Notes under the pieces: model-generated
What the model saw: the letters and a program-made list of their open reading frames with translations, nothing else
Told to the model about the DNA's origin: nothing
The model's database searches: none
Position numbers and translations under genes: made by a program
Assembly (NCBI GenBank): GCA_028279985.1
Contig: JANQMR010000002.1
Location: 1 to 64,000 of the forward strand
Direction of reading: 5' to 3'
Length of the DNA stretch: 64,000 bases
Source: Woeseiaceae bacterium
GTDB lineage: Bacteria > Pseudomonadota > Gammaproteobacteria > Steroidobacterales > Woeseiaceae
Shown here: positions 1-64,000 of the stretch, piece by piece
Layout of the letters: every line of letters begins with the position of its first letter
Position numbering within the stretch: the stretch's first letter is position 1

Positions 1-2
1 AT

Positions 3-518
3 GTTCTGGGCATCAACTCGGGCGATCTGAGAGGGATCAATTCCGGCGACGTACATGGAATCAACTCAGGTGATGTTCTGGGTATCAACTCGGGCGACCT
101 TCGGGAGATCAACACGGGGCATGTACTCTCCGGCCCGATAGAGTCAGTCGACCTCAACAACGGTGTTTTCACATCGCTGGGTCAAACGGTAATGGCATCG
201 CATGACATGCTCACGAGCATTTCGCTTGGTGACATGGTGTCGGTGACCGGTTCGGTTGCCGGTCCGGGTTGGTTGTATGCCGATGCGATCGAGATTGCCG
301 GTTCGGGATACGTCCCGGGTGCGACGGAGATATTCGTTAGCGGTATCCCCTCCGGAATCGATCGGTCTCTCGGGCTGATTCAGCTTGGAGGGCTGTCGAT
401 CGACTATACGGCGGCTTTGTCTTCCGGGGCGATTCCATCGGGGGCGATGCTTGGGTTCCAGGGGATTCAGCCAAGCAGCCAGGGCGTTTTTGTAACCGAC
501 GCGGTTTCTGCGGAATGA
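3..518 (+). CDS. C-terminal part of a GINSGD octad-repeat protein (5' end outside window)
   Basis: The reading frame is open from the first bases, so the gene begins upstream of the window. The visible N-terminal part consists of eight-residue repeats with consensus GINSGDxx (five units at about 9-128, 24 bp each). About 110 further residues follow, rich in Gly and hydrophobic beta-type segments, with a stretch (LGDMVSVTGSV) resembling DUF5666-like beta domains. No catalytic motif is visible. Regular Gly/Asn/Asp octads suggest a repetitive beta-structure, probably secreted, but no signal peptide can be judged because the start is missing. The gene is followed by a terminator at 598-624. The internal ATG at 192 would discard the repeats and is not taken as the start. 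Confidence 0.7.
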   Translation, partial: VLGINSGDLRGINSGDVHGINSGDVLGINSGDLREINTGHVLSGPIESVDLNNGVFTSLGQTVMASHDMLTSISLGDMVSVTGSVAGPGWLYADAIEIAGSGYVPGATEIFVSGIPSGIDRSLGLIQLGGLSIDYTAALSSGAIPSGAMLGFQGIQPSSQGVFVTDAVSAE

Positions 519-597
519 CGGCCACCTGAGAGCGGGCGGCTTCGATAGCGCTCATCGGAGCGTGGCTTCGGCCATTGCCCGATCGGCGGTTCAACCT

Positions 598-624
598 GAA
601 AGGCCACCTCGGTGGCCTTTCTTT
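598..624 (+). terminator. Rho-independent terminator after the repeat protein
   Basis: An 11-bp perfect stem (598-608 pairing with 611-621, GC-rich core GGCCACC/GGTGGCC) with a tight loop is followed by TTT and weakly T-rich sequence. It lies 80 nt after the stop codon of the repeat protein. Confidence 0.7.
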
Positions 625-661
625 ATGCGCTTTCCGGTTGCAGTCGGCAAAACCATGACGC

Positions 662-689
662 AAAAAAAAGTCGGCGTCCCTGCCGACTT
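662..689 (-). terminator. Probable minus-strand terminator
   Basis: An 8-bp stem (668-675 with 682-689, AAGTCGGC/GCCGACTT) and six-base loop are followed on the minus strand by a run of T (662-669). It would end transcription of the minus-strand ppiC-bolA-yciI-yciB group, about 200 nt after its last stop. Confidence 0.6.
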
Positions 690-831
690 AGTCTCGTATC
701 AACCTTGAAAAAGGAGATGCGAGGGTTGGAGGAGCCGCCCCCGAGCGATTAGGGACGACTCGCGAGCAATGCTAGGCGCATTGTCTGTTGTTTGCTGTGA
801 TGGCTTTCACAAATTCCCACAGCGCATATGA

Positions 832-855
832 TAAGGGCGCCATAGGGCGCCCTTA
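832..855 (-). terminator. Hairpin directly after the ppiC-type gene
   Basis: A 10-bp perfect inverted repeat (832-841 with 846-855, TAAGGGCGCC/GGCGCCCTTA) with a 4-nt loop lies 29 nt past the stop. It lacks a T-tract, so it may be a processing or mRNA-end-protecting structure rather than an intrinsic terminator. Confidence 0.4.
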
Positions 856-884
856 CAAGTCGCAAAACTGGTGATTAAGTAAAG

Positions 885-1688
885 TTATTCGCCTGCTTGG
901 TACGCGCTGCGCAGGGATTGGATATAGGACTGGAACTTCTGTTGTTCGACCCTTTGCTTCAGCGCGTCGCGCACGCTGTCCAGCGACGGTGCTTCGTTCT
1001 CGCGGGAGTCTTCGCGAAGAATCACATGCCAACCGAATTGCGTTTGCACCGGGGCCGGCGAGAACTCGCCATCCTCGAGCGCGGCGACGGCGTCGGAGAA
1101 GGGTTTCACCATTTGATTCGGTGTGAACCACCCCAGGTCTCCGCCGTTCGGGCCGGAAGGGCCGGTCGAATTGAGTTCTGCGAGCTTGGTGAAGTCTGCG
1201 CCGTCGTCTAGCTGTGCGATCAGGTCCGTCGCGGCCGCTTGCGTCTCGACGAGAATATGCCGAGCCTTGAATTGCAGTGACGGCGCAGCTTGGTTCTGCG
1301 CCTCGTAAGCCGCGAGGATCTCCGCTTCCGACGCCGGGTTGCTGCTGACGTAGTCGGAGGCCACGGCTTGAGTCAGCAGGCCGCGATACTGCAATTCGGC
1401 TTGCGCCTCGAGTCGTTCTTCCGCCGCGAGTTCTTTCGCCCTCGGCTGGGTGGTCAGCAGGTAAATGTCCGTCAACTCCTGCAGCACCAGCGCGCGTTCG
1501 GCCTCGCTGGCTTCAGTGGCGGGTTTCTGCAGTCGCGATTGCGTATAAGCTTCGAGCACGGCGCGTTCGATTTCGACGCCGTTCACGATCGCCACGGGCT
1601 CGGCCCATAACCCGGACCAGCCGACAGCGCCCAGTATGAGCAGCGAAAGGGTGGGGCCGCCCGATTTGAAACCGCTTGTCTGTTTCAT
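885..1688 (-). CDS. Periplasmic parvulin-type peptidyl-prolyl cis-trans isomerase
   Basis: Predicted to catalyse cis-trans isomerisation of Xaa-Pro bonds and assist folding of exported proteins. A hydrophobic N-terminus ending near residue 29 (SGLWA) looks like a signal peptide. A SurA-like N-terminal helical region (about 30-130) precedes one PpiC rotamase domain (about 138-228) with family motifs KARHILVE (141-148), GGDLGWF (182-188) and QFGWHVIL (217-224). At 267 aa it fits single-domain PpiC/PrsA-type isomerases and is shorter than SurA. It is the last gene of the minus-strand yciB-yciI-bolA-ppiC group, 53 nt after bolA. The substrate is unknown. Confidence 0.92.
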   Translation of the reverse strand: MKQTSGFKSGGPTLSLLILGAVGWSGLWAEPVAIVNGVEIERAVLEAYTQSRLQKPATEASEAERALVLQELTDIYLLTTQPRAKELAAEERLEAQAELQYRGLLTQAVASDYVSSNPASEAEILAAYEAQNQAAPSLQFKARHILVETQAAATDLIAQLDDGADFTKLAELNSTGPSGPNGGDLGWFTPNQMVKPFSDAVAALEDGEFSPAPVQTQFGWHVILREDSRENEAPSLDSVRDALKQRVEQQKFQSYIQSLRSAYQAGE

Positions 1689-1741
1689 TGGTCTGTCCTT
1701 TGCTCGATGAGAGTTTGCCGCCTGGAAGCCGATTCCGGGAA

Positions 1742-2017
1742 TCAGCCACGCTCCGTCTTGGTGAAGGCCCTGATCGTAAGCGCATGAATGTCGGTCTGCA
1801 TCATGGTTCCAAGCGCCCCGTAGACCAAGCGATGTCTTTCCAGCCTGCGTCGTCCCTCGAAGGCGTCGGATACCAGCAGTACTTCGAAATGTCCACGACC
1901 ATCCTGCGCGCCTGCATGACCCGCGTGCAGGTGGCTCTGGTCCTTTACCAGTATCTCGCTCGGCGAGAATGCTTCCGACAAGCGCCGATTGATCTCGTTC
2001 ACCCGGTTTTCGGTCAC
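1742..2017 (-). CDS. bolA: BolA family protein
   Basis: Small stress- and morphology-linked protein that in this family pairs with monothiol glutaredoxins and iron-sulfur clusters and may bind DNA. The 91 residues carry the family signature: HAGH (31-34), DGRGHFEV (39-46) and RHRLVYGAL (61-69), with the conserved IHAL helix near the end. The start codon overlaps the stop of the upstream yciI gene by ATGA, showing translational coupling. It is followed by the ppiC-type gene. Which BolA paralogue (BolA or IbaG) it corresponds to is not certain; HAGH and the length favour BolA. Confidence 0.93.
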
Positions 2018-2313
2018 GGCAACACCTTCTTGAAGGGTTTCACCGTAACGGACTCGTAAACGTCCGCACCCACGTAGGGGTCTTCTTTCGCCCAGGCCTC
2101 GGCCTCTTCGAGCGACGGAAACTCGAGTATCAGCAGGCTGCCGGTAAAGCCCGCGGCGCCGGGGGCTTCGCCGTCGACCGCCGGATGAGGACCGGCAACC
2201 AGCACACGTCCCTCACGGTGTAATGCCTCGAGACGCTCGAGATGCGCGGGCCGCGCGGACAGGCGCCGGTCGAGACTGTCTTCGCGATCCTGACAAATAA
2301 TCGCATACCACAT
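2014..2313 (-). CDS. yciI: YciI family protein
   Basis: A 99-aa protein of the YciI (ferredoxin-like, dimeric alpha-beta) family; no reaction is firmly established for the family. Typical features are the N-terminal MWYAIICQD strand, the conserved His in [19 protein letters not shown] and the [15 protein letters not shown] segment. The frame remains open far upstream, but ATG at 2313 gives the family length and overlaps the stop of the yciB-type gene by ATGA, so it is chosen. The yciB-yciI-bolA order is common in gammaproteobacteria. Confidence 0.92.
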
Positions 2314-2891
2314 CAGCCGTCTTGCTCCTGGTCGGGCACGCCTTCGATCCCACGGAATCTGGACATGATCCAGATGCTTTGCAGGATGGCGAACAGCAGG
2401 CTCAACGGCAATAAGCCGAACACCTTGAACTTCACCCAGAAGTCTTCCGCGAAACTGTAGGCAACGTAAATGTTCAGTGCGCCGGCGAAAACGAAAAAAG
2501 CAATCCAGGCGAGATTGAGCTTGCGCCAGAACGCATCGTCGATGCTGTCGGTCGGAAAACCCTCGGCGGCCACATCGAAGAACCGCCGCACCAGTGGCTT
2601 GTCGCTGACCAGCGAGTTGACGATGAACGCGGCGGCCAGCGCCCAGAAGAATGCGGTGGGTTTCCAGTAGAAGAACTCGGCGTTCCGATACAACAGCGCG
2701 GCGGTGCCGAAGACCAGAAGAAACAGCGTAGACCACAGGTACATCTTGTCGACCTTGCCGGTGCGCAGGAACTTCAACGCGAACCCGGCCGGCATGGCAA
2801 TCATCAGTACGATCAACGCGAAGTAAATGTCCTTGTAGACATAAGCTACGAAGAACAGGATCAGTGGCAAAATCTCGAAAAGGACCTGCAT
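2313..2891 (-). CDS. yciB: Inner-membrane septation protein A family (YciB)
   Basis: Polytopic inner-membrane protein of the YciB/IspZ family, linked to cell-envelope maintenance and normal septation. The family start [14 protein letters not shown] at 2891 is preferred (192 aa, matching the usual 180-190); an upstream ATG at 2930 would add 13 polar residues. Five to six hydrophobic segments are visible, with the conserved KxxxxYKDIYFA and [11 protein letters not shown] stretches and a short charged C-terminus. First gene of a minus-strand group coupled to yciI by a 4-nt overlap, divergent from the yciO-like gene. Confidence 0.92.
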
Positions 2892-2960
2892 CGCGGAGTA
2901 GGAACCGAGGTCGCAACGGTGGCGCATCATAGCTCAATCGGCTGTCGTTTGGCCATGGCG

Positions 2961-2974
2961 GGACAGGACACTAG
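2961..2974 (+). repeat. Dispersed 14-mer GGACAGGACACTAG, copy 1
   Basis: This exact 14-mer recurs at 14368-14381 and its last 12 bases recur at 48477-48488. Here it lies in the divergent yciB/yciO intergenic region. Function unknown. Confidence 0.6.
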
Positions 2975-3006
2975 GCTGGGCGGGAGGCGTGCACTAGAAT
3001 CCGCGC

Positions 3007-3627
3007 GTGGCTCGCATCATCGAAATCCATCCCACCCATCCGCAGGCGCGTATGGTTGCGACGATCGTGCAGATCATCCGTAGCGGCGGGCTGGTGGCTT
3101 ACCCGACGGACTCCAGTTATGCGCTCGGCTGCCATATCGGCGACAAGCGTGCGATGGACCGGATTCGGAGAATCCGCCGTACCGACAAGAACCACAACTT
3201 CACGCTGGTTTGCAGCGACCTGTCGGAAATCAGCACGTACGCGCGCGTCGACAACTGGGCGTACCGCCTGCTCAAGGCGATGACGCCTGGACCTTACACC
3301 TTCATTTTGCAGGCGACGCGCGAGGTGCCGAAGCGGCTGCAGAATCCCAAACGGCGGACGATCGGTCTGCGTGTGCCGGACCATCCGCTGGTGCATGCGA
3401 TGCTCGGAAGTCTTGGCGAGCCGATCATGAGCTCCACCTTGACGCTGCCGGGCGACGACAAACCGCAGACCGATCCACAGGAGATCGAGCGGCTGATCGG
3501 GCATGAGATCGACGCCGTCATCGACGCCGGTTCGGTCGGTATCGAGCCGACCAGCGTTATCGATCTCTCGGCGGGGTCGGTCGAGGTGCTCAGGGTGGGG
3601 CGGGGCGACGTCAGTGCGTTTCGGTGA
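3007..3627 (+). CDS. yciO: YciO/Sua5/YrdC family protein (threonylcarbamoyl-AMP synthase-like)
   Basis: Member of the family whose TsaC/Sua5 branch makes threonylcarbamoyl-AMP for tRNA t6A. The 206 aa contain YPTDSSYALGC (32-42), TPGPYTFIL (93-101), GLRVPDHP (120-127) and MSSTL. The KRP-type motif of true TsaC is replaced by KNHNFTLVCSDLSE, as in E. coli YciO, so YciO is the better name and t6A synthesis is not assured. The start is GTG at 3007; no ATG lies nearby in frame. It precedes scpA by 90 nt, a neighbourhood widely conserved in gammaproteobacteria. Confidence 0.88.
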   Translation: MARIIEIHPTHPQARMVATIVQIIRSGGLVAYPTDSSYALGCHIGDKRAMDRIRRIRRTDKNHNFTLVCSDLSEISTYARVDNWAYRLLKAMTPGPYTFILQATREVPKRLQNPKRRTIGLRVPDHPLVHAMLGSLGEPIMSSTLTLPGDDKPQTDPQEIERLIGHEIDAVIDAGSVGIEPTSVIDLSAGSVEVLRVGRGDVSAFR

Positions 3628-3674
3628 GCCGCCGGATACGGCCGTGGTGGCGGTGGGTCCTGCGTCGGTGTTTC

Positions 3675-3706
3675 GGCCCGCAAATTATGCAAGATATTTG
3701 CGGGCC
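3675..3706 (+). promoter_or_regulatory. Perfect stem-loop just upstream of scpA
   Basis: An 11-bp perfect inverted repeat (3675-3685 with 3696-3706, GGCCCGCAAAT/ATTTGCGGGCC) with a 10-nt loop ends 11 nt before the scpA start. No T-tract follows, so it could attenuate translation of scpA or protect the mRNA rather than terminate transcription. Confidence 0.45.
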
Positions 3707-3717
3707 AGGGCACTAAA

Positions 3718-4653
3718 ATGACGGCAGAACCTTCCGGAAACCCGATGAAACCCGAGCTCAAGGTCCTGACGCCCAAAGACGCGCCCAAACCGGTGCAGGA
3801 CGAATCACAGACACCCGCCCAGGGAGAGATGCCCTTTGCGGTCGTCGACGGCGAGCCCGTTACGACCCTGCCGCAGGATCTCTACATTCCGCCTTATGCA
3901 TTGCAGGTTTTTCTGGAAGCGTTCGAGGGGCCGCTCGATTTGTTGCTGTATCTGATCCGGCGCCAGAACATCGACATACTCGACATCCCGATTGCCGAGA
4001 TTACCAAACAATACGTCCAGTACATCGAGCTGATGAAGGAACTGCAGCTCGAGCTGGCGGGGGAATACCTGCTGATGGCGGCGATGCTCGCCGAGATCAA
4101 ATCGCGAATGCTCCTGCCGCGCCCGCAAACCGAGGAGGAGGAAGAAGAAGACCCTCGCGCCGAGCTGGTTCGGCGTCTGCAGGAATACGAACGGTTCAAG
4201 AAAGCCGCCGAAGACATTGCCGCGTTACCGCGGCTGGAACGGGATGTGTTCGTCGCCGGTGCGGAGGCGCCGGAGCGCAAGGTGGTGACCCAGCTACCCG
4301 ACATCACGCTGAAGGAGTTGTTGCTCGCCTTCCACGACGTGCTCAAGCGCGCCGAGATGTTCTCGAGCCTGCACGTGCAGCGTGAACCGCTGTCGGTCCG
4401 GCAGCGGATGTCGGAAGTCTTGAGCCGGATCAAGACCGCATCGTTTACGGATTTCGGTGGACTGTTCGATCCTGAAGAAGGCCGCATGGGTGTGGCGGTC
4501 ACTTTCATCGCGATCCTGGAATTGCTCAAGGAATCGCTGATCGAGGTCGTGCAATCCGACGCTTATGCGCCGTTACATGTCCGGTCGGCCTCGTCCGTGC
4601 GCCTGGTCGCCGGTGGCGACGGGGTGGATGCGAGCGCCGAAGACATCCAGTAG
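3718..4653 (+). CDS. scpA: Segregation and condensation protein A (kleisin)
   Basis: Kleisin subunit of the SMC-ScpAB condensin that compacts and segregates chromosomes; it bridges SMC heads and binds ScpB. The first 58 residues are a variable polar extension. The conserved kleisin core starts near 60 (ALQVFLEAFEGPLDLLLYLI), followed by the helical middle with an acidic EEEEEED patch (about 138-144) and a C-terminal winged-helix-like end. The length of 311 aa is at the upper end for the family because of the N-terminal extension; ATG at 3745 would remove nine residues. Forms an operon with scpB (29-nt gap) and rluB. Confidence 0.95.
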   Translation: MTAEPSGNPMKPELKVLTPKDAPKPVQDESQTPAQGEMPFAVVDGEPVTTLPQDLYIPPYALQVFLEAFEGPLDLLLYLIRRQNIDILDIPIAEITKQYVQYIELMKELQLELAGEYLLMAAMLAEIKSRMLLPRPQTEEEEEEDPRAELVRRLQEYERFKKAAEDIAALPRLERDVFVAGAEAPERKVVTQLPDITLKELLLAFHDVLKRAEMFSSLHVQREPLSVRQRMSEVLSRIKTASFTDFGGLFDPEEGRMGVAVTFIAILELLKESLIEVVQSDAYAPLHVRSASSVRLVAGGDGVDASAEDIQ

Positions 4654-4682
4654 ACCGCCCAGTAGACTGTCGGGAACTCGAA

Positions 4683-5528
4683 ATGGACGACACCGAAATC
4701 AAGTATTTTGTCGAGTCCGCCTTGCTTGCGGCAGGGCGGCCGCTCAACGTGGATCAGTTACACAAGCTGTTCGATGGCCGCTCGGCGCCCGACAAGGCGG
4801 CGATTCGTGAGGCGATCGCCAGCCTGGTCGAGGAATACGGGCCGCGTGGGCTCACCATCCGGGAAGTCGCGTCCGGCTATCGGATACAGATCGAATCCGC
4901 GATGGCCGATCGGCTTCACAGGCTTTGGGAAGGCAGGCCGCCGCGTTACTCCCGTGCCTTGTTCGAGACGCTGGCGCTGATTGCGTACCGGCAGCCGATC
5001 ACCCGCGGGGAAATCGAAGACATACGCGGCGTGTCGGTGAGCGGCAACATCGTGCGCACGCTGCTCGAACGGGACTGGGTACGCGTGGTTGGCCACCGCG
5101 ACGTGCCCGGACGACCGGAGATGTTCGGCACGACCAAGGCCTTTCTCGACTACTTCGGCCTGAAAAAACTCGACGAGCTGCCGGAACTCGCCGACCTGTC
5201 CGATTGGGAGAGCCTGCGGGTACAACTCGATCTGCCGGACGTCGATGCCGAGGCGTCTTCCGAAGAGGGCGCGCTGCCAGTATCGGTGCTGGTCACGACC
5301 GACCGCGAGAGCGAGGATGCGGAGGCCGGTGATTCGGACACGGCCGGATCCGGACCGGCTGCATTGAAAGCCGTGTCAGAGGCTGCGGGCGAGGATTTAG
5401 ACGAGGAACTCGTGGTGTCCGAGTGGCCCGATCCCGCGGACCCGAAAGGCATTGCCGCCTTTGATACCGGCAACGCCAGTGACGGTAAAGTCGGTGACGA
5501 CAAGGATGCCTCGGCAGGCGGAGGCTAG
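4683..5528 (+). CDS. scpB: Segregation and condensation protein B
   Basis: Dimeric winged-helix partner of ScpA in SMC-ScpAB condensin. Two winged-helix domains occupy about residues 1-180, with the signatures [11 protein letters not shown] near 11-21 and [20 protein letters not shown] near 100-119. The C-terminal hundred residues are an acidic, low-complexity tail (many E, D, A, S), longer than in compact ScpB proteins and of no obvious function. The 3' end overlaps the probable start of rluB. Confidence 0.95.
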
Positions 5529-6330
5529 CCTCGCGGTGGCCGAACGCGTGCAGAAAGCCCTGGCGGCGGCCGGTCACGGTTCCCGGCGCAAGGTCGAGAC
5601 GTGGATACGCGAAGGACGGCTGCGAATCGACGGGCGTGCGGCGGAGCTCGGCGAACGGCTGGCCGGCGGTGAGCGCGTAACCCTGGACGGCCGGGTACTG
5701 GCGCTGCGTCCGGCCGTCTCGCAGCGGCATATCGTCTACAACAAGCCCGCGGATGAAGTGACGACCCGCTCCGATCCGGACGGACGTCGCTCCGTTTTCG
5801 AGTCGCTTCCGCGCCTGAAGGGCGCCCGGTGGGTGGCCGTCGGCCGGCTGGACATCGCAACGACCGGTTTGTTGATTTTCACGACTGACGGCGAGCTCGC
5901 CAATGCGCTGATGCACCCGTCCGGCGAAATCGAGCGGCGTTACGCGGTACGGGTACACGGCAGCCCGTCGGCCGGGGACCTCGCGCGGTTGAAGCAGGGT
6001 GTCGAGCTCGAAGACGGTATGGCACGTTTCGAAACCGTCGCGGCAAGCGGCGGGGACGCCAGCAATCGCTGGTTTCACGTTTCGCTCCGGGAAGGGAGGA
6101 ATCGTGCGGTCCGGCGCATGTGGGAGGCGCTGGGTTACGAGGTCAGCCGCCTGATACGCATCGGCTACGGTCCGGTGTCCCTGCCGCGCAACTTGCGCCG
6201 TGGCGAATACGAGGCGTTGACACCGGTACAGGTACGCGGCCTGTATCTTTCGGCTGGGCTGAAGCCGCCGATGCCGGACAATAAACTCGGCAGAAGAAAG
6301 AGAAATAAAAATAATAAAAACAATCGTTAA
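5506..6330 (+). CDS. rluB: 23S rRNA pseudouridine synthase, RluB-type
   Basis: Converts a uridine of 23S rRNA (2605 in E. coli numbering for RluB) to pseudouridine. An N-terminal S4 RNA-binding domain ([19 protein letters not shown]) precedes the RsuA-family catalytic domain with [13 protein letters not shown]; the Asp of GRLD, near residue 116, is catalytic. The start at 5506 overlaps scpB; GTG at 5536 is an alternative and the frame is open to 5452. The last dozen codons encode a basic Lys/Asn/Arg tail and are extremely AT-rich, unlike the body. RluB and RluE cannot be separated by length alone, but the scpAB context favours RluB. Confidence 0.92.
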
Positions 6331-6500
6331 TGCACTATACCTATAATTTACTTTAGTATCTGGTCCCTCCAATATCACGCATCATCCGCTGCGCCTTTTC
6401 GCACTTGGCGGTGTTGCGGCTCCATCCTGCCTGTAGCTTCGCTACGATTCTTGGCGTCGTCGCCGCGGCTCGCGAGACTTATGCAGGGGCTCCCTATCTA

Positions 6501-6552
6501 TTGAGCAATGTGATTGAGCAATCTGATTGAGCAATGTGATTGAACAATCGAT
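6501..6552. repeat. 13-bp tandem repeat, four units, in the rluB/SDR gap
   Basis: The unit TTGAGCAATGTGA occurs at 6501-6513, 6514-6526, 6527-6539 and degenerate at 6540-6552. It sits in the 230-nt region between convergent rluB and the SDR gene; nothing else is seen there apart from an AT-rich stretch at 6300-6360. Confidence 0.85.
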
Positions 6553-6560
6553 TCAGCACG

Positions 6561-7307
6561 CTACTGAGCATCAAAACTCCCGGCCGTCACGCCGCGACTG
6601 TCCGGCCCGAGCAGATAGACGTAGGCGGCCAGGATGTCTTCGGGGCGCTTCAACTCGTCCCGGTTCTCGGCCGGGTAGGCGGCAAGCCGCATCCCCGTGC
6701 GCGTCGGTCCGGGGTTGATGCAATTGACCCGCAGGCTGCTGTGACGATGTTCTTCGGCCAGCACCTGGGACAGGCCTTCGGTGCCGAACTTCGACACCGC
6801 GTAGGCGCCCCAGAACGCCTTGCCCGTTCGTCCGACGCCACTGCTGGTGAAAACGATCGACGGGTCCTCGGCGAGCTTGAGCAACGGCAGGCAGACCTGG
6901 GTCATCGCGAAGGCGGCCGTCAGGTTGACGTGCATGACCTGTTGCCAGAGGGCTCCGTCGTATTGTTCGATCGCATACCGCTCGCCGAGGATACTCGCGT
7001 TGTGCACCAGGCCGTCCAGCCGGCCGAATTCCTGTGTCAGGCTTTCGGCCAGCGACCGGTAAGCGTCCCCGTCCGCAACGGCGAGATCCATGACCGCAAT
7101 CGAAGGTCGCCTGGCGCCTTCGACCGCGAGGACGGCGTCATACACGTCTTCGAGCTTCTTGGTGTTGCGGCCGTGCAGCACGACCTGCGCGCCGAGCGTC
7201 GCCGCATGCAAGGCCAAGGCCCGGCCGATGCCGTCGCTCGCACCGGTAATCAGCACGATACGGCCGTCGAGGATATTGCTCGAATATTCGTATTCTCTGG
7301 GTTCCAT
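6561..7307 (-). CDS. yciK: YciK-type short-chain dehydrogenase/reductase
   Basis: NAD(P)-dependent oxidoreductase of unknown physiological substrate. The 248-aa Rossmann protein shows the cofactor motif TGASDGIG (21-28), NAS (103-105), a catalytic Ser in FTSSG (about 155), and YxxxK as Tyr169/Lys173 (YAVSK). The position 15 nt after rmuC in a ubiG-gph-rmuC-SDR block and the overall sequence (NILDGRIVLITGASDGIG, NPGPTRT) match the YciK family, which is regularly linked with ubiG and gph in Pseudomonas-like genomes. Confidence 0.88.
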   Translation of the reverse strand: MEPREYEYSSNILDGRIVLITGASDGIGRALALHAATLGAQVVLHGRNTKKLEDVYDAVLAVEGARRPSIAVMDLAVADGDAYRSLAESLTQEFGRLDGLVHNASILGERYAIEQYDGALWQQVMHVNLTAAFAMTQVCLPLLKLAEDPSIVFTSSGVGRTGKAFWGAYAVSKFGTEGLSQVLAEEHRHSSLRVNCINPGPTRTGMRLAAYPAENRDELKRPEDILAAYVYLLGPDSRGVTAGSFDAQ

Positions 7308-7322
7308 CGCTGCTCGCGGGGG

Positions 7323-8660
7323 TTACTGTAGCGTCTTGTCCGAACTGCTTTCCACGGCGTCGCCGGGCGCCTCGTCTTCTTCCGTGCTGCTTTCGACCAT
7401 CGTGCGTGGCACGGGCTCCAGCGACTCGAGCTTGTCGATGTCCTTTTTGCCGTGCACGCCGAGCTCGGTAAATTTGCGGGCGCCGGGTAAGACGCTGCGT
7501 TCCAGCGAGCCGACTGCGCGATTGTAATTCTCGACGCTGCTGGCAAGTTGTCTGCCGAGCCGGTTGAGATGGGAGACAAAAGCCGTCAGGCGCCCGTAAA
7601 GATCTTCGGCCAGGCTGCGGATCTCGGCGGCATTGTCGGCCAGCGCCAGTTGCCGCCAGCCGTAAGCCACGGCTTTCAGCAAGGCGACGAAGCTGGTCGG
7701 TGTGGCTAGGATGATCTGATGCGACAGCGCGTATTCGATCAAGTCGGGTTCTTCGTTGAGCGCCGCGCTCAGGAACTGATCGCCCGGGATGAACAGGATC
7801 ACGAACTCGGGACTGTCGGCAAACTGCTCCCAGTAGGCTTTCGAGGCCAGCGTTCGAATGTGCTCGCGAAGGCCGCGCGCGTGCCGCTCGAGCCCGAGTT
7901 TACGTTGCACGTCGTCGGTGGCTTCGACCGCTTCGAGGTAGGCGTCGAGCGGCGTTTTGACGTCGACGACCAGCTCGCGGCGGTCCGGCATCCTGACGAT
8001 CAGATCGGGCCGGACGACCCGGTCGTCGCCGGCGCTGTGTACCTGCTCCTGGAAATCGCAGTGCTCGACCATGCCGGCGAGCTCCACCAGCCGTCGTAGT
8101 GTGATCTCCCCCCAACGCCCGCGAACCTCGGGCCGGCGCAGGGCCTTGACGAGATTCTGGGTCTCCTGCGTCAGGGTCCGTTGCGACAGTTGCATGATTT
8201 CGAGCTGGGATTTGATGCCGCCGTAAGCCTCGCTGCGCGATTTTTCGAGCTCGCCGATCTGTTTTTGCGAGGCGGCCAGGGCCTCGCGTAAGGGCTTGAC
8301 CAGGTTCTCGACGGCTTTTTCACGCTCGCCTAGCTCACGTTTTGCCCGCTCCTGCTGGGCGGACAGGTTTTGCTCGGCGAGTCTCAGGAAGTTCTCGCTG
8401 TTCGACGCCAGCGACCGGTTGGCGAGATCGGCGAACGACTGGGCGAGCCTCGCATTCGCCGCCTCGAACGCGGATTCGCGTTCGCTTCGCAATGTCTCCT
8501 GATTCTTCAGACGGTTTTCGAGCGCCTCGATTTCGGCTTCGAGGCGATGGCGGCGGCGGCGCGCCAGCAGCCAGGCGATTAGTGCGCCGAGCAGGCTGCC
8601 GGTGACCAGCGCCGGCACACCGATCTCGAAAAACACCGGATCGACGCTGATCGACATCAT
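7323..8660 (-). CDS. rmuC: DNA recombination protein RmuC
   Basis: Putative PD-(D/E)XK-fold nuclease-related protein implicated in limiting inversions at short inverted repeats. With start at 8660 (MMSISVDPV) it is 445 aa: one N-terminal transmembrane anchor (about 10-30), a long coiled coil (about 35-180, rich in E, R, Q) and the conserved RmuC domain with PEVRGRWGEITLRRLVELAGM, LIVRMPDRRELVVDVKTPLDAY and FIPGDQFLSAAL. The frame extends 74 codons upstream into the gph region, but those codons lack family similarity. The C-terminal tail is acidic. Lies between gph and the SDR gene on the minus strand. Confidence 0.93.
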   Translation of the reverse strand: MMSISVDPVFFEIGVPALVTGSLLGALIAWLLARRRRHRLEAEIEALENRLKNQETLRSERESAFEAANARLAQSFADLANRSLASNSENFLRLAEQNLSAQQERAKRELGEREKAVENLVKPLREALAASQKQIGELEKSRSEAYGGIKSQLEIMQLSQRTLTQETQNLVKALRRPEVRGRWGEITLRRLVELAGMVEHCDFQEQVHSAGDDRVVRPDLIVRMPDRRELVVDVKTPLDAYLEAVEATDDVQRKLGLERHARGLREHIRTLASKAYWEQFADSPEFVILFIPGDQFLSAALNEEPDLIEYALSHQIILATPTSFVALLKAVAYGWRQLALADNAAEIRSLAEDLYGRLTAFVSHLNRLGRQLASSVENYNRAVGSLERSVLPGARKFTELGVHGKKDIDKLESLEPVPRTMVESSTEEDEAPGDAVESSSDKTLQ

Positions 8661-8709
8661 CACAGCAACCGGGCTGCCCGGTCGAGCGGTTTGGCGGCGG
8701 TCGCCATCA

Positions 8710-9411
8710 TCACGCGGACAGGTTAACGCCTTTGAGCAGAATTTGCGCGAGGTCCCCGGTGTCGCCGGCGACCCGGTCCGCACCCCAGGCGGCCGGATCG
8801 TCGTCTTCGGTGATATAGCCATAGGCCGCGGCAACGGTCGCCATGCCGGCGCGGCGCCCGGCTTCGATGTCGCGGCTCGCATCGCCCACGTAGATTGCCC
8901 GGGCCGGGCGGATGTCGGCGAGCCTGCAGGCGTGCAGCAAGGGTTCCGGGTCCGGCTTGCGCACGCTCAGGGTGTCGCCGGACACCGTCGCCGCGCTGCG
9001 TGTCGCAAGCGCCAGCCGTTCGAGTAGCGGAACGGTCATTCGCGACGGCTTGTTGGTCACGATGCCCCAGGGCAGCCCGTGCCGGTCGAGTTGCTCCAGC
9101 AGCCGACCGATGCCGGGGAACAGCACCGACTCGACGCAAATCCTGAGTACGTACCGTTCGAGGTATTCCTGATGCAGGCGCTCCCGGAATGCCGGATCGG
9201 CGTCCGGAAAACCGACGCGTATCAGGCCTGCTGCGCCATTGGAGACGCTGGCGCGCCCGCGCCGGTATTCGATTTCGGACCGGCCGTGGCTGCGTTGCAG
9301 CTCGCGCAGCACCGCAACCATGTCCGGCGCGGTATCGATCAGCGTGCCGTCGAGGTCGAACAGCACTGCCTCGAAGTATCCGCCGTCGGGGTGTTTCATC
9401 GTTGTCGTCAT
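8710..9411 (-). CDS. gph: Phosphoglycolate phosphatase (HAD family)
   Basis: Hydrolyses 2-phosphoglycolate, a product of oxidative DNA repair or oxygenase activity. HAD motifs are complete: DLDGT (19-23, nucleophile Asp19), motif II in IVTNKPS, Lys in SVRKPDPEPL, and motif IV VGDASRDIEAGRRAGM. Length 233 aa is normal. It follows ubiG on the minus strand, the standard gammaproteobacterial order. The annotated start lies inside a 14-bp tandem repeat; ATG at 9399 is an alternative that would drop four residues. Substrate is by family and context; MupP-like sugar phosphatases are close relatives and cannot be excluded. Confidence 0.88.
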   Translation of the reverse strand: MTTTMKHPDGGYFEAVLFDLDGTLIDTAPDMVAVLRELQRSHGRSEIEYRRGRASVSNGAAGLIRVGFPDADPAFRERLHQEYLERYVLRICVESVLFPGIGRLLEQLDRHGLPWGIVTNKPSRMTVPLLERLALATRSAATVSGDTLSVRKPDPEPLLHACRLADIRPARAIYVGDASRDIEAGRRAGMATVAAAYGYITEDDDPAAWGADRVAGDTGDLAQILLKGVNLSA

Positions 9412-9461
9412 TAAACTGCCGTCATGAAACTAGGGTTATGAAACTATTGTCATTAATCGGT
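9406..9461. repeat. 14-bp degenerate tandem repeat at the ubiG/gph junction
   Basis: Four units of 14 bp (9406-9419, 9420-9433, 9434-9447, 9448-9461) with core GTCATGAAACT; the last is degenerate. The array fills most of the 68-nt gap between ubiG and gph and overlaps the gph start codon. Confidence 0.7.
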
Positions 9462-9479
9462 AACCGGAGGGTCCGACGG

Positions 9480-10208
9480 TCAGACCTGTGGTCGTCTGAA
9501 GTACATCAGGTAGTTGACGTCCAGGCCGGGTCCGAGCGAGTAGAGCCGCGTCAGCGGGTTGTAATGCATGCCGGTGCTGGTGACGAGATTAAGCCGCGCC
9601 TCGCGCGCCCACGCGTCGAGCTCGGACGGACGGACGAGCTTCTGGTACTCGTGCGTGCCGGCGGGTAACAGACGCAAGACGTACTCCGCGCCGACGATGG
9701 CGAACAGGAAGGCCTTGGGGGTGCGATTGATCGTCGAGAAAAACAAATGCCCGCCGGGACGGACCAACTCGGCGCAGGCGTGCACGACCTTCGACGGTTC
9801 CGGCACGTGCTCCAGCATCTCCAGGCAGGTGACGATGTCGTACTGACCGGGTCTCTCCCCGGCCATCTGTTCCGCGGAGGCCGACAAATACTCGACGTCG
9901 GCGCCGGACTCCATCGCGTGCAGCTTGGCCACCGCCAGCGGCCCATCGGCCATGTCGATGCCGGTGACGAGGGCGCCGGCATCGGCCATCGACTCGGCGA
10001 GGATGCCGCCGCCGCAGCCTACGTCCATCGTCCTCGTGCCCCTGAGCTCGGTATGTTGTTTGATCCAGTCGAGTCGCAACGGATTGATCTGGTGCAGGGC
10101 GCGGAACTCGCCCTCCGGGTCCCACCAGCGCGAGGCCAGGGCATTGAATTTCGCGAGCTCGGCGGGATCCACATTGGCGGCCGCCTCAGTTTGATGGTTC
10201 GTGTTCAT
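9480..10208 (-). CDS. ubiG: Ubiquinone biosynthesis O-methyltransferase
   Basis: SAM-dependent methyltransferase catalysing both O-methylations of ubiquinone biosynthesis. The 242-aa protein begins with the UbiG signature DPAELAKFNALASRWWDPEG and contains SAM motif I DVGCGGG (62-68), post-I GIDMADGPL, the LEMLEHVP motif and STINRTPKAFLFAIVGAEY, which is diagnostic for UbiG. First gene of the minus-strand ubiG-gph-rmuC-yciK block, divergent from gyrA across 269 nt. Confidence 0.96.
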   Translation of the reverse strand: MNTNHQTEAAANVDPAELAKFNALASRWWDPEGEFRALHQINPLRLDWIKQHTELRGTRTMDVGCGGGILAESMADAGALVTGIDMADGPLAVAKLHAMESGADVEYLSASAEQMAGERPGQYDIVTCLEMLEHVPEPSKVVHACAELVRPGGHLFFSTINRTPKAFLFAIVGAEYVLRLLPAGTHEYQKLVRPSELDAWAREARLNLVTSTGMHYNPLTRLYSLGPGLDVNYLMYFRRPQV

Positions 10209-10288
10209 AATGAAGGCGGTAGCGGGGCACCACAGTATACCGGCCCCGCCGCGACGCGCCAGCGCCTTTGGGCCGGCATCTCGGATGC

Positions 10289-10315
10289 TTGCAGCGGCCC
10301 GCGCTGTGCTATCAT
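10289..10315 (+). promoter_or_regulatory. Possible sigma-70 promoter upstream of gyrA
   Basis: An extended -10 element TGCTATCAT (hexamer 10310-10315) preceded by TTGCAG (10289-10294) with 15-bp spacing lies about 160 nt before the gyrA start in the ubiG/gyrA divergent region. The spacing is short, so the call rests mainly on the extended -10. Confidence 0.35.
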
Positions 10316-10477
10316 TACGCCCTTGTTTTTGCTCGAGTTCAGGAAGCCGGTCGCTTCGCTTCGGGCACGGCGGGATCGGCGGGATGCCGCTGCAATCAAC
10401 CCGGATTTCCAGGTGTCGCGGGACCCGTTCCTCGGGCGGGGCCGTACCCGGATTTTGAGCGTTGGAAAGCGAGCTCT

Positions 10478-13030
<2,553 letters not shown>

Positions 13031-13193
13031 CTCGGGAAGCACCGTCTTGGTGCAGTGTCCGGCGCTCGTTCGACGCGGGATGCAATCCGCTCCGCAAACC
13101 GTGACAATACGCCGCCTATAGTCCATCGCCGCAAAAATTGGGCTGCCGACTCTTCCAAACCTCCTGACCGTCAACTCAAAGGATCCTGGCCAC

Positions 13194-14273
13194 ATGGCTC
13201 GTGTCTACAACTTCAGCGCCGGACCGGCGGCGTTGCCGCTCGAAGTCCTGGAAACCATCCGCAACGACCTGCCGGACTGGCGGGGCACTGGCATGTCGGT
13301 CATGGAGGTCAGTCACCGCGGCAAGGATTTCGTCGAGCTTGCCGCCCGGGCCGAAGCGACGCTAAGGGAACTGCTTGCGATCCCCGACGACTACTGCGTC
13401 TTGTTCACGCAGGGCGGCGCGACCCTGCAATTTGCAATGGCGCCGATGAACCTGGCCGCGTCCGGCGACACCGCCGATTACGTGCAAACCGGGAGCTGGG
13501 GCAAAAAGGCCGTCGGCGAGGCGGGCAAGTTCTGCAAGGTCAATGTCGCGGCCGACAGCGCCGACCGGAACTTCACCTATATCCCGGACCCGGCGTCGTG
13601 GCAGCTCACCGACGGCGCCGCGTATCTGCACTACACGCCCAATGAAACGATCGCCGGCGTCGAGTTTCATTTCGTGCCGGAGTGCGAGGCGCCGCTGGTC
13701 GTCGACATGTCGAGCACGATCCTGTCGCGGCCGGTGGACGTCAGCCGTTTCGGCGTGATTTACGCCGGCGCGCAAAAAAACATCGGCCCGGCCGGGCTCA
13801 CCATCGTCATCGTTCGCCGGGACCTGTTGGAGCGCGCGCCGGCGTCGCTGCCGCATTTGATGACCTGGCGCGCCTACGCCGAATCGGACTCGATGACGAA
13901 TACGCCGCCGACCTTCGCCTGGTACGTCGCGGACCTGGTGTTTCAATACTTGAAGGACGGCGGCGGGCTCGCCGCGATGGCCGAAATTAACGCGCGCAAG
14001 GCCTCCAAGCTCTATGACGCGGTCGACCGGTCGGATTTTTACAGCAACCCGGTCGCGCCGGCCGCACGGTCGTGGATGAACGTGCCCTTCGTGTTGGCGG
14101 ATGCCGCGCTGGATGCAAGGTTCCTGGAGGAATCGGCCGCGGCCGGCCTTATGAACCTCAAGGGCCATCGATCGGTCGGCGGCATGCGTGCGTCGATTTA
14201 CAACGCGGTACCGGAGCAGGCCGTGGATGCCTTGGTCGACTTCATGGCCGAGTTCGAGCGGGTGAACGGTTAG
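13194..14273 (+). CDS. serC: Phosphoserine aminotransferase
   Basis: PLP enzyme that converts 3-phosphohydroxypyruvate and glutamate to phosphoserine, and serves pyridoxal phosphate synthesis. The 359-aa sequence has the class V signature with PLP-binding Lys195 in YAGAQKNIGPAG, the N-terminal YNFSAGPAALP and the FTQGGATLQF segment. It lies 163 nt after gyrA and before the serA-like gene, so two consecutive serine-pathway enzymes are adjacent. Its stop codon forms part of an imperfect inverted repeat with the dispersed 14-mer at 14368. Confidence 0.96.
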   Translation: MARVYNFSAGPAALPLEVLETIRNDLPDWRGTGMSVMEVSHRGKDFVELAARAEATLRELLAIPDDYCVLFTQGGATLQFAMAPMNLAASGDTADYVQTGSWGKKAVGEAGKFCKVNVAADSADRNFTYIPDPASWQLTDGAAYLHYTPNETIAGVEFHFVPECEAPLVVDMSSTILSRPVDVSRFGVIYAGAQKNIGPAGLTIVIVRRDLLERAPASLPHLMTWRAYAESDSMTNTPPTFAWYVADLVFQYLKDGGGLAAMAEINARKASKLYDAVDRSDFYSNPVAPAARSWMNVPFVLADAALDARFLEESAAAGLMNLKGHRSVGGMRASIYNAVPEQAVDALVDFMAEFERVNG

Positions 14274-14381
14274 TGTGCTGTCCGGCGACTTGTTCAACGA
14301 GTTTAGGTTCAACGAGTTTAGGTTCAACGAGTTCAGGTTCAACGAGTTCAGGTTCAACGAATTCACTGGACAGGACACTAG
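14271..14381. repeat. Inverted-repeat-bounded element with dispersed 14-mer (copy 2)
   Basis: TAGTGTGCTGTCC at 14271-14283 is a 12/13 inverted match of GGACAGGACACTA at 14368-14380, so the serC stop and the dispersed 14-mer (14368-14381) bracket the tandem array at 14292-14366. The arrangement resembles a small mobile or fold-back element. Confidence 0.55.
14292..14366. repeat. 15-bp tandem repeat, five units, between serC and serA
   Basis: Units GTTCAACGAGTTTAG or GTTCAACGAGTTCAG occur at 14292, 14307, 14322 and 14337, with a degenerate fifth at 14352. No spacers are present, so this is a minisatellite and not a CRISPR. Confidence 0.9.
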
Positions 14382-14431
14382 GGTGCCTCTGCAATTGAAG
14401 TAAACACGCCGTTGCGACTGGAAAACGATAC

Positions 14432-15610
14432 ATGTACAGAATACTGATGCTGAACAACATCGCCGTTGCCGGGCTCAGGCGGTTCCCCAGGGAACGATAC
14501 GAGGTTGCGTCCGAGGTGGGACACCCCGACGCGGTCGTCCTGCGTTCGTTCAACATGCACGACATGGAGATTCCCGAGACGGTCGTCGCCATCGGCCGGG
14601 CGGGCGCCGGCACCAACAACATCCCGGTGGAGGCGATGAGCGCGCGCGGCGTGCCGGTGTTCAACGCGCCGGGCGCGAACGCCAACGCGGTCAAGGAACT
14701 GGCCGTCGCCGGGCTGTTGCTCGGCGCGCGCAACATCTGCGATGCGCGCGAATACGTCAAGGGACTGCAGCAGACGGGCAGCGCCCTCGACAAGGCCGTC
14801 GAGGCCGGCAAGAAGCGTTTCGTAGGCTTCGAGTTGCCCGGCAAGCGGCTGGGCGTGGTCGGACTGGGCGCCATCGGCGTGCAGGTGGCCAACGCGGCGC
14901 TTGAGCTCGGCATGCAGGTGATCGGCTTCGATCCTCAGATCACCGTGCGCCGGGCCTGGCAGCTCTCGGCCGGCGTCGAGCAGGCGGAAACCCTGGATCA
15001 GCTCTTCCAGCACGCCGACGCGATTACCGTGCACGTGCCGCTGGTCGATGCGACGCGCGGGCTGGTCAACAAGGACCGGCTGGCCTTGATGAACGAGGGC
15101 GCGATGCTGATCAATTTCGCCCGCGGCGGCGTGGTCGACGACGATGCCGCGGTCGATGCGCTCGACAGCGGCAAGCTGCATGCCTACATCACGGACTTTC
15201 CCTCAGAAAGGCTGATCGCGCATCCCAAGGTCGTGGCGCTGCCGCACCTCGGCGCCTCCACCAGCGAGGCCGAGGAGAACTGTGCGGTCATGGTTGCCGA
15301 CAACGTCAGGGACTATCTCGAAAACGGCAACATCCGTTTTTCGGTGAACTTCCCCGAGTGCCGCCTCGGCCGGTCCGACGCCTGGCGTGTCACGATCGCC
15401 AATGCCAACGTGCCGAACATGGTCGGCCAGATTTCGACCTGCCTGGCGGAGGCCGAACTGAATATCGAAGACCTTTTGAACAAGTCCATAGGCGAGCTCG
15501 CCTACACGATCGTGGACGTCAACGCACCGATCGGCGAGGACGTGGAAGCGAGGCTCCGCGACATCGACGGCGTGCTGACGTTGCGAAATATCGGCAAGCC
15601 GGTAACCTGA
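14432..15610 (+). CDS. serA: D-3-phosphoglycerate dehydrogenase, ACT-domain type
   Basis: Oxidises 3-phosphoglycerate to phosphohydroxypyruvate with NAD, the first step of serine synthesis. Of the 392 aa, the substrate domain contains RAGAGTNNIPVEAM, the NAD motif is LGVVGLGAIGVQVAN, the catalytic region has FARGGVVDDDA and the terminal HLGASTSEAEENCAVM holds the catalytic His. A C-terminal ACT-like domain (about 318-390, VPNMVGQISTCLAEAELNIE) suggests serine feedback. It is shorter than long-form SerA and resembles the gammaproteobacterial short form. It follows serC after a repeat-filled 158-nt gap. Confidence 0.93.
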   Translation: MYRILMLNNIAVAGLRRFPRERYEVASEVGHPDAVVLRSFNMHDMEIPETVVAIGRAGAGTNNIPVEAMSARGVPVFNAPGANANAVKELAVAGLLLGARNICDAREYVKGLQQTGSALDKAVEAGKKRFVGFELPGKRLGVVGLGAIGVQVANAALELGMQVIGFDPQITVRRAWQLSAGVEQAETLDQLFQHADAITVHVPLVDATRGLVNKDRLALMNEGAMLINFARGGVVDDDAAVDALDSGKLHAYITDFPSERLIAHPKVVALPHLGASTSEAEENCAVMVADNVRDYLENGNIRFSVNFPECRLGRSDAWRVTIANANVPNMVGQISTCLAEAELNIEDLLNKSIGELAYTIVDVNAPIGEDVEARLRDIDGVLTLRNIGKPVT

Positions 15611-15624
15611 GCCGGGGGCCAGGT

Positions 15625-15687
15625 CGTCCGAGACTCGGTCCAGGTGGATAGGCCGATGGGCAACTCCGGGCCGCCTCGTCTCGGACG
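15625..15687 (+). promoter_or_regulatory. Inverted repeat between serA and pheA
   Basis: A perfect 10-bp inverted repeat (15625-15634 with 15678-15687, CGTCCGAGAC/GTCTCGGACG) encloses 43 GC-rich nucleotides. It may act as a serA mRNA end structure or a leader structure for pheA. No T-tract and no leader peptide were recognised. Confidence 0.3.
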
Positions 15688-15751
15688 CGGTGCGGGCGGA
15701 TAGAATCAGCGGATAGAAAAACCGCGGATAACAAAGACAGGCAACACCGAC

Positions 15752-16858
15752 GTGGCAAATACAGACGAAGCAGCGGCGGCGCTGGGCGGTATTCGACAAC
15801 GTATCGACGAAGTCGACGAACAGATCCAGGCGCTGATCAACGAACGTGCGCGGTACGCGCAGCAGGTTGGAATTTCCAAGGGCGAGCTCGCCGCGGCGGT
15901 GGATTATTACCGCCCGGAGCGCGAAGCCGAAGTATTGCGCCGGGTCGTCGAGCGTAACGACGGCCCGCTCAGCGACGCCGAAATGCTGCGGCTGTTCCGC
16001 GAGATCATGTCCGCCTGCCTCGCGCAACAGGAGCCCCTGAAAATCGGCTTCCTCGGCCCGGAGGGCACCTTTACCCAGACGGCGGTGTTCAAGCACTTCG
16101 GGCATTCGGTGCGGGCGCTGCCGTTTCATACGATCGACGAGGTGTTTCAGGAAGTCGAAAGCGGCGCCGCGGATTTCGGTGTCGTGCCGATCGAGAACTC
16201 CACCGAGGGTTCGGTCAACAACACGCTCGACATGTTCCTGACCTCGCCGCTCAAGATCGGTGGGGAGATCGAACTCAAGATCGAGCAGCACCTGCTCGGC
16301 CGCATGCAGGGACTGGAGCACATCCAACGCATCTGCGCGCACGAGCAGTCGCTGGCGCAGTGCCGCGGTTTCTTGCGCCAAAACCTGCCGCATGTCGAGT
16401 TGATCGGTATGTCCAGCAACGCCGCGGGTGCGCGGCGCGCCCGCGACGAGCAGGGCACGGCGGCGATCGGACCGGATGTGGCCGCCGACGTCTACGACCT
16501 GAACGTGCTCGTGAACAACGTCGAAGACCGCGCCGACAATGCCACCCGCTTCTTGGTGGTCGGCCGCAAGCTGCTCGCGGCCAGCGGCAACGACAAAACG
16601 ACGATCCTGATTTCCACCGGCGACACGGCGGAAGGCGCGGGCGTGTTGCACCACCTGTTGAAGCCGCTGGCCCATCATGGCATCAGCATGACGCGGATCG
16701 AGTCGCGCCCGTCGCGGCGCAAGAACTGGGACTACGTGTTTTTTATCGACCTCGAAGGCCACGCGGAAACGGCGCCGGTCAGCGACGCGCTGGCGGAGCT
16801 CGATCGGCGGAGTTCGCTGTTCAAGGTGTTGGGCGCGTATCCCAAGGCCGTTGGCTGA
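15752..16858 (+). CDS. pheA: Bifunctional chorismate mutase/prephenate dehydratase (P-protein)
   Basis: Carries chorismate to prephenate and on to phenylpyruvate in phenylalanine synthesis. GTG start at 15752; 368 aa. The N-terminal chorismate mutase helices (about 8-95) contain IRQRIDEVDEQIQALINER. The prephenate dehydratase domain starts near 97 with IGFLGPEGTFTQTA and includes PIENSTEGSV and the VLVNNVEDRADNATRFLVV segment. The C-terminal ACT domain holds ESRPSRRKNWDYVFF, the phenylalanine-sensing motif. It sits 15 nt before aroA in a pheA-aroA-cmk operon. Confidence 0.96.
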   Translation: MANTDEAAAALGGIRQRIDEVDEQIQALINERARYAQQVGISKGELAAAVDYYRPEREAEVLRRVVERNDGPLSDAEMLRLFREIMSACLAQQEPLKIGFLGPEGTFTQTAVFKHFGHSVRALPFHTIDEVFQEVESGAADFGVVPIENSTEGSVNNTLDMFLTSPLKIGGEIELKIEQHLLGRMQGLEHIQRICAHEQSLAQCRGFLRQNLPHVELIGMSSNAAGARRARDEQGTAAIGPDVAADVYDLNVLVNNVEDRADNATRFLVVGRKLLAASGNDKTTILISTGDTAEGAGVLHHLLKPLAHHGISMTRIESRPSRRKNWDYVFFIDLEGHAETAPVSDALAELDRRSSLFKVLGAYPKAVG

Positions 16859-16873
16859 CGTCCGAACCCACCC

Positions 16874-18184
16874 ATGCACTACACGGTAGAGCCAGCACCC
16901 GTCGGTAATGCCGCCGTCACGGTGCCGGGCGACAAGTCGATTTCCCATCGCGCGCTGATGCTGGGCGCGATTGCCGACGGTGAGACGCAGGTCGGCGGTT
17001 TTCTCGCCGGCGAGGACTGTCTCGCAACCCTGGACGCATTCCGCGCGATGGGCGTCGCGATCGAACGGCCCGAAGCGACGACTGTCCGGATCACGGGGGT
17101 TGGGCGATCCGGCCTGGCAGCGCCGGAGGCCGAGCTGGATCTCGGTAATTCCGGCACCGCGATGCGACTGATGGCAGGGCTTTTGAGCGGCCAGCCCTTC
17201 GACAGCACGCTGACCGGAGACGCATCGCTCACCGGGCGTCCGATGCAGCGCATCATTACGCCACTCAAGCAGATGGGCGCGCGTATCGACAGCCGAAACG
17301 GCAAGCCGCCGCTGACAATCCGTGGCAGGTGTCCGCTCGATCCGGTTCACTACGACATGCCTGTAGCCAGCGCACAGGTCAAATCGGCGCTGCTTCTGGC
17401 GGGCCTTTACGCCGGCGGCGAGACCACCGTCGTCGAGCCCGCCGTGACTCGCGACCACACCGAACGCATGTTGGGCGCGATGGGCGTTGCGGTGGCACGG
17501 GACGGGTGCCGAATCTCCATGACCGGCGGTCAGTCGCCGGGCGGCCGCGCGTTGTCGGTACCTGCGGATCTGTCGTCCGCGACTTTCGTCATGCTGGCGG
17601 CTTTGCTGTCGCCGCGTGCCGACGTGCTGATACGCAATGTCGGGGTCAATCCGACGCGGACCGGTGTGCTCGAGATCCTGAAAGACATGGGCGCGGACCT
17701 CACGCTCGAGAACGAAGCCCGGCTCGGCGAGGAACCGGTTGCGGACATCCGGGTTCGTTCGTCGAGGCTCACCGGCGGGGCGGTGGACCCGGGCCTGGTG
17801 TCGCTGGCCATCGACGAGTTTCCGGCCTTGTTCGTGGCCGCCGCGGCCGCGGAAGGCGAGACCGTATTCAGCGGCCTGGAAGAACTGCGCGTCAAGGAAA
17901 GCGACCGGATCGCGGCGATGGCCGGCGGCCTGGGGTCTCTCGGAGTCGAGGTACGGGAACTCGCGGACGGCGCGATCGTCCGCGGCGGCCGGTTCCGGTC
18001 GGGCACGGTCGATAGCCATGGCGACCACCGTGTCGCGATGGCTCTGGCGGTTGCCGGCACGATCGCCGACGGTCCGGTCATAGTCCGCGATGTCGAAGCG
18101 GTGGATACGTCGTTTCCGGGGTTCGTCCCGCTTTTGACGGATCTCGGCGCGGCGATAACCGTCGGCGGCGAGGACCTGCCATGA
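16874..18184 (+). CDS. aroA: 5-enolpyruvylshikimate-3-phosphate synthase
   Basis: Transfers enolpyruvate from PEP to shikimate-3-phosphate in the shikimate pathway. Class I-like motifs are visible: [12 protein letters not shown] near the N-terminus, [11 protein letters not shown] (about 93-103), [10 protein letters not shown] and [13 protein letters not shown] (about 337-349). The length of 436 aa is normal. The stop codon overlaps the cmk start (ATGA at 18181-18184). The N-terminal region has a Gly in GNSGTAMRL, as in glyphosate-sensitive enzymes, but resistance cannot be inferred from this alone. Confidence 0.96.
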
Positions 18185-18900
18185 CGCCGGCGGCCGAGGT
18201 TCCCGTCGTGACCATCGACGGTCCGAGCGGTTCCGGCAAGGGTACGATCGCACGCCGGGTGGCAGCCTCGCTGGGCTGGCACCTGCTCGACAGCGGCGCC
18301 TTGTATCGCCTGGTCGCGTTGGCTGCCGAACATCGGGGCGTGGCCCTGGGCGACGCGGAAGCGTTGGCGGGGATTGCCGCGGGGCTGGACGTTCGCTTCG
18401 ATAGCGACGCGGCGGGCGGGGAACGGATCTGGCTGGACGGTGAGCAGGTGACCGCCGAGATTCGCGCCGAGGAAACGGGCAAGGGCGCCTCGGCGGTGGC
18501 AGTGTTCGCGCCGGTACGCGCCGCGCTTCTCGACCTGCAGCGCGGCTTCAGGCGGCCGCCCGGGCTGGTCGCCGACGGCCGCGACATGGGCACCCAGGTG
18601 TTTCGCGACGCCAGCCTGAAGGTGTTCTTGACCGCCAGCGCCGAAGAGCGTGCCAGAAGGCGTCATAAGCAGTTGAAAGACAAGGGTATTGATGTTAGCC
18701 TTGCCGCCCTTTCGCGGGACATAGAGGACCGGGACAGGCGCGATTCGGAGCGACCGGTAGCGCCGCTTTGCCCGGCCGAGGATGCCCGGATGCTGGATTC
18801 CTCGGGTCGATCGATCGAAGCCGTGACGCAAACGGTGCTCGGCTGGATCGGCGAAGTCCTGGATGTCGGTCGCGAGGTGGGTAGAGCGGATCGGACATGA
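18181..18900 (+). CDS. cmk: Cytidylate kinase
   Basis: Phosphorylates CMP and dCMP with ATP. The 239-aa P-loop kinase has GPSGSGKGT (14-22), [11 protein letters not shown], the [10 protein letters not shown] motif and the LID-region Arg-rich stretch [14 protein letters not shown]. Translation is coupled to aroA by a 4-nt overlap. The stop codon lies within the loop of an intrinsic terminator (18888-18917), so the downstream rpsA must have its own promoter, unlike genomes where cmk-rpsA is read through. Confidence 0.96.
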
Positions 18901-18917
18901 CGTCCGATTCTTTTTTT
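18888..18917 (+). terminator. Intrinsic terminator overlapping the cmk stop codon
   Basis: A 9-bp stem (18888-18896 with 18902-18910, including one G-T pair) with a five-base loop containing most of the cmk stop codon is followed by seven T (18911-18917). This is a strong, typical rho-independent terminator. Confidence 0.85.
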
Positions 18918-18995
18918 GTGGACCGTCGGCCGACGGATGCGGCTGGACGTTAGTTGTCTAATGGGTGAGCGTGAAACAGCGCTCGTGGTAATCGC

Positions 18996-20678
18996 ATGTC
19001 TGAAAGTTTTGCTGAATTATTTGAAGAGAGTTTTGCCAGTCAACAGATAAAACCCGGTTCCATCATCACCGGTACCGTTGTGGCAATCAACGATGACGTC
19101 GTCATCGTTAGTGCAGGTCTCAAGTCCGAGGCCGTCATTCCGATCGATCAGTTCAAAAACGACCTTCGCGACGGTGAAATCGCCATCGGCGACGAGGTCG
19201 AGGTCGCGCTGGATGCCGTCGAGGACGGTTTCGGCGAGACCAAGCTGTCGCGGGAGAAGGCGATCCGGGCGCGTACCTGGACCGAGCTCGAAAGTGCGTT
19301 CGACAAGGGCGAAGTGGTCGAGGGCGTGATCAACGGTCGAGTCAAGGGCGGTTTTACCGTCGAGATCGACAACGTTCGCGCGTTCCTGCCGGGTTCGCTG
19401 GTAGACGTTCGTCCGGTCCGCGATCCTGCTTATCTCGAAGGCAAGAGCCTCGAGTTCAAGGTGATCAAGCTCGATCAGCGGCGCAACAACGTCGTGGTTT
19501 CGCGTCGCGCCGTCGTCGAACAGGAATACTCCGCCGAGCGTGAGGCGCTGCTCAAGGAACTGCAGGAAGGCAACGTCATCAAGGGTATCGTCAAGAACCT
19601 GACCGACTACGGCGCCTTCGTGGACCTGGGCGGCATCGACGGCCTGCTGCACATCACCGACATGGCCTGGAAACGGGTCAAACATCCGTCCGAGGTCGTC
19701 AACGTCGGCGACGAGATCGACGTCAAGATCCTGAAGTTCGACCGCGAGCGCCAGCGCGTATCGCTGGGGATGAAACAACTCGGCGATGACCCGTGGAAGG
19801 ATCTGTCGCGGCGTTATCCCCCGCAGACGCGCCTGTTCGGCAAGGTTACGAATATTGCCGATTACGGCTGTTTCGTCGAAATCGAGGACGGCGTCGAAGG
19901 ACTGGTGCACGTCTCCGAAATGGACTGGACCAACAAGAACGTCAACCCGTCGCGCGTCGTGCAGGTCGGCGAAGAGGTCGAGGTCATGGTGCTCGAGATC
20001 GACGAGGAGCGCCGGCGTATCTCGCTCGGTCTCAAGCAGTGCAAGTCCAATCCCTGGGCGGAGTTTGCGGCGACCTACAATCGCAACGACAAGGTCTCGG
20101 GCCAGATCAAGTCGATTACCGATTTCGGCATTTTCATCGGTCTCGAGGGCGGCATCGACGGGCTGGTTCATTTGTCCGACATTTCCTGGGACCTGCCGGG
20201 CGAAGAGGCCGTGCGCAACTACAAAAAGGGCCAGGAGATCGAGGCCGCCGTGCTTGCCATCGACGCCGAGCGCGAGCGGATTTCCCTGGGCGTCAAGCAG
20301 CTCGAGAAAGACCCGTTCTCGGCGTGGCTTGCCCGGCATCCGAAGAACTCGATCGTCACCGGCACGGTCACCGAGGTGGACGCGCGTGGCGCGACCGTGG
20401 ACCTCGGCGATGGCGTGACGGGTAACTTACGTGCCTCGGAGCTGGGTCGGGCGCGTGTCGAGGACGCCCGTACGGTGCTCAAGGCCGGCGAGGCGATCGA
20501 GGCCAAGTTCACCAACGTGGATCGCAAGAACCGCAGCGTACAGCTTTCGATCAAGGCCAAGGAGGTCCATGAGGAAGCCGAGGCGATCAGCAACTACCAG
20601 TCGGATGCCGGTTCGGCGCCGGTCGGTACGACGCTCGGCGAGCTGCTGAAGGAAAAAATGTCCGGCGGGAGCAAATAA
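18996..20678 (+). CDS. rpsA: 30S ribosomal protein S1
   Basis: Large RNA-binding ribosomal protein that helps mRNA docking and initiation. The 560-aa length and six consecutive S1 motifs match gammaproteobacterial S1; for example [35 protein letters not shown] and [18 protein letters not shown] mark domains 3 to 5. The weaker first two domains lie in residues 20-180 and the sixth near 455-520. Transcribed separately from cmk, and followed by a 13-bp palindromic terminator and ihfB. Confidence 0.97.
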
Positions 20679-20691
20679 TACGCAAAAACAG

Positions 20692-20717
20692 TAGCCCGGA
20701 CCGGCCGGTCCGGGCTA
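20692..20717 (+). terminator. Terminator after rpsA
   Basis: A perfect 26-nt palindrome (arms TAGCCCGGACCGG/CCGGTCCGGGCTA) lies 14 nt after the rpsA stop and is followed by TATTTGT. It separates rpsA from ihfB. Confidence 0.75.
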
Positions 20718-20775
20718 TATTTGTCAATACATTCGGTGGGTTACGGGCACCACGTAGGACTTGAAGAACCTGAAG

Positions 20776-21078
20776 ATGACGAAATCCGAACTCATAGAAG
20801 CGATCGCGCGCAAGCAAAAGCACCTCCCTGCAAAGGACGTCGAACTCGCGGTCAAGCACCTGCTCGACCTGATGAGCGACTCCCTCGCGAAGGGTCAGCG
20901 GATCGAGATACGAGGGTTCGGGAGCTTTTCGCTGCACTTCAGGCCGCCGCGAATCGGCCGTAATCCCAAGACGGGTGAGGCTGTTGCGCTGTCCGGCAAG
21001 CATGTGCCGCACTTCAAGCCGGGCAAGGATTTGCGCGAACGGGTCAACGCCAGCCGGCATTTTCCGATCAAGAGCTGA
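20776..21078 (+). CDS. ihfB: Integration host factor subunit beta
   Basis: Half of the IHF heterodimer that bends DNA at specific sites for recombination, replication and transcription. ATG at 20776 ([11 protein letters not shown]) gives 100 aa, close to the family's 94; an in-frame TTG at 20761 is less likely. The DNA-minor-groove beta arm [21 protein letters not shown] is intact with its intercalating Pro, and [14 protein letters not shown] matches IhfB. The rpsA-ihfB-lapA order is conserved in gammaproteobacteria and supports IhfB over HU. Confidence 0.95.
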
Positions 21079-21192
21079 TCCAGTACCTTATCCGGCGGCC
21101 CGCTCGAACGGCCGCGCAGGCCCTTAGCAAATCCGGGACAAATCAATACAATTGGTCATGTCATTGGCCATGTCGCGATCGCGCCACGGAGT

Positions 21193-21495
21193 ATGCACAT
21201 GCTGAAACGCGTCGCCCTGCTTGTCGTTTTGCTGCTCATCGTCGTCGTGGTGTTCACGTTCACGGCGCGTAACCCAGGCCTCATCGACATCGACCTGGCA
21301 TTCCTCGAGGTCACTACGTCCATCCCGCTTGCCTTCACCGTGACATTTGCCGCCGGTTGGATTTTCGGTGTCCTGTCCATGGCATTGTTTGCGTGGCGTT
21401 TGCTGCGTGAGCGGCGCAGCTTGCGCCGTTCGCTGCGCGTGTCGGAATCCGAGGTCAGCTCGCTGCGCAATCTGCCCTTGACCGATGCCGACTGA
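21193..21495 (+). CDS. lapA: Lipopolysaccharide assembly protein A (DUF1049)
   Basis: Small inner-membrane protein with two transmembrane helices (about 6-24 and 44-68) followed by a basic/acidic coiled-coil tail; family partner of LapB in controlling LpxC turnover and LPS amount. The family motif TARNPGLIDIDLAFLEVTTSIPLA is partly recognisable between the helices. Length 100 aa is typical. It overlaps the lapB start by 11 nt, indicating translational coupling. ATG at 21199 is an alternative start. Confidence 0.9.
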   Translation: MHMLKRVALLVVLLLIVVVVFTFTARNPGLIDIDLAFLEVTTSIPLAFTVTFAAGWIFGVLSMALFAWRLLRERRSLRRSLRVSESEVSSLRNLPLTDAD

Positions 21496-22681
21496 GTCGA
21501 CGTTCCTGCTGGCGGGACTTTTCCTGCTCTTGGCGGCGCTGGGCTGGGCGCTCGGGCGCTTCGGCGAACGGGAGGAGGTCGAAAGCCCGCAGCCCCTCAA
21601 CGTCGATTACCTGAAGGGACTCAATTTTCTGCTCAATGAGCAGACCGATCAGGCGCTGGAACATTTTCTCAAGATGGTCCGCGTAGACGACAAGACCATC
21701 GAGACCCACTTCGCGCTCGGCAGCCTGTTCCGGCGGCGCGGCGAAGTGGACCGGGCCATCCGGATTCACCAGAACATCATCGCAAGGCCGGATCTGGCTG
21801 CTGAACAAAGGGATCAGGCGCTTTACTCCCTCGCCAAGGATTACCAGCGGGCCGGACTCCTGGATCGCGCCGAGAGCGTGTTCTTGCGGCTGGCCGAAGG
21901 TTCGCGTTACCAGGTCCAGGCGCTGGAAAATCTCTGCCGGATCTACGAGCAGGAGAAGGAGTGGGGTAAGGCGATCGAATCCGGGCAGAGGCTGGAAGTG
22001 CTGGGCGGGCGCTCGCTGGCGCTGCAGATTGCACATTATTACTGTGAGCTCGCCGAGGCGGCGGCGGCGAAGGGCGACTATGCGGCGGGCCGCGCCTACG
22101 TAAAAAAGGCCCAAACCGGCCGTCCGCGAACGCTGCGCGGTGCCTTGACGCGGGCGCATATAGCGCGCGATACCGGAGACTTCAAAACCGCGCTGAAGCT
22201 GTACCACCGGATCATCGACGAGTCGAACTACCTGATCGCCGAGACCCTGCCCGAGATCGTTGCAATCTACGAACAGGAGGGGGAGACCCGCGAGCTGGAG
22301 CGTGCACTGCGTTCGCTATTGCAGAAACAACCCGGGATGCGCACCTTGATCGCCTATTCGGCGATCGTCAACGACCTGGGCGGCGTCCCGGCCATCGACG
22401 AATGTGTCGAGCGGTACATGCTGGACGAACCGACGCTCGGCGAGTTCGTCGACCTGCACCGGCTGTCGGAGCGTACCGCCGACAGCGACGCACCGGCCTT
22501 GGCCAGAATCCGCCAGGCGCTCTGCAAGCTCGCGACGACGACCCCGCGTTATCAGTGCCAGGAATGCGGCTTCTCGAGCCAGCGGCTGTTGTGGCAATGT
22601 CCCGGCTGTCGCAACTGGGAAACGCAGCGGCCGGCCTCGCGTGTGCAGTTCGACACCGTGTTACAGCACAGCATCACCTGA
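21485..22681 (+). CDS. lapB: Lipopolysaccharide assembly protein B (TPR-rubredoxin)
   Basis: Inner-membrane anchored TPR protein that presents LpxC to FtsH in LPS regulation. The 398 aa comprise an N-terminal membrane helix (about 7-24), a series of TPR helices (about 40-340; for example DYLKGLNFLLNEQTDQALEH) and a C-terminal rubredoxin-type metal knuckle CxxC-x(n)-CxxC (CQECGF and CPGC, about 357-374). All four cysteines are present. Located directly after lapA as in other gammaproteobacteria. Confidence 0.95.
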   Translation: MPTESTFLLAGLFLLLAALGWALGRFGEREEVESPQPLNVDYLKGLNFLLNEQTDQALEHFLKMVRVDDKTIETHFALGSLFRRRGEVDRAIRIHQNIIARPDLAAEQRDQALYSLAKDYQRAGLLDRAESVFLRLAEGSRYQVQALENLCRIYEQEKEWGKAIESGQRLEVLGGRSLALQIAHYYCELAEAAAAKGDYAAGRAYVKKAQTGRPRTLRGALTRAHIARDTGDFKTALKLYHRIIDESNYLIAETLPEIVAIYEQEGETRELERALRSLLQKQPGMRTLIAYSAIVNDLGGVPAIDECVERYMLDEPTLGEFVDLHRLSERTADSDAPALARIRQALCKLATTTPRYQCQECGFSSQRLLWQCPGCRNWETQRPASRVQFDTVLQHSIT

Positions 22682-22867
22682 GTCCGATTTTTGGCCCTCA
22701 GCCCACGAGGGTTTGGCCACCGGCAGCCCTGCTTCAGGCGCTTTGCGGCGCGTCCTGTGCGGCCGTATCCGATCGGCCTGGAGTGAATCTCGTCGTTCCG
22801 GAGACATAATGCTGCCGTTACCGGACCGCCGTTCGCGTACGCTCACCCGGTCGCAAGGTCGCGACGC

Positions 22868-22897
22868 CAATCAACATGGAACCAATCAACATGGAAC
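22868..22897. repeat. 15-bp tandem duplication upstream of comEA
   Basis: CAATCAACATGGAAC occurs twice in tandem (22868-22882 and 22883-22897), ending at the ribosome binding site of the ComEA-like gene. The 229-nt lapB/comEA gap holds no other recognised feature. Confidence 0.85.
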
Positions 22898-22910
22898 AAG
22901 GAGTGTGCTC

Positions 22911-23219
22911 ATGAGAACCGTGCTTGGGATCAAGAAACCGGTAAAAACCGTCGGGAACTGGCTCGGCATCGTGGCTGCGGTCGCGTATCTGCCGATGATC
23001 GCCTGGGCTGGCCCGGTCGATATCAACACCGCCGACGCCGAGACGATTTCGGCGGAGCTCAAGGGGATCGGCTTGTCGAAGGCCAAGGCGATCGTCGAGT
23101 ACCGGGAAAAACACGGTCCGTTCAAGTCCGCGGACGATCTATCGCTCGTCAAGGGTATCGGTGACCGGACCGTCGAAATCAACCGCGACGATATCCTGGT
23201 GAGTTCGGAGGAGAAGTAG
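22911..23219 (+). CDS. ComEA-like helix-hairpin-helix protein
   Basis: Secreted or periplasmic DNA-binding protein of the ComEA type; in competent bacteria such proteins pull DNA through the outer membrane. ATG at 22911 is preceded by AAGGAG at 22897-22902 with 8-nt spacing. The 102 aa comprise a signal peptide (about 1-33, ending MIAWA) and two HhH motifs in VDINTADAETISAELKGIG and FKSADDLSLVKGIGDRTVE. Size fits short stand-alone ComEA proteins, which also occur in species not known to be competent. Confidence 0.87.
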   Translation: MRTVLGIKKPVKTVGNWLGIVAAVAYLPMIAWAGPVDINTADAETISAELKGIGLSKAKAIVEYREKHGPFKSADDLSLVKGIGDRTVEINRDDILVSSEEK

Positions 23220-23284
23220 GCATTCGTGCAGTCGGCAGGCCGTGCCGCGTCCGACTGGGCGCGGCACCGGCTTGTGCCCCGTCG

Positions 23285-23354
23285 ATCGTCAACGCGCGAG
23301 CATCAACGAGCGACAGTCAACGAGCAATCGTCGACGAGTTTTGGGCAACGAGCC
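23285..23354. repeat. 14-bp degenerate tandem repeat between comEA and galU
   Basis: Five 14-bp units (23285, 23299, 23313, 23327, 23341) share a core close to TCAACGAGC. Weaker CAATC-type repetition continues to about 23410. A GC-rich hairpin at 23242-23267 lies between comEA and the array but has no T-tract. Confidence 0.65.
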
Positions 23355-23486
23355 ATAGGCCAAGTCGCGGACGATCAATCATAAACAATCCATGGACAAT
23401 CAATCGTGGAAAATAACTCTTCGGCAGACTTTTGCCGCCCGGTTTGGCTATGATGCGCACCGGGTAGCATTCGATGGAGTAGCGCA

Positions 23487-24350
23487 GTGAGCCAGACAGT
23501 CCGGGCGGCGGTGTTTCCGGTGGCGGGGCGGGGCACCCGTTTTCTTCCGGCCACCAAGGCCAGCCCCAAGGAGATGTTGCCGATCGTCGACAAGCCGCTG
23601 ATCCAGTATGCGGTGGAGGAGGCCGTGGAGGCCGGGGCGCGCAAGCTGGTGTTCGTCACCGGTAGCTCGAAGCGTGCGATCGAGGATCACTTCGACACCG
23701 ACCCCGAGCTCGAGCGCGCGCTGATCGAGGCCGGTAAGGACGAATGGCTGAGAACCGTTCAGGGTATCGTGCCGCCGGGCGTGTCGTGTATTTACATTCG
23801 ACAGGGAGAACCCCTGGGCCTCGGCCACGCCGTCTTGTGCGCCCGGCCCGCTGTCGGCGACGAACCGTTTTTTGTCCATCTTGCGGACGATCTGATCGCA
23901 GCGGAACCGTCTTGCCTGAACCAGATGGCCGCCGAGTACGCGCGCCACGGCGGCAGTGTGATAGCGGTCGAAACCGTGCCGCGGAAAGATACGTCGAGCT
24001 ACGGTATCGTGGCAACGGACGACAATGCGGACGGACGCATCCGGCGGATCGTCGAGAAGCCTAAGCCTGAGGATGCGCCGTCGGACCAGGCCGTGGTCGG
24101 ACGGTATCTGCTCGCGCCGGCGATTTTCGACAAGCTGGAATCCACGGGGCGGGGTGCCGGCGGCGAGATCCAGCTCACCGACGCCATCGCCGATCTGCTG
24201 GACGAATCCCCGGTCTATGCTTTTTCGTTTTCGGGACAGCGTTTCGATTGCGGCAGCAAGCTGGGCTACCTCAAGGCGACGGTCGCTTTCGGCTTGCGCC
24301 ATCCGAGGACCGGCGCCGCCTTCCGGGAGCACCTCGATTCGCTGGTGTAG
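23487..24350 (+). CDS. galU: UTP-glucose-1-phosphate uridylyltransferase
   Basis: Makes UDP-glucose from UTP and glucose-1-phosphate for envelope glycans. GTG start at 23487 with GGAG upstream; 287 aa. The nucleotidyltransferase signature [20 protein letters not shown] (about 10-29) and the [13 protein letters not shown] segment are intact, with [13 protein letters not shown] and the [10 protein letters not shown] region typical of GalU. It closes the housekeeping segment and converges with a secreted hydrolase gene 30 nt away. Confidence 0.96.
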
Positions 24351-24380
24351 GCCGCGCCCGTTGAGGCCATAATGTCTAGA

Positions 24381-25382
24381 TCACTTCAATGTCCATTCTG
24401 CCTCGACGGGTAGCGCTCCCACCCAGTCACCGCTCGTCAGGGCCAGGCGCGCCTTCGCGTCGTCGCGAAGATAGGCATTCAGGAAGTGCGCAATCGCTCG
24501 ATTGACGGACTTGACCTGGTAGCCCTCGGGATCGACCACGGGCAAATCGTCGCGCCCGACCTGTCCGCCCAGGTAGTGATCGCCCCCGTCGATGACCAGC
24601 AGGTACCTGTCGCCCGGCGGCGACAGATCGAAGGGCCGGCGCCGCCACGTCCAGCTACGCCCGGTATCGCCCATCGCGACATCCTTGGTGCCGGTCAGCA
24701 CGAGCCCCGGCAGGGTCAGCCGGTCCCAGGCGTCGTGGGGCACGAAAGGCAACTCGCCGGGGCCGGCCAGGCTGACGAAAACGTCGAAGCGTGGGTCCCG
24801 GTGTTCGACGCGAGCGCCGCTTTCGGCGTCGATGGCCGAAAGGCCGGTCAACGCCATCGCGACGAGTGCGCCCAGCGAGTGTCCGACGGCGGCGACACGC
24901 TCGGTGTCGAGTTTGCCTTCGAAGGCGGGCAGGCTCAGATCGCCTCGTTCAGCCTGATCCAATAGTGCCGTCAACTCGCGCACCCGCGTCGGCCAGATCA
25001 CGGCAACCCGCGGGTCGTAGCGTTCGGTGCCGCGCTTGGTGGAATCGAGGTGGGTTGGCGCGAGCACCACGTAGCCCTGCGCGGCCCAGACGCACAGCAG
25101 GTCGTCGTACATGTCGCCGGCAGAGTACGCGCCGTGCGAGAAGAGGACCAGCGGATACGTGTCTGCCGCCGTCGGGTAGACGGCTCTGACAGGAGTCGGG
25201 TATGCCGCATCCCCGAGCTCCGCTTCGAAGTCGGTCGCCGCGACGGTGCTTGCCTGGTCACGGCAGCTCGTCGTTGCACCGGCTCCGCCCGGCAAGATCA
25301 TAGCCAGGATTACGGCAATTGGGACGGCAATTGGGACGGCAATTCGGATGGCAATTGAGACGAAGCTTCGATGGATCGTCAT
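24381..25382 (-). CDS. Secreted alpha/beta hydrolase (PAF-acetylhydrolase/dienelactone hydrolase-like)
   Basis: Predicted exported serine hydrolase of unknown substrate. ATG at 25382 starts a signal peptide that includes the repetitive IAVPIAVPIAV, encoded by the 12-bp tandem repeat at 25312-25359, and ends near GGAGA. The fold shows the oxyanion region PLVLFSHGAYSAG, the nucleophile elbow GHSLGAL, and later acid/His candidates in GTKDVAMGD and DGGDHYL. About 333 aa. The frame is open 35 codons further upstream but these carry no signal sequence. It lies between galU and the toxin-antitoxin remnant. Confidence 0.8.
   Translation of the reverse strand: MTIHRSFVSIAIRIAVPIAVPIAVILAMILPGGAGATTSCRDQASTVAATDFEAELGDAAYPTPVRAVYPTAADTYPLVLFSHGAYSAGDMYDDLLCVWAAQGYVVLAPTHLDSTKRGTERYDPRVAVIWPTRVRELTALLDQAERGDLSLPAFEGKLDTERVAAVGHSLGALVAMALTGLSAIDAESGARVEHRDPRFDVFVSLAGPGELPFVPHDAWDRLTLPGLVLTGTKDVAMGDTGRSWTWRRRPFDLSPPGDRYLLVIDGGDHYLGGQVGRDDLPVVDPEGYQVKSVNRAIAHFLNAYLRDDAKARLALTSGDWVGALPVEAEWTLK
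25312..25359. repeat. 12-bp tandem repeat inside the hydrolase signal peptide
   Basis: Four units of ACGGCAATTGGG or close variants (25312, 25324, 25336, 25348) encode repeated Ile-Ala-Val-Pro steps of the hydrophobic signal core on the minus strand. The 12-bp period keeps the frame. Confidence 0.85.
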
Positions 25383-25537
25383 GGCCTGTACGCTGGTAGG
25401 AGTGTCATCGTTGGTGCAGAAGCTTGCCACGATCTGCCACGAAAGCAAGAAACTCCGGACCACTGAGCGCAGACGGCGCTCTGCCACCTTGGCTGCGTTA
25501 AGAGCACACGCCTGCGAGCCGTGCCCTTGTACCCGAA

Positions 25538-25551
25538 TCGCGAATTCGCGA
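25538..25551. promoter_or_regulatory. Palindromic operator candidate before the antitoxin gene
   Basis: TCGCGAATTCGCGA is a perfect 14-bp palindrome ending 10 nt before the antitoxin ATG. Position and symmetry suit autoregulation by a ribbon-helix-helix antitoxin. Confidence 0.5.
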
Positions 25552-25581
25552 AACTGTGAGAATGAAGAATGTCACAGTTTC
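25550..25581 (+). promoter_or_regulatory. Hairpin enclosing the antitoxin start codon
   Basis: GAAACTGTGA (25550-25559) and TCACAGTTTC (25572-25581) are perfect 10-bp inverted repeats; the 12-nt loop contains the ATG at 25562. In mRNA this would place the start codon in a loop and bury the ribosome binding site. Confidence 0.45.
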
Positions 25582-25801
25582 AGTCGGCGAAGAGGTTCAC
25601 CGCCGTGCCCGAATCCGCGCGGCGGAACGGGGCACGTCGCTATCGGCCGCGGTTCGCGAGTTCTTGATTGCGTTCGCCGGCGGCGAAACCGGTTTCGAGT
25701 GGCGAAAAAGGCTGCAGGACGAAACCCTCGCGTCGATCGGCCGGTTTCGTGCAAGTGATCGTTTGAGCCGGGAAGACCTTCACGACCGTGCGATTCGTTG
25801 A
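25562..25801 (+). CDS. VapB-like ribbon-helix-helix antitoxin
   Basis: 79-aa CopG/RHH-type protein: N-terminal beta strand MKNVTVSVGEEV followed by two helices HRRARIRAAERGTSLSAAVREFL, the classic RHH arrangement, then a charged C-terminal tail that would wrap a toxin. GTG at 25556 is an alternative start. It is followed with a 14-nt overlap by the first codons of a PIN-domain toxin that is truncated, so the antitoxin is an orphan here. Palindromes at its 5' end suggest autoregulation. Confidence 0.75.
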   Translation: MKNVTVSVGEEVHRRARIRAAERGTSLSAAVREFLIAFAGGETGFEWRKRLQDETLASIGRFRASDRLSREDLHDRAIR

Positions 25802-25853
25802 CACGAGCATCCTGCCCTATGCCGTCAGCACGGCCAAAGAGGAGCGGGGTTAG
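25788..25853 (+). pseudogene. Truncated PIN-domain toxin (VapC-like) remnant
   Basis: GTG at 25788 opens a frame beginning VRFVDTSILPYAVSTAKEE and stopping after 21 codons at 25851-25853. FVDTSILPYA is the first beta strand and first acidic active-site residue of PIN ribonucleases, which are normally 120-140 aa. Everything downstream is lost and the next gene belongs to the accessory block, so the break coincides with the island border. The fragment cannot be an active nuclease. Confidence 0.75.
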
Positions 25854-25871
25854 AATGTGTTTGAAGTCAAG

Positions 25872-26852
25872 TCACCCGCCCCAAAGTGCCGCGTTCATTC
25901 CCGACACTGCTCCGGTCGAGTCGTAATGCAAAGCGTTGCTTCGGTCGTTGGCAAAGAACAAGGGCCCGTCCAGATCGACAAAGTCACAGAGATTTGCGAC
26001 GACTAGTGCGGGGGCCATGGCCAGTGACGTACCGAGCATGTTGCCTACCATGAGCTGCATGCCGAGCGTTCGCGCCCGCTTCGCCAGAACCAACGCCTCT
26101 GTCAAACCGCCGGTCTTGTCGAGCTTGATATTGATCATCTGATATCGGCCGACGGCGTACTCCAGCTCGCTGGCGTCCAGACACGACTCATCTGCACAAA
26201 GCGGAACGGGAGAGTCGAATTCTGCAAGTTCGTCGTCTTCGCCTCGGGCCAAGGGCTGCTCGATCATCTTTACGCCGAGTACCGCGAGTTTCGGCGCCAG
26301 ATCGCTCAAGTGCGAAATGGTCCATCCCCCGTTGACATCGACCACGACTTCGGCGTCAGGGCGTGCCTCGACGACGGCGGTTATACGTTCCACCGGTTTC
26401 TCGCTGTCCAGCTTGACCTTTATCACCGTCGATCTTGCCGACTTGGCTTGCTTGGCCATTTCCTTTGTGGATGCAATCCCGACCGTGTTGGCCGTGACGA
26501 CCGGTTTGCTGGAAACGGAAGCCAGCTCAAACACATCGCTTCCTGACCGCCTGGCATCGAGATCCCAAAGCGCGCAGTCTACGGCGTTTCGTGCGCCTCC
26601 TATCGGCAGGTGTTGACTCAGCCGATCCCTGCCAAGGCCGTTCTCGATTTCGGCTTCGATCGAGTGAACTTGTTCCCTTAGCTGATCAACCGTCTCGCCC
26701 AGGTAGAAGACACCGCTTGCTTCCCCCCTGCCTTCGACGTGGCCGTCGCTGACAGAGACTACCAGTAAATCGACGTTCTCAAACGTCTTCCCGGTAATGC
26801 AGAACGGCTCTTTCAAGGGCCAGTCTTCTATGGTCGTGGTTACTGTTCTCAA
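25872..26852 (-). CDS. dgcA: Enolase-superfamily N-acetyl-D-glutamate racemase / dipeptide epimerase
   Basis: Epimerises an alpha carbon next to a carboxylate. Next to a DUF1611 gene it matches DgcA, described as converting N-acetyl-D-glutamate to the L-form in D-glutamate catabolism; a classic L-Ala-D/L-Glu epimerase is the alternative. Of 326 aa, the enolase-superfamily MLE-type residues are all present: KxK as Lys145/Lys147 (KVKLD), metal ligands Asp172 (VDVNGG), Glu198 (EQPL) and Asp221 (ADES), and the second catalytic Lys243 (NIKLDKTGG). It lies 11 nt after dgcN, last of the marR-dgcN-dgcA operon. Confidence 0.85.
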   Translation of the reverse strand: MRTVTTTIEDWPLKEPFCITGKTFENVDLLVVSVSDGHVEGRGEASGVFYLGETVDQLREQVHSIEAEIENGLGRDRLSQHLPIGGARNAVDCALWDLDARRSGSDVFELASVSSKPVVTANTVGIASTKEMAKQAKSARSTVIKVKLDSEKPVERITAVVEARPDAEVVVDVNGGWTISHLSDLAPKLAVLGVKMIEQPLARGEDDELAEFDSPVPLCADESCLDASELEYAVGRYQMINIKLDKTGGLTEALVLAKRARTLGMQLMVGNMLGTSLAMAPALVVANLCDFVDLDGPLFFANDRSNALHYDSTGAVSGMNAALWGG

Positions 26853-26863
26853 CGTGGTCTCCG

Positions 26864-27937
26864 CTATCCGTTGTTACGCTGGTTTGAGCGGTCGGAGCCG
26901 GAAACACTGGAGACCAAACGCTCGACAATCGCGTCGCAACCATCAATGACAGGGTCGACGCAGGGGACTCCGAGGTCGGCCGATATCGACTCCAGATAAT
27001 GGGCTCGTTCGTCAACGGGTAATCCCGACGAGTTGACGCACACGCCCGCGCAGGTGACATCGGCATTAGTCAGTCTCGCACAGCGAATATTGAGGTCCAA
27101 ACACTCGGCGAGCGAAGGAATCGTCACAGAAGGGGAATTGAGTATCGACTTGCGGTTCGCGTCATGGCAGAGGACGATCGCGTCCGGCTGAGACCCGTGC
27201 AGCAAGCCAAGACTCACGCCAGCGTAGGCCGGATTGAACAGGGATCCCTGGCCTTCGATCACGTCCCAATGATCCTCATCATTGTCTGGACTGAGGCGTT
27301 CCGCCGCACCTGCGAGAAAGTCGCACACAACCGAATCTATCGGAATTCCGGAACCGGCGATCATGATTCCGGTTTGGCCGGTCGCTCGAAACGTGTGTGA
27401 GACGTCGAAGCGCTGCATCGATTCCGAAATGGCGAGCGCCGAGTACTTCTTTCCAACGGCGCAGTCGGTACCGACGGTCAGCAGCCGTCTGCCTGTGCGC
27501 TTCGCGCCGGTACCGATTGGCAAATCGGGCGGTGGAACGCGAACGTCGATCAGCCTCGCTCCGGAGGAATCGGCGGCGTCGACCAGCGCGGGATGAGCTT
27601 CAAGTCGGGTGTGCAAGCCGCTAACGATATCGAGACCATGCGACGCCGCCTCAACCAGGACATCGAGTATCGGCGGACTGAGGTTTCCGCCGACAGGCGC
27701 AATCCCCACAACGAGGCTCCTCACGCCCTTTTCTACCGCCTGCCGGAGTGTCAAGTCCGGAACACCGAGGTCGATTCCGGTACTCGTTAGTCTCAGTTGC
27801 CCGACAACCAGTTCGGGACGCCATTGGACAATCCCCGCGCCGGTCTTCGCAAATACGGGATCTTCGGTATCGCCGAGGAATATCAAGTACGGCGGCGAGA
27901 GTCTTGTTTCCAGTTGATCGGTCACGTCATGTCTCAT
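26864..27937 (-). CDS. dgcN: DUF1611 protein, D-glutamate N-acetyltransferase DgcN-like
   Basis: DUF1611 proteins paired with a dipeptide-epimerase-like DgcA have been shown in marine bacteria to N-acetylate D-glutamate; that pairing is seen here. The 357-aa protein has an N-terminal Rossmann-like part with DLGVPDLTLRQAVEKG, and a P-loop domain with GTDCAVGKKYSA (156-167), ATGQTGIMIAG and EGQGSLFNPAYAGVSLGLLH, all hallmarks of the family. It starts 6 nt after the MarR-type regulator gene. The acetyl-CoA-dependent activity is inferred from family and context, not visible in the sequence. Confidence 0.82.
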   Translation of the reverse strand: MRHDVTDQLETRLSPPYLIFLGDTEDPVFAKTGAGIVQWRPELVVGQLRLTSTGIDLGVPDLTLRQAVEKGVRSLVVGIAPVGGNLSPPILDVLVEAASHGLDIVSGLHTRLEAHPALVDAADSSGARLIDVRVPPPDLPIGTGAKRTGRRLLTVGTDCAVGKKYSALAISESMQRFDVSHTFRATGQTGIMIAGSGIPIDSVVCDFLAGAAERLSPDNDEDHWDVIEGQGSLFNPAYAGVSLGLLHGSQPDAIVLCHDANRKSILNSPSVTIPSLAECLDLNIRCARLTNADVTCAGVCVNSSGLPVDERAHYLESISADLGVPCVDPVIDGCDAIVERLVSSVSGSDRSNQRNNG

Positions 27938-27943
27938 CCATGT

Positions 27944-28435
27944 TTAGTCGATTTCTTCTATCTCTTCGATATGGTCTTTCAGCTTGTCCAGTAACTCGCA
28001 AAGTTGCCGTTTCTCGTCGCGAGTAAGGACCTGGGTTAAATCTTCGGCCTGGCTGGTGGCCACGGGCAGAATTTTGTCGTAGAGCGCTTTCCCTTTCTCG
28101 GAAAACCAGATCAGGGGACTTCGTTTGTGCTTCTTGTTAGGAAGTTTGACGATGAGCTCTCTGTCGCTGAGGTCTTTGACCGCCCTGCTGATGGTTGCCT
28201 TGTCTTGGTGGATGATATCTACGATTTGTCGGGCCGTTTGTGGCCCCATTCGCCCAATAGCGCTTAACAATCGCCATTCTCGAAAATTCACGCCGAAGCG
28301 TTCGACGTTCTGAACTCGACTGCCGAACGCCATCAGGTTTGCAACGATGGTCACCTGATAACTGATGTGGACTTCGTCAGTCATACCGTCGGTGATCCTC
28401 GTCTTTCTTCGACGGGGAATAGATGCTGGTTTCAT
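27944..28435 (-). CDS. MarR-family transcriptional regulator
   Basis: Winged-helix dimeric repressor of MarR type, 163 aa; ATG at 28384 is an alternative start giving 146 aa. The recognition region is REWRLLSAIGRMGPQTARQIVDIIHQDKATISRAVKDL, followed by the wing with a Lys/Arg-rich loop (LPNKKHKRSPL), and a C-terminal dimerisation helix rich in Glu. First gene of the operon with dgcN and dgcA, and divergent from the 13-gene catabolic array. The intergenic region holds two perfect 16-bp palindromes that could be its operators. The ligand is probably an island substrate. Confidence 0.88.
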   Translation of the reverse strand: MKPASIPRRRKTRITDGMTDEVHISYQVTIVANLMAFGSRVQNVERFGVNFREWRLLSAIGRMGPQTARQIVDIIHQDKATISRAVKDLSDRELIVKLPNKKHKRSPLIWFSEKGKALYDKILPVATSQAEDLTQVLTRDEKRQLCELLDKLKDHIEEIEEID

Positions 28436-28474
28436 AGCTTCGGTTCACTTAATGCCATTTCGAAACACATGAAT

Positions 28475-28490
28475 CAATCGGTACCGATTG
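28475..28490. promoter_or_regulatory. Palindromic operator candidate near marR
   Basis: CAATCGGTACCGATTG is a perfect 16-bp palindrome located 40 nt upstream of the marR start, a usual distance for autoregulation. Confidence 0.5.
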
Positions 28491-28621
28491 GATAGAGTTT
28501 CACGGCGAATGTCATCGGTGTTGGCGCCTCGCGCTTCTTTTTCTCCTGCAGGCGTCGGGCATAGACGGCGCTGACGTCGTCAATTTGACATCAACGAGCT
28601 CTGTCGTATAGATTACAGAAA

Positions 28622-28672
28622 TGTTGAAATTTCAACAAATCATTTCAACTTCAACTATATAGTATTTTCAAC
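28622..28672. promoter_or_regulatory. Operator candidate with TTCAAC half-site series
   Basis: TGTTGAAATTTCAACA (28622-28637) is a perfect 16-bp palindrome. Additional TTCAAC half sites follow at 28644, 28650 and 28667 within a strongly AT-rich stretch where promoters of the divergent operons are expected. Unlike the palindrome near marR, so it may bind another regulator. Confidence 0.55.
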
Positions 28673-28798
28673 CAATAATGTTCCCTTTTGCGTGCAGAGT
28701 TTGGTGCGCCAGAGGGGCAATCGATCGACACGGGCGATAGGGGTTTGGCCCGGTTCGTTGAACGTCATGAATCGGCTTCTTTCAAGGGGGAATGGAGC

Positions 28799-30913
28799 GT
28801 GAACACAAAGAACTTCTCAGTAGCTGTCCGGCTGGTGTTGATTGTCCTACTTGGGCCTCTGTCGTCAGTGACAGCGCAAGAGGCGCCTGGGAGCAATGGC
28901 TCCGGTGATTATGCGCTGAACGAAATCGTAGTTACAGCAACCAAGCGGGCTCAGAACCTCCAGAACGTACCAACTGCGATCAGTGCGTTTGATTCGGCCT
29001 ACCTGCAAAACAATCGTGTTCAAGAATTTACCGATTTGGCGGCGACCGTGCCTGGACTAATAGCGAATGACGGCTCAGCCGGTGCCGGCGTTATCGCGAT
29101 TCGAGGGATATCCAGTTCCGCGCGAGGCGTGCCCGACATCGAACAACCGGTGGGTGTATTCATCGACGGAGTTACCGCGCCGGGCAGCCTGGATTTCTTG
29201 CTCCACGACATTGAAAGGGTCGAAGTCATCCGCGGCCCGCAGGGCTCGATTTGGGGCCGGAATACGCTCGGAGGGGCGGTGTCTTTTACGACGACTCGCC
29301 CTGGCGATGTGTTGAGCGGATATTTGCAAGTGGGTGCCGGCGATTTCGGTTTCAGGGACTTACGTGCGGCAATCGGCGGCCCGCTAATTGAAGACAAATT
29401 GAATGCCCGAATTGCGCTGGGTCATGATGAGAGGGACGGGTATACGCAGCGTATCTCCGGCGGAACACTGGGCGATATCGACCGCAGCGTCGCCCGGGTC
29501 TCGCTAGACTGGCTTGCGAGCGACGACGTGTCCGTTGCGCTGATTGTCCAGCGTGACGAGAGCGAGTTTTTCAACACGACCGGCGAATACTTCGTGGGCC
29601 CATTGGCGGACTTTGCCGGGACCGATGGGTTCCAGCGTCGAATCGACACCGACTTCCATGAAAAAAGCGACAGCAACTCGACGACATTCACCGGCATCGT
29701 AAGCTGGGATATCGGCGACTACACGTTTACGTCGGTTACGGGTCATAGGATGCTGGACGGGACGACCAATGCCGATTCGGACAGCACGAACTTGCCTATT
29801 GTCGTGGAGATCGTTGGAATCGACACGGAGCAGATCAGCCAGGAGTTCCGCTTGGCAAGAGATGGCGCTCTCGATGGCAGGATCGACTTGATGATCGGTC
29901 TGGATTACCTGAAGCGCGATGATTTCACCCACGCGGACGTCTCCGAGGAGGGGCTTGCAGTCGAACTGTCCTTTGATAATGAGGTGACAAGCCGGGCCGC
30001 GTTCGGTGCGCTGGACTTTCATTTATCGGATAGTTGGGTGCTGAATACCGGATTCAGGGTCGCAAGCGAAGAGAAAGCCAGTACTCAAACCCTGGATGTA
30101 CCAGCCTTCGGTATCGAGCTCGATAGCGGTCCAAGAGATCTGGACGACGATCAATTCTCGTATCTGGTCGGCCTAACTTACAATGCGACGGACGACCTGA
30201 TGCTTTACGCGAATCTTGGTCGTGGTCATAAGAGCGGTGGCTTCAACGACTTGCGTGTCACCGCGGGGCCGTTTGACAACGAGATGGGTGACAGTTACGA
30301 AGCCGGACTGAAGGCAACGTTCTTCGACAACAGAGCCGTATTCAATGCCAGCGCGTTCTTCATCGATTACCAGGACCTGCAGATTCGTGACCTGGATGGG
30401 ATTCGGCCGGTAATAATCAATGCCGGTAAGGCTGAAAACAAAGGTGTCGAGATCGATCTGAGCTTTGCGGCAACCGATGGCCTGGATTTCACGGCGGCCT
30501 TATACTATCTGGATGCCAAGTACGTAGAGTTCATCGAGCCCGGAGGTCAGGACTTCTCCGGCAATCGAACCGCAAACGCACCTGAGTGGAGCGCGAACCT
30601 GAGTGCGAACTACACCCGGGCGTTTGGTAACGACAACGAATTCTTCGCCACTGCGCTGCTGGCCTACAAGGACGATTATTTCGTTGACTTTTCGAACGAT
30701 CCGGACAGCCTTCAGCCGAGCTACACTTTGATCAACGGTCGTGTAGGATTCCGATTCGCGGAAAAATACGAGCTTTCGCTTTGGGGACGCAATCTCTCCG
30801 ACGAAGACTACAGGGTCGACTTCGTGACGATTGGCGCCGTTCCTTCGAAGCAGCACGTGCTCGGGGCGCCTCGGACTTACGGCGCGGAATTCAGGGTTTC
30901 ATTCGGGGATTGA
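28799..30913 (+). CDS. TonB-dependent outer-membrane receptor
   Basis: Outer-membrane active transporter for an unidentified ligand. GTG at 28799 with AAGGGGG eight bases upstream gives 704 aa with a signal peptide ending near SSVTAQ; the open frame from 28688 adds a region with no signal character. A TonB box-like EIVVTATKR follows the signal, then the plug domain (about 50-160; DLAATVPGLIANDGSAGAG, GPQGSIWGRNTLGGAV) and a beta-barrel ending in the usual aromatic C-terminus (EFRVSFGD). First gene of the 13-gene array; its location suggests the island substrate enters here. Confidence 0.9.
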   Translation: MNTKNFSVAVRLVLIVLLGPLSSVTAQEAPGSNGSGDYALNEIVVTATKRAQNLQNVPTAISAFDSAYLQNNRVQEFTDLAATVPGLIANDGSAGAGVIAIRGISSSARGVPDIEQPVGVFIDGVTAPGSLDFLLHDIERVEVIRGPQGSIWGRNTLGGAVSFTTTRPGDVLSGYLQVGAGDFGFRDLRAAIGGPLIEDKLNARIALGHDERDGYTQRISGGTLGDIDRSVARVSLDWLASDDVSVALIVQRDESEFFNTTGEYFVGPLADFAGTDGFQRRIDTDFHEKSDSNSTTFTGIVSWDIGDYTFTSVTGHRMLDGTTNADSDSTNLPIVVEIVGIDTEQISQEFRLARDGALDGRIDLMIGLDYLKRDDFTHADVSEEGLAVELSFDNEVTSRAAFGALDFHLSDSWVLNTGFRVASEEKASTQTLDVPAFGIELDSGPRDLDDDQFSYLVGLTYNATDDLMLYANLGRGHKSGGFNDLRVTAGPFDNEMGDSYEAGLKATFFDNRAVFNASAFFIDYQDLQIRDLDGIRPVIINAGKAENKGVEIDLSFAATDGLDFTAALYYLDAKYVEFIEPGGQDFSGNRTANAPEWSANLSANYTRAFGNDNEFFATALLAYKDDYFVDFSNDPDSLQPSYTLINGRVGFRFAEKYELSLWGRNLSDEDYRVDFVTIGAVPSKQHVLGAPRTYGAEFRVSFGD

Positions 30914-30970
30914 TCAATGAGGCCGGTACCGTTGGACTCGTAACTATGACGAGCTGGGAGTGCACAAAGA

Positions 30971-32080
30971 ATGACAGTGATATGCGCGGAGAGTCACCGG
31001 TCTGACGGCCCTGCTGGTAACGCCACTGGTAGTGACGATAGCGGTGACCAGGCCGGCGCGTGCAGGAGGAGGCTTTCCCGAGCCAGCGGCTTCGCCGCTT
31101 CACAACTGTGGCGGTTTCTGACGGCCTTGCTGGTAACGACGCTGGTAGTGACGGTGGCGGTGACCAAGCCGGCGCGTGCAGGGGACGGCTCTCCCGAGCC
31201 GGCGGCTCAGCCGGTTCAACTGCCGGAACATCTTTCGGGAAAGACTGCCCGCTTGACTATGTCATTCGAGGAACCGTTCGAACGGCAGCCGGATGGCTTC
31301 GACTACGCCCATGAAGTCCGGGTAGCGCTTCCGGCCAGCTATGAGCGCTATCCGGACCGGGCGTACCCTGTCATCTGGGTCATGGACGGCGATCTGATGT
31401 TACACATGGTAGTCGGTGTTCTGAACCTGCTGACGTTTGGCGGGGACGTGCCGGAAATGATCGTCGTATCCGTTGGCAGCCCACCCGAGCTCGGCATTCA
31501 CGGCCACCTCCGGCGCCTTACCAATTTCTCTCCGCCGGGCGATTCCTACTACGGGCCGGGGCTGATTGGGGAACTCCAGAGAGAGATTGTGCAGTTCCCT
31601 GAATTTCCGCACAAAGGCGACAAGTTTCAGGCGTTCTTGGTAGGCAGCTTACGAGACGAATTGTCGGAACGATACAGAATGTCGGAGGAACACACGCTGT
31701 TCGGGCATTCATCGGGAGGAATGTTTGCGGGGTATACGCTATTTACTCGTACGGAAGCATTCTCGAGCTACATTATTGGAAGCCCGTACTTGTACGCTGT
31801 CGACGGCGCCGTGTTCAAGTACGAGAAATCGTACGCAAGTAATCACGACGATCTACCGGTTTCGGTGTTTATAGGTGCAGGCGACAAGGAAATTTCCGAT
31901 AGCGAACACATTGCGACCGGCGGCCTGGTCAGCTCGATGGCCTTGTTGTCCGAGCGGGTCAGGCTGAGGCGTTACCCGTCATTGCAATGGACGTCGAGAA
32001 TCTACTCGGGCGAAGACCACGGCACCGTCGTGCCCCGGCTCTTGATGGAAGCGATCCCCAAGCTGTCCGCGGCAGACTAA
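30971..32080 (+). CDS. Exported esterase-D/IroE-type alpha/beta hydrolase with duplicated leader
   Basis: Serine hydrolase of the esterase-D fold family that includes siderophore esterases. The nucleophile elbow is FGHSSGGMFAGY, with the catalytic His probably in GEDHGTVVP. The oxyanion segment YPVIWVMDGDLMLH is typical. The signal peptide (RFLTALLVTTLVVTVAVTKPARAG) begins only at about residue 43; the preceding residues from ATG 30971 are encoded by an out-of-frame copy of the same DNA, a 116-bp imperfect tandem duplication. Whether this N-terminus allows export is unclear. Possible role: hydrolysing an ester or thioester form of the imported substrate in the periplasm. Confidence 0.78.
   Translation: MTVICAESHRSDGPAGNATGSDDSGDQAGACRRRLSRASGFAASQLWRFLTALLVTTLVVTVAVTKPARAGDGSPEPAAQPVQLPEHLSGKTARLTMSFEEPFERQPDGFDYAHEVRVALPASYERYPDRAYPVIWVMDGDLMLHMVVGVLNLLTFGGDVPEMIVVSVGSPPELGIHGHLRRLTNFSPPGDSYYGPGLIGELQREIVQFPEFPHKGDKFQAFLVGSLRDELSERYRMSEEHTLFGHSSGGMFAGYTLFTRTEAFSSYIIGSPYLYAVDGAVFKYEKSYASNHDDLPVSVFIGAGDKEISDSEHIATGGLVSSMALLSERVRLRRYPSLQWTSRIYSGEDHGTVVPRLLMEAIPKLSAAD
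31002..31208. repeat. 116-bp-period imperfect tandem duplication in the esterase 5' end
   Basis: Segment 31002-31092 and segment 31118-31208 match at roughly 80 of 91 positions. Both encode the same signal peptide, the first in another frame that ends in TGA at 31119 and has no start codon. The 116-bp period is not a multiple of three. Confidence 0.85.
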
Positions 32081-32102
32081 GAAAATCGATACGGGATTCT
32101 AA

Positions 32103-33197
32103 GTGTCGGTGCTGGAAAAGCTGCGAATCTATCTGGTGCCGGGGCTTGTACTTCAGTCCGTCGTCATTGGAGGAGGCTATGCAACGGGCCGTGAGTTAGT
32201 CGAGTTTTTTCTCGACGACGGCCCGCTCGGCGGCGTGCTCGGAATCGCCGTGGCGGGCCTCGTTTACGCTGCGGCAGCGGCTATCGCATTCGAGCTCGCC
32301 CGGGTTACGCGATCCTATGACTATCGTCGATTCTGCAAACAGCTTCTTGGCCGGGGGTGGTTCCTGTTCGAAATCGCCTACCTTACGTTACTGCTGCTCG
32401 TTCTTTCGGTTGTCGGCTCCGCGGCGGGCGAGATGGCTTCGAGCATCTTCGGCATTCCATCCGTTTTGGGGTCGAGCGTGTTTGTCGTGCTGATCGGCGT
32501 ACTGACGTTCTTCGGCTCTGATGCCATCGCGAAGGTCCTGGCAAGCTGGTCGGCCGTGCTCTACGTCACCTACTTCTTGCTGATCGCGGCGGCCTTTGTC
32601 CTCCTCGGCGACGATATCGTCGCATCGTTTCAACGCAGCGAGCTCGGCTCGGACTGGTGGCAAAGCGGCATCACCTACGCCGGGTATAATCTCGCGGTAC
32701 TGCCGGCCATCCTTTTCTCGGCTTCCAGATTATCGAGCCGGAAGGAGACGCTGACTTCGGGGTTCATCGCCGGTACGCTGGTTGTCATACCGGCCATTCT
32801 CTTCTATGTCGCCCTGATGGGCCTCTATCCGGCAATCGGCGACGCCGCGGTGCCCGCTTCATCCTTGATGTCGGCACTGCAGCTCGGGTGGCTGTCTGTA
32901 ATCTTTTATGTAGTCGTCTACGGAACGCTTGTGGAGACAGGGGCCGGCCTGCTTCATGCAGTCAATGAACGCATAAGTTCCAGCTATGCTGAACGGAAGA
33001 AGGCGTTGCCCCGGTATGCACGGCCGCTGATCGCGTTATCGATACTGGCGGTATCGCTCTACGGAGCATCCAGCATCGGAATTGTCGATCTGATTGCGAA
33101 TGGATACAGCGCGCTAACCAAGGTGTTTTTGGTCATATTCGCGTTACCGCTGTTTACGGTTGGTATTTGGAAGATCTGTGTTGCAAGGAATTCGTAA
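32103..33197 (+). CDS. YkvI-like (LeuT-fold related) membrane permease
   Basis: Polytopic membrane protein, 364 aa with about ten hydrophobic segments. The N-terminal VVIGGGYATGRELVEFF is the hallmark of the uncharacterised YkvI/COG3949 group, related to amino-acid/sodium symporters. GTG start at 32103, 22 nt after the esterase. Its presence between an exported esterase and a TRAP transporter suggests a second import or export route for the operon substrate, perhaps an amino acid. No substrate is established for the family. Confidence 0.72.
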   Translation: MSVLEKLRIYLVPGLVLQSVVIGGGYATGRELVEFFLDDGPLGGVLGIAVAGLVYAAAAAIAFELARVTRSYDYRRFCKQLLGRGWFLFEIAYLTLLLLVLSVVGSAAGEMASSIFGIPSVLGSSVFVVLIGVLTFFGSDAIAKVLASWSAVLYVTYFLLIAAAFVLLGDDIVASFQRSELGSDWWQSGITYAGYNLAVLPAILFSASRLSSRKETLTSGFIAGTLVVIPAILFYVALMGLYPAIGDAAVPASSLMSALQLGWLSVIFYVVVYGTLVETGAGLLHAVNERISSSYAERKKALPRYARPLIALSILAVSLYGASSIGIVDLIANGYSALTKVFLVIFALPLFTVGIWKICVARNS

Positions 33198-33231
33198 CTG
33201 TTTGACCGGCAGGCTCTCGCGACCGTGCAGA

Positions 33232-34263
33232 GTGCCGGTACGGACGTTGTCTCGGCGTGCGGCCTTGTTCGTGATGGCCACGGCGCTCACTTGTGCGGCG
33301 CCGGCCGTTCGGGCGGATACTGAAGAGGTGATCATTGCGCAGGCAGGGCCGCTCTATCCGATGTTCGGCGAAGGCTATGGGGTTACGAAGTACATCGAAG
33401 CGATTACGGGATTGTTTGCGATCCACCCGGCGTTTCGAGATCAAGTCGAGCTGAAGGTTTTCGACAAGGGGATACTCTACGCGACACAGGAAGCGAACAT
33501 CGAGGCGGTTTCGATTGGGGCCATCCAGCTAAGCTACTGTGCGCCGCATATGCTCGAGTCATACGAGCCCGCTTTCAAGGTCGCAAGCGCTCCGGGCTTG
33601 TTCGACGACTTCGCGCATTTCGAGAGGGCAATGCAAACGACGGTCTGGAGGGACGTTCACGCTCGTCTGGCGGAAAAATCCGGGCTGAGAATCCTCAAGT
33701 GGCTCTTCAACGCCGGGGAGCTCTACCTGTTCAGCACGGTTCCGATAAACGAGATCGACGACCTGAGGGGGCGTAAGATCCGGCATCCGGGTGGAGACGG
33801 CTGGGCTCTCGCCATAGAGGGTCTCGGCGCACATCCTATTGCGATTCCTTACACGGAAGTCGTTACGTCGCTGCAGACCAATTTGATATCCGGCCTGATT
33901 ACCGATTTCGCGGGCGGTGCGGATTACTTCGACCTGGCCAAGCTGGCGCCACATACGGTCATCGTACCGGTGACCATTCAGCCGATCTGTTTTGTCGCGA
34001 ATACAAGTTGGTGGGAGTCGCTGAGTTCTGTCCAACGATCTGCGATTGAGGAGACTTTCGAGACGCTGAATGCTTCTGTCTTTTACGACAATCTGACCAG
34101 AAACAAGATTGCCGAATGGCAAAACGACGCCGATCTCAATGTCGTCTATCCAGACAATGCGGCACATTGGCAGGAGACGATGCGGACAGGTGTCCGTAGC
34201 TTACTTGCAGAAGTAGACTCGAGTCTCGTGCAGGCGATTCTCGATAGCCGAGGCCGGGATTGA
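33232..34263 (+). CDS. TRAP transporter substrate-binding protein (DctP-type)
   Basis: Periplasmic binding protein that delivers a substrate, usually a carboxylate, to the TRAP membrane subunits. GTG at 33232 starts an export signal with a twin-arginine-like TLSRRAALF followed by a hydrophobic stretch ending APAVRA; TTG codons at 33160 and 33202 are other possible starts. The fold shows the conserved DDLRGRKIRHPGG region, with the Arg that pairs with ligand carboxylates, and PYTEVVTSLQTNLISGLI. About 343 aa. Next come the Q and M subunits, 7 and 6 nt apart. Confidence 0.87.
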   Translation: MPVRTLSRRAALFVMATALTCAAPAVRADTEEVIIAQAGPLYPMFGEGYGVTKYIEAITGLFAIHPAFRDQVELKVFDKGILYATQEANIEAVSIGAIQLSYCAPHMLESYEPAFKVASAPGLFDDFAHFERAMQTTVWRDVHARLAEKSGLRILKWLFNAGELYLFSTVPINEIDDLRGRKIRHPGGDGWALAIEGLGAHPIAIPYTEVVTSLQTNLISGLITDFAGGADYFDLAKLAPHTVIVPVTIQPICFVANTSWWESLSSVQRSAIEETFETLNASVFYDNLTRNKIAEWQNDADLNVVYPDNAAHWQETMRTGVRSLLAEVDSSLVQAILDSRGRD

Positions 34264-34270
34264 TCGTCCG

Positions 34271-34753
34271 GTGAACGAGTTCGGACGTAAAGTAATGCTT
34301 CTCTGCGGTGGTCTGATACTGCTGAGTGCGCTGATCGGCTTCGCCAGTATCGTGCTCAGGTTGGCGGCTCAGATATCCTCCGATCTGACCACCGACCTTA
34401 TGGTTTGGATAACGGTATGGGGAGCGCTACTGGCCGGCGGCCCGCTCGCAATGACAATCGGTGCTCACATAAGCATTCGGACTGTCGTTGAAAAACTACG
34501 GGGCCGAGCCGGTCGATATGTGCTGGTTGGCGGCCATATCGTCAGCATCGGTATTTGTGCATTGATGGCGTATGCGGGTTGGCTGTATGTCGCCAGCTTG
34601 TACGAGCGGGACGTGACGTTTATTCGCGACCTGGACGTGCCGCATTGGGTAGTGAAGCTATCGGTACCCGTATCGATGACGCTGGTCACGGCATTTTGCT
34701 TGGCCGCACTTCGCGCGGCACTGCGGGGCGACGACTCGGAGAGTAGCGAGTAG
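34271..34753 (+). CDS. TRAP transporter small membrane subunit (DctQ-type)
   Basis: Four-helix small permease subunit of a tripartite sodium-dependent importer; 160 aa with hydrophobic segments near 8-32, 45-65, 83-108 and 125-150. The DLMVWITVWGALLAGGPLAM segment fits the DctQ family's GA-A-GG consensus. GTG start at 34271, with 6 nt to the large subunit. Acts with the adjacent DctP- and DctM-type proteins. Confidence 0.88.
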   Translation: MNEFGRKVMLLCGGLILLSALIGFASIVLRLAAQISSDLTTDLMVWITVWGALLAGGPLAMTIGAHISIRTVVEKLRGRAGRYVLVGGHIVSIGICALMAYAGWLYVASLYERDVTFIRDLDVPHWVVKLSVPVSMTLVTAFCLAALRAALRGDDSESSE

Positions 34754-34759
34754 CCGGCC

Positions 34760-36043
34760 ATGGAACTCGTCGGCTGGGTAGGCGTGGTCTTGCTTCTGGT
34801 CCTGGTGCTAGGCGGCGTGCCGCTCGCGTTTTCGTTCATTGCGGCAGCACTCGTCATCGGTATGTTCGCGATGAACCTGCCCTTGACGGCGATCGGCCAC
34901 CTCACTTTCGAGTCGGTCAACTCCTATCCGCTCTTAGCGGCACCGTTTTTCGTCTTGGCCGGCAACTTGCTCGTACAGGGCGGTGCACTGGACGTCCTGC
35001 GCGGGCTGTTACGGGCGCTGGTCGGGAATACTACGGGCGGGCTGCCCATTGCCGCTATCTTTCTGAGCGCCGTCCTGGGCGCCATATCCGGTTCGGCCGC
35101 CGCATGCCTTGCCATTCTGGCAGCGCTCATGATTCCGATATTCACGAGCATGAATTACGAGCGTCGATTTACGGCCGGACTCTTGGTTACGTCCGCCGAG
35201 CTCGGGCTGATCGTCCCGCCGAGTATTTTTCTCATTCTGTTCGGTGCGTTCAATCGGGTTTCGATCATCGAGCTGTTCGCTGCCGGAATGGCGGCGGGCT
35301 TGCTGATCGCGATACTGATGGCGATCACGGCGGTGCTGATTTCGCGAAAGCGCGGCTATTCGAAGATGCCGGTATTGAAATCCGGTGAACGCAGAAAGGC
35401 GATACAGGAAGCCTTTCCTTTGATCGGGTTCCCCGTGCTGGTTCTAGGCGGCATATACGGCGGCCTTTTTTCGCCGACGGAGTCCGCCTCGGTCGCGGTG
35501 TTCTATTCATTGGTTCTTGGCACGGCTGTTTACCGAAAGCTGACGTGGCCGGGGTTTGCAGAAGCGCTCGTCAAGACGGCGAAGACGACGGGAATCATCT
35601 ACTTTCTCGTTGTCGGCGCCGATCTGCTAGCGCGGACAGTGGGCTACCTGGAGGTCCATACGCTGATTACCAACCTGATTAGCGACCTCGACCTGAGTGC
35701 GCTCGGCTTCCTGTTGGTTGTCAATACGCTGCTGCTCGTCGTCGGCCTGTTTTTCTCCTCACTACCAATGGTCATCGTCATCTTGCCCCTATTCCTTCCG
35801 GCAGCCGTGGCCTTGGGAATAGATCCGGTTCTTTACGGCGTTCTAGGCGTCATTTGTGCATCGATCGGCGAAATAACGCCGCCTTTTGGTCCCCAACTGT
35901 GGTTGGCGCAGCCCCTTTGCGGTGTCCGCATGGGAGAAATTCTAAGAGAAGCCTCCGGGTTTCTACTGGCCTGGTTGGTGGCCGTGGTACTGATTACGCT
36001 ATTCCCGGCAATTATCCTGTTTCCTGTCGAGTTGTTGCGATGA
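34760..36043 (+). CDS. TRAP transporter large permease subunit (DctM-type)
   Basis: Large membrane subunit that carries the sodium-coupled transport path. The 427 aa have about twelve hydrophobic segments. Family signatures are LAAPFFVLAGNLLVQGG, GAISGSAAACLAILAALMIP and the C-terminal GEITPPFGPQLWLA. The stop codon overlaps the start of the CoA-ligase gene (ATGA at 36040-36043), so uptake and activation of the substrate are translationally coupled. Confidence 0.92.
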   Translation: MELVGWVGVVLLLVLVLGGVPLAFSFIAAALVIGMFAMNLPLTAIGHLTFESVNSYPLLAAPFFVLAGNLLVQGGALDVLRGLLRALVGNTTGGLPIAAIFLSAVLGAISGSAAACLAILAALMIPIFTSMNYERRFTAGLLVTSAELGLIVPPSIFLILFGAFNRVSIIELFAAGMAAGLLIAILMAITAVLISRKRGYSKMPVLKSGERRKAIQEAFPLIGFPVLVLGGIYGGLFSPTESASVAVFYSLVLGTAVYRKLTWPGFAEALVKTAKTTGIIYFLVVGADLLARTVGYLEVHTLITNLISDLDLSALGFLLVVNTLLLVVGLFFSSLPMVIVILPLFLPAAVALGIDPVLYGVLGVICASIGEITPPFGPQLWLAQPLCGVRMGEILREASGFLLAWLVAVVLITLFPAIILFPVELLR

Positions 36044-37653
36044 GCGAAACGCCGGGACCGGACATTGTGCGTGCCGGCAGTCTCGATAGCCGACTTTCGA
36101 CCGGTTGTTCGATGGGACACCTGCTCGTACGCGCTATTGCGGCGGGAGGCGACGAGATCGCAATCCGCGATTCGCAACGCCAGGTCAGTTATAGCGCGTT
36201 TGGCGAGGCCCTGTCGAAGCTGATTCAGGCCCTGAAGGCCCGTGGATTCCGTAAGGGCGATCCGGTCGGGATTCTGTCTACGAATCGTATCGAGGCGTTC
36301 CAGGTGACCTGTGCGGCGTTCATCATAGGCCTTAGGGTAACCTCGTTACATCCGATGGCCAGCGCCAGGGACCAGGCGTTCATCCTGCGCGATGCCGGCA
36401 TCGATACCGTGTTCTTCGATCCTCGACAGATGAAGTCGCGGGCGCTCGAACTTCGTGACAGGGTAGGGATTCGCACGCTCTTCTCGCTCGGGCCATGTGA
36501 GGATCTTACTGATGTGCTGTCGGAGGCGGAGGCATTTGATAGCCAGCCGCTCGTCCCGGAAGCGGACGCAGGGGACATTTCAAGTATTTCCTACACCGGC
36601 GGAACGTCCGGTGCGCCGAAGGGCGTCGTCCACACGCATCGGACGCGCGTGACGATGACAATGACGATGCTGGCGGACTGGGAATGGCCTGCCGTTCCTC
36701 GACTGCTCGTCACGACGCCCATCTCTCATGCGTCCGGTGCGATGATCCCGCCGGTATTGATGCGAGCGGGAACGGTTGTCTTGGCAGAGAAATTTCAGCC
36801 GATGGCGTTCTGCGACCTGATTGCCAGGCACCGGATTACATCGACGTTTCTCGTGCCGACCATGATCTACAAGTTGCTGGATCTCGACCGGGCTCAAGTC
36901 GACAAGCTGTCGAGTCTCGAAGTGGTGTACTACGGTGCGGCAGCGGCATGCCCGGTACGAATGGGCAGGGCACGACAACTGTTCGGTCCGATTTTCATGC
37001 AAATGTATGGTCAAACGGAGGCGCCGAACTGCATAACCGCATTGTTGCGCCGGGATCACAGTCCAGAACGCAGTACATCCTGCGGACGGCCGATCGGTTC
37101 GAGTCAAGTCGCGATTTTGGACGAACGGGGCCATCAGGTGCCGGATGGGGAGGTCGGTGAGATATGCGTTCGCGGTCCGCTGTTGATGAGGGGATACTGG
37201 AACAAGAAAGACGAGACCGACGCCGTTTTCCGGAATGGGTGGCTGCACACCGGCGACCTGGCCTGTCAAGACTCGAGCGGCTTCATGTACATCGTAGGTC
37301 GCGACAAGGATTTGATCATCTCCGGCGGCTTCAACGTCTATCCGCGAGAAGTCGAGGATGCGCTCATGGACCACCCGTCGGTTGCGTCGGCGGCCGTATT
37401 CGGCGTGGAAGATGCTACATGGGGCGAGGCCGTTTGTGCCGTCGTCGTGCTCAAGGACAAAAACACCGGCGCCGCGGAGTTGCAGCAGCATGTCCGGGAA
37501 CAGAAGGGCGCTATTCAAGCGCCGAAGAGCGTGTTCTTCGTAGACAGCATTCCTACGACGGCATTGGGAAAGCCGGACAAAGCCATGCTTCAACGAGAGT
37601 ACACGAACAGCACGAAAAAGAGTTCCGCTACCCGCGGCAACCGACGACTGTAG
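36040..37653 (+). CDS. AMP-dependent acyl-CoA synthetase/ligase
   Basis: Activates a carboxylic acid to its CoA thioester through an acyl-AMP. Start ATG at 36040 (537 aa); the longer open frame lies inside dctM. ANL-superfamily motifs are intact: P-loop SYTGGTSGAPKGVVHTH, YGQTEAPN (A5), GDLACQD (A7), GRDKDLIISGGFNVYPREVE (A8) and the C-terminal catalytic Lys in TTALGKPDKAML. Substrate specificity is not evident. Next to a thiolase and a GSA-like aminotransferase it could activate a 3-oxo or branched acid made from the imported compound. Confidence 0.9.
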   Translation: MSETPGPDIVRAGSLDSRLSTGCSMGHLLVRAIAAGGDEIAIRDSQRQVSYSAFGEALSKLIQALKARGFRKGDPVGILSTNRIEAFQVTCAAFIIGLRVTSLHPMASARDQAFILRDAGIDTVFFDPRQMKSRALELRDRVGIRTLFSLGPCEDLTDVLSEAEAFDSQPLVPEADAGDISSISYTGGTSGAPKGVVHTHRTRVTMTMTMLADWEWPAVPRLLVTTPISHASGAMIPPVLMRAGTVVLAEKFQPMAFCDLIARHRITSTFLVPTMIYKLLDLDRAQVDKLSSLEVVYYGAAAACPVRMGRARQLFGPIFMQMYGQTEAPNCITALLRRDHSPERSTSCGRPIGSSQVAILDERGHQVPDGEVGEICVRGPLLMRGYWNKKDETDAVFRNGWLHTGDLACQDSSGFMYIVGRDKDLIISGGFNVYPREVEDALMDHPSVASAAVFGVEDATWGEAVCAVVVLKDKNTGAAELQQHVREQKGAIQAPKSVFFVDSIPTTALGKPDKAMLQREYTNSTKKSSATRGNRRL

Positions 37654-37675
37654 AGCAAAAGAGGAATAAAAAAGC

Positions 37676-38851
37676 ATGAAAGTCTACGTGGCTGGAGTCG
37701 ATATGCAGCCGTTCACGAAGCCGGGACAACAGCGGCCCTATCGAGAGATGGGGGCCGACGCGATCCGGGGCGCCCTGAAGGATGCAGCGATCGATGCGAA
37801 GCTCGTACAGCAGGCGTATGCCGGCTACATATATGGCAGCACAGGCTGCGGACAGCACGTGGTCTACGATGTTCTTCAAACCGGCATCCCCGTATTCAAT
37901 GTCAACAACGCCTGCTGCTCCGGCTCGACCGCGATCATGCTCGCACGCCAGGCCATCTTGTCGGGCCAGGTAGACTGTGCGCTTGCCGTGGGGTTCGAGG
38001 AAATGCAGCGGGGATCGCTTCCGGTACTGTGGCAAGACCGTGAAGGTGTATCGCAACGGATCAACGATTTGCTCGACGATCTGGAAGCCGAGTCCGCCCC
38101 GAACGCGGTTCGGTGGTTCGGATCGGCGGGCGCACAGTATCTGAATAAGTACGATGCCGATCCCGGTCTTTTTTCCAAGATCGCCGTCAAGACCCGCAAT
38201 CACGCATCCGCCAACCCAAACGCAATTTTCCGCACGCCGCTGAGCGAAGAGGAAGTACTCGCAGCGCCCAAGGTATACGGCGACTACCTGACGCGTCTCA
38301 TGTGTTGTCCGCCATCCTGCGGAGCGGCGGCAGCGGTGTTGGTCAGCGACCGTTTCGCACGTCGTCACGGCGTTTCACAGCCAGTGGAAATCGTGAGTCA
38401 GACAATGGCTACCGACACTGAATCCTCATGGGAGGATCCATTGCACGCAGTCGGCTGTGAGATGGTTCGATCGGCTGCGGAACGAGTCTTCGAAGACGCG
38501 GCCATTGGGCCCGACGACGTTGATGTGATCGAGCTCCACGACTGTTTCACACCCAATGAAGCAATCAGCTACGAAGCCCTCGGTTTGTGTCCGCCGGGAG
38601 GCGCGACACAGTTGGTGGCCGACGGGGACAACACGTATGGCGGCAAATGGGTGGTAAACCCCTCGGGTGGACTGATGTCGAAGGGGCACCCCATCGGCGC
38701 GACGGGGCTCGCTCAGTGTGCGGAGCTCGTGTGGCAATTGCGAGGCCAGGCCGGCACTCGAAATGTCCCCGCGGCAAGGGTAGGGCTGCAACACAACATC
38801 GGACTCGTCGCAGGAGTCGTCATGACATTGTATCGGAACGATAAAGCATGA
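37676..38851 (+). CDS. SCP-x-like thiolase
   Basis: Thiolase-fold protein of the sterol-carrier/lipid-transfer group, which cleaves 3-oxoacyl-CoA with CoA (or runs reverse condensation). The 391 aa show the N-terminal VNNACCSGSTA with nucleophilic Cys near 80, ELHDCFTPNEAISYEALGL with the catalytic His, and the terminal GHPIGATG. The final catalytic Cys of biosynthetic thiolases is replaced by His in LQHNIGL, as in SCP-x-type enzymes. The stop overlaps the next aminotransferase gene by 4 nt. Actual cleavage activity is inferred. Confidence 0.88.
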   Translation: MKVYVAGVDMQPFTKPGQQRPYREMGADAIRGALKDAAIDAKLVQQAYAGYIYGSTGCGQHVVYDVLQTGIPVFNVNNACCSGSTAIMLARQAILSGQVDCALAVGFEEMQRGSLPVLWQDREGVSQRINDLLDDLEAESAPNAVRWFGSAGAQYLNKYDADPGLFSKIAVKTRNHASANPNAIFRTPLSEEEVLAAPKVYGDYLTRLMCCPPSCGAAAAVLVSDRFARRHGVSQPVEIVSQTMATDTESSWEDPLHAVGCEMVRSAAERVFEDAAIGPDDVDVIELHDCFTPNEAISYEALGLCPPGGATQLVADGDNTYGGKWVVNPSGGLMSKGHPIGATGLAQCAELVWQLRGQAGTRNVPAARVGLQHNIGLVAGVVMTLYRNDKA

Positions 38852-40203
38852 TTCCCCAGAAGGGAAAAATCAGTCGGTACCAACTTGATCGCTATGCTTC
38901 CGGCGACTCCGTATCTTCTCGCCTGTTCGAAGAGGCGCGATCGCTCATTCCCGGCGGTACGTCACGTCAGTTTTACACCTTCCAACCGAATCCCATATTC
39001 GCCAAAGCGGGCGACGGCTGCTGGGTCACGGATGTCGACGGCGATCGTCGAATAGACTGTTTGAACAACATGTCGGCGCTCGTTCACGGTCATGCGTTTC
39101 CGGACGTAGTCGCTGCAATTCACGATCGTGTTGCAAAAGGCTTCTGCTTCTCCGAACCCTGCGAGACGGAGTTGGAGCTGGCGAAGATGCTGGTGGAACG
39201 CGTGCCGTCTGTCGATAAGGTCCATTTTCGAAGCTCGGGTACCGAGGCTGTCATGATGGCTGCCAAGTTGTGCCGGGCATTCACCGGCCGCAACAAAGTG
39301 GCCAAGTTCGAAGGCAGCTATCACGGCTACTACGACCATGTGCAGATGAGCGTCGCACCCTCTCCAAAGCATTGGGGTAGCGCTCACGCACCGAGCGCTG
39401 TTCCCAGTTCCGCGGGTCTTTCAAGCAATGTAGCGGACGAGGTAGTCGTTCTGCCAAACAACGACCCGGAGTCGATCGAGCGCATCCTCGAATCGCATGG
39501 CAGTCAGCTCGCCATGTTGCTCGTTGAGCCGCTAGCCAACAGGTCGGGAATGTCCAAGCCCGCGCCGGGCTTCTATCGGTTCCTAAGAGAGATCACCAGT
39601 CAGTACGGCATCCTGCTGGTGTTCGATGAAATTATCACATTCAGGTTGGGGGTCGCCGGCGCGCAGGGCAGGTTTGACGGTAGTCCCGACCTGACGACAT
39701 TCGGCAAGGTCATCGGCGGCGGGCTGCCGATAGGCGCGCTTGGGGGGCGCCGCGACGTAATGGACTTGCTGGACCCGACAACGACAAGAGACTACGTCGT
39801 ATCCGGCGGGACCTATAGTGGAAATCCCCTATCGATCGCTGCCGGCATCGCGACGCTCAACAGGCTGACGCAAACAGAGTTCGATTTACTCGACGAGTTG
39901 GGTACCTCATTGCGTAGCGGCGTGAATGACATTCTGAAGCAGGACGGGTTGGGCGCGCAGGTGACAGGCGAGGGATCGCTTTTTCAAATCATACCTGGAA
40001 CGCAGGCCGTCTCGAGTTACAGAGACGTCCCGACCGGCGAGAGGGCGGACGAGTTGATGAGGCAGCTTCATACCGGCTTATTACAAAACGGCGTTATCGT
40101 CGCACGCCGGGGCTTCGGCTGTCTCTCGACCGCCATGGATCTCGAAGTCATTGACGAGGTTCTGTCGGCTTTCGAGAGGGCCGTGGCCGCAGTTCGTCTG
40201 TAA
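38848..40203 (+). CDS. Class III PLP aminotransferase, glutamate-1-semialdehyde-aminomutase-like
   Basis: PLP enzyme of the HemL-like branch that also contains beta-amino-acid aminotransferases. 451 aa; LIPGGTSRQFYTF, SSGTEAVMMAAKLCRAFTGR, YHGYYDH, LLVFDEIITFRLG and the PLP Lys287 in TTFGKVIGGGLPIGALGG are all intact. A housekeeping hemL role is unlikely because it sits inside a catabolic array, between a thiolase and an AtzG-like/amidase pair. An aminotransferase making a 3-oxo acid from a beta-amino acid would fit the CoA ligase and thiolase next to it; an aminomutase role is equally possible from sequence. Confidence 0.86.
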   Translation: MIPQKGKISRYQLDRYASGDSVSSRLFEEARSLIPGGTSRQFYTFQPNPIFAKAGDGCWVTDVDGDRRIDCLNNMSALVHGHAFPDVVAAIHDRVAKGFCFSEPCETELELAKMLVERVPSVDKVHFRSSGTEAVMMAAKLCRAFTGRNKVAKFEGSYHGYYDHVQMSVAPSPKHWGSAHAPSAVPSSAGLSSNVADEVVVLPNNDPESIERILESHGSQLAMLLVEPLANRSGMSKPAPGFYRFLREITSQYGILLVFDEIITFRLGVAGAQGRFDGSPDLTTFGKVIGGGLPIGALGGRRDVMDLLDPTTTRDYVVSGGTYSGNPLSIAAGIATLNRLTQTEFDLLDELGTSLRSGVNDILKQDGLGAQVTGEGSLFQIIPGTQAVSSYRDVPTGERADELMRQLHTGLLQNGVIVARRGFGCLSTAMDLEVIDEVLSAFERAVAAVRL

Positions 40204-40245
40204 ATCTTGGCGACAGACCCAACGAGCAGGACTTGAGAGGTGTAC

Positions 40246-40449
40246 ATGGACGATAAACGAATCAGTACGAGCACGGTTTCGGGCGTGGCATCCGAGTACG
40301 CCGGGAATCCCGTCGACAAGAAACGCGCACGCGAACTTTGCGAGTCGCTGGACGGCTTGCAGCGAGAGATCGCGAGCTTGCGCGAACTCGACCTGGAGCC
40401 CTTTGAGCCCGGGACCGTGTTTCGTCCGGTCAGGGGTGACGATGCATGA
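40246..40449 (+). CDS. AtzG/GatC-like small amidase-partner protein
   Basis: 67-aa helical protein; ATG at 40246 with GAGAGG five bases upstream is preferred over GTG at 40240. The middle is a Leu/Glu/Arg-rich amphipathic helix (KKRARELCESLDGLQREIASL) followed by an extended ELDLEPFEPGTVFRPV tail, as in GatC and AtzG, which wrap around amidase partners. It overlaps the amidase start by 4 nt, the same gene order as atzG-atzE. Assignment rests on size, pattern and position rather than strong similarity. Confidence 0.62.
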   Translation: MDDKRISTSTVSGVASEYAGNPVDKKRARELCESLDGLQREIASLRELDLEPFEPGTVFRPVRGDDA

Positions 40450-41906
40450 CGGAACCCTGGGAACTCGATTTGGCGACGATGTCGGAGGCGGTTGCGTCTC
40501 GCCGGTTGCTGCCGACCGAAATCCTGGCGTCGTTTCTTCAGCGAATCGAGGCGTTCGACGACACTTTTAGGGCCTTTATCACCGTCACCAAGGAAGCGGC
40601 GCAGAAATCTGCGGCGAGAGCCGATGCGACGGTGAATAGGAGCCAGTCCCATGGCCCCTTATTCGGTCTGCCGATCGGACACAAAGACGTGCTTTGCACG
40701 ACGGGTACGCGAACTACGGCGGGTTCGATGCGACTTAAGGATTGGATTCCGGATCGGGATGCGACGGCTGTTGCCCGACTGGCTCAGGCCGGGATGATCA
40801 GCCTTGGAAAACTCAACACGCACGAGTTTGCGTATGGCTCAACGAACAAGGTGTCATTGCACGGTGCGACTCGAAACCCATGGGACACCAGCCGAACGAC
40901 GGGAGGGTCTAGCGGTGGTTCTGCAGCCGCGGTTGCAGCAGGCCTGCTTCCTGCTGCGACGGGCACCGATACCGGAGGCTCAGTTCGAGCGCCGTCCGCC
41001 TGTTGCGGACTGACGGGCCTGAAACCCACCTACGGCCGAATCAGCCGATACGGCGCCGTGCCGCTGAGTTGGAGTCTCGATCACGTAGGGATCGTTGCGC
41101 GGACCGTGTTCGACGCTTCAATGCTTTTGGAAGCACTGGCCGGACATGACCTGCTTGATCCCGCGTCGGCAAACCTACCGGTACCACCCTACGTAGAGAG
41201 TCTGTCCGGCGGAATCGAGGGCGTGAGAATCGGTGTGCCCAGAAGAATGTTCTTCAGTCAGGCACAAGACGAGGTCGTGGACACGGTCGATTCCGCCATT
41301 GGCATGTTGCGAAATCTGGGAGCGAGGACCGTCGAGGTCGAGATTCCCGATATCGAGAAGTATCGGGCAGCGAGCCTGGCCATAGTCCTTGCCGAGGCGG
41401 CAGACTACCACGCCGACGAACTCAGGACAGAGAGCCATCTCTACTCGGACGAGGTTCGCGAATACATCGAGCTGGGCGATCATGTTCTGGCAAAGGACTA
41501 CGTCCGCGCTCAGCGCTATCGGCAAATGCTCGGCGAGAGTATGCGGGCGGTCTTGAACGATGCGGACTACCTAGTAATGCCCACCGTTCCGATTTTGGCG
41601 CCGCTACTCGACGAAGACTCGTGCCGGATCGGCGGAAAAACAGAGTCTGTCGACACGGCATTGCTTCGCAATACAGAGCCGTTCAATCTGACAGGGTTGC
41701 CGGCGTTGGCACTACCTTGCGGGTTCGCGCACGGGCTTCCCGTAAGCATGCAGATCGTCGGACGCCCGTTTGACGAGGCCGGCGTACTTCGGCTCGGCCA
41801 CGCCTACCAGATGTCGACGGACTGGCACGCCGCAAGACCCGACTTATCCAACCTGATCTCGGCCGGGACAAAGCCGTTTGCCGCAAGTATGAGGACACCA
41901 TCGTGA
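40446..41906 (+). CDS. Amidase signature family hydrolase (AtzE/GatA-like)
   Basis: Hydrolyses an amide bond by the Ser-cisSer-Lys triad: Lys80 (GLPIGHKDV), the cis-Ser of TGGSSGGSA (about 155) and the nucleophile Ser179 (GTDTGGSVRAPS). 486 aa, no signal peptide, so cytoplasmic. GLTGLKPTYGRISRYGAVPLSWSLDHVG matches the AtzE/GatA branch. Coupled by 4-nt overlaps to the AtzG-like gene before and the beta-lactamase after. A true GatA is unlikely, since no gatB is near. Substrate could be an N-acyl amino acid, a ring-opened imide or a carboxy-biuret-like compound. Confidence 0.9.
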   Translation: MTEPWELDLATMSEAVASRRLLPTEILASFLQRIEAFDDTFRAFITVTKEAAQKSAARADATVNRSQSHGPLFGLPIGHKDVLCTTGTRTTAGSMRLKDWIPDRDATAVARLAQAGMISLGKLNTHEFAYGSTNKVSLHGATRNPWDTSRTTGGSSGGSAAAVAAGLLPAATGTDTGGSVRAPSACCGLTGLKPTYGRISRYGAVPLSWSLDHVGIVARTVFDASMLLEALAGHDLLDPASANLPVPPYVESLSGGIEGVRIGVPRRMFFSQAQDEVVDTVDSAIGMLRNLGARTVEVEIPDIEKYRAASLAIVLAEAADYHADELRTESHLYSDEVREYIELGDHVLAKDYVRAQRYRQMLGESMRAVLNDADYLVMPTVPILAPLLDEDSCRIGGKTESVDTALLRNTEPFNLTGLPALALPCGFAHGLPVSMQIVGRPFDEAGVLRLGHAYQMSTDWHAARPDLSNLISAGTKPFAASMRTPS

Positions 41907-42958
41907 ATCTGAAACCCGATCCAAGAGACCCAAATATCTTCCCGGGCGCGACTTTGCTCGCGTGCCTGTTTTTGCTTGCCACGGCATCGGCGCACGCCGA
42001 GCTGCGGCACATTGGAAGTGAGCAAACCCTCAGCGCACTGAAGTCGGAGCTGCTTCGATTCGGCGAGCTGTCGGAAGGCGTGATGGGGGTATCTCTGATC
42101 CACCTGGAAACTCGTACTCGGCTGAATATGCGTGGCGAGGAGCAATTCCCGATGGCCAGTACCTACAAGATTCCCACGGCCGTCACCTTGTTACACCAGG
42201 TCGACGATGGGCAGCGTGCACTTGCGGAGTTGGTCGAGGTCAGGCAAGCGGACCTGGTGCCGTCGCAGGGGGTCAGCGCGCATTTCCGGCACCCGGGCAT
42301 CAAGCTGTCGCTGCACAATCTCCTGGAGCCGATGCTGATCGTTAGCGACAACACGGCCACCGATGTGCTGATGCGTGAAGTCGGCGGTTCGGCGACAATC
42401 AATCGAACGCTGGATCGACTGGGTGTCACCGGCATTCGGGTCGACCGAAACACGAACATGCTGATCCGCGATTATCTCGGCATGGATGCACCCGCGGCGG
42501 GCGAGCCCCGCTCGTTTCTGGAAGACTACGAAGCGATGTCTGCGGAGGAGAGGGCCGGCCTGGAAACGTATCGTTCCAATACTTTTGCCGACGACCCACG
42601 GGACACTGCAACGCCGAATGGCATGGCGGAGCTGCTCGAGGCCATCTGGACCAACGACATTCTTTCGGAGCAAAGCAGCGAGATCATCCGTGACATCATG
42701 CTGCGCTGCGAAACCGGTCAGGATCGCCTGACGGGAATTCTCCCCGCGGGCACACCGGTTGCACACAAGACCGGAACGATCGGCGGTACCAGTAACGACG
42801 TAGGCGTCATAGAGCTCCCGCACGGCAAGGGCCACCTCGTCATTGCCGTCTTCATCAAGAAGTCTGAGACAGACGACTACGGTATTCGTGACAGGGCGAT
42901 AGCTGAGGCCGCGCGGTCAGCCTACGACTATTTTGTATTCAACGTGGTGAGCCTATGA
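41903..42958 (+). CDS. Class A beta-lactamase-family serine hydrolase with enlarged loop
   Basis: Periplasmic penicillin-binding-fold hydrolase. GTG start overlaps the amidase stop by 4 nt. Signal peptide 1-32 (ATASAHA). Class A motifs: Ser86-x-x-Lys89 (STYK), SDN 148-150, DPRDTATP 231-238, and KTGT 289-292. The SDN to KTG distance is about 141 residues where about 100 is usual, because about 35 residues are added in the omega-loop region (180-230); no clear E-x-x-x-N is visible, though Glu201 is a candidate for the deacylation Glu. At 351 aa it is longer than resistance enzymes (about 290). Its place in a catabolic operon suggests a nutrient-processing lactamase or esterase. Confidence 0.85.
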   Translation: MNLKPDPRDPNIFPGATLLACLFLLATASAHAELRHIGSEQTLSALKSELLRFGELSEGVMGVSLIHLETRTRLNMRGEEQFPMASTYKIPTAVTLLHQVDDGQRALAELVEVRQADLVPSQGVSAHFRHPGIKLSLHNLLEPMLIVSDNTATDVLMREVGGSATINRTLDRLGVTGIRVDRNTNMLIRDYLGMDAPAAGEPRSFLEDYEAMSAEERAGLETYRSNTFADDPRDTATPNGMAELLEAIWTNDILSEQSSEIIRDIMLRCETGQDRLTGILPAGTPVAHKTGTIGGTSNDVGVIELPHGKGHLVIAVFIKKSETDDYGIRDRAIAEAARSAYDYFVFNVVSL

Positions 42959-44601
42959 AGAAGAGTAGCCTGACATCGGAATCGATAGAGTCTGATAAAG
43001 AGAAAGCGGGCCGGAGAACGTCGCTCTCGGCGCTTTCGGCTGTCTTGATCGCGCTGGCTGTATTTTCGGTTGAGCCGGCGGAGGGTCAATCCGAACGGCC
43101 GCACGCAGATTCATACGACATAGTCATTCTAAACGGCCGGGTCATCGATCCCGAGACAGCATTGGATGCGATAAGAAATGTTGGGCTGCGCGGAGACCAA
43201 ATTGCCGTAGTCACGACGGAATCGATACAGGGACGCTCGACCATCGATGCAACGGGCTTGGTCGTTGCCCCCGGCTTTATCGATATGCACGCACATGGCC
43301 AACAGATCCTGCCGGCCCGTGTCCAAGCGCTCGACGGTGTCACGACCGCGCTCGATCTGGAGGCGGGAACGTTGCCAGTGGCGAAGTTCTATGCAAATGC
43401 AGCCCGGGACGGGCGCCCGATAAACTATGGAGTGTCTGCGGGTTGGGGTCACGCACGAATTGCGGAACTCACCGGTAACGAGCCGGCAGCCGAACCCGGA
43501 TTCTTTACTTCCCATTTCGGCGACTGGTCGTGGCAGCTCAAGATTGCGTCCGCGGCTGAGCTCGACGCCATTCTGCGGCGGGTACAGCAGGGCCTGGATG
43601 AGGGTGGCCTGGGCGTTGGAATACTCCTGGGCTATGCACCGGGGGCAGGGCGCAAGGAGTACCACGCCCTACACGAGCTCGCGGCCAGGAACGGCGTGCC
43701 GACTTTTACGCATGCGCGATACTTGTCGACGATTGAACCGGAAAGCTCGTTCGAGGCGTATCAGGAGATGATCGCGGTTGCGGCTTCAACGCAAGCTCAG
43801 ATGCATGTGTGTCACCTGAACAGCATAAGCCTAAGGGATATCGGCGATATAGCGTCGATGATCAGGCGCGCACAGTCGAGCGGCCTTAGGATTTCCGTCG
43901 AGGCTTACCCGTATGGCGCCGGATCCACGGGTATCGGTGCGGCGATGTTCAGAGGACCGAACTGGCAAGACCGATTGGGGGGACTGAAGAAATCCGACTT
44001 CATGCTCGGCGGCACTCCGCTGTCGGATCGGGAATTCGACCGACTCCAGACAGAGGCGCCCAGTACTTCGATTGTCGTGCATATGCTGCGTCCGGACGAC
44101 AACGATGAGGATCGCGAGATGCTCGACCAGTCGATTCTGTTTCCGGGTGGGGTGATTGCATCCGATGCGGTCGATTGGTCGGACGAGACCGGAAAGGCCA
44201 TCCCGCAGCACACGTGGCCCTTGCCCGAGAATGCGATGTCTCATCCAAGAAGCGCCGGAACCTTTGCCCGCTTTCTCAGGATCTGGGTGAATGAACGAGA
44301 AAAAATTTCTTTACTCGACGCGATCGCGAAGTTGAGCCTGTACCCGGCGCAAATACTGGGAGAGTCGATACCGCAGATGAATGCGAAGGGTCGCCTGCAG
44401 CCCGGCGCAGATGCCGATATCGTGGTTTTCGACCTGGATACCGTCAGCGACAAGGCCACTTTCGGACGTCCCGCTCAAACGTCTGTCGGATTCGAATACG
44501 TCTTGGTGGCGGGCGAACGACTCGTGTCGGACGGAGTGCTGAACACAGAGATTCTCCCCGGTAGGGAAATCCGGAGAAATACCTCAGGCCGCGATAACTG
44601 A
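42955..44601 (+). CDS. Exported N-acyl-D-amino-acid deacylase/D-aminoacylase-type amidohydrolase
   Basis: Metal-dependent amidohydrolase that cleaves N-acyl-D-amino acids or related amides. The 548 aa begin with a basic region and a hydrophobic signal (about 22-44), so the enzyme should be periplasmic or membrane anchored. Features are the short beta-sandwich segment YDIVILNGRVIDPETALDA, first metal motif His112/His114 (GFIDMHAHG), a second His in FTHARYLS, MHVCHLNS, and the terminal GRLQPGADADIVVFD. Last gene of the plus-strand array, coupled to the beta-lactamase by ATGA. The exact substrate may be a D-amino-acid amide instead. Confidence 0.83.
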   Translation: MKKSSLTSESIESDKEKAGRRTSLSALSAVLIALAVFSVEPAEGQSERPHADSYDIVILNGRVIDPETALDAIRNVGLRGDQIAVVTTESIQGRSTIDATGLVVAPGFIDMHAHGQQILPARVQALDGVTTALDLEAGTLPVAKFYANAARDGRPINYGVSAGWGHARIAELTGNEPAAEPGFFTSHFGDWSWQLKIASAAELDAILRRVQQGLDEGGLGVGILLGYAPGAGRKEYHALHELAARNGVPTFTHARYLSTIEPESSFEAYQEMIAVAASTQAQMHVCHLNSISLRDIGDIASMIRRAQSSGLRISVEAYPYGAGSTGIGAAMFRGPNWQDRLGGLKKSDFMLGGTPLSDREFDRLQTEAPSTSIVVHMLRPDDNDEDREMLDQSILFPGGVIASDAVDWSDETGKAIPQHTWPLPENAMSHPRSAGTFARFLRIWVNEREKISLLDAIAKLSLYPAQILGESIPQMNAKGRLQPGADADIVVFDLDTVSDKATFGRPAQTSVGFEYVLVAGERLVSDGVLNTEILPGREIRRNTSGRDN

Positions 44602-44742
44602 TTCCTTCGCTCCAGGAAGTTGATTTTTGGCAGTCGGTCGGGAATGGCGGCCCGAACTGTCGTCTTGCGCAGACTTGAAATCGCAAGGCTCAGGCGAAAA
44701 ACGATACGCGGCTCGCAATTGAACGCCGTCGCGATGGTTACT

Positions 44743-46050
44743 TCAAGATTGCTTCAGAAAATCGACCGCCGCTCCATAGAACGGATAAAACCGGGCACCA
44801 ATCCTCGCCATCGTTCTGTTCCGGAAGGGCCGCGGCGCCGCTACGGGAATGGACAGGCTTCCCGATCCGCCGTTGACGAGGTACCTGGAGATCTCCGCAC
44901 CGAAGCAAGCCGACATCGAGAGTCCGCGGCCGTTGCACGCGGAAAACGCGTATGCGCCCGGACCGAGCTCGCAGGCTCGAGGTAGTTGATCGTCCGTAAC
45001 CGACGCCCGTCCGAACCAGACATAACGAGATTTCAGTTCACCGCTTATCTTCAGCGTTCGCTTCAATCGGTCGCGAATCCGGTTACCGAGACGGGAACCG
45101 TCGCCAACGTGCAGTGTGGGAAGAGTCCCGGATATGATCCTCCAGTCCGAATCGAACCGGTAGGTAAACAAGTTTACCCGAGTATCGGACAGACACTTCC
45201 CCTGGCCAAACAGGTCTTGTCGATCGGAAGCGGCGACGGGATCGCTGGCGAAATGGCAGATGAGCGCTGGAACCAACGATCGATAAAGCGCAGGCGTCAA
45301 ATGCCGGGATTGTCCATTGGTACAGACCAGAACGTTTTCGGCGAAGATATCGAATTTGGCCGTCTTTACCGTCCAGCGCCCGGCGTTCCTGCTGATGTCG
45401 AGGGCGGGTGAATCCTCCATCCATTCGGCGCCGAATTTGCCGGCCGTAAGCATGAGTTGCCGTACAAACTTGACGGGATGAATCGTCCCGCCATTCGGCG
45501 AAAAACTGGCCCCCAGGTAAAGGGGTATTCCCGAATGAGCTTCCGTTTCCTTGGCGTCGAGAACGGTGACGTCGCCGCCATAGCGCCGCCAAACTTCCGC
45601 TTCCGCTTCAAACCCGTCAAGCTGGGCTTGCGATCTCGTCGGTCGAATCCAGCCGCCCTGGCCGGCATCGCAGTCGAGATCATGTTCACGAACCAGATTG
45701 AACAGGAAATCGGCGGACCCGGCGATGGCCGAAACCATCTGTTCGCCCTGTTCTCCGAGAGAATCGATGACATGCTGCGGCCCCACGCGTGCAAACGACG
45801 GAACGACGTAACCGCCGGACCGGCCGGTGGCGCCGGAGCCCAGTTTACCGGCTTCGATCAGCAACACCTTGGTACCGGTTTTGGCGAGCGTCAGTGTCGC
45901 AACAGCGCCCGCTATTCCACCGCCAATGACAACAACGTCGTACTTCGTGTTCGGTTCACAGGGCTGCTGCGGTACAGAACTCGCGGTTGCCGCCCAAACC
46001 GATTGCTCGAATGCAAATCGGTCGTCGGGCCGAAGAACTCGTGTGTTCAA
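44743..46050 (-). CDS. FAD-dependent amine/D-amino-acid oxidoreductase (DAO family)
   Basis: Flavoprotein that probably oxidises an amino acid or secondary amine. 435 aa with a TTG start at 46050 (AGAGG upstream); the first 36 residues precede the FAD-binding motif VIGGGIAGAV (41-50). Further signs of the glycine/D-amino-acid oxidase fold are GATGRSGGYVVPSFA, VCTNGQSRHLTPAL and the C-terminal FSACNGRGLSMSACFG. It resembles gamma-glutamylputrescine oxidase-type enzymes in layout. Converges with the deacylase gene across 141 nt and lies downstream of a TonB receptor on the same strand. Confidence 0.85.
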   Translation of the reverse strand: MNTRVLRPDDRFAFEQSVWAATASSVPQQPCEPNTKYDVVVIGGGIAGAVATLTLAKTGTKVLLIEAGKLGSGATGRSGGYVVPSFARVGPQHVIDSLGEQGEQMVSAIAGSADFLFNLVREHDLDCDAGQGGWIRPTRSQAQLDGFEAEAEVWRRYGGDVTVLDAKETEAHSGIPLYLGASFSPNGGTIHPVKFVRQLMLTAGKFGAEWMEDSPALDISRNAGRWTVKTAKFDIFAENVLVCTNGQSRHLTPALYRSLVPALICHFASDPVAASDRQDLFGQGKCLSDTRVNLFTYRFDSDWRIISGTLPTLHVGDGSRLGNRIRDRLKRTLKISGELKSRYVWFGRASVTDDQLPRACELGPGAYAFSACNGRGLSMSACFGAEISRYLVNGGSGSLSIPVAAPRPFRNRTMARIGARFYPFYGAAVDFLKQS

Positions 46051-46136
46051 TATCAGTCCAGCCTCTTGCCCATGTAGGTGCGTCCCTTGACGGTGTCGTT
46101 CCGGCCGCCGCTATTCTGTTCCCTCCACCCGCCAGC

Positions 46137-46157
46137 CCCGGACTGTCGTAGTCCGGG
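46137..46157. terminator. Hairpin after the second TonB receptor
   Basis: An 8-bp perfect stem (46137-46144 with 46150-46157, CCCGGACT/AGTCCGGG) and 5-nt loop lies 20 nt downstream of the receptor stop on the minus strand. No T-tract follows, so it may only slow or protect the transcript before the oxidoreductase gene. Confidence 0.35.
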
Positions 46158-46176
46158 TTCCGGCGTGTAACGCGCG

Positions 46177-48408
46177 TCAAAAGCTGTACTTCACACTGAT
46201 GCCGTAGGACCGCGGCATACCGAGGTAGTTTTGGGACGGGAAGATACCCCCGAGATTGTCGTACGATTGCGTTTTGTAGAACTTGTCGGTGAGGTTCTTG
46301 CCCCACACGGAGATGCTCCAGTGTTCATCGGCAGACACGAGGCCGGCCCGGCCGCTCCACAACCAGATCGCGTCCTGTGCACTCTGTCCGTTGTTACCCA
46401 GCGAGTAATAAACCTTGCTGCGGTAGACGAGGTCGCTCGCGGCGAATGCCAGCCAGCCGGATTGACCTACATCGAATTCGTAGCGCGCCCTGGCATTTAT
46501 CATCACCTCAGGCGAGTTGGACAGTCTGTTGCCCTGATTGTCGCCGGTGCCCGGGATCGTGTTGTATCTCGTGATCTCCGTGTCCATCAGGTTCGCGCCC
46601 AGCCAAAGCTGCAGCCCGTCGACCGGCGCCCATTGAGCGTCGAGTTCCAAGCCCGAGACCTCGGCGTCGCCTGCATTGGCGAGAACGAGTACCGGTACGC
46701 CGCCGCGAATCTCGGTAACGAAGGCCTGGAAGTCCTTCCAGTCGTAGTAGTAGCCGGCTGCATTAAGCCGCAGTCTTCCGTCGGCCAAGGTCGACTTGAC
46801 GCCCACTTCGTACGCATACAGCGTTTCCGGATCGAACGGCTCGAGCTCGGGAAGACTGAAAGATATGGCGCCCTTGTAGCCGCCCGACTTGAAGCCTTTG
46901 GTAACATTGGCGTACATCATGGCATCGTCGGATACGTCGAACTCGATGCCTATCTCACCCGTGACTTCGTCCGAAGTACTCTTGTCGAAGTACCGGGATA
47001 CCGGGGCAATTCCGATTGCCGGAAACGCCGACGTTCCGAACGGGTCGTGATCGAAGCCGAAATAGTCGAAAGTCTTTTCTTCGTCCGTATAGCGCAAGCC
47101 GCCAACGAGCCTGGTACGATCCGACAACGGAAGCTGGCCATGGGCAAAAAGCGCCCAGGACTTACCAACCTGCGTGAAGTTCTGCGACACCCGGCTCAGG
47201 AAGATATGCTCGTCCAAGGCTTGCTGGAAATCGAAAAACAGCTCATCTTCCGAAACGAAGCCGCCGATCACCCAATCGAATCCACCGGCCGTCGAGCCGG
47301 AAAGCCGGATCTCTTGCGAAAGCGCGTCGATCGCATTCGTCGACTGTACGTCGATCATGATGAGCGGCGTGCCGTCGGCGTCTTCGTTATAGACTCTGTC
47401 GTACTCCGAGTAACCCGTCACGGCCGTCAGGGTGGTATCGCCGATATCCCAGTTGATTCTCACCGTAACGGCGGTGCTTTCCGCGTCCTGGTCCTGCCCG
47501 TAGAATGAGCTGTTTTCTATGGTGTATCGATCCTCCAGCAAATCGGAGTAACCCAGGAAGCTCACACATTGCGTTTCGTCGCGGCGGCCCTCGATCGCGG
47601 CCTGGCACAAATTGCCGCTGAACGGCCCATCCAAGAAGCCGACGTGCTCGCGCCCGGCGCTGTCGGACTTGTCCGTCGAGCGGGTCACTGTTGCGATCAA
47701 CTCGAATTCGTCCGTCGGAGTCCACTCCAGTTTTCCCCGTACGGAAAGCTGGTCCAACTGGCCGATGCGCTGCCCGTTGAACGCATTCAGAAGCCAGCCG
47801 TCGTTTTGCTGAATGCTGAGGGCGGCCACTCGCGCGCTGAGTGTTTCGCTCAGCGGCCCGCCGACGGCGCCTTCGAATTCGAACCGCTCGAATTCGCCGA
47901 AATCGACGCGGGCGTAGCCGTTCAGTTCTTCTCCGGCGCGCCTGGTGAATACATTGACAGCGCCTCCCGTAGTGTTGCGGCCATACAGGGTACCTTGAGG
48001 GCCTTTGAGAACCTCGATACGCTCCAGGTCATAAAGTTGAAATCCCATCATCGGTACTAAAGGTTGAATCACTTCGTCAAGGTAGACGCCGACGGTCGGA
48101 TTGTTGTTGCTGAAAGCATCGTTCAGCCCGATTCCCCGGATCGTGTAAAGCGGATCGGTATCCCCGCTCGACCCCGTTGCGTAGAGTCCGGGCGTAAACC
48201 AGGAAATATCTTGCGCATTCATAATCGTGCGCTCGGCGACTTGTTCGCCGGTAAGTACCGAAATCGACATCGACACGTCTTGAACGTCCTGGCTGCGCTT
48301 TCGCGCCGTGACCGTTATTTCTTCCAGTATGTCCTGAGACAACGCCGGATCCGGCATAGCGATCGCGGCAATCAGCAAAGCTGCCGCAAAAACCATTTTC
48401 CTTTCCAT
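46177..48408 (-). CDS. TonB-dependent outer-membrane receptor
   Basis: Second island receptor, 743 aa. Signal peptide about 1-24 (AMPDPALSQ), TonB box-like EEITVTARKRSQ, then a plug domain with GLYATGSSGDTDPLYTIRGIG and GPQGTLYGRNTTGGAVNV, and a 22-strand type barrel ending with a terminal Phe (YGISVKYSF). Ligand unknown; barrel sequence is unlike the first receptor beyond family level. Starts with GGGGG before ATG at 48408 and is divergent from the MFS/hyuAB operon across 312 nt. Confidence 0.92.
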   Translation of the reverse strand: MERKMVFAAALLIAAIAMPDPALSQDILEEITVTARKRSQDVQDVSMSISVLTGEQVAERTIMNAQDISWFTPGLYATGSSGDTDPLYTIRGIGLNDAFSNNNPTVGVYLDEVIQPLVPMMGFQLYDLERIEVLKGPQGTLYGRNTTGGAVNVFTRRAGEELNGYARVDFGEFERFEFEGAVGGPLSETLSARVAALSIQQNDGWLLNAFNGQRIGQLDQLSVRGKLEWTPTDEFELIATVTRSTDKSDSAGREHVGFLDGPFSGNLCQAAIEGRRDETQCVSFLGYSDLLEDRYTIENSSFYGQDQDAESTAVTVRINWDIGDTTLTAVTGYSEYDRVYNEDADGTPLIMIDVQSTNAIDALSQEIRLSGSTAGGFDWVIGGFVSEDELFFDFQQALDEHIFLSRVSQNFTQVGKSWALFAHGQLPLSDRTRLVGGLRYTDEEKTFDYFGFDHDPFGTSAFPAIGIAPVSRYFDKSTSDEVTGEIGIEFDVSDDAMMYANVTKGFKSGGYKGAISFSLPELEPFDPETLYAYEVGVKSTLADGRLRLNAAGYYYDWKDFQAFVTEIRGGVPVLVLANAGDAEVSGLELDAQWAPVDGLQLWLGANLMDTEITRYNTIPGTGDNQGNRLSNSPEVMINARARYEFDVGQSGWLAFAASDLVYRSKVYYSLGNNGQSAQDAIWLWSGRAGLVSADEHWSISVWGKNLTDKFYKTQSYDNLGGIFPSQNYLGMPRSYGISVKYSF

Positions 48409-48720
48409 TGGTAACCCCCGAATTAAAGATCCGCCAGTCCCCTGTAACGGCAGAAGCCAATCGGATTCTGTGCTTTACAGGACACTAGATCAGGATCTTA
48501 GGGAATTTGTATCCAATATTCAATATTCAATTACACGCCAACATGTGGCATGATTCGCCCCTGCCGATACAAAGTGCCAATACAAAGGATACAAAGGACA
48601 CCCATCTGACATGCGAAAGCACATTCGCGCCAACGCCGACGAAGTCATTACCTATATCCTGACCTAATATTGTCGAACGCCTGGGAACAGCGTCAGACAT
48701 AGAAAAACAATAGGTAGTGC
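48409..48720. other. Divergent control region between receptor and MFS operon
   Basis: The 312 nt hold a partial copy of the dispersed repeat (48477-48488), AT-rich direct repeats (AATATTCAATATTCAAT near 48518), three ATACAAAG repeats (48566-48596) and a possible 18-codon frame at 48611-48667 (MRKHIRANADEVITYILT). The short frame lacks a good ribosome binding site and may be a remnant. Confidence 0.5.
48477..48488 (+). repeat. Dispersed repeat, partial copy 3 (ACAGGACACTAG)
   Basis: Twelve bases identical to the 3' part of the 14-mer found at 2961 and 14368, here inside the accessory block in the receptor/MFS intergenic region. Confidence 0.5.
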
Positions 48721-49917
48721 GTGAATAGAAACTCGATCAACGCCGAAGGACGAATCGAGCTTACCGCTCGATCCACCTTCGCAATGGTGTTTGTCGTTGT
48801 CTGCGCCTTTACGTCTCAGATAGCGGTACCGTTTTGGGTGGGCGCCATAATCGACGATTACGCGTTTACCGCGGAAATCGCCGGTACGATCGCCGGAATC
48901 GAGTTCACCACGGTTGCGGTCACGTCCTATCTCATAGCCGCACGTATTCACACGTTCAGCCCCCGCGCCATTTGTGCATTGGGCCTCATTATTCTCACCG
49001 TCTGCAACGCTTGGTCGACGATGATCGCGGACGCAACCAGCCTATCGATCTGCCGCGGTATAGCAGGTGTGGGCAAGGGGCTTACGATTTCCGCGGCGTT
49101 CGGGCTGGCTGGAAGGTCGGTGTCGCCCGCCCGTGCATTCGCTTTTCTAAACGGCGGTTACGCGTTGATGTCCGCCGCAACGTATTACGTGATCCCTTAT
49201 GTAATCAACTCGCACGGCGCATTCGGTGCGTTCGCGTTATTGAGCGCGGCAACGCTTGTGGGCGCTTGCTTTCTGCCGTGGATGCCCGGCAGGCGAAGCG
49301 TCGCCGTGGTCGGCGCCAGTCAATCCGGCGATCAATCGACGTCGGTGGTCGGCGGCGTGCTGACTTTGCTGTCGCTTGTCCTGTTCATCGGGGCGAGTGC
49401 GGCGATCGGGAGTTACGTCGAGCGACTCGGTCTTCGCACCGGCTTGCCCCTGACGGACGTCGGTATGGTCCTCTCGATAGCTGCGCTGGTCACGTTGATA
49501 GGCCCGGCGCTGGCGGTGGCATTCGACAAACGATACGGCTACAAAGTCCCGGTATTCATCGCGGTTATCGCAAAAGCCGTTCTGGCCCTGCTTCTGGGCA
49601 TGAGTGCGAGCGCCGCCGTATTCATCGTCAGCGTGCCGCTGTACAACATCGCAATGCTGTTCGCGGCAACTTACCTGCAAGCCTTGATGTCATTGGCCGA
49701 CAAGAAGGGGAGATTCGCCGCTGCGGCCGGCGCATCGATGACGCTCGGTGCGGGACTTGGAACCTTCGTCGGCGGTGTGACCATTACACGCTTTGGCCTG
49801 GAGCACATCGGAACCACCGCGGTGGTAATGCTGCTGCTCGTCCTCGTGCTTGTGTACCTGGCGACCAGTCGGCTTTCCTCGGCGCCCGGCCCAAAGGCTG
49901 CGGGCGTCGTTCATTGA
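48721..49917 (+). CDS. Major facilitator superfamily transporter
   Basis: Twelve-helix secondary transporter, 398 aa, GTG start. Segments run from VFVVVCAFTSQIAVPFWVG to the terminal LLLVLVLVYLATS. The central loop (about 185-205) is polar. CRGIAGVGKGLTISAAFGLAG corresponds to the usual MFS motif area of helix 4-5. The substrate is likely the cyclic amide or amino acid handled by the following HyuA/HyuB pair, 51 nt downstream. Confidence 0.85.
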   Translation: MNRNSINAEGRIELTARSTFAMVFVVVCAFTSQIAVPFWVGAIIDDYAFTAEIAGTIAGIEFTTVAVTSYLIAARIHTFSPRAICALGLIILTVCNAWSTMIADATSLSICRGIAGVGKGLTISAAFGLAGRSVSPARAFAFLNGGYALMSAATYYVIPYVINSHGAFGAFALLSAATLVGACFLPWMPGRRSVAVVGASQSGDQSTSVVGGVLTLLSLVLFIGASAAIGSYVERLGLRTGLPLTDVGMVLSIAALVTLIGPALAVAFDKRYGYKVPVFIAVIAKAVLALLLGMSASAAVFIVSVPLYNIAMLFAATYLQALMSLADKKGRFAAAAGASMTLGAGLGTFVGGVTITRFGLEHIGTTAVVMLLLVLVLVYLATSRLSSAPGPKAAGVVH

Positions 49918-49968
49918 AGATTTACGTACAACAGATACCGGTAAGGGAAAGCGGAGCGCAAAAGAAGA

Positions 49969-52023
49969 ATGCAGACAACCAATAAGCTGAGAGTTGGGGT
50001 CGATATCGGCGGTACCTTTACCGATCTCGTCGCTATCGACGATGAACTCGGCCGAATGCTGATTGCAAAAACGCCGTCCGTCCCCGGCGACTACGCCAGG
50101 GGTGTAACGAATGCACTCGACGACGTGATCGACGACTATTCTCAAATTGAGCTGTTCATCAACGGTACGACCGCGCCGCTGAATGCATTTCTCGAGCGAA
50201 AGGGTGCGCGGACGGCGATCGTGACGACAAAAGGCTTTGGAGACGCGTACGTCATACGGCGAAGTAACCGCATGCGGATGTACGACCTGCATTATGAGCA
50301 CGCGACACCCATAGTTCCGCGTTCCCTGACATTCGAGGTCGAGGAACGGCTCAATGCGCGCGGTGAAACCGTCACGCCGCTGAATGAACGTCAACTGGAA
50401 GAGATTCTGGTGCAACTGCGTGAGAACCAGGTCGAGTCAGTCGCGATCTGTTTTCTACATAGCTATAAGAACGACACGCATGAAAGGCGCGTGGCGGAGT
50501 TTTTCCGGCGCGAAGCGCCGGAACTATTCGTTTCTCCGTCTTACGAGATCTGCCGCGAGTGGCGTGAATACGAACGCTTGAGCACAACGGTCATCAACGC
50601 CTATATATCTCCCATATTGCAACGGTACTTACAGCAACTGAGTGCCCGTATCGACATAGAGGGTTTCGACAAGAAAGCGTTTGTGATGCAGTCGAACGGC
50701 GGGCTCATCAGCCTCAAGGACAGTGAATCTCGCGGGCTCTTGACGCTGATGTCCGGTCCGGTCGGCGCCTGTGTCGGTTCCGCGCTACTCAGCGAACAAC
50801 TCGATGAGAAAAATCTCATTTGCATCGACATGGGCGGCACGAGTTTCGAGGTGAGCCTGGTAGTCGACGGCAATGAGTCGGTCGTGCTGGAGACGGAGTT
50901 CGAAGGGTTTCCGATCCGCGCGCCAATGGTCGACATTCATTCGATTGGTGCAGGCGGGGGAAGTATCGCCTGGAACGAAAACGGCGCATTGCATGTCGGT
51001 CCACAAAGCGCGGCGGCGGTGCCCGGCCCGGCCTGTTATGGGCGAGGCGGGCGGCAACCTACCGTAACGGATGCGAATGTCGTTCTCGGGCGGGTCGATC
51101 CCGGTTGTTTTCTCGGCGGCCGCATGCAACTGGATGAGCAGGCGGCCCAAGAGGCAGTCGGCGGCCTTGCGAGCGACTTCGATATGACGATGAACGACAT
51201 GGCGGAAGGGATTCTCAATGTCATCAACTCGAAGATGGCCAACGCAATTCGCACGATGACCATACGAAAGGGTATCGATCCGCGCGATTTCTGTCTCGTC
51301 GCTTTCGGCGGTGCAGGGCCGATGCACGCCGCGCTGATCGCGGAGGAGCTCGAGATAGACAAGATAATCGTCCCGAACGTGGCCGGCGAGTTTTCCGCTT
51401 TCGGTATGCTGCACGCAGACGTACGACACGACATGTCGACTTCCGTAAACGAGAGACTGGCCCATGCGGATTGGGGGGCGGTGAGATCCGGTTTCGAAGC
51501 GATGGAATCGGAGCTGACCGCGCTCATGAGAAGCGAGGGGGTCGAATCGGCAAACATGCAGTTCATTCGTTACCTGGAACTTCGTTACGTGCGCCAGGAA
51601 TACACGGTCAGCGTCCAGGTGCCGGATGACGTCGAACTGGAGTCGTCGAGCTCACCCTTGTTCAAGAGTCTGTTCGATGCGCTCTACCTGAAGACATTTG
51701 GACACTCCAATCCCGACGAGGCCGGCGAGCTAGCCAACATCAGGGTGGAGGCCCGCGGCCTCAACAAAAACGCAAAGAGCAACCCCGTGACGCTTGTCGA
51801 TAACGAGATCAAGGAGCCGGCCGAAACCCGCTCCGTCGTATTTTCCGGAGAACGCGTCGATACACAGTTTATCGACCGCGCGCATCTGAAACCGGACGAA
51901 GTGCTGCACGGGCCGGCCATTGTCAACGAGCTGTCCTGCACGACGGTGGTTCCGCCGGGGTATTCGGCGAAACTGGACGATGCCGGCAACATAGTCATCA
52001 GCAGGCTGGGAGACTTGACGTGA
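49969..52023 (+). CDS. hyuA: Hydantoinase/oxoprolinase subunit A
   Basis: ATP-dependent half of a cyclic amide hydrolase in the HyuA/5-oxoprolinase/caprolactamase/acetone-carboxylase family; phosphorylates the substrate carbonyl. 684 aa. N-terminal actin-like ATPase motif VGVDIGGTFTDLVAID (9-24), ICIDMGGTSFEVSLV in the middle, GAGGGSIAW and the hydantoinase A domain with CLVAFGGAGPMHAA. It overlaps hyuB (GTGA), so the subunits are made together. Hydantoin, 5-oxoproline, N-methylhydantoin and lactams are all possible substrates. Confidence 0.93.
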   Translation: MQTTNKLRVGVDIGGTFTDLVAIDDELGRMLIAKTPSVPGDYARGVTNALDDVIDDYSQIELFINGTTAPLNAFLERKGARTAIVTTKGFGDAYVIRRSNRMRMYDLHYEHATPIVPRSLTFEVEERLNARGETVTPLNERQLEEILVQLRENQVESVAICFLHSYKNDTHERRVAEFFRREAPELFVSPSYEICREWREYERLSTTVINAYISPILQRYLQQLSARIDIEGFDKKAFVMQSNGGLISLKDSESRGLLTLMSGPVGACVGSALLSEQLDEKNLICIDMGGTSFEVSLVVDGNESVVLETEFEGFPIRAPMVDIHSIGAGGGSIAWNENGALHVGPQSAAAVPGPACYGRGGRQPTVTDANVVLGRVDPGCFLGGRMQLDEQAAQEAVGGLASDFDMTMNDMAEGILNVINSKMANAIRTMTIRKGIDPRDFCLVAFGGAGPMHAALIAEELEIDKIIVPNVAGEFSAFGMLHADVRHDMSTSVNERLAHADWGAVRSGFEAMESELTALMRSEGVESANMQFIRYLELRYVRQEYTVSVQVPDDVELESSSSPLFKSLFDALYLKTFGHSNPDEAGELANIRVEARGLNKNAKSNPVTLVDNEIKEPAETRSVVFSGERVDTQFIDRAHLKPDEVLHGPAIVNELSCTTVVPPGYSAKLDDAGNIVISRLGDLT

Positions 52024-53762
52024 GTTCGACGATTAACCCTATTACCGCTGAAGTCATCCGGAACGCTTTTTATGCAACCGCCGATGACATGAGCGCGGTG
52101 CTGAATCGCAGCGCGTACTCGACGACGATTTACGAGATTCACGACTATGGAATCTCCATCTACAACGAAAAAGTCGAGCTTCTCGCCCAAGCTCCGGGCA
52201 CGCCGTATTTTACGGGAGGGCTTGAAGCGGCCGTCCAGGCGGTCGTCGACAAGTTCGGTCTCGACACGCTAAAGGCAGGCGACGTTTTCGTAGTAAACGA
52301 CACGTATACAGTTGGCGCGCACCTCAACGACGTCGACATCATCAGCGTCTATGTGCACGAAGGAGAACCGGTCGGATTCGGCGCGGTCAGAGCGCATTGG
52401 GAAGATGTGGGTGCTGCGACGCCCGGGCACCCGGCCGGCACCACCGAGATTTATCAGGAAGGCATCCGGATTCCGCCCATTCGAATCATGTCCGGCGGCG
52501 AGTACGTATCGGACGTGGTCGATTTGTTGATGCTCAACTCCCGCTCGCCCAAGACGCTGTACGGCGATATGAGTGCGATGGTCGCCGCGGCGCGGATTGG
52601 CGAACGTCGATATCTCAGCTTGATCGAACGGTTTGGGCTCGACGTTATTCGCCAGGCGGCAACGGAGATTTTCGAGACCACGGAGGCCAAGTACCGTCAG
52701 TTCATCAGCAGTATTCCCGACGGCGTATATCGGGCGGAGGGCTGCAACGACAACGACAGCGTTTCGGACGAACCGGTGAACGTGAAAGTGACGGTGACCG
52801 TCAGCGGGAGTGAGCTTACCGTCGATACCACCGGATCCGACAAACAGCATGCGGGTAACATCAACGTCGGCTTGCCGTCGACCCGCGCCATGGCGAAGCT
52901 GGCGCTGGCGTTTCTGTATCCCAGCCCGGAGCCGGAAGTCAATGACGGCAGCTTTCGCGCTGTTAGTGTCGTCGCTGAAGAAGGTTCCATATTCTGGGCC
53001 CAGGAACCGGTGGCCGGAATGCGGCCGGTGCCGGTCATGCTGTTGCTGGACCTGATCATCAAGGCCTTGGCACCGGCGATTCCCGACCGGGTGGCCGCCG
53101 GTCTGCCGGGCGATTCCTGGAACTGGGAAGTGTATGGCCGAGACGCAACGACCGGAGAATTCTGGATCAATGGCGAATCGATGAACGGCGGCTGGGGTGC
53201 GAGCAAAGACCTCGACGGGGTAAGCGCGATTACTCACTCGGTCGCGGGCGATTTTCGCAACAATCCGATTGAAATTCAGGAGTCGAACACTCCGATTCTG
53301 ATTCGTTCGTTTCGCATGGGCATCGATAGCGGCGGAGCCGGTCAGTGGCGCGGCGGACTCAATACCATCAAGGAAATCGAAGTGTTGGAAGACCTCACTT
53401 TCCAGGCGCATTTCGAACGCACCAAGACGCCGCAATGGGGCTTGTTCCAAGGGGATAGCGGCGTCATACCGGAAGTGACGATCTACCCCGCCGGCGAGGA
53501 AGCGCCGTACAACGTACTCAAGACAGCGGGTATTCGCCTCGCCGCGGGAACTTTGGTTGTCGCCCAGACGAGTGGAGGCGGCGGATACGGCCACTCACTC
53601 GATCGTGATCCGGAAGCGGTACGTCAGGATGTATTGGACGGTTATGTTAGCTTGAAGGCCGCCGAAGACGTTTACGGCGTCACGTTAAACGGTCCAAGTC
53701 TCGATATCGATGGGGAGGCAACGACGCAGAACCGCCGATCGATGGCGAGACAGAAGGCTTAG
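52020..53762 (+). CDS. hyuB: Hydantoinase/oxoprolinase subunit B
   Basis: Partner of HyuA that completes ring hydrolysis. 580 aa, GTG start overlapping hyuA. Family signatures include INPITAEVIRNAFYATADDM, SIYNEKVELLAQAPGTP, GDVFVVNDTYTVGAHLNDV and HWEDVGAATPGHPAGTTE, the last with conserved metal-type His/Asp residues. C-terminal QTSGGGGYGHSLDRDPEAV is typical. Separate A and B genes match bacterial hydantoinase/caprolactamase organisation, whereas eukaryotic oxoprolinase is fused. Confidence 0.93.
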   Translation: MSSTINPITAEVIRNAFYATADDMSAVLNRSAYSTTIYEIHDYGISIYNEKVELLAQAPGTPYFTGGLEAAVQAVVDKFGLDTLKAGDVFVVNDTYTVGAHLNDVDIISVYVHEGEPVGFGAVRAHWEDVGAATPGHPAGTTEIYQEGIRIPPIRIMSGGEYVSDVVDLLMLNSRSPKTLYGDMSAMVAAARIGERRYLSLIERFGLDVIRQAATEIFETTEAKYRQFISSIPDGVYRAEGCNDNDSVSDEPVNVKVTVTVSGSELTVDTTGSDKQHAGNINVGLPSTRAMAKLALAFLYPSPEPEVNDGSFRAVSVVAEEGSIFWAQEPVAGMRPVPVMLLLDLIIKALAPAIPDRVAAGLPGDSWNWEVYGRDATTGEFWINGESMNGGWGASKDLDGVSAITHSVAGDFRNNPIEIQESNTPILIRSFRMGIDSGGAGQWRGGLNTIKEIEVLEDLTFQAHFERTKTPQWGLFQGDSGVIPEVTIYPAGEEAPYNVLKTAGIRLAAGTLVVAQTSGGGGYGHSLDRDPEAVRQDVLDGYVSLKAAEDVYGVTLNGPSLDIDGEATTQNRRSMARQKA

Positions 53763-53801
53763 ACAGCCGTTCTTCCCGACACCGGCTCCGGAGATCAGTG
53801 G

Positions 53802-54533
53802 ATGAAACACATACGCGTACTTCAGGCATTCGTTTTACCGGATAGAGACTTGCCCGCCTATCACGAAGCGCTGGAGAGCCGATACGGCAGACAGGATTTG
53901 AAAATAAGCGTCGACGCACCCCGGCACGCTCCCCAACTCCTCGAGCATGAATCGATGTCGTCGTTGCAACTCGCGGCCCCGGAGCTCATCCGTACCGCGC
54001 TGGCCGCTGAAAACGAGGGCGTAAACGGGATCGTCGTGGATTGTATGGCGGACCCGTCTCTGGAAGTGATGAGAGAAGCGGTATCGGTACCGGTTCTTGG
54101 GCCCGGACACACTTCGATGTATGCCGCCGCCATGCTCGGACAACGCTTTAGCTTGCTGGTCACGACACCGTATTCCCGGCGCTACATGCTTCAGCACGTC
54201 CGGCGGGCCGGTCTATCCGATTGCTTTGCATCGTGCCGAGCCGTCGACACACCGCCTTCGGAAATCGACAAGAATCGCGACCGTACCGTGGAGCGCCTCG
54301 CAGAAGCGGCGAAGGCCGCGGTCGTCGAGGATGGCGCCGATACGGTCGTTTTGGCCTGCACCGGTTTTTCTTATCTGATCGACGACATTTCGACCTGCTT
54401 GAAAGAGTCCGGGATCGACGTACCGGTTGTCGACCCGCTCGGAGTGACCATTAGTGTAGTGTCCGCCTTGATCGATGCCAATTTGTCCCACAGTCGGCTG
54501 GCCTACCCGGCTTCCGGTATTGCACCCGAATAG
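53802..54533 (+). CDS. Aspartate/glutamate/hydantoin racemase family protein
   Basis: Cofactor-independent racemase using two cysteines: Cys81 (IVVDCMADPSL) and Cys186 (VVLACTGFSYL) are both present, so the two-base mechanism is intact. 243 aa, fits hydantoin racemase (HyuE) length. LGPGHTSMYAAAMLG lies between the two halves. Its place right after hyuAB suggests it racemises the ring substrate or a carboxylated ring-opening product before the aminotransferase step. Confidence 0.87.
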   Translation: MKHIRVLQAFVLPDRDLPAYHEALESRYGRQDLKISVDAPRHAPQLLEHESMSSLQLAAPELIRTALAAENEGVNGIVVDCMADPSLEVMREAVSVPVLGPGHTSMYAAAMLGQRFSLLVTTPYSRRYMLQHVRRAGLSDCFASCRAVDTPPSEIDKNRDRTVERLAEAAKAAVVEDGADTVVLACTGFSYLIDDISTCLKESGIDVPVVDPLGVTISVVSALIDANLSHSRLAYPASGIAPE

Positions 54534-54545
54534 GAGGAGCCGGCT

Positions 54546-55736
54546 ATGAAATGGCCTGCACGGCGTATGGCTACGCAAGCCAATAAGAGTTTCGGGATGT
54601 ATGAAGCCGCTGCCAGGCTCGAGGCAGAGGGCGCCGACATCATTCACCTCGAAGTCGGGCGTCCGTCCGAGGACACCCCGGTCCATATCAAGGAAGCTGC
54701 GAAGCAGGCATTGGACGACGGCATTGTCCACTACGGCGACCTGCAAGGCACAGGGACGCTGCGCAAGGCCCTCGCCGACAAGTTGCGGCGCGACAATTGC
54801 CTGACTTTCGGCGCTGACGAAATCCTGATTACGACGGGCCTCACCCAGGCCTCGTTCGCGGCATTCATGGCGGGTATCGATCACGGCGATGAGGTCATCG
54901 TTCTCGATCCCTATTACCCGCAACACAATTCGAAAATCGCGCTCGTCGGCGGCCAGGTCGTTACCGTGCGAATGTCGGCCGGCAACGGATTTCGACCGGA
55001 CCCTGCCGTACTCGAAGCCGCCATCACCGAGCGTTCCAAGATGCTGGTGCTCATCAACCCGGGCAATCCAGCGGGAACGGTTCTGACCCGCGAAGAGCTC
55101 GAGGCGATTGCGGACATTGCGACCCGCCACGACCTGATCGTGTTGTCGGACGAAGTTTACGAATTGATCGTCTACGACGACCACGAACACATCAGTATTG
55201 CGTCCTTACCTGGAATGAGTGAGCGTACCATCACCCTCGGCGCATTCACCAAAGCCTATTCGATGGATGGATGGCGCATGGGCTACGCGGCAGCAAAGCC
55301 GGAGTTCATCCAACAGATGCAACTCGTCACACTGAACAGTACGACACACCCCTGTGTGTTCGCTCAGGAAGGGGCGCTTGCCGCGATCGTCGGTCCACAG
55401 GAGCCGATGCTCGCAATGGTAGCCGAGGATCGTCGGCGGCGGGATCTAACCGTCGAGCGTTTGAACGCCATGCCGGGAATCTCCTGTCGTTCGCCGCAAG
55501 GCGGAATCTACGCATTTCCGGATTTCAGCAGTTTGAGTATGTCGTCGGAAGCGCTCGTCACAGGCATACTCGAAGAAGCACATGTCGCACTGGAGTCGGG
55601 TTCGTTCTACGGCGAAAGCGGCCAGGGGCATCTGCGCGTTTGTTTCGGGTCAGAACCCTATGCCCGCGTGGCGGAAGCCATGGACCGGCTCGAGCGATAC
55701 GTGAGCCGTTTCGCCAGCGCACGCAAAACCAGTTGA
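54546..55736 (+). CDS. Class I/II PLP aminotransferase
   Basis: Fold-type I aminotransferase, 396 aa, close in pattern to aspartate/aromatic aminotransferases. AGGAGG at 54532-54537, 8 nt before the ATG, is an ideal ribosome binding site. Motifs: ITTGLTQASFAAFMAGI, NPGNPAGTV (171-179), DEVYELIVYDDHEH and PLP Lys236 (GAFTKAYSMDGWRMGY), with the substrate-carboxylate Arg near the C-terminus in LRVCFGS. It would deaminate the amino acid released by HyuAB and the racemase. Confidence 0.92.
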   Translation: MKWPARRMATQANKSFGMYEAAARLEAEGADIIHLEVGRPSEDTPVHIKEAAKQALDDGIVHYGDLQGTGTLRKALADKLRRDNCLTFGADEILITTGLTQASFAAFMAGIDHGDEVIVLDPYYPQHNSKIALVGGQVVTVRMSAGNGFRPDPAVLEAAITERSKMLVLINPGNPAGTVLTREELEAIADIATRHDLIVLSDEVYELIVYDDHEHISIASLPGMSERTITLGAFTKAYSMDGWRMGYAAAKPEFIQQMQLVTLNSTTHPCVFAQEGALAAIVGPQEPMLAMVAEDRRRRDLTVERLNAMPGISCRSPQGGIYAFPDFSSLSMSSEALVTGILEEAHVALESGSFYGESGQGHLRVCFGSEPYARVAEAMDRLERYVSRFASARKTS

Positions 55737-55761
55737 CATCTGCGAGTCGCACACCGTTCAA

Positions 55762-56079
55762 ATGTTATTTGCCATCACAGTCATTGCGAAACCCGATGCT
55801 GAAGAAGCGATCGAGGAGCTACTGCAGGAACATCGCGAGTATCACCAGAAAAAGCTGGCGGAGACGTATTTAGGTGGGCCGATCTTCCTCGAGGACAACA
55901 AAACGCGCGCTGGAGGGTTGATGATCATGGACTTTCCGGACAGATCGGCCGCGGAAGACTTTTTGTCGAACCAGCCGTTCAATCGCGCGGGAATCATCGA
56001 TCACATACAGATTTATCCATTCGAGCCCATGGTTGTTAATGGAGAAGTGCTCGACGGAGGCAGCGATGGATCTCTTTGA
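55762..56079 (+). CDS. YciI-like protein
   Basis: 105-aa alpha-beta barrel-like protein of the YciI family, second in the window. MLFAITVIAKPDAEEAIEELLQEHREYHQKK has the conserved His, followed by GGPIFLEDNKTRAGGLMIMDFPDRSAAEDFL. Some homologues act as dehalogenases or ring-processing lyases in degradation operons, so a minor enzymatic role in this operon is possible. Its 3' end overlaps the nitroreductase by 14 nt. Confidence 0.82.
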   Translation: MLFAITVIAKPDAEEAIEELLQEHREYHQKKLAETYLGGPIFLEDNKTRAGGLMIMDFPDRSAAEDFLSNQPFNRAGIIDHIQIYPFEPMVVNGEVLDGGSDGSL

Positions 56080-56593
56080 AGCGATCTCAAGAAAACGAGC
56101 TTGTCGGGAGTTTACCGACGAGCCCGTCGACAACCAGCACATCGAACGCCTGCTGTACGCGGCGAGCTGGGCGCCGATCGCATCGAACCGGACCTATCGC
56201 CACTGTATCGTCGTAGACGATGCGAGGGTGATTCGTGCAATCCGTCAGATTTCACCGTCGCTTCAGACAAATGCAAGCCTGCTGATCGTCATCTTCACCG
56301 ATCTTCGGACGGCCGAATCCACGGTCGGCCGTGTGGCGGAGCGCTGCTCGGCGGTGGACGCCGGCGCGGCCGGCGAGAACATTTTGCTGGCGGCAACCGC
56401 ATTGGGGCTGGGTTCTCAATTCACCATGATCTCTGCCATGAGCGGCATAAGAGTAGTGCTGGGTTTACCGTCCCACTGCAGGGTCGATCTGATCATTCCA
56501 GTCGGTGTCGCAGCCAAACCGTTACCACCCGTGAGCGCTGTTGCTCCGAAGAAAGCCCAGCGTGTGTATCGAAACCAGTATGAGCCAGAGTGA
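56066..56593 (+). CDS. Nitroreductase-family flavoprotein
   Basis: FMN-dependent oxidoreductase, 175 aa from ATG 56066 (GGAGG at 56056-56060); the longer frame from 56033 is inside the YciI gene. Signature ISRKRACREFTDEPVDNQHIERLL (first FMN-phosphate Arg cluster), ASWAPIASNRTYRHCIVV, ENILLAATALGLGSQ (second motif) and VGVAAKPLPP. Overlaps the small downstream gene by 14 nt. Could oxidise or reduce an imine/imide intermediate; quinone or nitro compounds are generic substrates. Confidence 0.86.
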   Translation: MDLFEAISRKRACREFTDEPVDNQHIERLLYAASWAPIASNRTYRHCIVVDDARVIRAIRQISPSLQTNASLLIVIFTDLRTAESTVGRVAERCSAVDAGAAGENILLAATALGLGSQFTMISAMSGIRVVLGLPSHCRVDLIIPVGVAAKPLPPVSAVAPKKAQRVYRNQYEPE

Positions 56594-56903
56594 TATCGAA
56601 GATTGCGATCGCGAAAGCGATGATTGGTTTTCTCTAACGAGCTTTCTGGCCACGTCGGCGCGTGCAGGACCGGAGGAGTCGGTCCTTGTTTCCAGTCATC
56701 GCATGGTGGAGGCGCTGCGCCAGCTCATCAGCCTTGTACCGGAACTCCGCGAAGACCCTTTCCACCGAGAGCTTGAGATGCACCTGAGTCAATCTCTGAC
56801 CAAAGCCTATCTGAAGTCGCCGCATGACTTTCAGGATTTCCTGGATGAGCTGCTGCGGCGGTTTGCGGTCGAAGCCCGCATCCGAAACCAAATTGACGAA
56901 TGA
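56580..56903 (+). CDS. Small helical protein, possible DUF6092-like
   Basis: 107 aa, no signal peptide or membrane segment. An acidic N-terminus precedes SLTSFLATSARAGPEESVLV and amphipathic helices (SSHRMVEALRQLISLVPEL, FLDELLRRFAVEARIRNQI). The pattern resembles the short DUF6092-type proteins, but without a search this is a guess. It overlaps the nitroreductase stop, so it is probably cotranslated and may be its partner. Last gene before a strong terminator. Confidence 0.6.
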   Translation: MSQSDIEDCDRESDDWFSLTSFLATSARAGPEESVLVSSHRMVEALRQLISLVPELREDPFHRELEMHLSQSLTKAYLKSPHDFQDFLDELLRRFAVEARIRNQIDE

Positions 56904-56977
56904 CCTACACCGCAATTCTCGTCGCGCGGGCAACTTAGCCGGATAGCGTCTCTCTACTTTCGTCGCCGCCATGTCGA

Positions 56978-57011
56978 GTCACGCTGAGTTGGCTACTCAG
57001 CGGTGACTTTT
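56978..57011 (+). terminator. Terminator at the end of the MFS-hyuAB operon
   Basis: A 12-bp stem (56978-56989 with 56995-57007, one bulged G) closes on a five-base loop TGGCT and is followed by TTTT (57008-57011). It separates the accessory block from the tonB locus. Confidence 0.85.
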
Positions 57012-57074
57012 CAGATTGATGCCGTCCTCCTGCGGAAGGGGTCTGGTGCGTTCCTCGGCGGGACCGTTGTGTGG

Positions 57075-57875
57075 TCAGGTGATGAAGAACTGCACCGGCA
57101 CGATCATCTCGAGCCGTTTCCGCGGTACATCGTCGGGCACGGGCGGGAGCGGGGCCGCGCGCTCCAGCATGCCGAGGGTGGCACGATCGAGAATGTCGTA
57201 TCCGGCGCTCTTTTCGATGCGGGCTTCCAGTACACGGCCCTCGCGGTCGATTGCGATGAACAGCAGAACGACGCCTTCCTGGCGGCGTCGTTGCGCCCGG
57301 CTTGGATACTCCTTGTGCCGCTCTAGCCAGGCTAAAACAATTGCGCCATAGTCGGCCTCGGCGCCGGCCACTCCGCCAGCGCTCGCGTCGGCAGCACTGC
57401 TCCCGGCATCCGGGCTATCCCGAGCACCTGCCTTGCCGCCTGCGCCGGGCGCCGACGGGGCGATATCGATGCTGTCGATCTCCGGCTTCGATTTGACGGG
57501 TGTCGGCTGCACAGACATCTCGGGCCTGGGCCTTAGCTCCGCGATTTCCACCGGCATCTCAATCATCTCGGGATGCTCTATTTCGGCAGGTTCGGGTGCC
57601 GGTGGAGGCTCCGGTGTCGCCTCCGGCATTTCTTGCGGAGGGTCGGTCATGGGTTCCGTCGGCGTAAGCTCATCCGCCTCGGCCTGCCGGGCCTCGGCGC
57701 CGGCACCGCCAGGTGCGCCGCCGGCGGGGCCGAGCGCGATCTCGATGCCGCCGATCCCCGGCGCCTGTGCGCCTTCGTCGGCGCGCGGCCAGAACATCGC
57801 CGCGGCAAGGCCGGCGTGAAGGGCGACGGCCAGGGCGACCGCGGTCATCCAGGCGCGCCGGTCAAGTTGCATCAT
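57075..57875 (-). CDS. tonB: TonB protein
   Basis: Energy-transducing protein linking the inner-membrane ExbB-ExbD motor to outer-membrane receptors. 266 aa: N-terminal membrane helix with a conserved His (AVALAVALHAGLAAAMF), a long Pro/Glu-rich spacer (about 55-125, PEATPEPPPAPEPAE), Ala/Gly-rich linker, and the C-terminal domain with YPSRAQRRRQEGVVLLFIAIDREGRV and the terminal beta strand. Last gene of the exbB-exbD-exbD-tonB set. The start ATG lies inside a 13-bp tandem duplication shared with the exbD stop. Confidence 0.92.
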   Translation of the reverse strand: MMQLDRRAWMTAVALAVALHAGLAAAMFWPRADEGAQAPGIGGIEIALGPAGGAPGGAGAEARQAEADELTPTEPMTDPPQEMPEATPEPPPAPEPAEIEHPEMIEMPVEIAELRPRPEMSVQPTPVKSKPEIDSIDIAPSAPGAGGKAGARDSPDAGSSAADASAGGVAGAEADYGAIVLAWLERHKEYPSRAQRRRQEGVVLLFIAIDREGRVLEARIEKSAGYDILDRATLGMLERAAPLPPVPDDVPRKRLEMIVPVQFFIT

Positions 57876-57889
57876 TAAGTTGCATCATT
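57864..57889. repeat. 13-bp perfect tandem duplication at the exbD/tonB junction
   Basis: AAGTTGCATCATT occurs at 57864-57876 and 57877-57889. Each copy encodes ATGATG on the minus strand, giving tonB a duplicated start; the upstream pair is out of frame and closes after eight codons. Confidence 0.85.
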
Positions 57890-58295
57890 CCGCACCACCG
57901 GCCGGAAGGGTGAGAAGTTTGAGGCGTTCAACGCCCGCCTCGTGCAGCGTTTCCATCAGCGCGATCACATCGGTCGAGTCCGCGGCCCCATCCGCCTTGA
58001 GCCGGACCTGTGCCGAGGGGGCCATTTCCATCCGCTCCGCCAGCGCGGTCTTCAGCGTCTCTTCATCGATCATGGCGCCGTCGAAAGCGAGCTGTCCGTC
58101 AGCGCCCAGTACGACCACCAGTTCGCGCGTTTCAGCCGCCTTTTCGCTGGCCGAGGTTGGCGGCGCTACCTCGATCGGGTCGATGGTGGACAGTTTTCCC
58201 GTCAGCATAAAGAAGATCAGCAGCAGGAAGACCACGTTGATCAGCGGCAGGATACGCTCGTCGTCGCTTTTCAGCCGGGGTGGATCGAAACGCAT
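57885..58295 (-). CDS. exbD: ExbD/TolR family protein (second)
   Basis: Proton-channel peptide of the TonB motor. 136 aa: short cytoplasmic start, one membrane helix LPLINVVFLLLIFFMLTG with the channel Asp shifted: the usual family Asp position in LxDMxF is occupied by Asn20 (PLINVVF), which is unusual for ExbD. The periplasmic domain follows. It is preceded by a second exbD, so this may be an accessory partner with altered proton conduction. Its stop overlaps the tandem duplication before tonB. Confidence 0.87.
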   Translation of the reverse strand: MRFDPPRLKSDDERILPLINVVFLLLIFFMLTGKLSTIDPIEVAPPTSASEKAAETRELVVVLGADGQLAFDGAMIDEETLKTALAERMEMAPSAQVRLKADGAADSTDVIALMETLHEAGVERLKLLTLPAGGAE

Positions 58296-58304
58296 GGCTC
58301 GGCC

Positions 58305-58739
58305 TCACTCCCCGGACGGTTCGGCGTCTCGAACAAGCGTCAAGTCGGAGGCGCCGGCCGCCTTCAGGCGGTCGAGCACGGAAACGGTGCGCTGCAACGG
58401 CACGCCCGCCGATGGCTTGATGACCATGCGCTGTTCAGGCGTCGTCGCGAGCCGGTCCGCAATGCGGGCGGCCAGCGTATCGAGGGATACGGGCTCGGAA
58501 GCAAACCGCAGCGCGTCCGGTAGTATCTCGATCAGCAGGGCGTCGCCCTCGGCGGACGGTCCGGCGGCGGCTTGCGCCGAGGCGGAGAGATCGATCGCGC
58601 GCCAGTCGAGGAAGCTCGACGCCAACATGAAGAAGATCAGCAGGATGAACACCATGTCGATCAGCGGCGTCAGGCTGATCAGCGGCCGTTTTCGTGCAGG
58701 CTTACTCAGCAGCAGCGGCGGCGAGACCGGGCCGTTCAT
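58305..58739 (-). CDS. exbD: ExbD/TolR family protein (first)
   Basis: 144-aa ExbD. The membrane segment SLTPLIDMVFILLIFFMLAS carries the channel Asp in the canonical PLIDMVF motif, so this copy looks fully conducting. The periplasmic part is mostly alpha-beta with a conserved ending RLKAAGASDLTLV. It overlaps the 3' end of exbB by 38 nt, more than the usual 4 nt, and is followed 9 nt later by the second exbD. Paired ExbDs are also seen in Xanthomonas-type TonB systems. Confidence 0.9.
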   Translation of the reverse strand: MNGPVSPPLLLSKPARKRPLISLTPLIDMVFILLIFFMLASSFLDWRAIDLSASAQAAAGPSAEGDALLIEILPDALRFASEPVSLDTLAARIADRLATTPEQRMVIKPSAGVPLQRTVSVLDRLKAAGASDLTLVRDAEPSGE

Positions 58740-59475
58740 GATGCGCGCCTTTCTCCTTGAGGGCGTCCTCGGACAAGTCCTCCGTGAACAGTTGCGTGAC
58801 CAGATTGTCCATTTCGTGGGCGAGCCCGTCGACCCGCCGTTCCAGCCAGTTCAGGACCGCGACCACGGGAATGGCGACGGCGAGGCCTACGGCGGTGGTC
58901 AAGAGCGCCTGCCAGATGCCGCCGGACAATATGGCGGGATTGACCTGATTGCCGGCGGCTTCGAGCTGCCGGAACGCCTCAATCATCCCGAGCACCGTGC
59001 CGAACAGGCCGAGCAGCGGTGCGAGAGAGGCGATCACCTCCAGAATGCGGAAGCCGCCGCGAAGGTTTTCCAGAACTTCGCCGCCATAGCGGAGAAGCTC
59101 CTCGCGGATCTTCGCCTCCGGCACGCCGCGTTCCAGGCCGCGGATCGCGCGCGCCAGCACCTCGCCGACGGGGCTGCGGGCGCGTTTGGCCGCGGCCAGC
59201 GCTTCCCTCGTATTACCTTCCTTGTACAGATGAAGCGCCTGGCGGCCGCCGCGGCTTCGGCCCACATGGGTCCGGCGGAACTGCCAAAGCTTCAACAGGA
59301 TTACCGCCGTCGCCAGCACCGACATCGCAAGCAGGATCACGACCACCGGGCCGCCCGCCTGGAGCAGTCCCAACGCCGCATCCATACCGGTCTCGGCTGT
59401 CGGCGTCGCGGCTTCGTCGTGCGTCGTCAGCGTGTCAGTCTCTTCCGAAACCTCACCGGGGACTTCCAACTCCAC
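58702..59475 (-). CDS. exbB: ExbB/TolQ/MotA-type proton channel protein
   Basis: 257-aa inner-membrane motor subunit. An acidic/Thr-rich N-terminal segment (1-30) precedes transmembrane helix 1 (VVILLAMSVLATAVILLKLW); helices 2 and 3 are IASLAPLLGLFGTVLGMIEAF and ALLTTAVGLAVAIPVVAVLNWL, with the conserved Thr-rich channel face. A cytoplasmic coiled-coil-like loop lies between helix 1 and 2. It begins 6 nt after the receptor stop, so receptor and motor share a transcript. Confidence 0.92.
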   Translation of the reverse strand: MELEVPGEVSEETDTLTTHDEAATPTAETGMDAALGLLQAGGPVVVILLAMSVLATAVILLKLWQFRRTHVGRSRGGRQALHLYKEGNTREALAAAKRARSPVGEVLARAIRGLERGVPEAKIREELLRYGGEVLENLRGGFRILEVIASLAPLLGLFGTVLGMIEAFRQLEAAGNQVNPAILSGGIWQALLTTAVGLAVAIPVVAVLNWLERRVDGLAHEMDNLVTQLFTEDLSEDALKEKGAHHERPGLAAAAAE

Positions 59476-59481
59476 GCAGCC

Positions 59482-62283
59482 TCAAAACGCCATAGTGAGA
59501 TTCATCCGCGCCGTGCGCCCGGGCGAGGGAAACAAGGTCACGAAGAGGGGCGGATTGTAGTAGGTGTTGGCGACATTCTCGACACTGAAGCCGACGGCAA
59601 GGCCGTCGCTGATTTGATACGAGCCGAAGACGTCGACAATCTCGTTCGCTTCCCAGAAATTGCTTTCCTCCCCGTATACGTATAGGTCCGCGTCCGGATC
59701 GACGGTGAGGTCGCCGAAGAAGGTGAGGCGGCTGCCGAGCTGCAGCCTTGCATCGAGCCAGCGCGTACCCACCGTCAGCGTGCCGGTGTACTCCGCCTGC
59801 TCCATCTTGACCTGGGTGGGCGCCTCGAACAGTTCGGTGAAGTCGTTGAAATTGAGATCCGCAAACCCCCATCCGGCATCGTAGAAGAGGCTGAGCTCAT
59901 AGCCGGCCACTGTCACCTCTTCATCGAGATTTCTGTAGAAAAATTGACTGAGCCTGAATCCACTGTCCAGGATGATCGGCTGCACGGTCCGTGCGATGAA
60001 ATTGTCATAGTGATTGTTGAAATAGGAGAGCCGGATGCGGAATGCGTCGTCGTCGAAGAAAAGGCCGTCTTGCAGATAATTCACGCCGGCTTCCCAGGTT
60101 TTGACCACTTCCGCTTCCATGTCTTGCAAGTCGGGATTGACGATAACCTGGTCGATGAAGGTCTTCCCGAGCTCGACGTGGCTCAAGGCGCGGAAGCCTT
60201 CGGAATATTGCGCGACGAGTTGCAGGCCATCGACCGGCTCGACGATCACGCCCGCACGCGGTGACAAGCGCTCGTCACTGGCCTCGTAAGACTGGAGGGC
60301 GCGCCCTTCAGCACCTTCCAGGAACAGCCGGAAGTTTCTGACGATGGAGAGCAATCTGTCTGCTTCAGCCTGGTCGCCGGCACTCAGGGCTGCGTTGTAT
60401 GCCGCTCTTGCCTCGTCCCGGCCAACAATCTCGGCCGTATAGAAACGCTCTGCTCTTTCGCTACTGGCCCGAAAACCGTCATAGCGAAGGCCGGCAGTGA
60501 GGGTGAGCCAGTCCGTCGGCGTGAGGGAGGCGTTGATATACGCCCCATAGACATCGCGATCACCCGCAAAATCGGGCACATACTCACCCAAGGTGACTTG
60601 CGGCACGGGAATGTCCGTATAGGGCGGCTGGATGGGCGTGTAGACGGTCTCGCTCAACTGCCTGCAGCCGAGGCAGTCCAGGTCGAAGCCCGGCGGGATG
60701 ACGGGAAAGGTGTCGCGAAAGAGCGGGTCGTCCGTATCTATGGGCCGCACGACAAATCCGAAAACTGCTTCCGAGCGGGCATATTCCGCGCCCGCCGTCA
60801 CGGTAAGATCGCCCAAGCCCGTGTCAAGGAAGCTGGTGTTCCAGACCTCCGCGCCCCAGGCATCGTTCTCCTGCGGTATTTGGCGGTACTCGCCGAGTTC
60901 GTGCGCGTTCGTGCCCCAGAGATTGGCCTGCAGGTCGATGAGCGGGTTGGCCGAGTCCCATTTATAGCGCAGCCAGTAGCGGTCGCTCTCGACTTCGTTC
61001 AGGGGGTATTGCTGCAGCGTGAAAATTGTCACATTGGTCGGGAAAACCTGCCCGAATTTGCTGTCATACCGGGTGTATCCGGCCTCCAGCGATTGGCCGT
61101 CGCCGAATCGCAGCGTGCCCTTGAGCAGGATCGACCGGGTGTCCTGGGAGGTGTTGGGGACTTCCTGGCCGGGCTCGATCTTGGTGTTTCTGATCGTGCC
61201 ATGTTCACCGGCGAAGTAATTGCCTTCCTCGCGGCGCGCATAGGCGGCGACCAGGTCGAATCGGTCGGTGCTGTAGGCGCCCGCGAAACTGCCGAACCAG
61301 TTGTCCTCGGTCAGAACATCGTTGCTGTCTTCGGCGAGGTCGACGAGATCCGGGTTTCGGAATATGTCCATGCTGAAATCCCGTGCCGCTACGGCATTGC
61401 CGCCGACGCCGCCGCGCAGGCGGAAGCCGGTCTTGCGTCCCCCGCGGATCAGGTCCCCGGCATCGAGCAAGCGGACATTGACGATGCCGGAGGTGGTGCC
61501 GGTGCCGTAGGGTCCGCCGCCGGGGCCTCTGGTGATCTCCACGCCGCCGATCAGTTCCGGGTCGATATAGGTCCGCTGGTCGGAACCGGAATAGCCCTGG
61601 TATCCGGAGTTGTCCTGCTGGGTGCCTTCTACCATGGTGCGCACGCGGTTCAGCCCTTGCGAGCTTCTGATGTTCACATTGATCGACGTGCCGTCATTGC
61701 TTGCGGAGGAAAGGACGCCCGGCGTCTCCTTGAAGATATCACCGGGTGAAGTGGGCTGGATGCGCTCGATCTGCTCGCGCGAGATGTAAGCGGTCGATTG
61801 CAGCGTTGTGAAAGCGGCGTCCTCGGCCGTGCTGCGCCGCCCATCCGTCACGGCGCCTTCCACTAGAAGCGGACCTGTTCTGATTGGGCCACCATCGTCA
61901 TGCTCTCCCGGACCCTCGATTGCGACGGTCGTTTCGTCCGCGACGACATAGCTGAGGCTGCTGCCGGCGAGCAGGCGGCGGAGCGCCTGATCGCTCGTCA
62001 TGGCGCCGCGCACCGCGGGGGACGAGACGCCCCGTGCCAGCGCCCCGTCGACCGTGACCTGGATGCCGGATTGGCGGCCGAAGGCGACCAGCGCGTCCGC
62101 CAGTGCTTGCGCCGGAATGTCGAAGCTGTGCTCCGACCTAAGCTGCGCCGCCGCCGCCATGGGGGCCGCCTGTTGCTGCGCCCAGGCCGGCGCCGCTGCG
62201 AATGCGGACGCCATTGCCGTTGTCGCCATCAAAGCGCTTGCCAAAACCGCTCGCCGATTACCGCCGCGAATTCGCCCCGTCAT
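59482..62283 (-). CDS. STN-domain TonB-dependent receptor (FecA-type transducer)
   Basis: Outer-membrane receptor that both imports a ligand and signals to the FecR/sigma pair. ATG at 62283 starts a signal peptide ending APAWAQ (933 aa; a TTG at 62355 is possible). After it comes the secretin/TonB short N-terminal domain (about 50-110 from this start; HSFDIPAQALADALVAFGRQSGIQVTVDG), the plug (SPGDIFKETPGVLSSAS; TRGPGGGPYGTGTTSGIVNV) and a long barrel ending NLTMAF. The ligand could be a ferric siderophore or heme-like compound, but nothing specific is visible. Confidence 0.92.
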   Translation of the reverse strand: MTGRIRGGNRRAVLASALMATTAMASAFAAAPAWAQQQAAPMAAAAQLRSEHSFDIPAQALADALVAFGRQSGIQVTVDGALARGVSSPAVRGAMTSDQALRRLLAGSSLSYVVADETTVAIEGPGEHDDGGPIRTGPLLVEGAVTDGRRSTAEDAAFTTLQSTAYISREQIERIQPTSPGDIFKETPGVLSSASNDGTSINVNIRSSQGLNRVRTMVEGTQQDNSGYQGYSGSDQRTYIDPELIGGVEITRGPGGGPYGTGTTSGIVNVRLLDAGDLIRGGRKTGFRLRGGVGGNAVAARDFSMDIFRNPDLVDLAEDSNDVLTEDNWFGSFAGAYSTDRFDLVAAYARREEGNYFAGEHGTIRNTKIEPGQEVPNTSQDTRSILLKGTLRFGDGQSLEAGYTRYDSKFGQVFPTNVTIFTLQQYPLNEVESDRYWLRYKWDSANPLIDLQANLWGTNAHELGEYRQIPQENDAWGAEVWNTSFLDTGLGDLTVTAGAEYARSEAVFGFVVRPIDTDDPLFRDTFPVIPPGFDLDCLGCRQLSETVYTPIQPPYTDIPVPQVTLGEYVPDFAGDRDVYGAYINASLTPTDWLTLTAGLRYDGFRASSERAERFYTAEIVGRDEARAAYNAALSAGDQAEADRLLSIVRNFRLFLEGAEGRALQSYEASDERLSPRAGVIVEPVDGLQLVAQYSEGFRALSHVELGKTFIDQVIVNPDLQDMEAEVVKTWEAGVNYLQDGLFFDDDAFRIRLSYFNNHYDNFIARTVQPIILDSGFRLSQFFYRNLDEEVTVAGYELSLFYDAGWGFADLNFNDFTELFEAPTQVKMEQAEYTGTLTVGTRWLDARLQLGSRLTFFGDLTVDPDADLYVYGEESNFWEANEIVDVFGSYQISDGLAVGFSVENVANTYYNPPLFVTLFPSPGRTARMNLTMAF

Positions 62284-62455
62284 CCCCGTCACCACTGTCA
62301 ATCTCCGTGTTGCGTTACCAGCCAATCGCGAAAATGCGCCATTGCCTAATTGCAATTGCGAATCAATCGCATTTCTATAGACGAAACGTCGGCCGGGACA
62401 GATTTTCTCTAAAAAAAATCGAGGAATCGGAGAACCAATTGATTTTTAGGGTTTT
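62284..62455 (-). promoter_or_regulatory. AT-rich gap between fecR and receptor with possible ECF promoter
   Basis: On the minus strand GAGAAAAT (62409-62402) and CGTCTATAG (62383-62375) are 18 nt apart, weakly like ECF promoter elements, about 90 nt before the receptor start. The gap also contains a T8 run. A dedicated promoter here would fit FecI-type control of the receptor. Confidence 0.25.
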
Positions 62456-63655
62456 TTAGGAGGCCGAAACGATGACCAGCCAGGGCGTGACGCGCCGGAC
62501 GGCGGCGTTCTGGGCACGTGCAATGGCGCGAAGGGCCGCGACGGGATCGTTCAGATTGTAGACGCCGGTCACCGGCCGCGCGGCGAGCGCCCCGTCCGTG
62601 ACGACGATCCTGCCGGCATAGTACGGGCGGAGTTGCTCCACCACGGCGCCGAGTGGCTCGTCCCGGGCGATGAGTTCGTCGTGGCGCCAGGCGGCGATCT
62701 GATCGACTGGAACGGCGCGTCGTTCGGCTCGGCCGACCCAGGATACCCGGATCGATTGACCCGCGGTCAGCGTCTCGGCCATGGGCGGGACGGCGCTTGC
62801 ATGGCCGACGCGCACCGCGCCATGCGCGACGGTGACGTCGGCCCCGTTATTGTCGCTGCGGACGTCAAAGCTTGTGCCAAGGACGGTGACGTCGAGCGTT
62901 TTGGCCGCGACCTCGAAGGGACGCTCCGCATTCGGCGTCACCTCGAAAAAGGCCGCGCCGGCGAGAAGCCGTATGCGGCGTTCATCAGGTGTGTAGGCGA
63001 CGGTAATGGCGCTTTCCGGCGCCAGGGTTATGGCGCTGTCGTCCGAGAGGCGTATGGTTCTGGTTTCCGCCGTGCCGGTTGTATAGTCCGCATGCAGGTC
63101 CAGAACGAGACCCGGCGCGATAAAGAGGGCCAGTAGACAGGCCAGGGCCGCAACACCGCCAAAGCGGATGGCTTGCCGTCGATTGATCCGGCTAGCAGCG
63201 ATCTCAAAAAGCTGCATAGCTTTAAAACGCCCTCCGTAGGAGCGGCTTCCAGCCGCGATCAGCCCCACGATTGAGCGCCGATCGCGGCTGGAAGCCGCTC
63301 CTATCGGGTTTTTGAGACTGCTTCTAACCATATACCGACCGTTCAACGGGCTGGAATGACGTATTCGGACAGTGTTCAACGGCGCCGCAACGCCCGCGCC
63401 GTCGTTCTCCGTTTTGCCGCGCAATTCGGCGAGCGCCGGCTTCCAGCACCCGGCATGGACCGGCGTTGCCTTGTCCATCGCTTTCGACGCCTGCCGCATC
63501 GCCTCCCAGGCGGCCGCGTTCGCCGGGCTCTTTTTAAGCCACGCCTCGAACGCGCGCCGAAGCTCCGTATCCTCCGGATCGTCGTGCAGCAGAATCAGCC
63601 AGTCCGTTGCTTCCTGCGACGCCTGTTCGTGAACCGGACCGTTGTTTCCAGTCAT
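62456..63655 (-). CDS. fecR: FecR-family anti-sigma factor/signal transducer with inserted repeat
   Basis: Inner-membrane regulator relaying the receptor signal to the ECF sigma factor. N-terminal DUF4880 region (about 13-55; EATDWLILLHDDPEDTELRRAFEAWL), a transmembrane helix (about 166-187, FGGVAALACLLALFIAPGLVL), the periplasmic FecR domain (about 195-290; TRTIRLSDDSAITLAPESAI, LDVTVLGTSFDV) and a C-terminal DUF4974/STN-like part (300-390). At 399 aa it is about 70 longer than typical because residues about 113-152, before the membrane helix, are encoded by an inverted-repeat element that kept the frame. Confidence 0.87.
   Translation of the reverse strand: MTGNNGPVHEQASQEATDWLILLHDDPEDTELRRAFEAWLKKSPANAAAWEAMRQASKAMDKATPVHAGCWKPALAELRGKTENDGAGVAAPLNTVRIRHSSPLNGRYMVRSSLKNPIGAASSRDRRSIVGLIAAGSRSYGGRFKAMQLFEIAASRINRRQAIRFGGVAALACLLALFIAPGLVLDLHADYTTGTAETRTIRLSDDSAITLAPESAITVAYTPDERRIRLLAGAAFFEVTPNAERPFEVAAKTLDVTVLGTSFDVRSDNNGADVTVAHGAVRVGHASAVPPMAETLTAGQSIRVSWVGRAERRAVPVDQIAAWRHDELIARDEPLGAVVEQLRPYYAGRIVVTDGALAARPVTGVYNLNDPVAALRAIARAQNAAVRRVTPWLVIVSAS
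63202..63317. repeat. REP-like inverted-repeat element inside fecR
   Basis: Perfect 24-bp inverted repeats at 63237-63260 and 63280-63303 (arm begins TAGGAGCGGCTTCCAGC) with a 19-nt spacer. Outer TCTCAAAAA (63202-63210) and TTTTTGAGA (63309-63317) form a second inverted pair. The arm resembles the GTAGGAGCGGCTT-type REP sequences of Pseudomonas and Xanthomonas. No other copy was noticed in the window. Confidence 0.8.
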
Positions 63656-63790
63656 ACCTATCGCTTACGCCTCGATCGCCGCGGGCGGGAAGGCTCGCGG
63701 CCTTCGACCAAAATGCAACATGCGTGCTAATGACGAAACGCCTGCCGCGGCGATTTTTCTACAAATTTTCAACGACCGTCCCGGTTACGG

Positions 63791-64000
63791 CTATCCGAGC
63801 CGCTCCTTGCAGTGCTGAACGGCGTCGCCGACCAGCCGGTGCGCCAATGGCAGGGAAATATTCAGGACAGCCGCGATTTCTCTGAGTTTGGCGTCGCCGA
63901 AACGGTGCATTTCGAAGGCGATGCGCGTGCGCTCCGGCAATTCCGCCAGGGCCTCCATGACGAGCGCGTATTCGTCCTTATAGAGGGCGACGGTTTCGGG
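63791..64000 (-). CDS. ECF sigma factor, FecI-like (C-terminal part; rest outside window)
   Basis: The last 69 codons of a gene that enters from beyond the window edge. Sequence such as EYALVMEALAELPERTRIAF, EMHRFGDAKLREIAAVLNIS and LPLAHRLVGDAVQHC is sigma region 4.2, the helix-turn-helix that reads the -35 element. Position 135 nt upstream of fecR on the same strand matches fecI-fecR-fecA order. Too short to call the sigma group more precisely. Confidence 0.85.
   Translation of the reverse strand, partial: PETVALYKDEYALVMEALAELPERTRIAFEMHRFGDAKLREIAAVLNISLPLAHRLVGDAVQHCKERLG

Follow-up and report, generated by a model that had tools for sequence, protein, structure and literature searches.

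A dgcN pathway of D-glutamate catabolism has been described (PMC12363236), and Kat, a HemL-like acyl-CoA beta-transaminase, has been reported to be co-located with a thiolase (PMC3149608). The transaminase StoTA accepts a gamma-amino acid as well (PMC10589169), and the protein LRA-5, which is without Glu166, has an activity described as biologically insignificant (PMC12777564). All statements drawn from publications, here and below, relate to excerpts of them. Among the eight papers listed by a literature search for a transaminase and thiolase route from beta-amino acids through 3-oxoacyl-CoA, that on Kat alone appeared relevant, and the original prediction that no described system has the composition of the present locus holds for the sets searched.

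The window analyzed here is a stretch of 64,000 nucleotides from a Woeseiaceae bacterium. Thirteen plus-strand genes, all open ORFs, form an ordered array from 28799 to 44601 (Table 1), at the positions originally given. The junctions measure, in order, 57, 22, 73, 7, 6, -4, 22, -4, 42, -4, -4 and -4 bases, with the ligase start placed at ATG 36040; the largest intergenic gap is thus 73 bases, and 4-base overlaps occur at 5 of the 12 junctions. The earlier description of the array as mostly overlapping was right about the tight spacing and a little strong about the overlaps. The five overlaps, and the fact that other genomes also carry portions of this gene set, place the array beyond chance. 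Profile matches upheld the labels given to the TonB receptor, esterase, TRAP transporter, ligase, thiolase, class III aminotransferase, amidase and N-acyl-D-amino-acid deacylase. Export of the esterase, the lactamase-like protein and the deacylase was judged by eye. The permease, labelled YkvI-like by eye in the original prediction, had no NCBIfam match and no Pfam match above cut-off. The small peptide encoded at 40246..40449, presumably AtzG-like on the same footing, had no NCBIfam match and gave Pfam and PDB matches at chance level.

The predicted interval contains the 13 genes but leaves out marR, dgcN and dgcA, which lie divergently at 25872-28435, the MarR-family gene being separated from the operon start at 28799 by 363 bases. 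Because this group adjoins the array upstream, our reading of the operon changed. DgcA exceeded its equivalog cut-off, and DgcN, with a full-length match, scored slightly below its own. The operon is probably under shared control with marR-dgcN-dgcA. A compositional island spans 25.9-56.6 kb, with GC3 of 0.60-0.73 as against 0.75-0.80 in five measured flank genes; it also carries, as judged by eye, a second TonB receptor and a nitroreductase-like ORF. Rfam and tRNA scans found nothing, and a promoter scan gave 4 promoter-like sites compared with 6.8 in shuffles. One of these sites lies upstream of the operon at 28585-28614 and is not taken as evidence. Across 60 other genomes of the genus, one flank gene had 2 weak matches and the other had none, and no empty insertion site could therefore be sought.

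Table 1 Features of the locus (positions in the window)
Feature	Position	Strand	Basis
dgcA, N-acetyl-D-Glu racemase (enolase superfamily)	25872..26852	-	NF042940 404.8 bits, cut-off 400
dgcN, N-acetyltransferase (DUF1611)	26864..27937	-	NF041892 461.9 bits, cut-off 480; Pfam DUF1611
MarR-family regulator	27944..28435	-	PF12802/PF01047; divergent from operon
TonB-dependent receptor	28799..30913	+	PF00593, PF07715
Esterase-like hydrolase, exported by eye	30971..32080	+	PF00756
YkvI-like permease	32103..33197	+	Name from original prediction; homologues near dgcN and lactamase-like genes
TRAP transporter DctP	33271..34263	+	PF03480, NF037995
TRAP transporter DctQ	34271..34753	+	PF04290
TRAP transporter DctM	34760..36043	+	PF06808
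Acyl-CoA ligase, FadD8-like	36040..37653	+	PF00501; best PDB match FadD8 8ivi, 479.9 bits
SCP2/SCP-x-type thiolase	37676..38851	+	PRK08256 576.9, cut-off 436; 6hsj 414.4 bits
Class III aminotransferase, StoTA-like (beta/gamma-amino acid)	38848..40203	+	Best PDB match 6K8H
Small GatC/AtzG-like amidase partner	40246..40449	+	Position and eye only
Amidase-signature hydrolase (GatA/AtzE type)	40446..41906	+	PF01425; PDB best GatA, also biuret hydrolase
Class A-like serine hydrolase, extended omega loop, no conserved Glu166 equivalent	41903..42958	+	Beta-lactamase2 (PF13354)
N-acyl-D-amino-acid deacylase, exported by eye	42955..44601	+	PRK09061 681.6 bits, cut-off 340

We assign a probability of about 0.5 to the reading in which the array is one catabolic operon that combines salvage of D-Glu-type peptides or N-acyl-D-amino acids with conversion of a beta-amino acid to a 3-oxoacyl-CoA and its thiolysis. 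The TonB receptor would take up small peptides or N-acyl-amino acids, and the exported esterase, the class A-like hydrolase and the deacylase would release D-amino acids, chiefly of the D-Glu type, as well as carboxylic amides, with the class A-like protein acting as a D-amidase, peptidase or esterase. The YkvI-like permease and the TRAP transporter would bring in the products; D-Glu would pass to DgcN and DgcA, and the amidase and its small partner would liberate a beta-amino acid. The StoTA-like aminotransferase would convert this acid, or its CoA ester as supplied by the ligase, to a 3-oxo compound, and the SCP2-type thiolase would cleave the 3-oxoacyl-CoA to acetyl- or propionyl-CoA and a shorter acyl-CoA. 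Gene order, protein families, recurring modules and active-site patterns are shown by the data; inferred are the individual reactions, whether ligation or transamination comes first, the substrate, and the origin of the substrates of both parts in one compound. It is the operon layout that suggests a single substrate for the two halves.

In other bacteria, the YkvI-like permease, the lactamase-like protein and the N-acyl-D-amino-acid deacylase recur beside dgcN/dgcA or one another, YkvI-like homologues lying near lactamase-like genes at loci L143 and L144. Among the neighborhoods of the best 40 of the 63 non-own dgcN copies listed from the same taxonomic order, dgcA was found in 34, a YkvI-like gene in 9, a D-aminoacylase in 8 and an M19 dipeptidase in 5; the ligase, thiolase, TRAP transporter, amidase and lactamase-like protein were each found in 0 of these 40, and an aminotransferase match in one (L201; 33%, 172 bits). 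The deacylase is predicted to be D-specific from its PRK09061 score and its best homologues, the first PDB match being N-acyl-D-glutamate deacylase 3gip, followed by D-aminoacylases. No second locus with both halves was seen among these best 40 of 63 dgcN neighborhoods, the 14 aminotransferase neighborhoods or the other sets searched; the search for co-occurrence in other genomes that had been proposed as a check found parts of the set and not both halves together. This result and the compositional island favor a composite operon, in which each half has a substrate of its own and a rearrangement within the low-GC island brought the two together. We consider such an origin rather unlikely, with the five 4-base overlaps tying the halves together and the amidase, lactamase-like and deacylase genes overlapping end to end.

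With regard to the single-operon reading, the aminotransferase appears to be of the StoTA type. A PDB search gave 371.2 bits for StoTA, 280 for ForI and at most 269 for HemL structures, and Arg40, Asn74, Lys287 and Thr322 align with R36, N70, K282 and T317 of StoTA. HemL identity was rejected on a TIGR00713 score of 353.1 against a cut-off of 527.3, another protein of the same genome (contig C13) being above the HemL cut-offs at 600.5. Of 25 neighborhoods of aminotransferase relatives, 10 contain an enzyme that either uses 3-oxo acids or forms CoA esters, and the other 15 show none. In 14 neighborhoods, 3-oxoacid CoA-transferase A and B were found in 6 and a KamA-family protein in 6, with matches to dgcA in one (L044), to the ligase in two (L043, L044) and to DctM in one (L046); dgcN, the YkvI-like permease, the deacylase, the lactamase-like protein and the window-type thiolase were present in 0 of the 14. 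Identity of the KamA-like genes as lysine 2,3-aminomutase was not secured, those of L045, L047 and L051 scoring far under every curated cut-off shown. In Sphingobium (L232), a BKACE-family enzyme and a CoA ligase lie beside the relative, and a scan of the genome collection with the aminotransferase alone gave no relative in 48 stretches. For the neighboring enzymes, the ligase scored 544.9 against NCBIfam FadD8, under the cut-off of 875; the thiolase was above the PRK08256 cut-off, with the SCP2-thiolase type-1 structure 6hsj as best PDB match; and the amidase was below both AtzE cut-offs (352.7 vs 461 and 340.7 vs 425.75), AtzG being unmatched. The enzymes of this half of the operon probably degrade beta-amino acids, and the predicted passage from a beta-amino-acid-type aminotransferase to CoA ligase and thiolase gains support from StoTA as nearest structure, the 10 of 25 neighborhoods and the HemL encoded elsewhere.

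Alternatively, the aminotransferase may use, in place of a beta-amino acid, a gamma-amino acid, an omega-amino acid or some other amine, with the ligase and thiolase acting on a fatty or branched acid freed by the esterase. The gamma-amino acid accepted by StoTA, a TPP-dependent enzyme adjoining 7 of the 25 relatives and the presence of D-phenylglycine aminotransferase in the wider family point in this direction, as does an amidase-thiolase-ligase run without an aminotransferase at L225, which tells in part against the original expectation that homologous operons would retain the aminotransferase. Acyl-CoA dehydrogenase, hydratase and 3-hydroxyacyl-CoA dehydrogenase are, however, absent among the identified island genes, and with island genes alone an ordinary acid would therefore fall short of the 3-oxo level. 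We regard this alternative as improbable.

The label of class A beta-lactamase was borne out by the Beta-lactamase2 match and not by a conserved Glu166 equivalent. In a family alignment of 86 members, one duplicate among them, Ser86, Lys89, Ser148, Asp149, Asn150, Lys289 and Gly291 were present in 86/86 and Thr290 in 85/86, corresponding to the class A motifs S70-x-x-K73, S130-D-N and K234-T-G, and the NCBIfam class A profile gave 217.7 against a cut-off of 200. Within the omega-loop region (residues 179-235, insert columns included), the column richest in Glu had it in 26 of the 86 members, and in a six-member alignment only D181, G193, D231, R233 and D234 were invariant. LRA-5 (8EO5) was the best fold match, with ordinary class A lactamases ranking closely behind. 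A lactamase-like gene directly follows dgcN in two other lineages (L131 and L144), the order in L144 being dgcA, M19 dipeptidase, TonB, dgcN, lactamase-like, S15 peptidase, YkvI-like and POT peptide transporter, and adjoins a D-aminoacylase-type gene in L065, L066, L081 and L145. Partners, where seen, were dgcN, dgcA, M19 dipeptidase, POT transporter or D-aminoacylase; dgcN, dgcA, the YkvI-like permease and the deacylase were absent from 73 of 80 lactamase-like loci, 14 of the 80 being shorter than 10 kb, and no plasmid match was found at 1e-30. Periplasmic opening of a beta-lactam to a beta-amino acid for transamination and thiolysis is thus extremely improbable, the retained motifs, class A score and nearby true lactamases being set against the unconserved glutamate, LRA-5 as best match and the D-Glu/peptide gene company, and was rejected. 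The supposed beta-lactamase probably does not open beta-lactam rings, and of the single route originally proposed, the core of transamination, CoA activation and thiolysis is retained without the beta-lactam part. Proteins that resemble class A beta-lactamases but are without the deacylating glutamate form a widespread group, which in several genomes accompanies D-amino-acid genes; matches of this kind should therefore be tested before they are taken for resistance genes.

In a narrower form of the single-operon reading, the locus would be dedicated to peptides, for example nonribosomal lipopeptides or cyanopeptides, in which a beta-amino acid occurs together with D-Glu-type residues; we consider this decidedly improbable. 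D-residues would be handled by DgcN/DgcA, and the beta-amino acid would be transaminated, ligated to CoA and cleaved by the SCP2-type thiolase. SCP2-type thiolases prefer alpha-methyl-branched substrates, and such thiolysis would suit alpha-methyl-branched beta-amino acids. Genes for M81 peptidases (MlrC-family, far under the MlrC cut-off) were found near aminotransferase relatives L040 and L052 and near lactamase-like relative L145; the window has no MlrC-type (M81) peptidase of the kind expected for Mlr microcystin degradation, and the genome has a single PF07364 match, on contig C23. Given that the enzyme degrading Adda, the beta-amino acid of microcystin, was still to be determined according to a 2020 review (PMC7232508), the ligase-thiolase-aminotransferase cassette would be a candidate type to seek for Adda.

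The locus offers genes with which the breakdown of beta-amino acids via 3-oxoacyl-CoA can be tested, and ties them to D-glutamate recycling. It resembles the DgcN-DgcA system (PMC12363236) in its adjacent dgcN and dgcA, with DgcA above the curated cut-off, and differs in that these genes and the TonB/YkvI/TRAP/hydrolase operon point away from each other, the gene for a MarR regulator lying between them. LRA-5 shares with the lactamase-like family a class A fold without Glu166, whereas the family has a longer omega loop and some members in D-amino-acid operons. Degradation of beta-valine (PMC4619459) is likewise a CoA-dependent breakdown of a beta-amino acid, with an ammonia lyase in place of the transaminase and thiolase of the window. 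Kat, the 3-aminobutyryl-CoA aminotransferase (PMC3149608), is similar by description, being a HemL-like enzyme located by a thiolase and converting a beta-amino thioester to a 3-oxoacyl thioester; Kat belongs to lysine fermentation, whereas the window enzyme is, among solved structures, closest to the Sphaerobacter thermophilus omega-transaminase StoTA (6K8H), whose four aligned residues it keeps.

The gene array predicted from the sequence of the window was borne out as a single run of 13 plus-strand genes, with junctions of 57, 22, 73, 7, 6, -4, 22, -4, 42, -4, -4, and -4 bases; the sixth value was computed with the ligase start at the ATG at 36040 instead of 36037. In order, the genes encode a TonB receptor, a PF00756 esterase, a YkvI-like permease, DctP/Q/M, an acyl-CoA ligase, an SCP2-type thiolase, a class III aminotransferase, a 67-residue protein, an amidase, a class A-like serine hydrolase (the lactamase-like protein), and an N-acyl-D-amino-acid deacylase. 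The genes marR, dgcN, and dgcA lie directly upstream, outside the interval of the original prediction. Given that GC3 was 0.60 to 0.73 for genes at 25.9–56.6 kb, compared with 0.75 to 0.80 for the five flank genes measured, this region of the host genome (4.1 Mb, 40 contigs) looks to be acquired DNA. The second block in the region may be part of the same catabolic island as the array, because HyuAB genes also adjoin the aminotransferase in two of 25 neighbourhoods of its relatives (L054 and L235; L numbers denote fetched loci carrying relatives of window genes).

Features of the window and its surroundings
Feature	Position	Strand	Content
dgcA	25872-26852	-	D-glutamate catabolism
dgcN	26864-27937	-	D-glutamate catabolism
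marR	27944-28435	-	
Array	28799-44601	+	13 genes
Aminotransferase	38848-40203	+	class III, StoTA-like
Lactamase-like protein	41903-42958	+	class A-like serine hydrolase
Second block	44743-56593		FAD amine oxidoreductase (-), TonB receptor (-, by eye), MFS transporter, HyuA/HyuB (CapAB-like, under cut-offs), Asp/Glu/hydantoin racemase, class I aminotransferase, nitroreductase-like ORF (by eye)
Genes after the island	57075-63655	-	TonB-like, ExbB-like, large TonB receptor (names by eye)
FecR-like gene (name by eye)	62456-63655	-	with the TonB-like and ExbB-like genes

Of 196 genomes sampled from the order, 49 carried dgcN, with the own genome counted (E up to 1e-50), and Woeseiales are named among dgcN carriers in a published account (PMC12363236). 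Proteins of the window and of its relatives were searched against stretches of 3–20 kb around the best 40 of 63 non-own copies. These neighbourhoods contained dgcA (34/40), a YkvI-like permease (9/40), D-aminoacylase (8/40), and M19 dipeptidase (5/40); the ligase, thiolase, TRAP transporter, amidase, and lactamase-like protein were found in none of the 40, and the aminotransferase had one match (L201; 33%, 172 bits). Given these counts, and with an N-acyl-D-glutamate deacylase as the nearest solved structure to the window deacylase, we place the permease and deacylase with D-Glu salvage.

The original prediction had assigned the lactamase-like protein to opening of a beta-lactam ring, a role that its omega loop, best fold match, and gene company do not favor. 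Relatives are scarce near the host: among other genomes, they were detected in three of 245 from the order and two of 248 from the phylum. Genome contigs were scanned with a profile of a six-member alignment, and the best 80 loci, the window protein, and five further members were aligned (86 sequences, 85 of them distinct because L083 duplicates the copy in G240, a genome of the host's family). Over its last 300 residues, the G240 gene is the same as that of a "Gammaproteobacteria bacterium" MAG (JAOUIH010000191.1). Ser86, Lys89, Ser148, Asp149, Asn150, and Lys289 are kept in all 86 sequences. The omega loop is enlarged between residues 179 and 235 and retains Arg182 (82/86), Thr184 (76/86), and Asp231 (84/86), with no column in that interval showing Glu in more than 26 of the 86. 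An AlphaFold model (pLDDT of 90.2) was nearest to LRA-5 in Foldseek (E of 1.6e-24), followed by ordinary class A enzymes (from 1.0e-22). According to PMC12777564, the activity of wild-type LRA-5 is biologically insignificant, which is put down to the missing Glu166 and deacylation water. Class A-like hydrolases without a conserved omega-loop Glu (L068–L147 and the window protein) form a broad family, with the members among the best 80 loci coming largely from Acidobacteriota and Gemmatimonadota MAGs. Since the window member exceeds the NCBIfam class A cut-off, resistome surveys may miscount it.

Several relatives keep company with D-amino-acid genes. A TonB receptor and dgcN precede the lactamase-like gene in a Sphingomonas MAG (L131, ORFs overlapping by 13 bases), and a TonB receptor and YkvI-like permease precede it in L143. 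A Steroidobacter MAG (L144) has, in this order, dgcA, M19 dipeptidase, TonB receptor, dgcN, the lactamase-like gene, S15 peptidase, YkvI-like permease, and POT peptide transporter, with dgcA (367.8 bits) and dgcN (443.9 bits) below their cut-offs of 400 and 480. A D-aminoacylase-type gene adjoins the lactamase-like gene in L065, L066, L081, and L145; of the three scored, L066 and L145 exceeded the PRK09061 cut-off of 340 and L065 (224.7) missed it. L065 also carries NlpC/P60 and N-acetylmuramoyl-alanine amidase genes. In L145 (positions 648-9136, Shewanella subflava), the lactamase-like gene, D-aminoacylase, a class C-like serine hydrolase, an amidohydrolase (by eye), and an M81 (MlrC-family) peptidase share one strand. 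By contrast, no dgcN, dgcA, YkvI-like, or deacylase gene was found in 73 of the best 80 loci, 14 of the 80 being under 10 kb. Given the lack of a conserved omega-loop Glu, the likeness to LRA-5, and the D-amino-acid genes beside some relatives, we consider the window protein likelier to be a D-peptidase, amidase, or esterase than a lactamase.

Among solved structures, the aminotransferase matched StoTA (6K8H) at 371 bits, ForI at 280, and HemL at no more than 269, and a protein above the HemL cut-offs is encoded elsewhere in the host genome. In the alignment, R36, N70, K282, and T317 of StoTA correspond to Arg40, Asn74, Lys287, and Thr322. The highest identity to any other protein was 44% in sets of 99, 396, and 369 genomes, which overlap and include the own genome (top four candidates per genome scored in the latter two), and 45.3% in plasmids.

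We compared 25 neighbourhoods of relatives with 37–45% identity: 14 genomic (of 16 listed non-own places, two on one contig) and 11 plasmid (of 182 records). A 3-oxo-acid-consuming or CoA-ester-making enzyme was present in 10 of the 25. 3-Oxoacid CoA-transferase A and B genes (family-tested in L047 only) are directly upstream of the aminotransferase in five loci (L045, L046, L047, L048, and L050); L052 has them at a distance of two genes, together with a thiolase (by eye). The others are a CoA ligase (L044), a BKACE (L056; by annotation, short ORF), a BKACE by annotation with a CoA ligase (L232; NCBIfam score of 121.9, below the cut-off of 382), and a CoA-transferase beta subunit by annotation only, with no NCBIfam match at 1e-20 (L234). 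KamA-family proteins occurred in six of the 14 genomic neighbourhoods, all three scored falling under curated cut-offs. In the window's order, KamA-family, CoA-transferase A and B, and StoTA-like aminotransferase genes recur together (L045–L048, L050), a cluster that could represent a beta-amino-acid pathway of the beta-lysine or beta-glutamate type; an L-piperidine-6-carboxylate dehydrogenase-like gene follows in L047 (over cut-off) and L046 (by eye). A TPP-dependent enzyme adjoins the aminotransferase in seven of the 25 (family-tested in one, annotated in four, and named by eye in two). An acetolactate-synthase-like TPP enzyme follows the aminotransferase in L039/L040 (contig C59 of genome G038), L052, L233, and L236–L238, and on the rhizobial plasmids there is additionally an SDR. 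In L238, dgcN is annotated ~5 kb from the aminotransferase.

Only the operon layout indicates that the D-amino-acid and beta-amino-acid halves are one pathway. In the 14 genomic neighbourhoods (254 kb), dgcN, the YkvI-like permease, the deacylase, the lactamase-like protein, and a window-type thiolase had no match; single matches came from dgcA (L044) and DctM, and two from the ligase. Amidase, thiolase, and ligase are consecutive in L225, from a same-genus genome, without the aminotransferase. As originally supposed, we found no described system of this composition in our searches of open-licence papers.

Of the proposed route, the CoA activation and thiolysis arm is plausible and now better supported, by the likeness to StoTA, the 10 of 25 neighbourhoods, and a published precedent, whereas the lactam arm is not supported. 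The window thiolase is nearest to SCP2-thiolase type 1 among solved structures, and three plasmid relatives sit in fatty-acid or terpene degradation clusters. Given that no beta-oxidation dehydrogenase or hydratase was found in the island, the ligase and degradative thiolase make most sense if supplied with a 3-oxo acid or 3-oxoacyl-CoA, which the aminotransferase would form directly. Kat (PMC3149608) is a direct precedent: this HemL-like acyl-CoA beta-transaminase is encoded alongside a thiolase.
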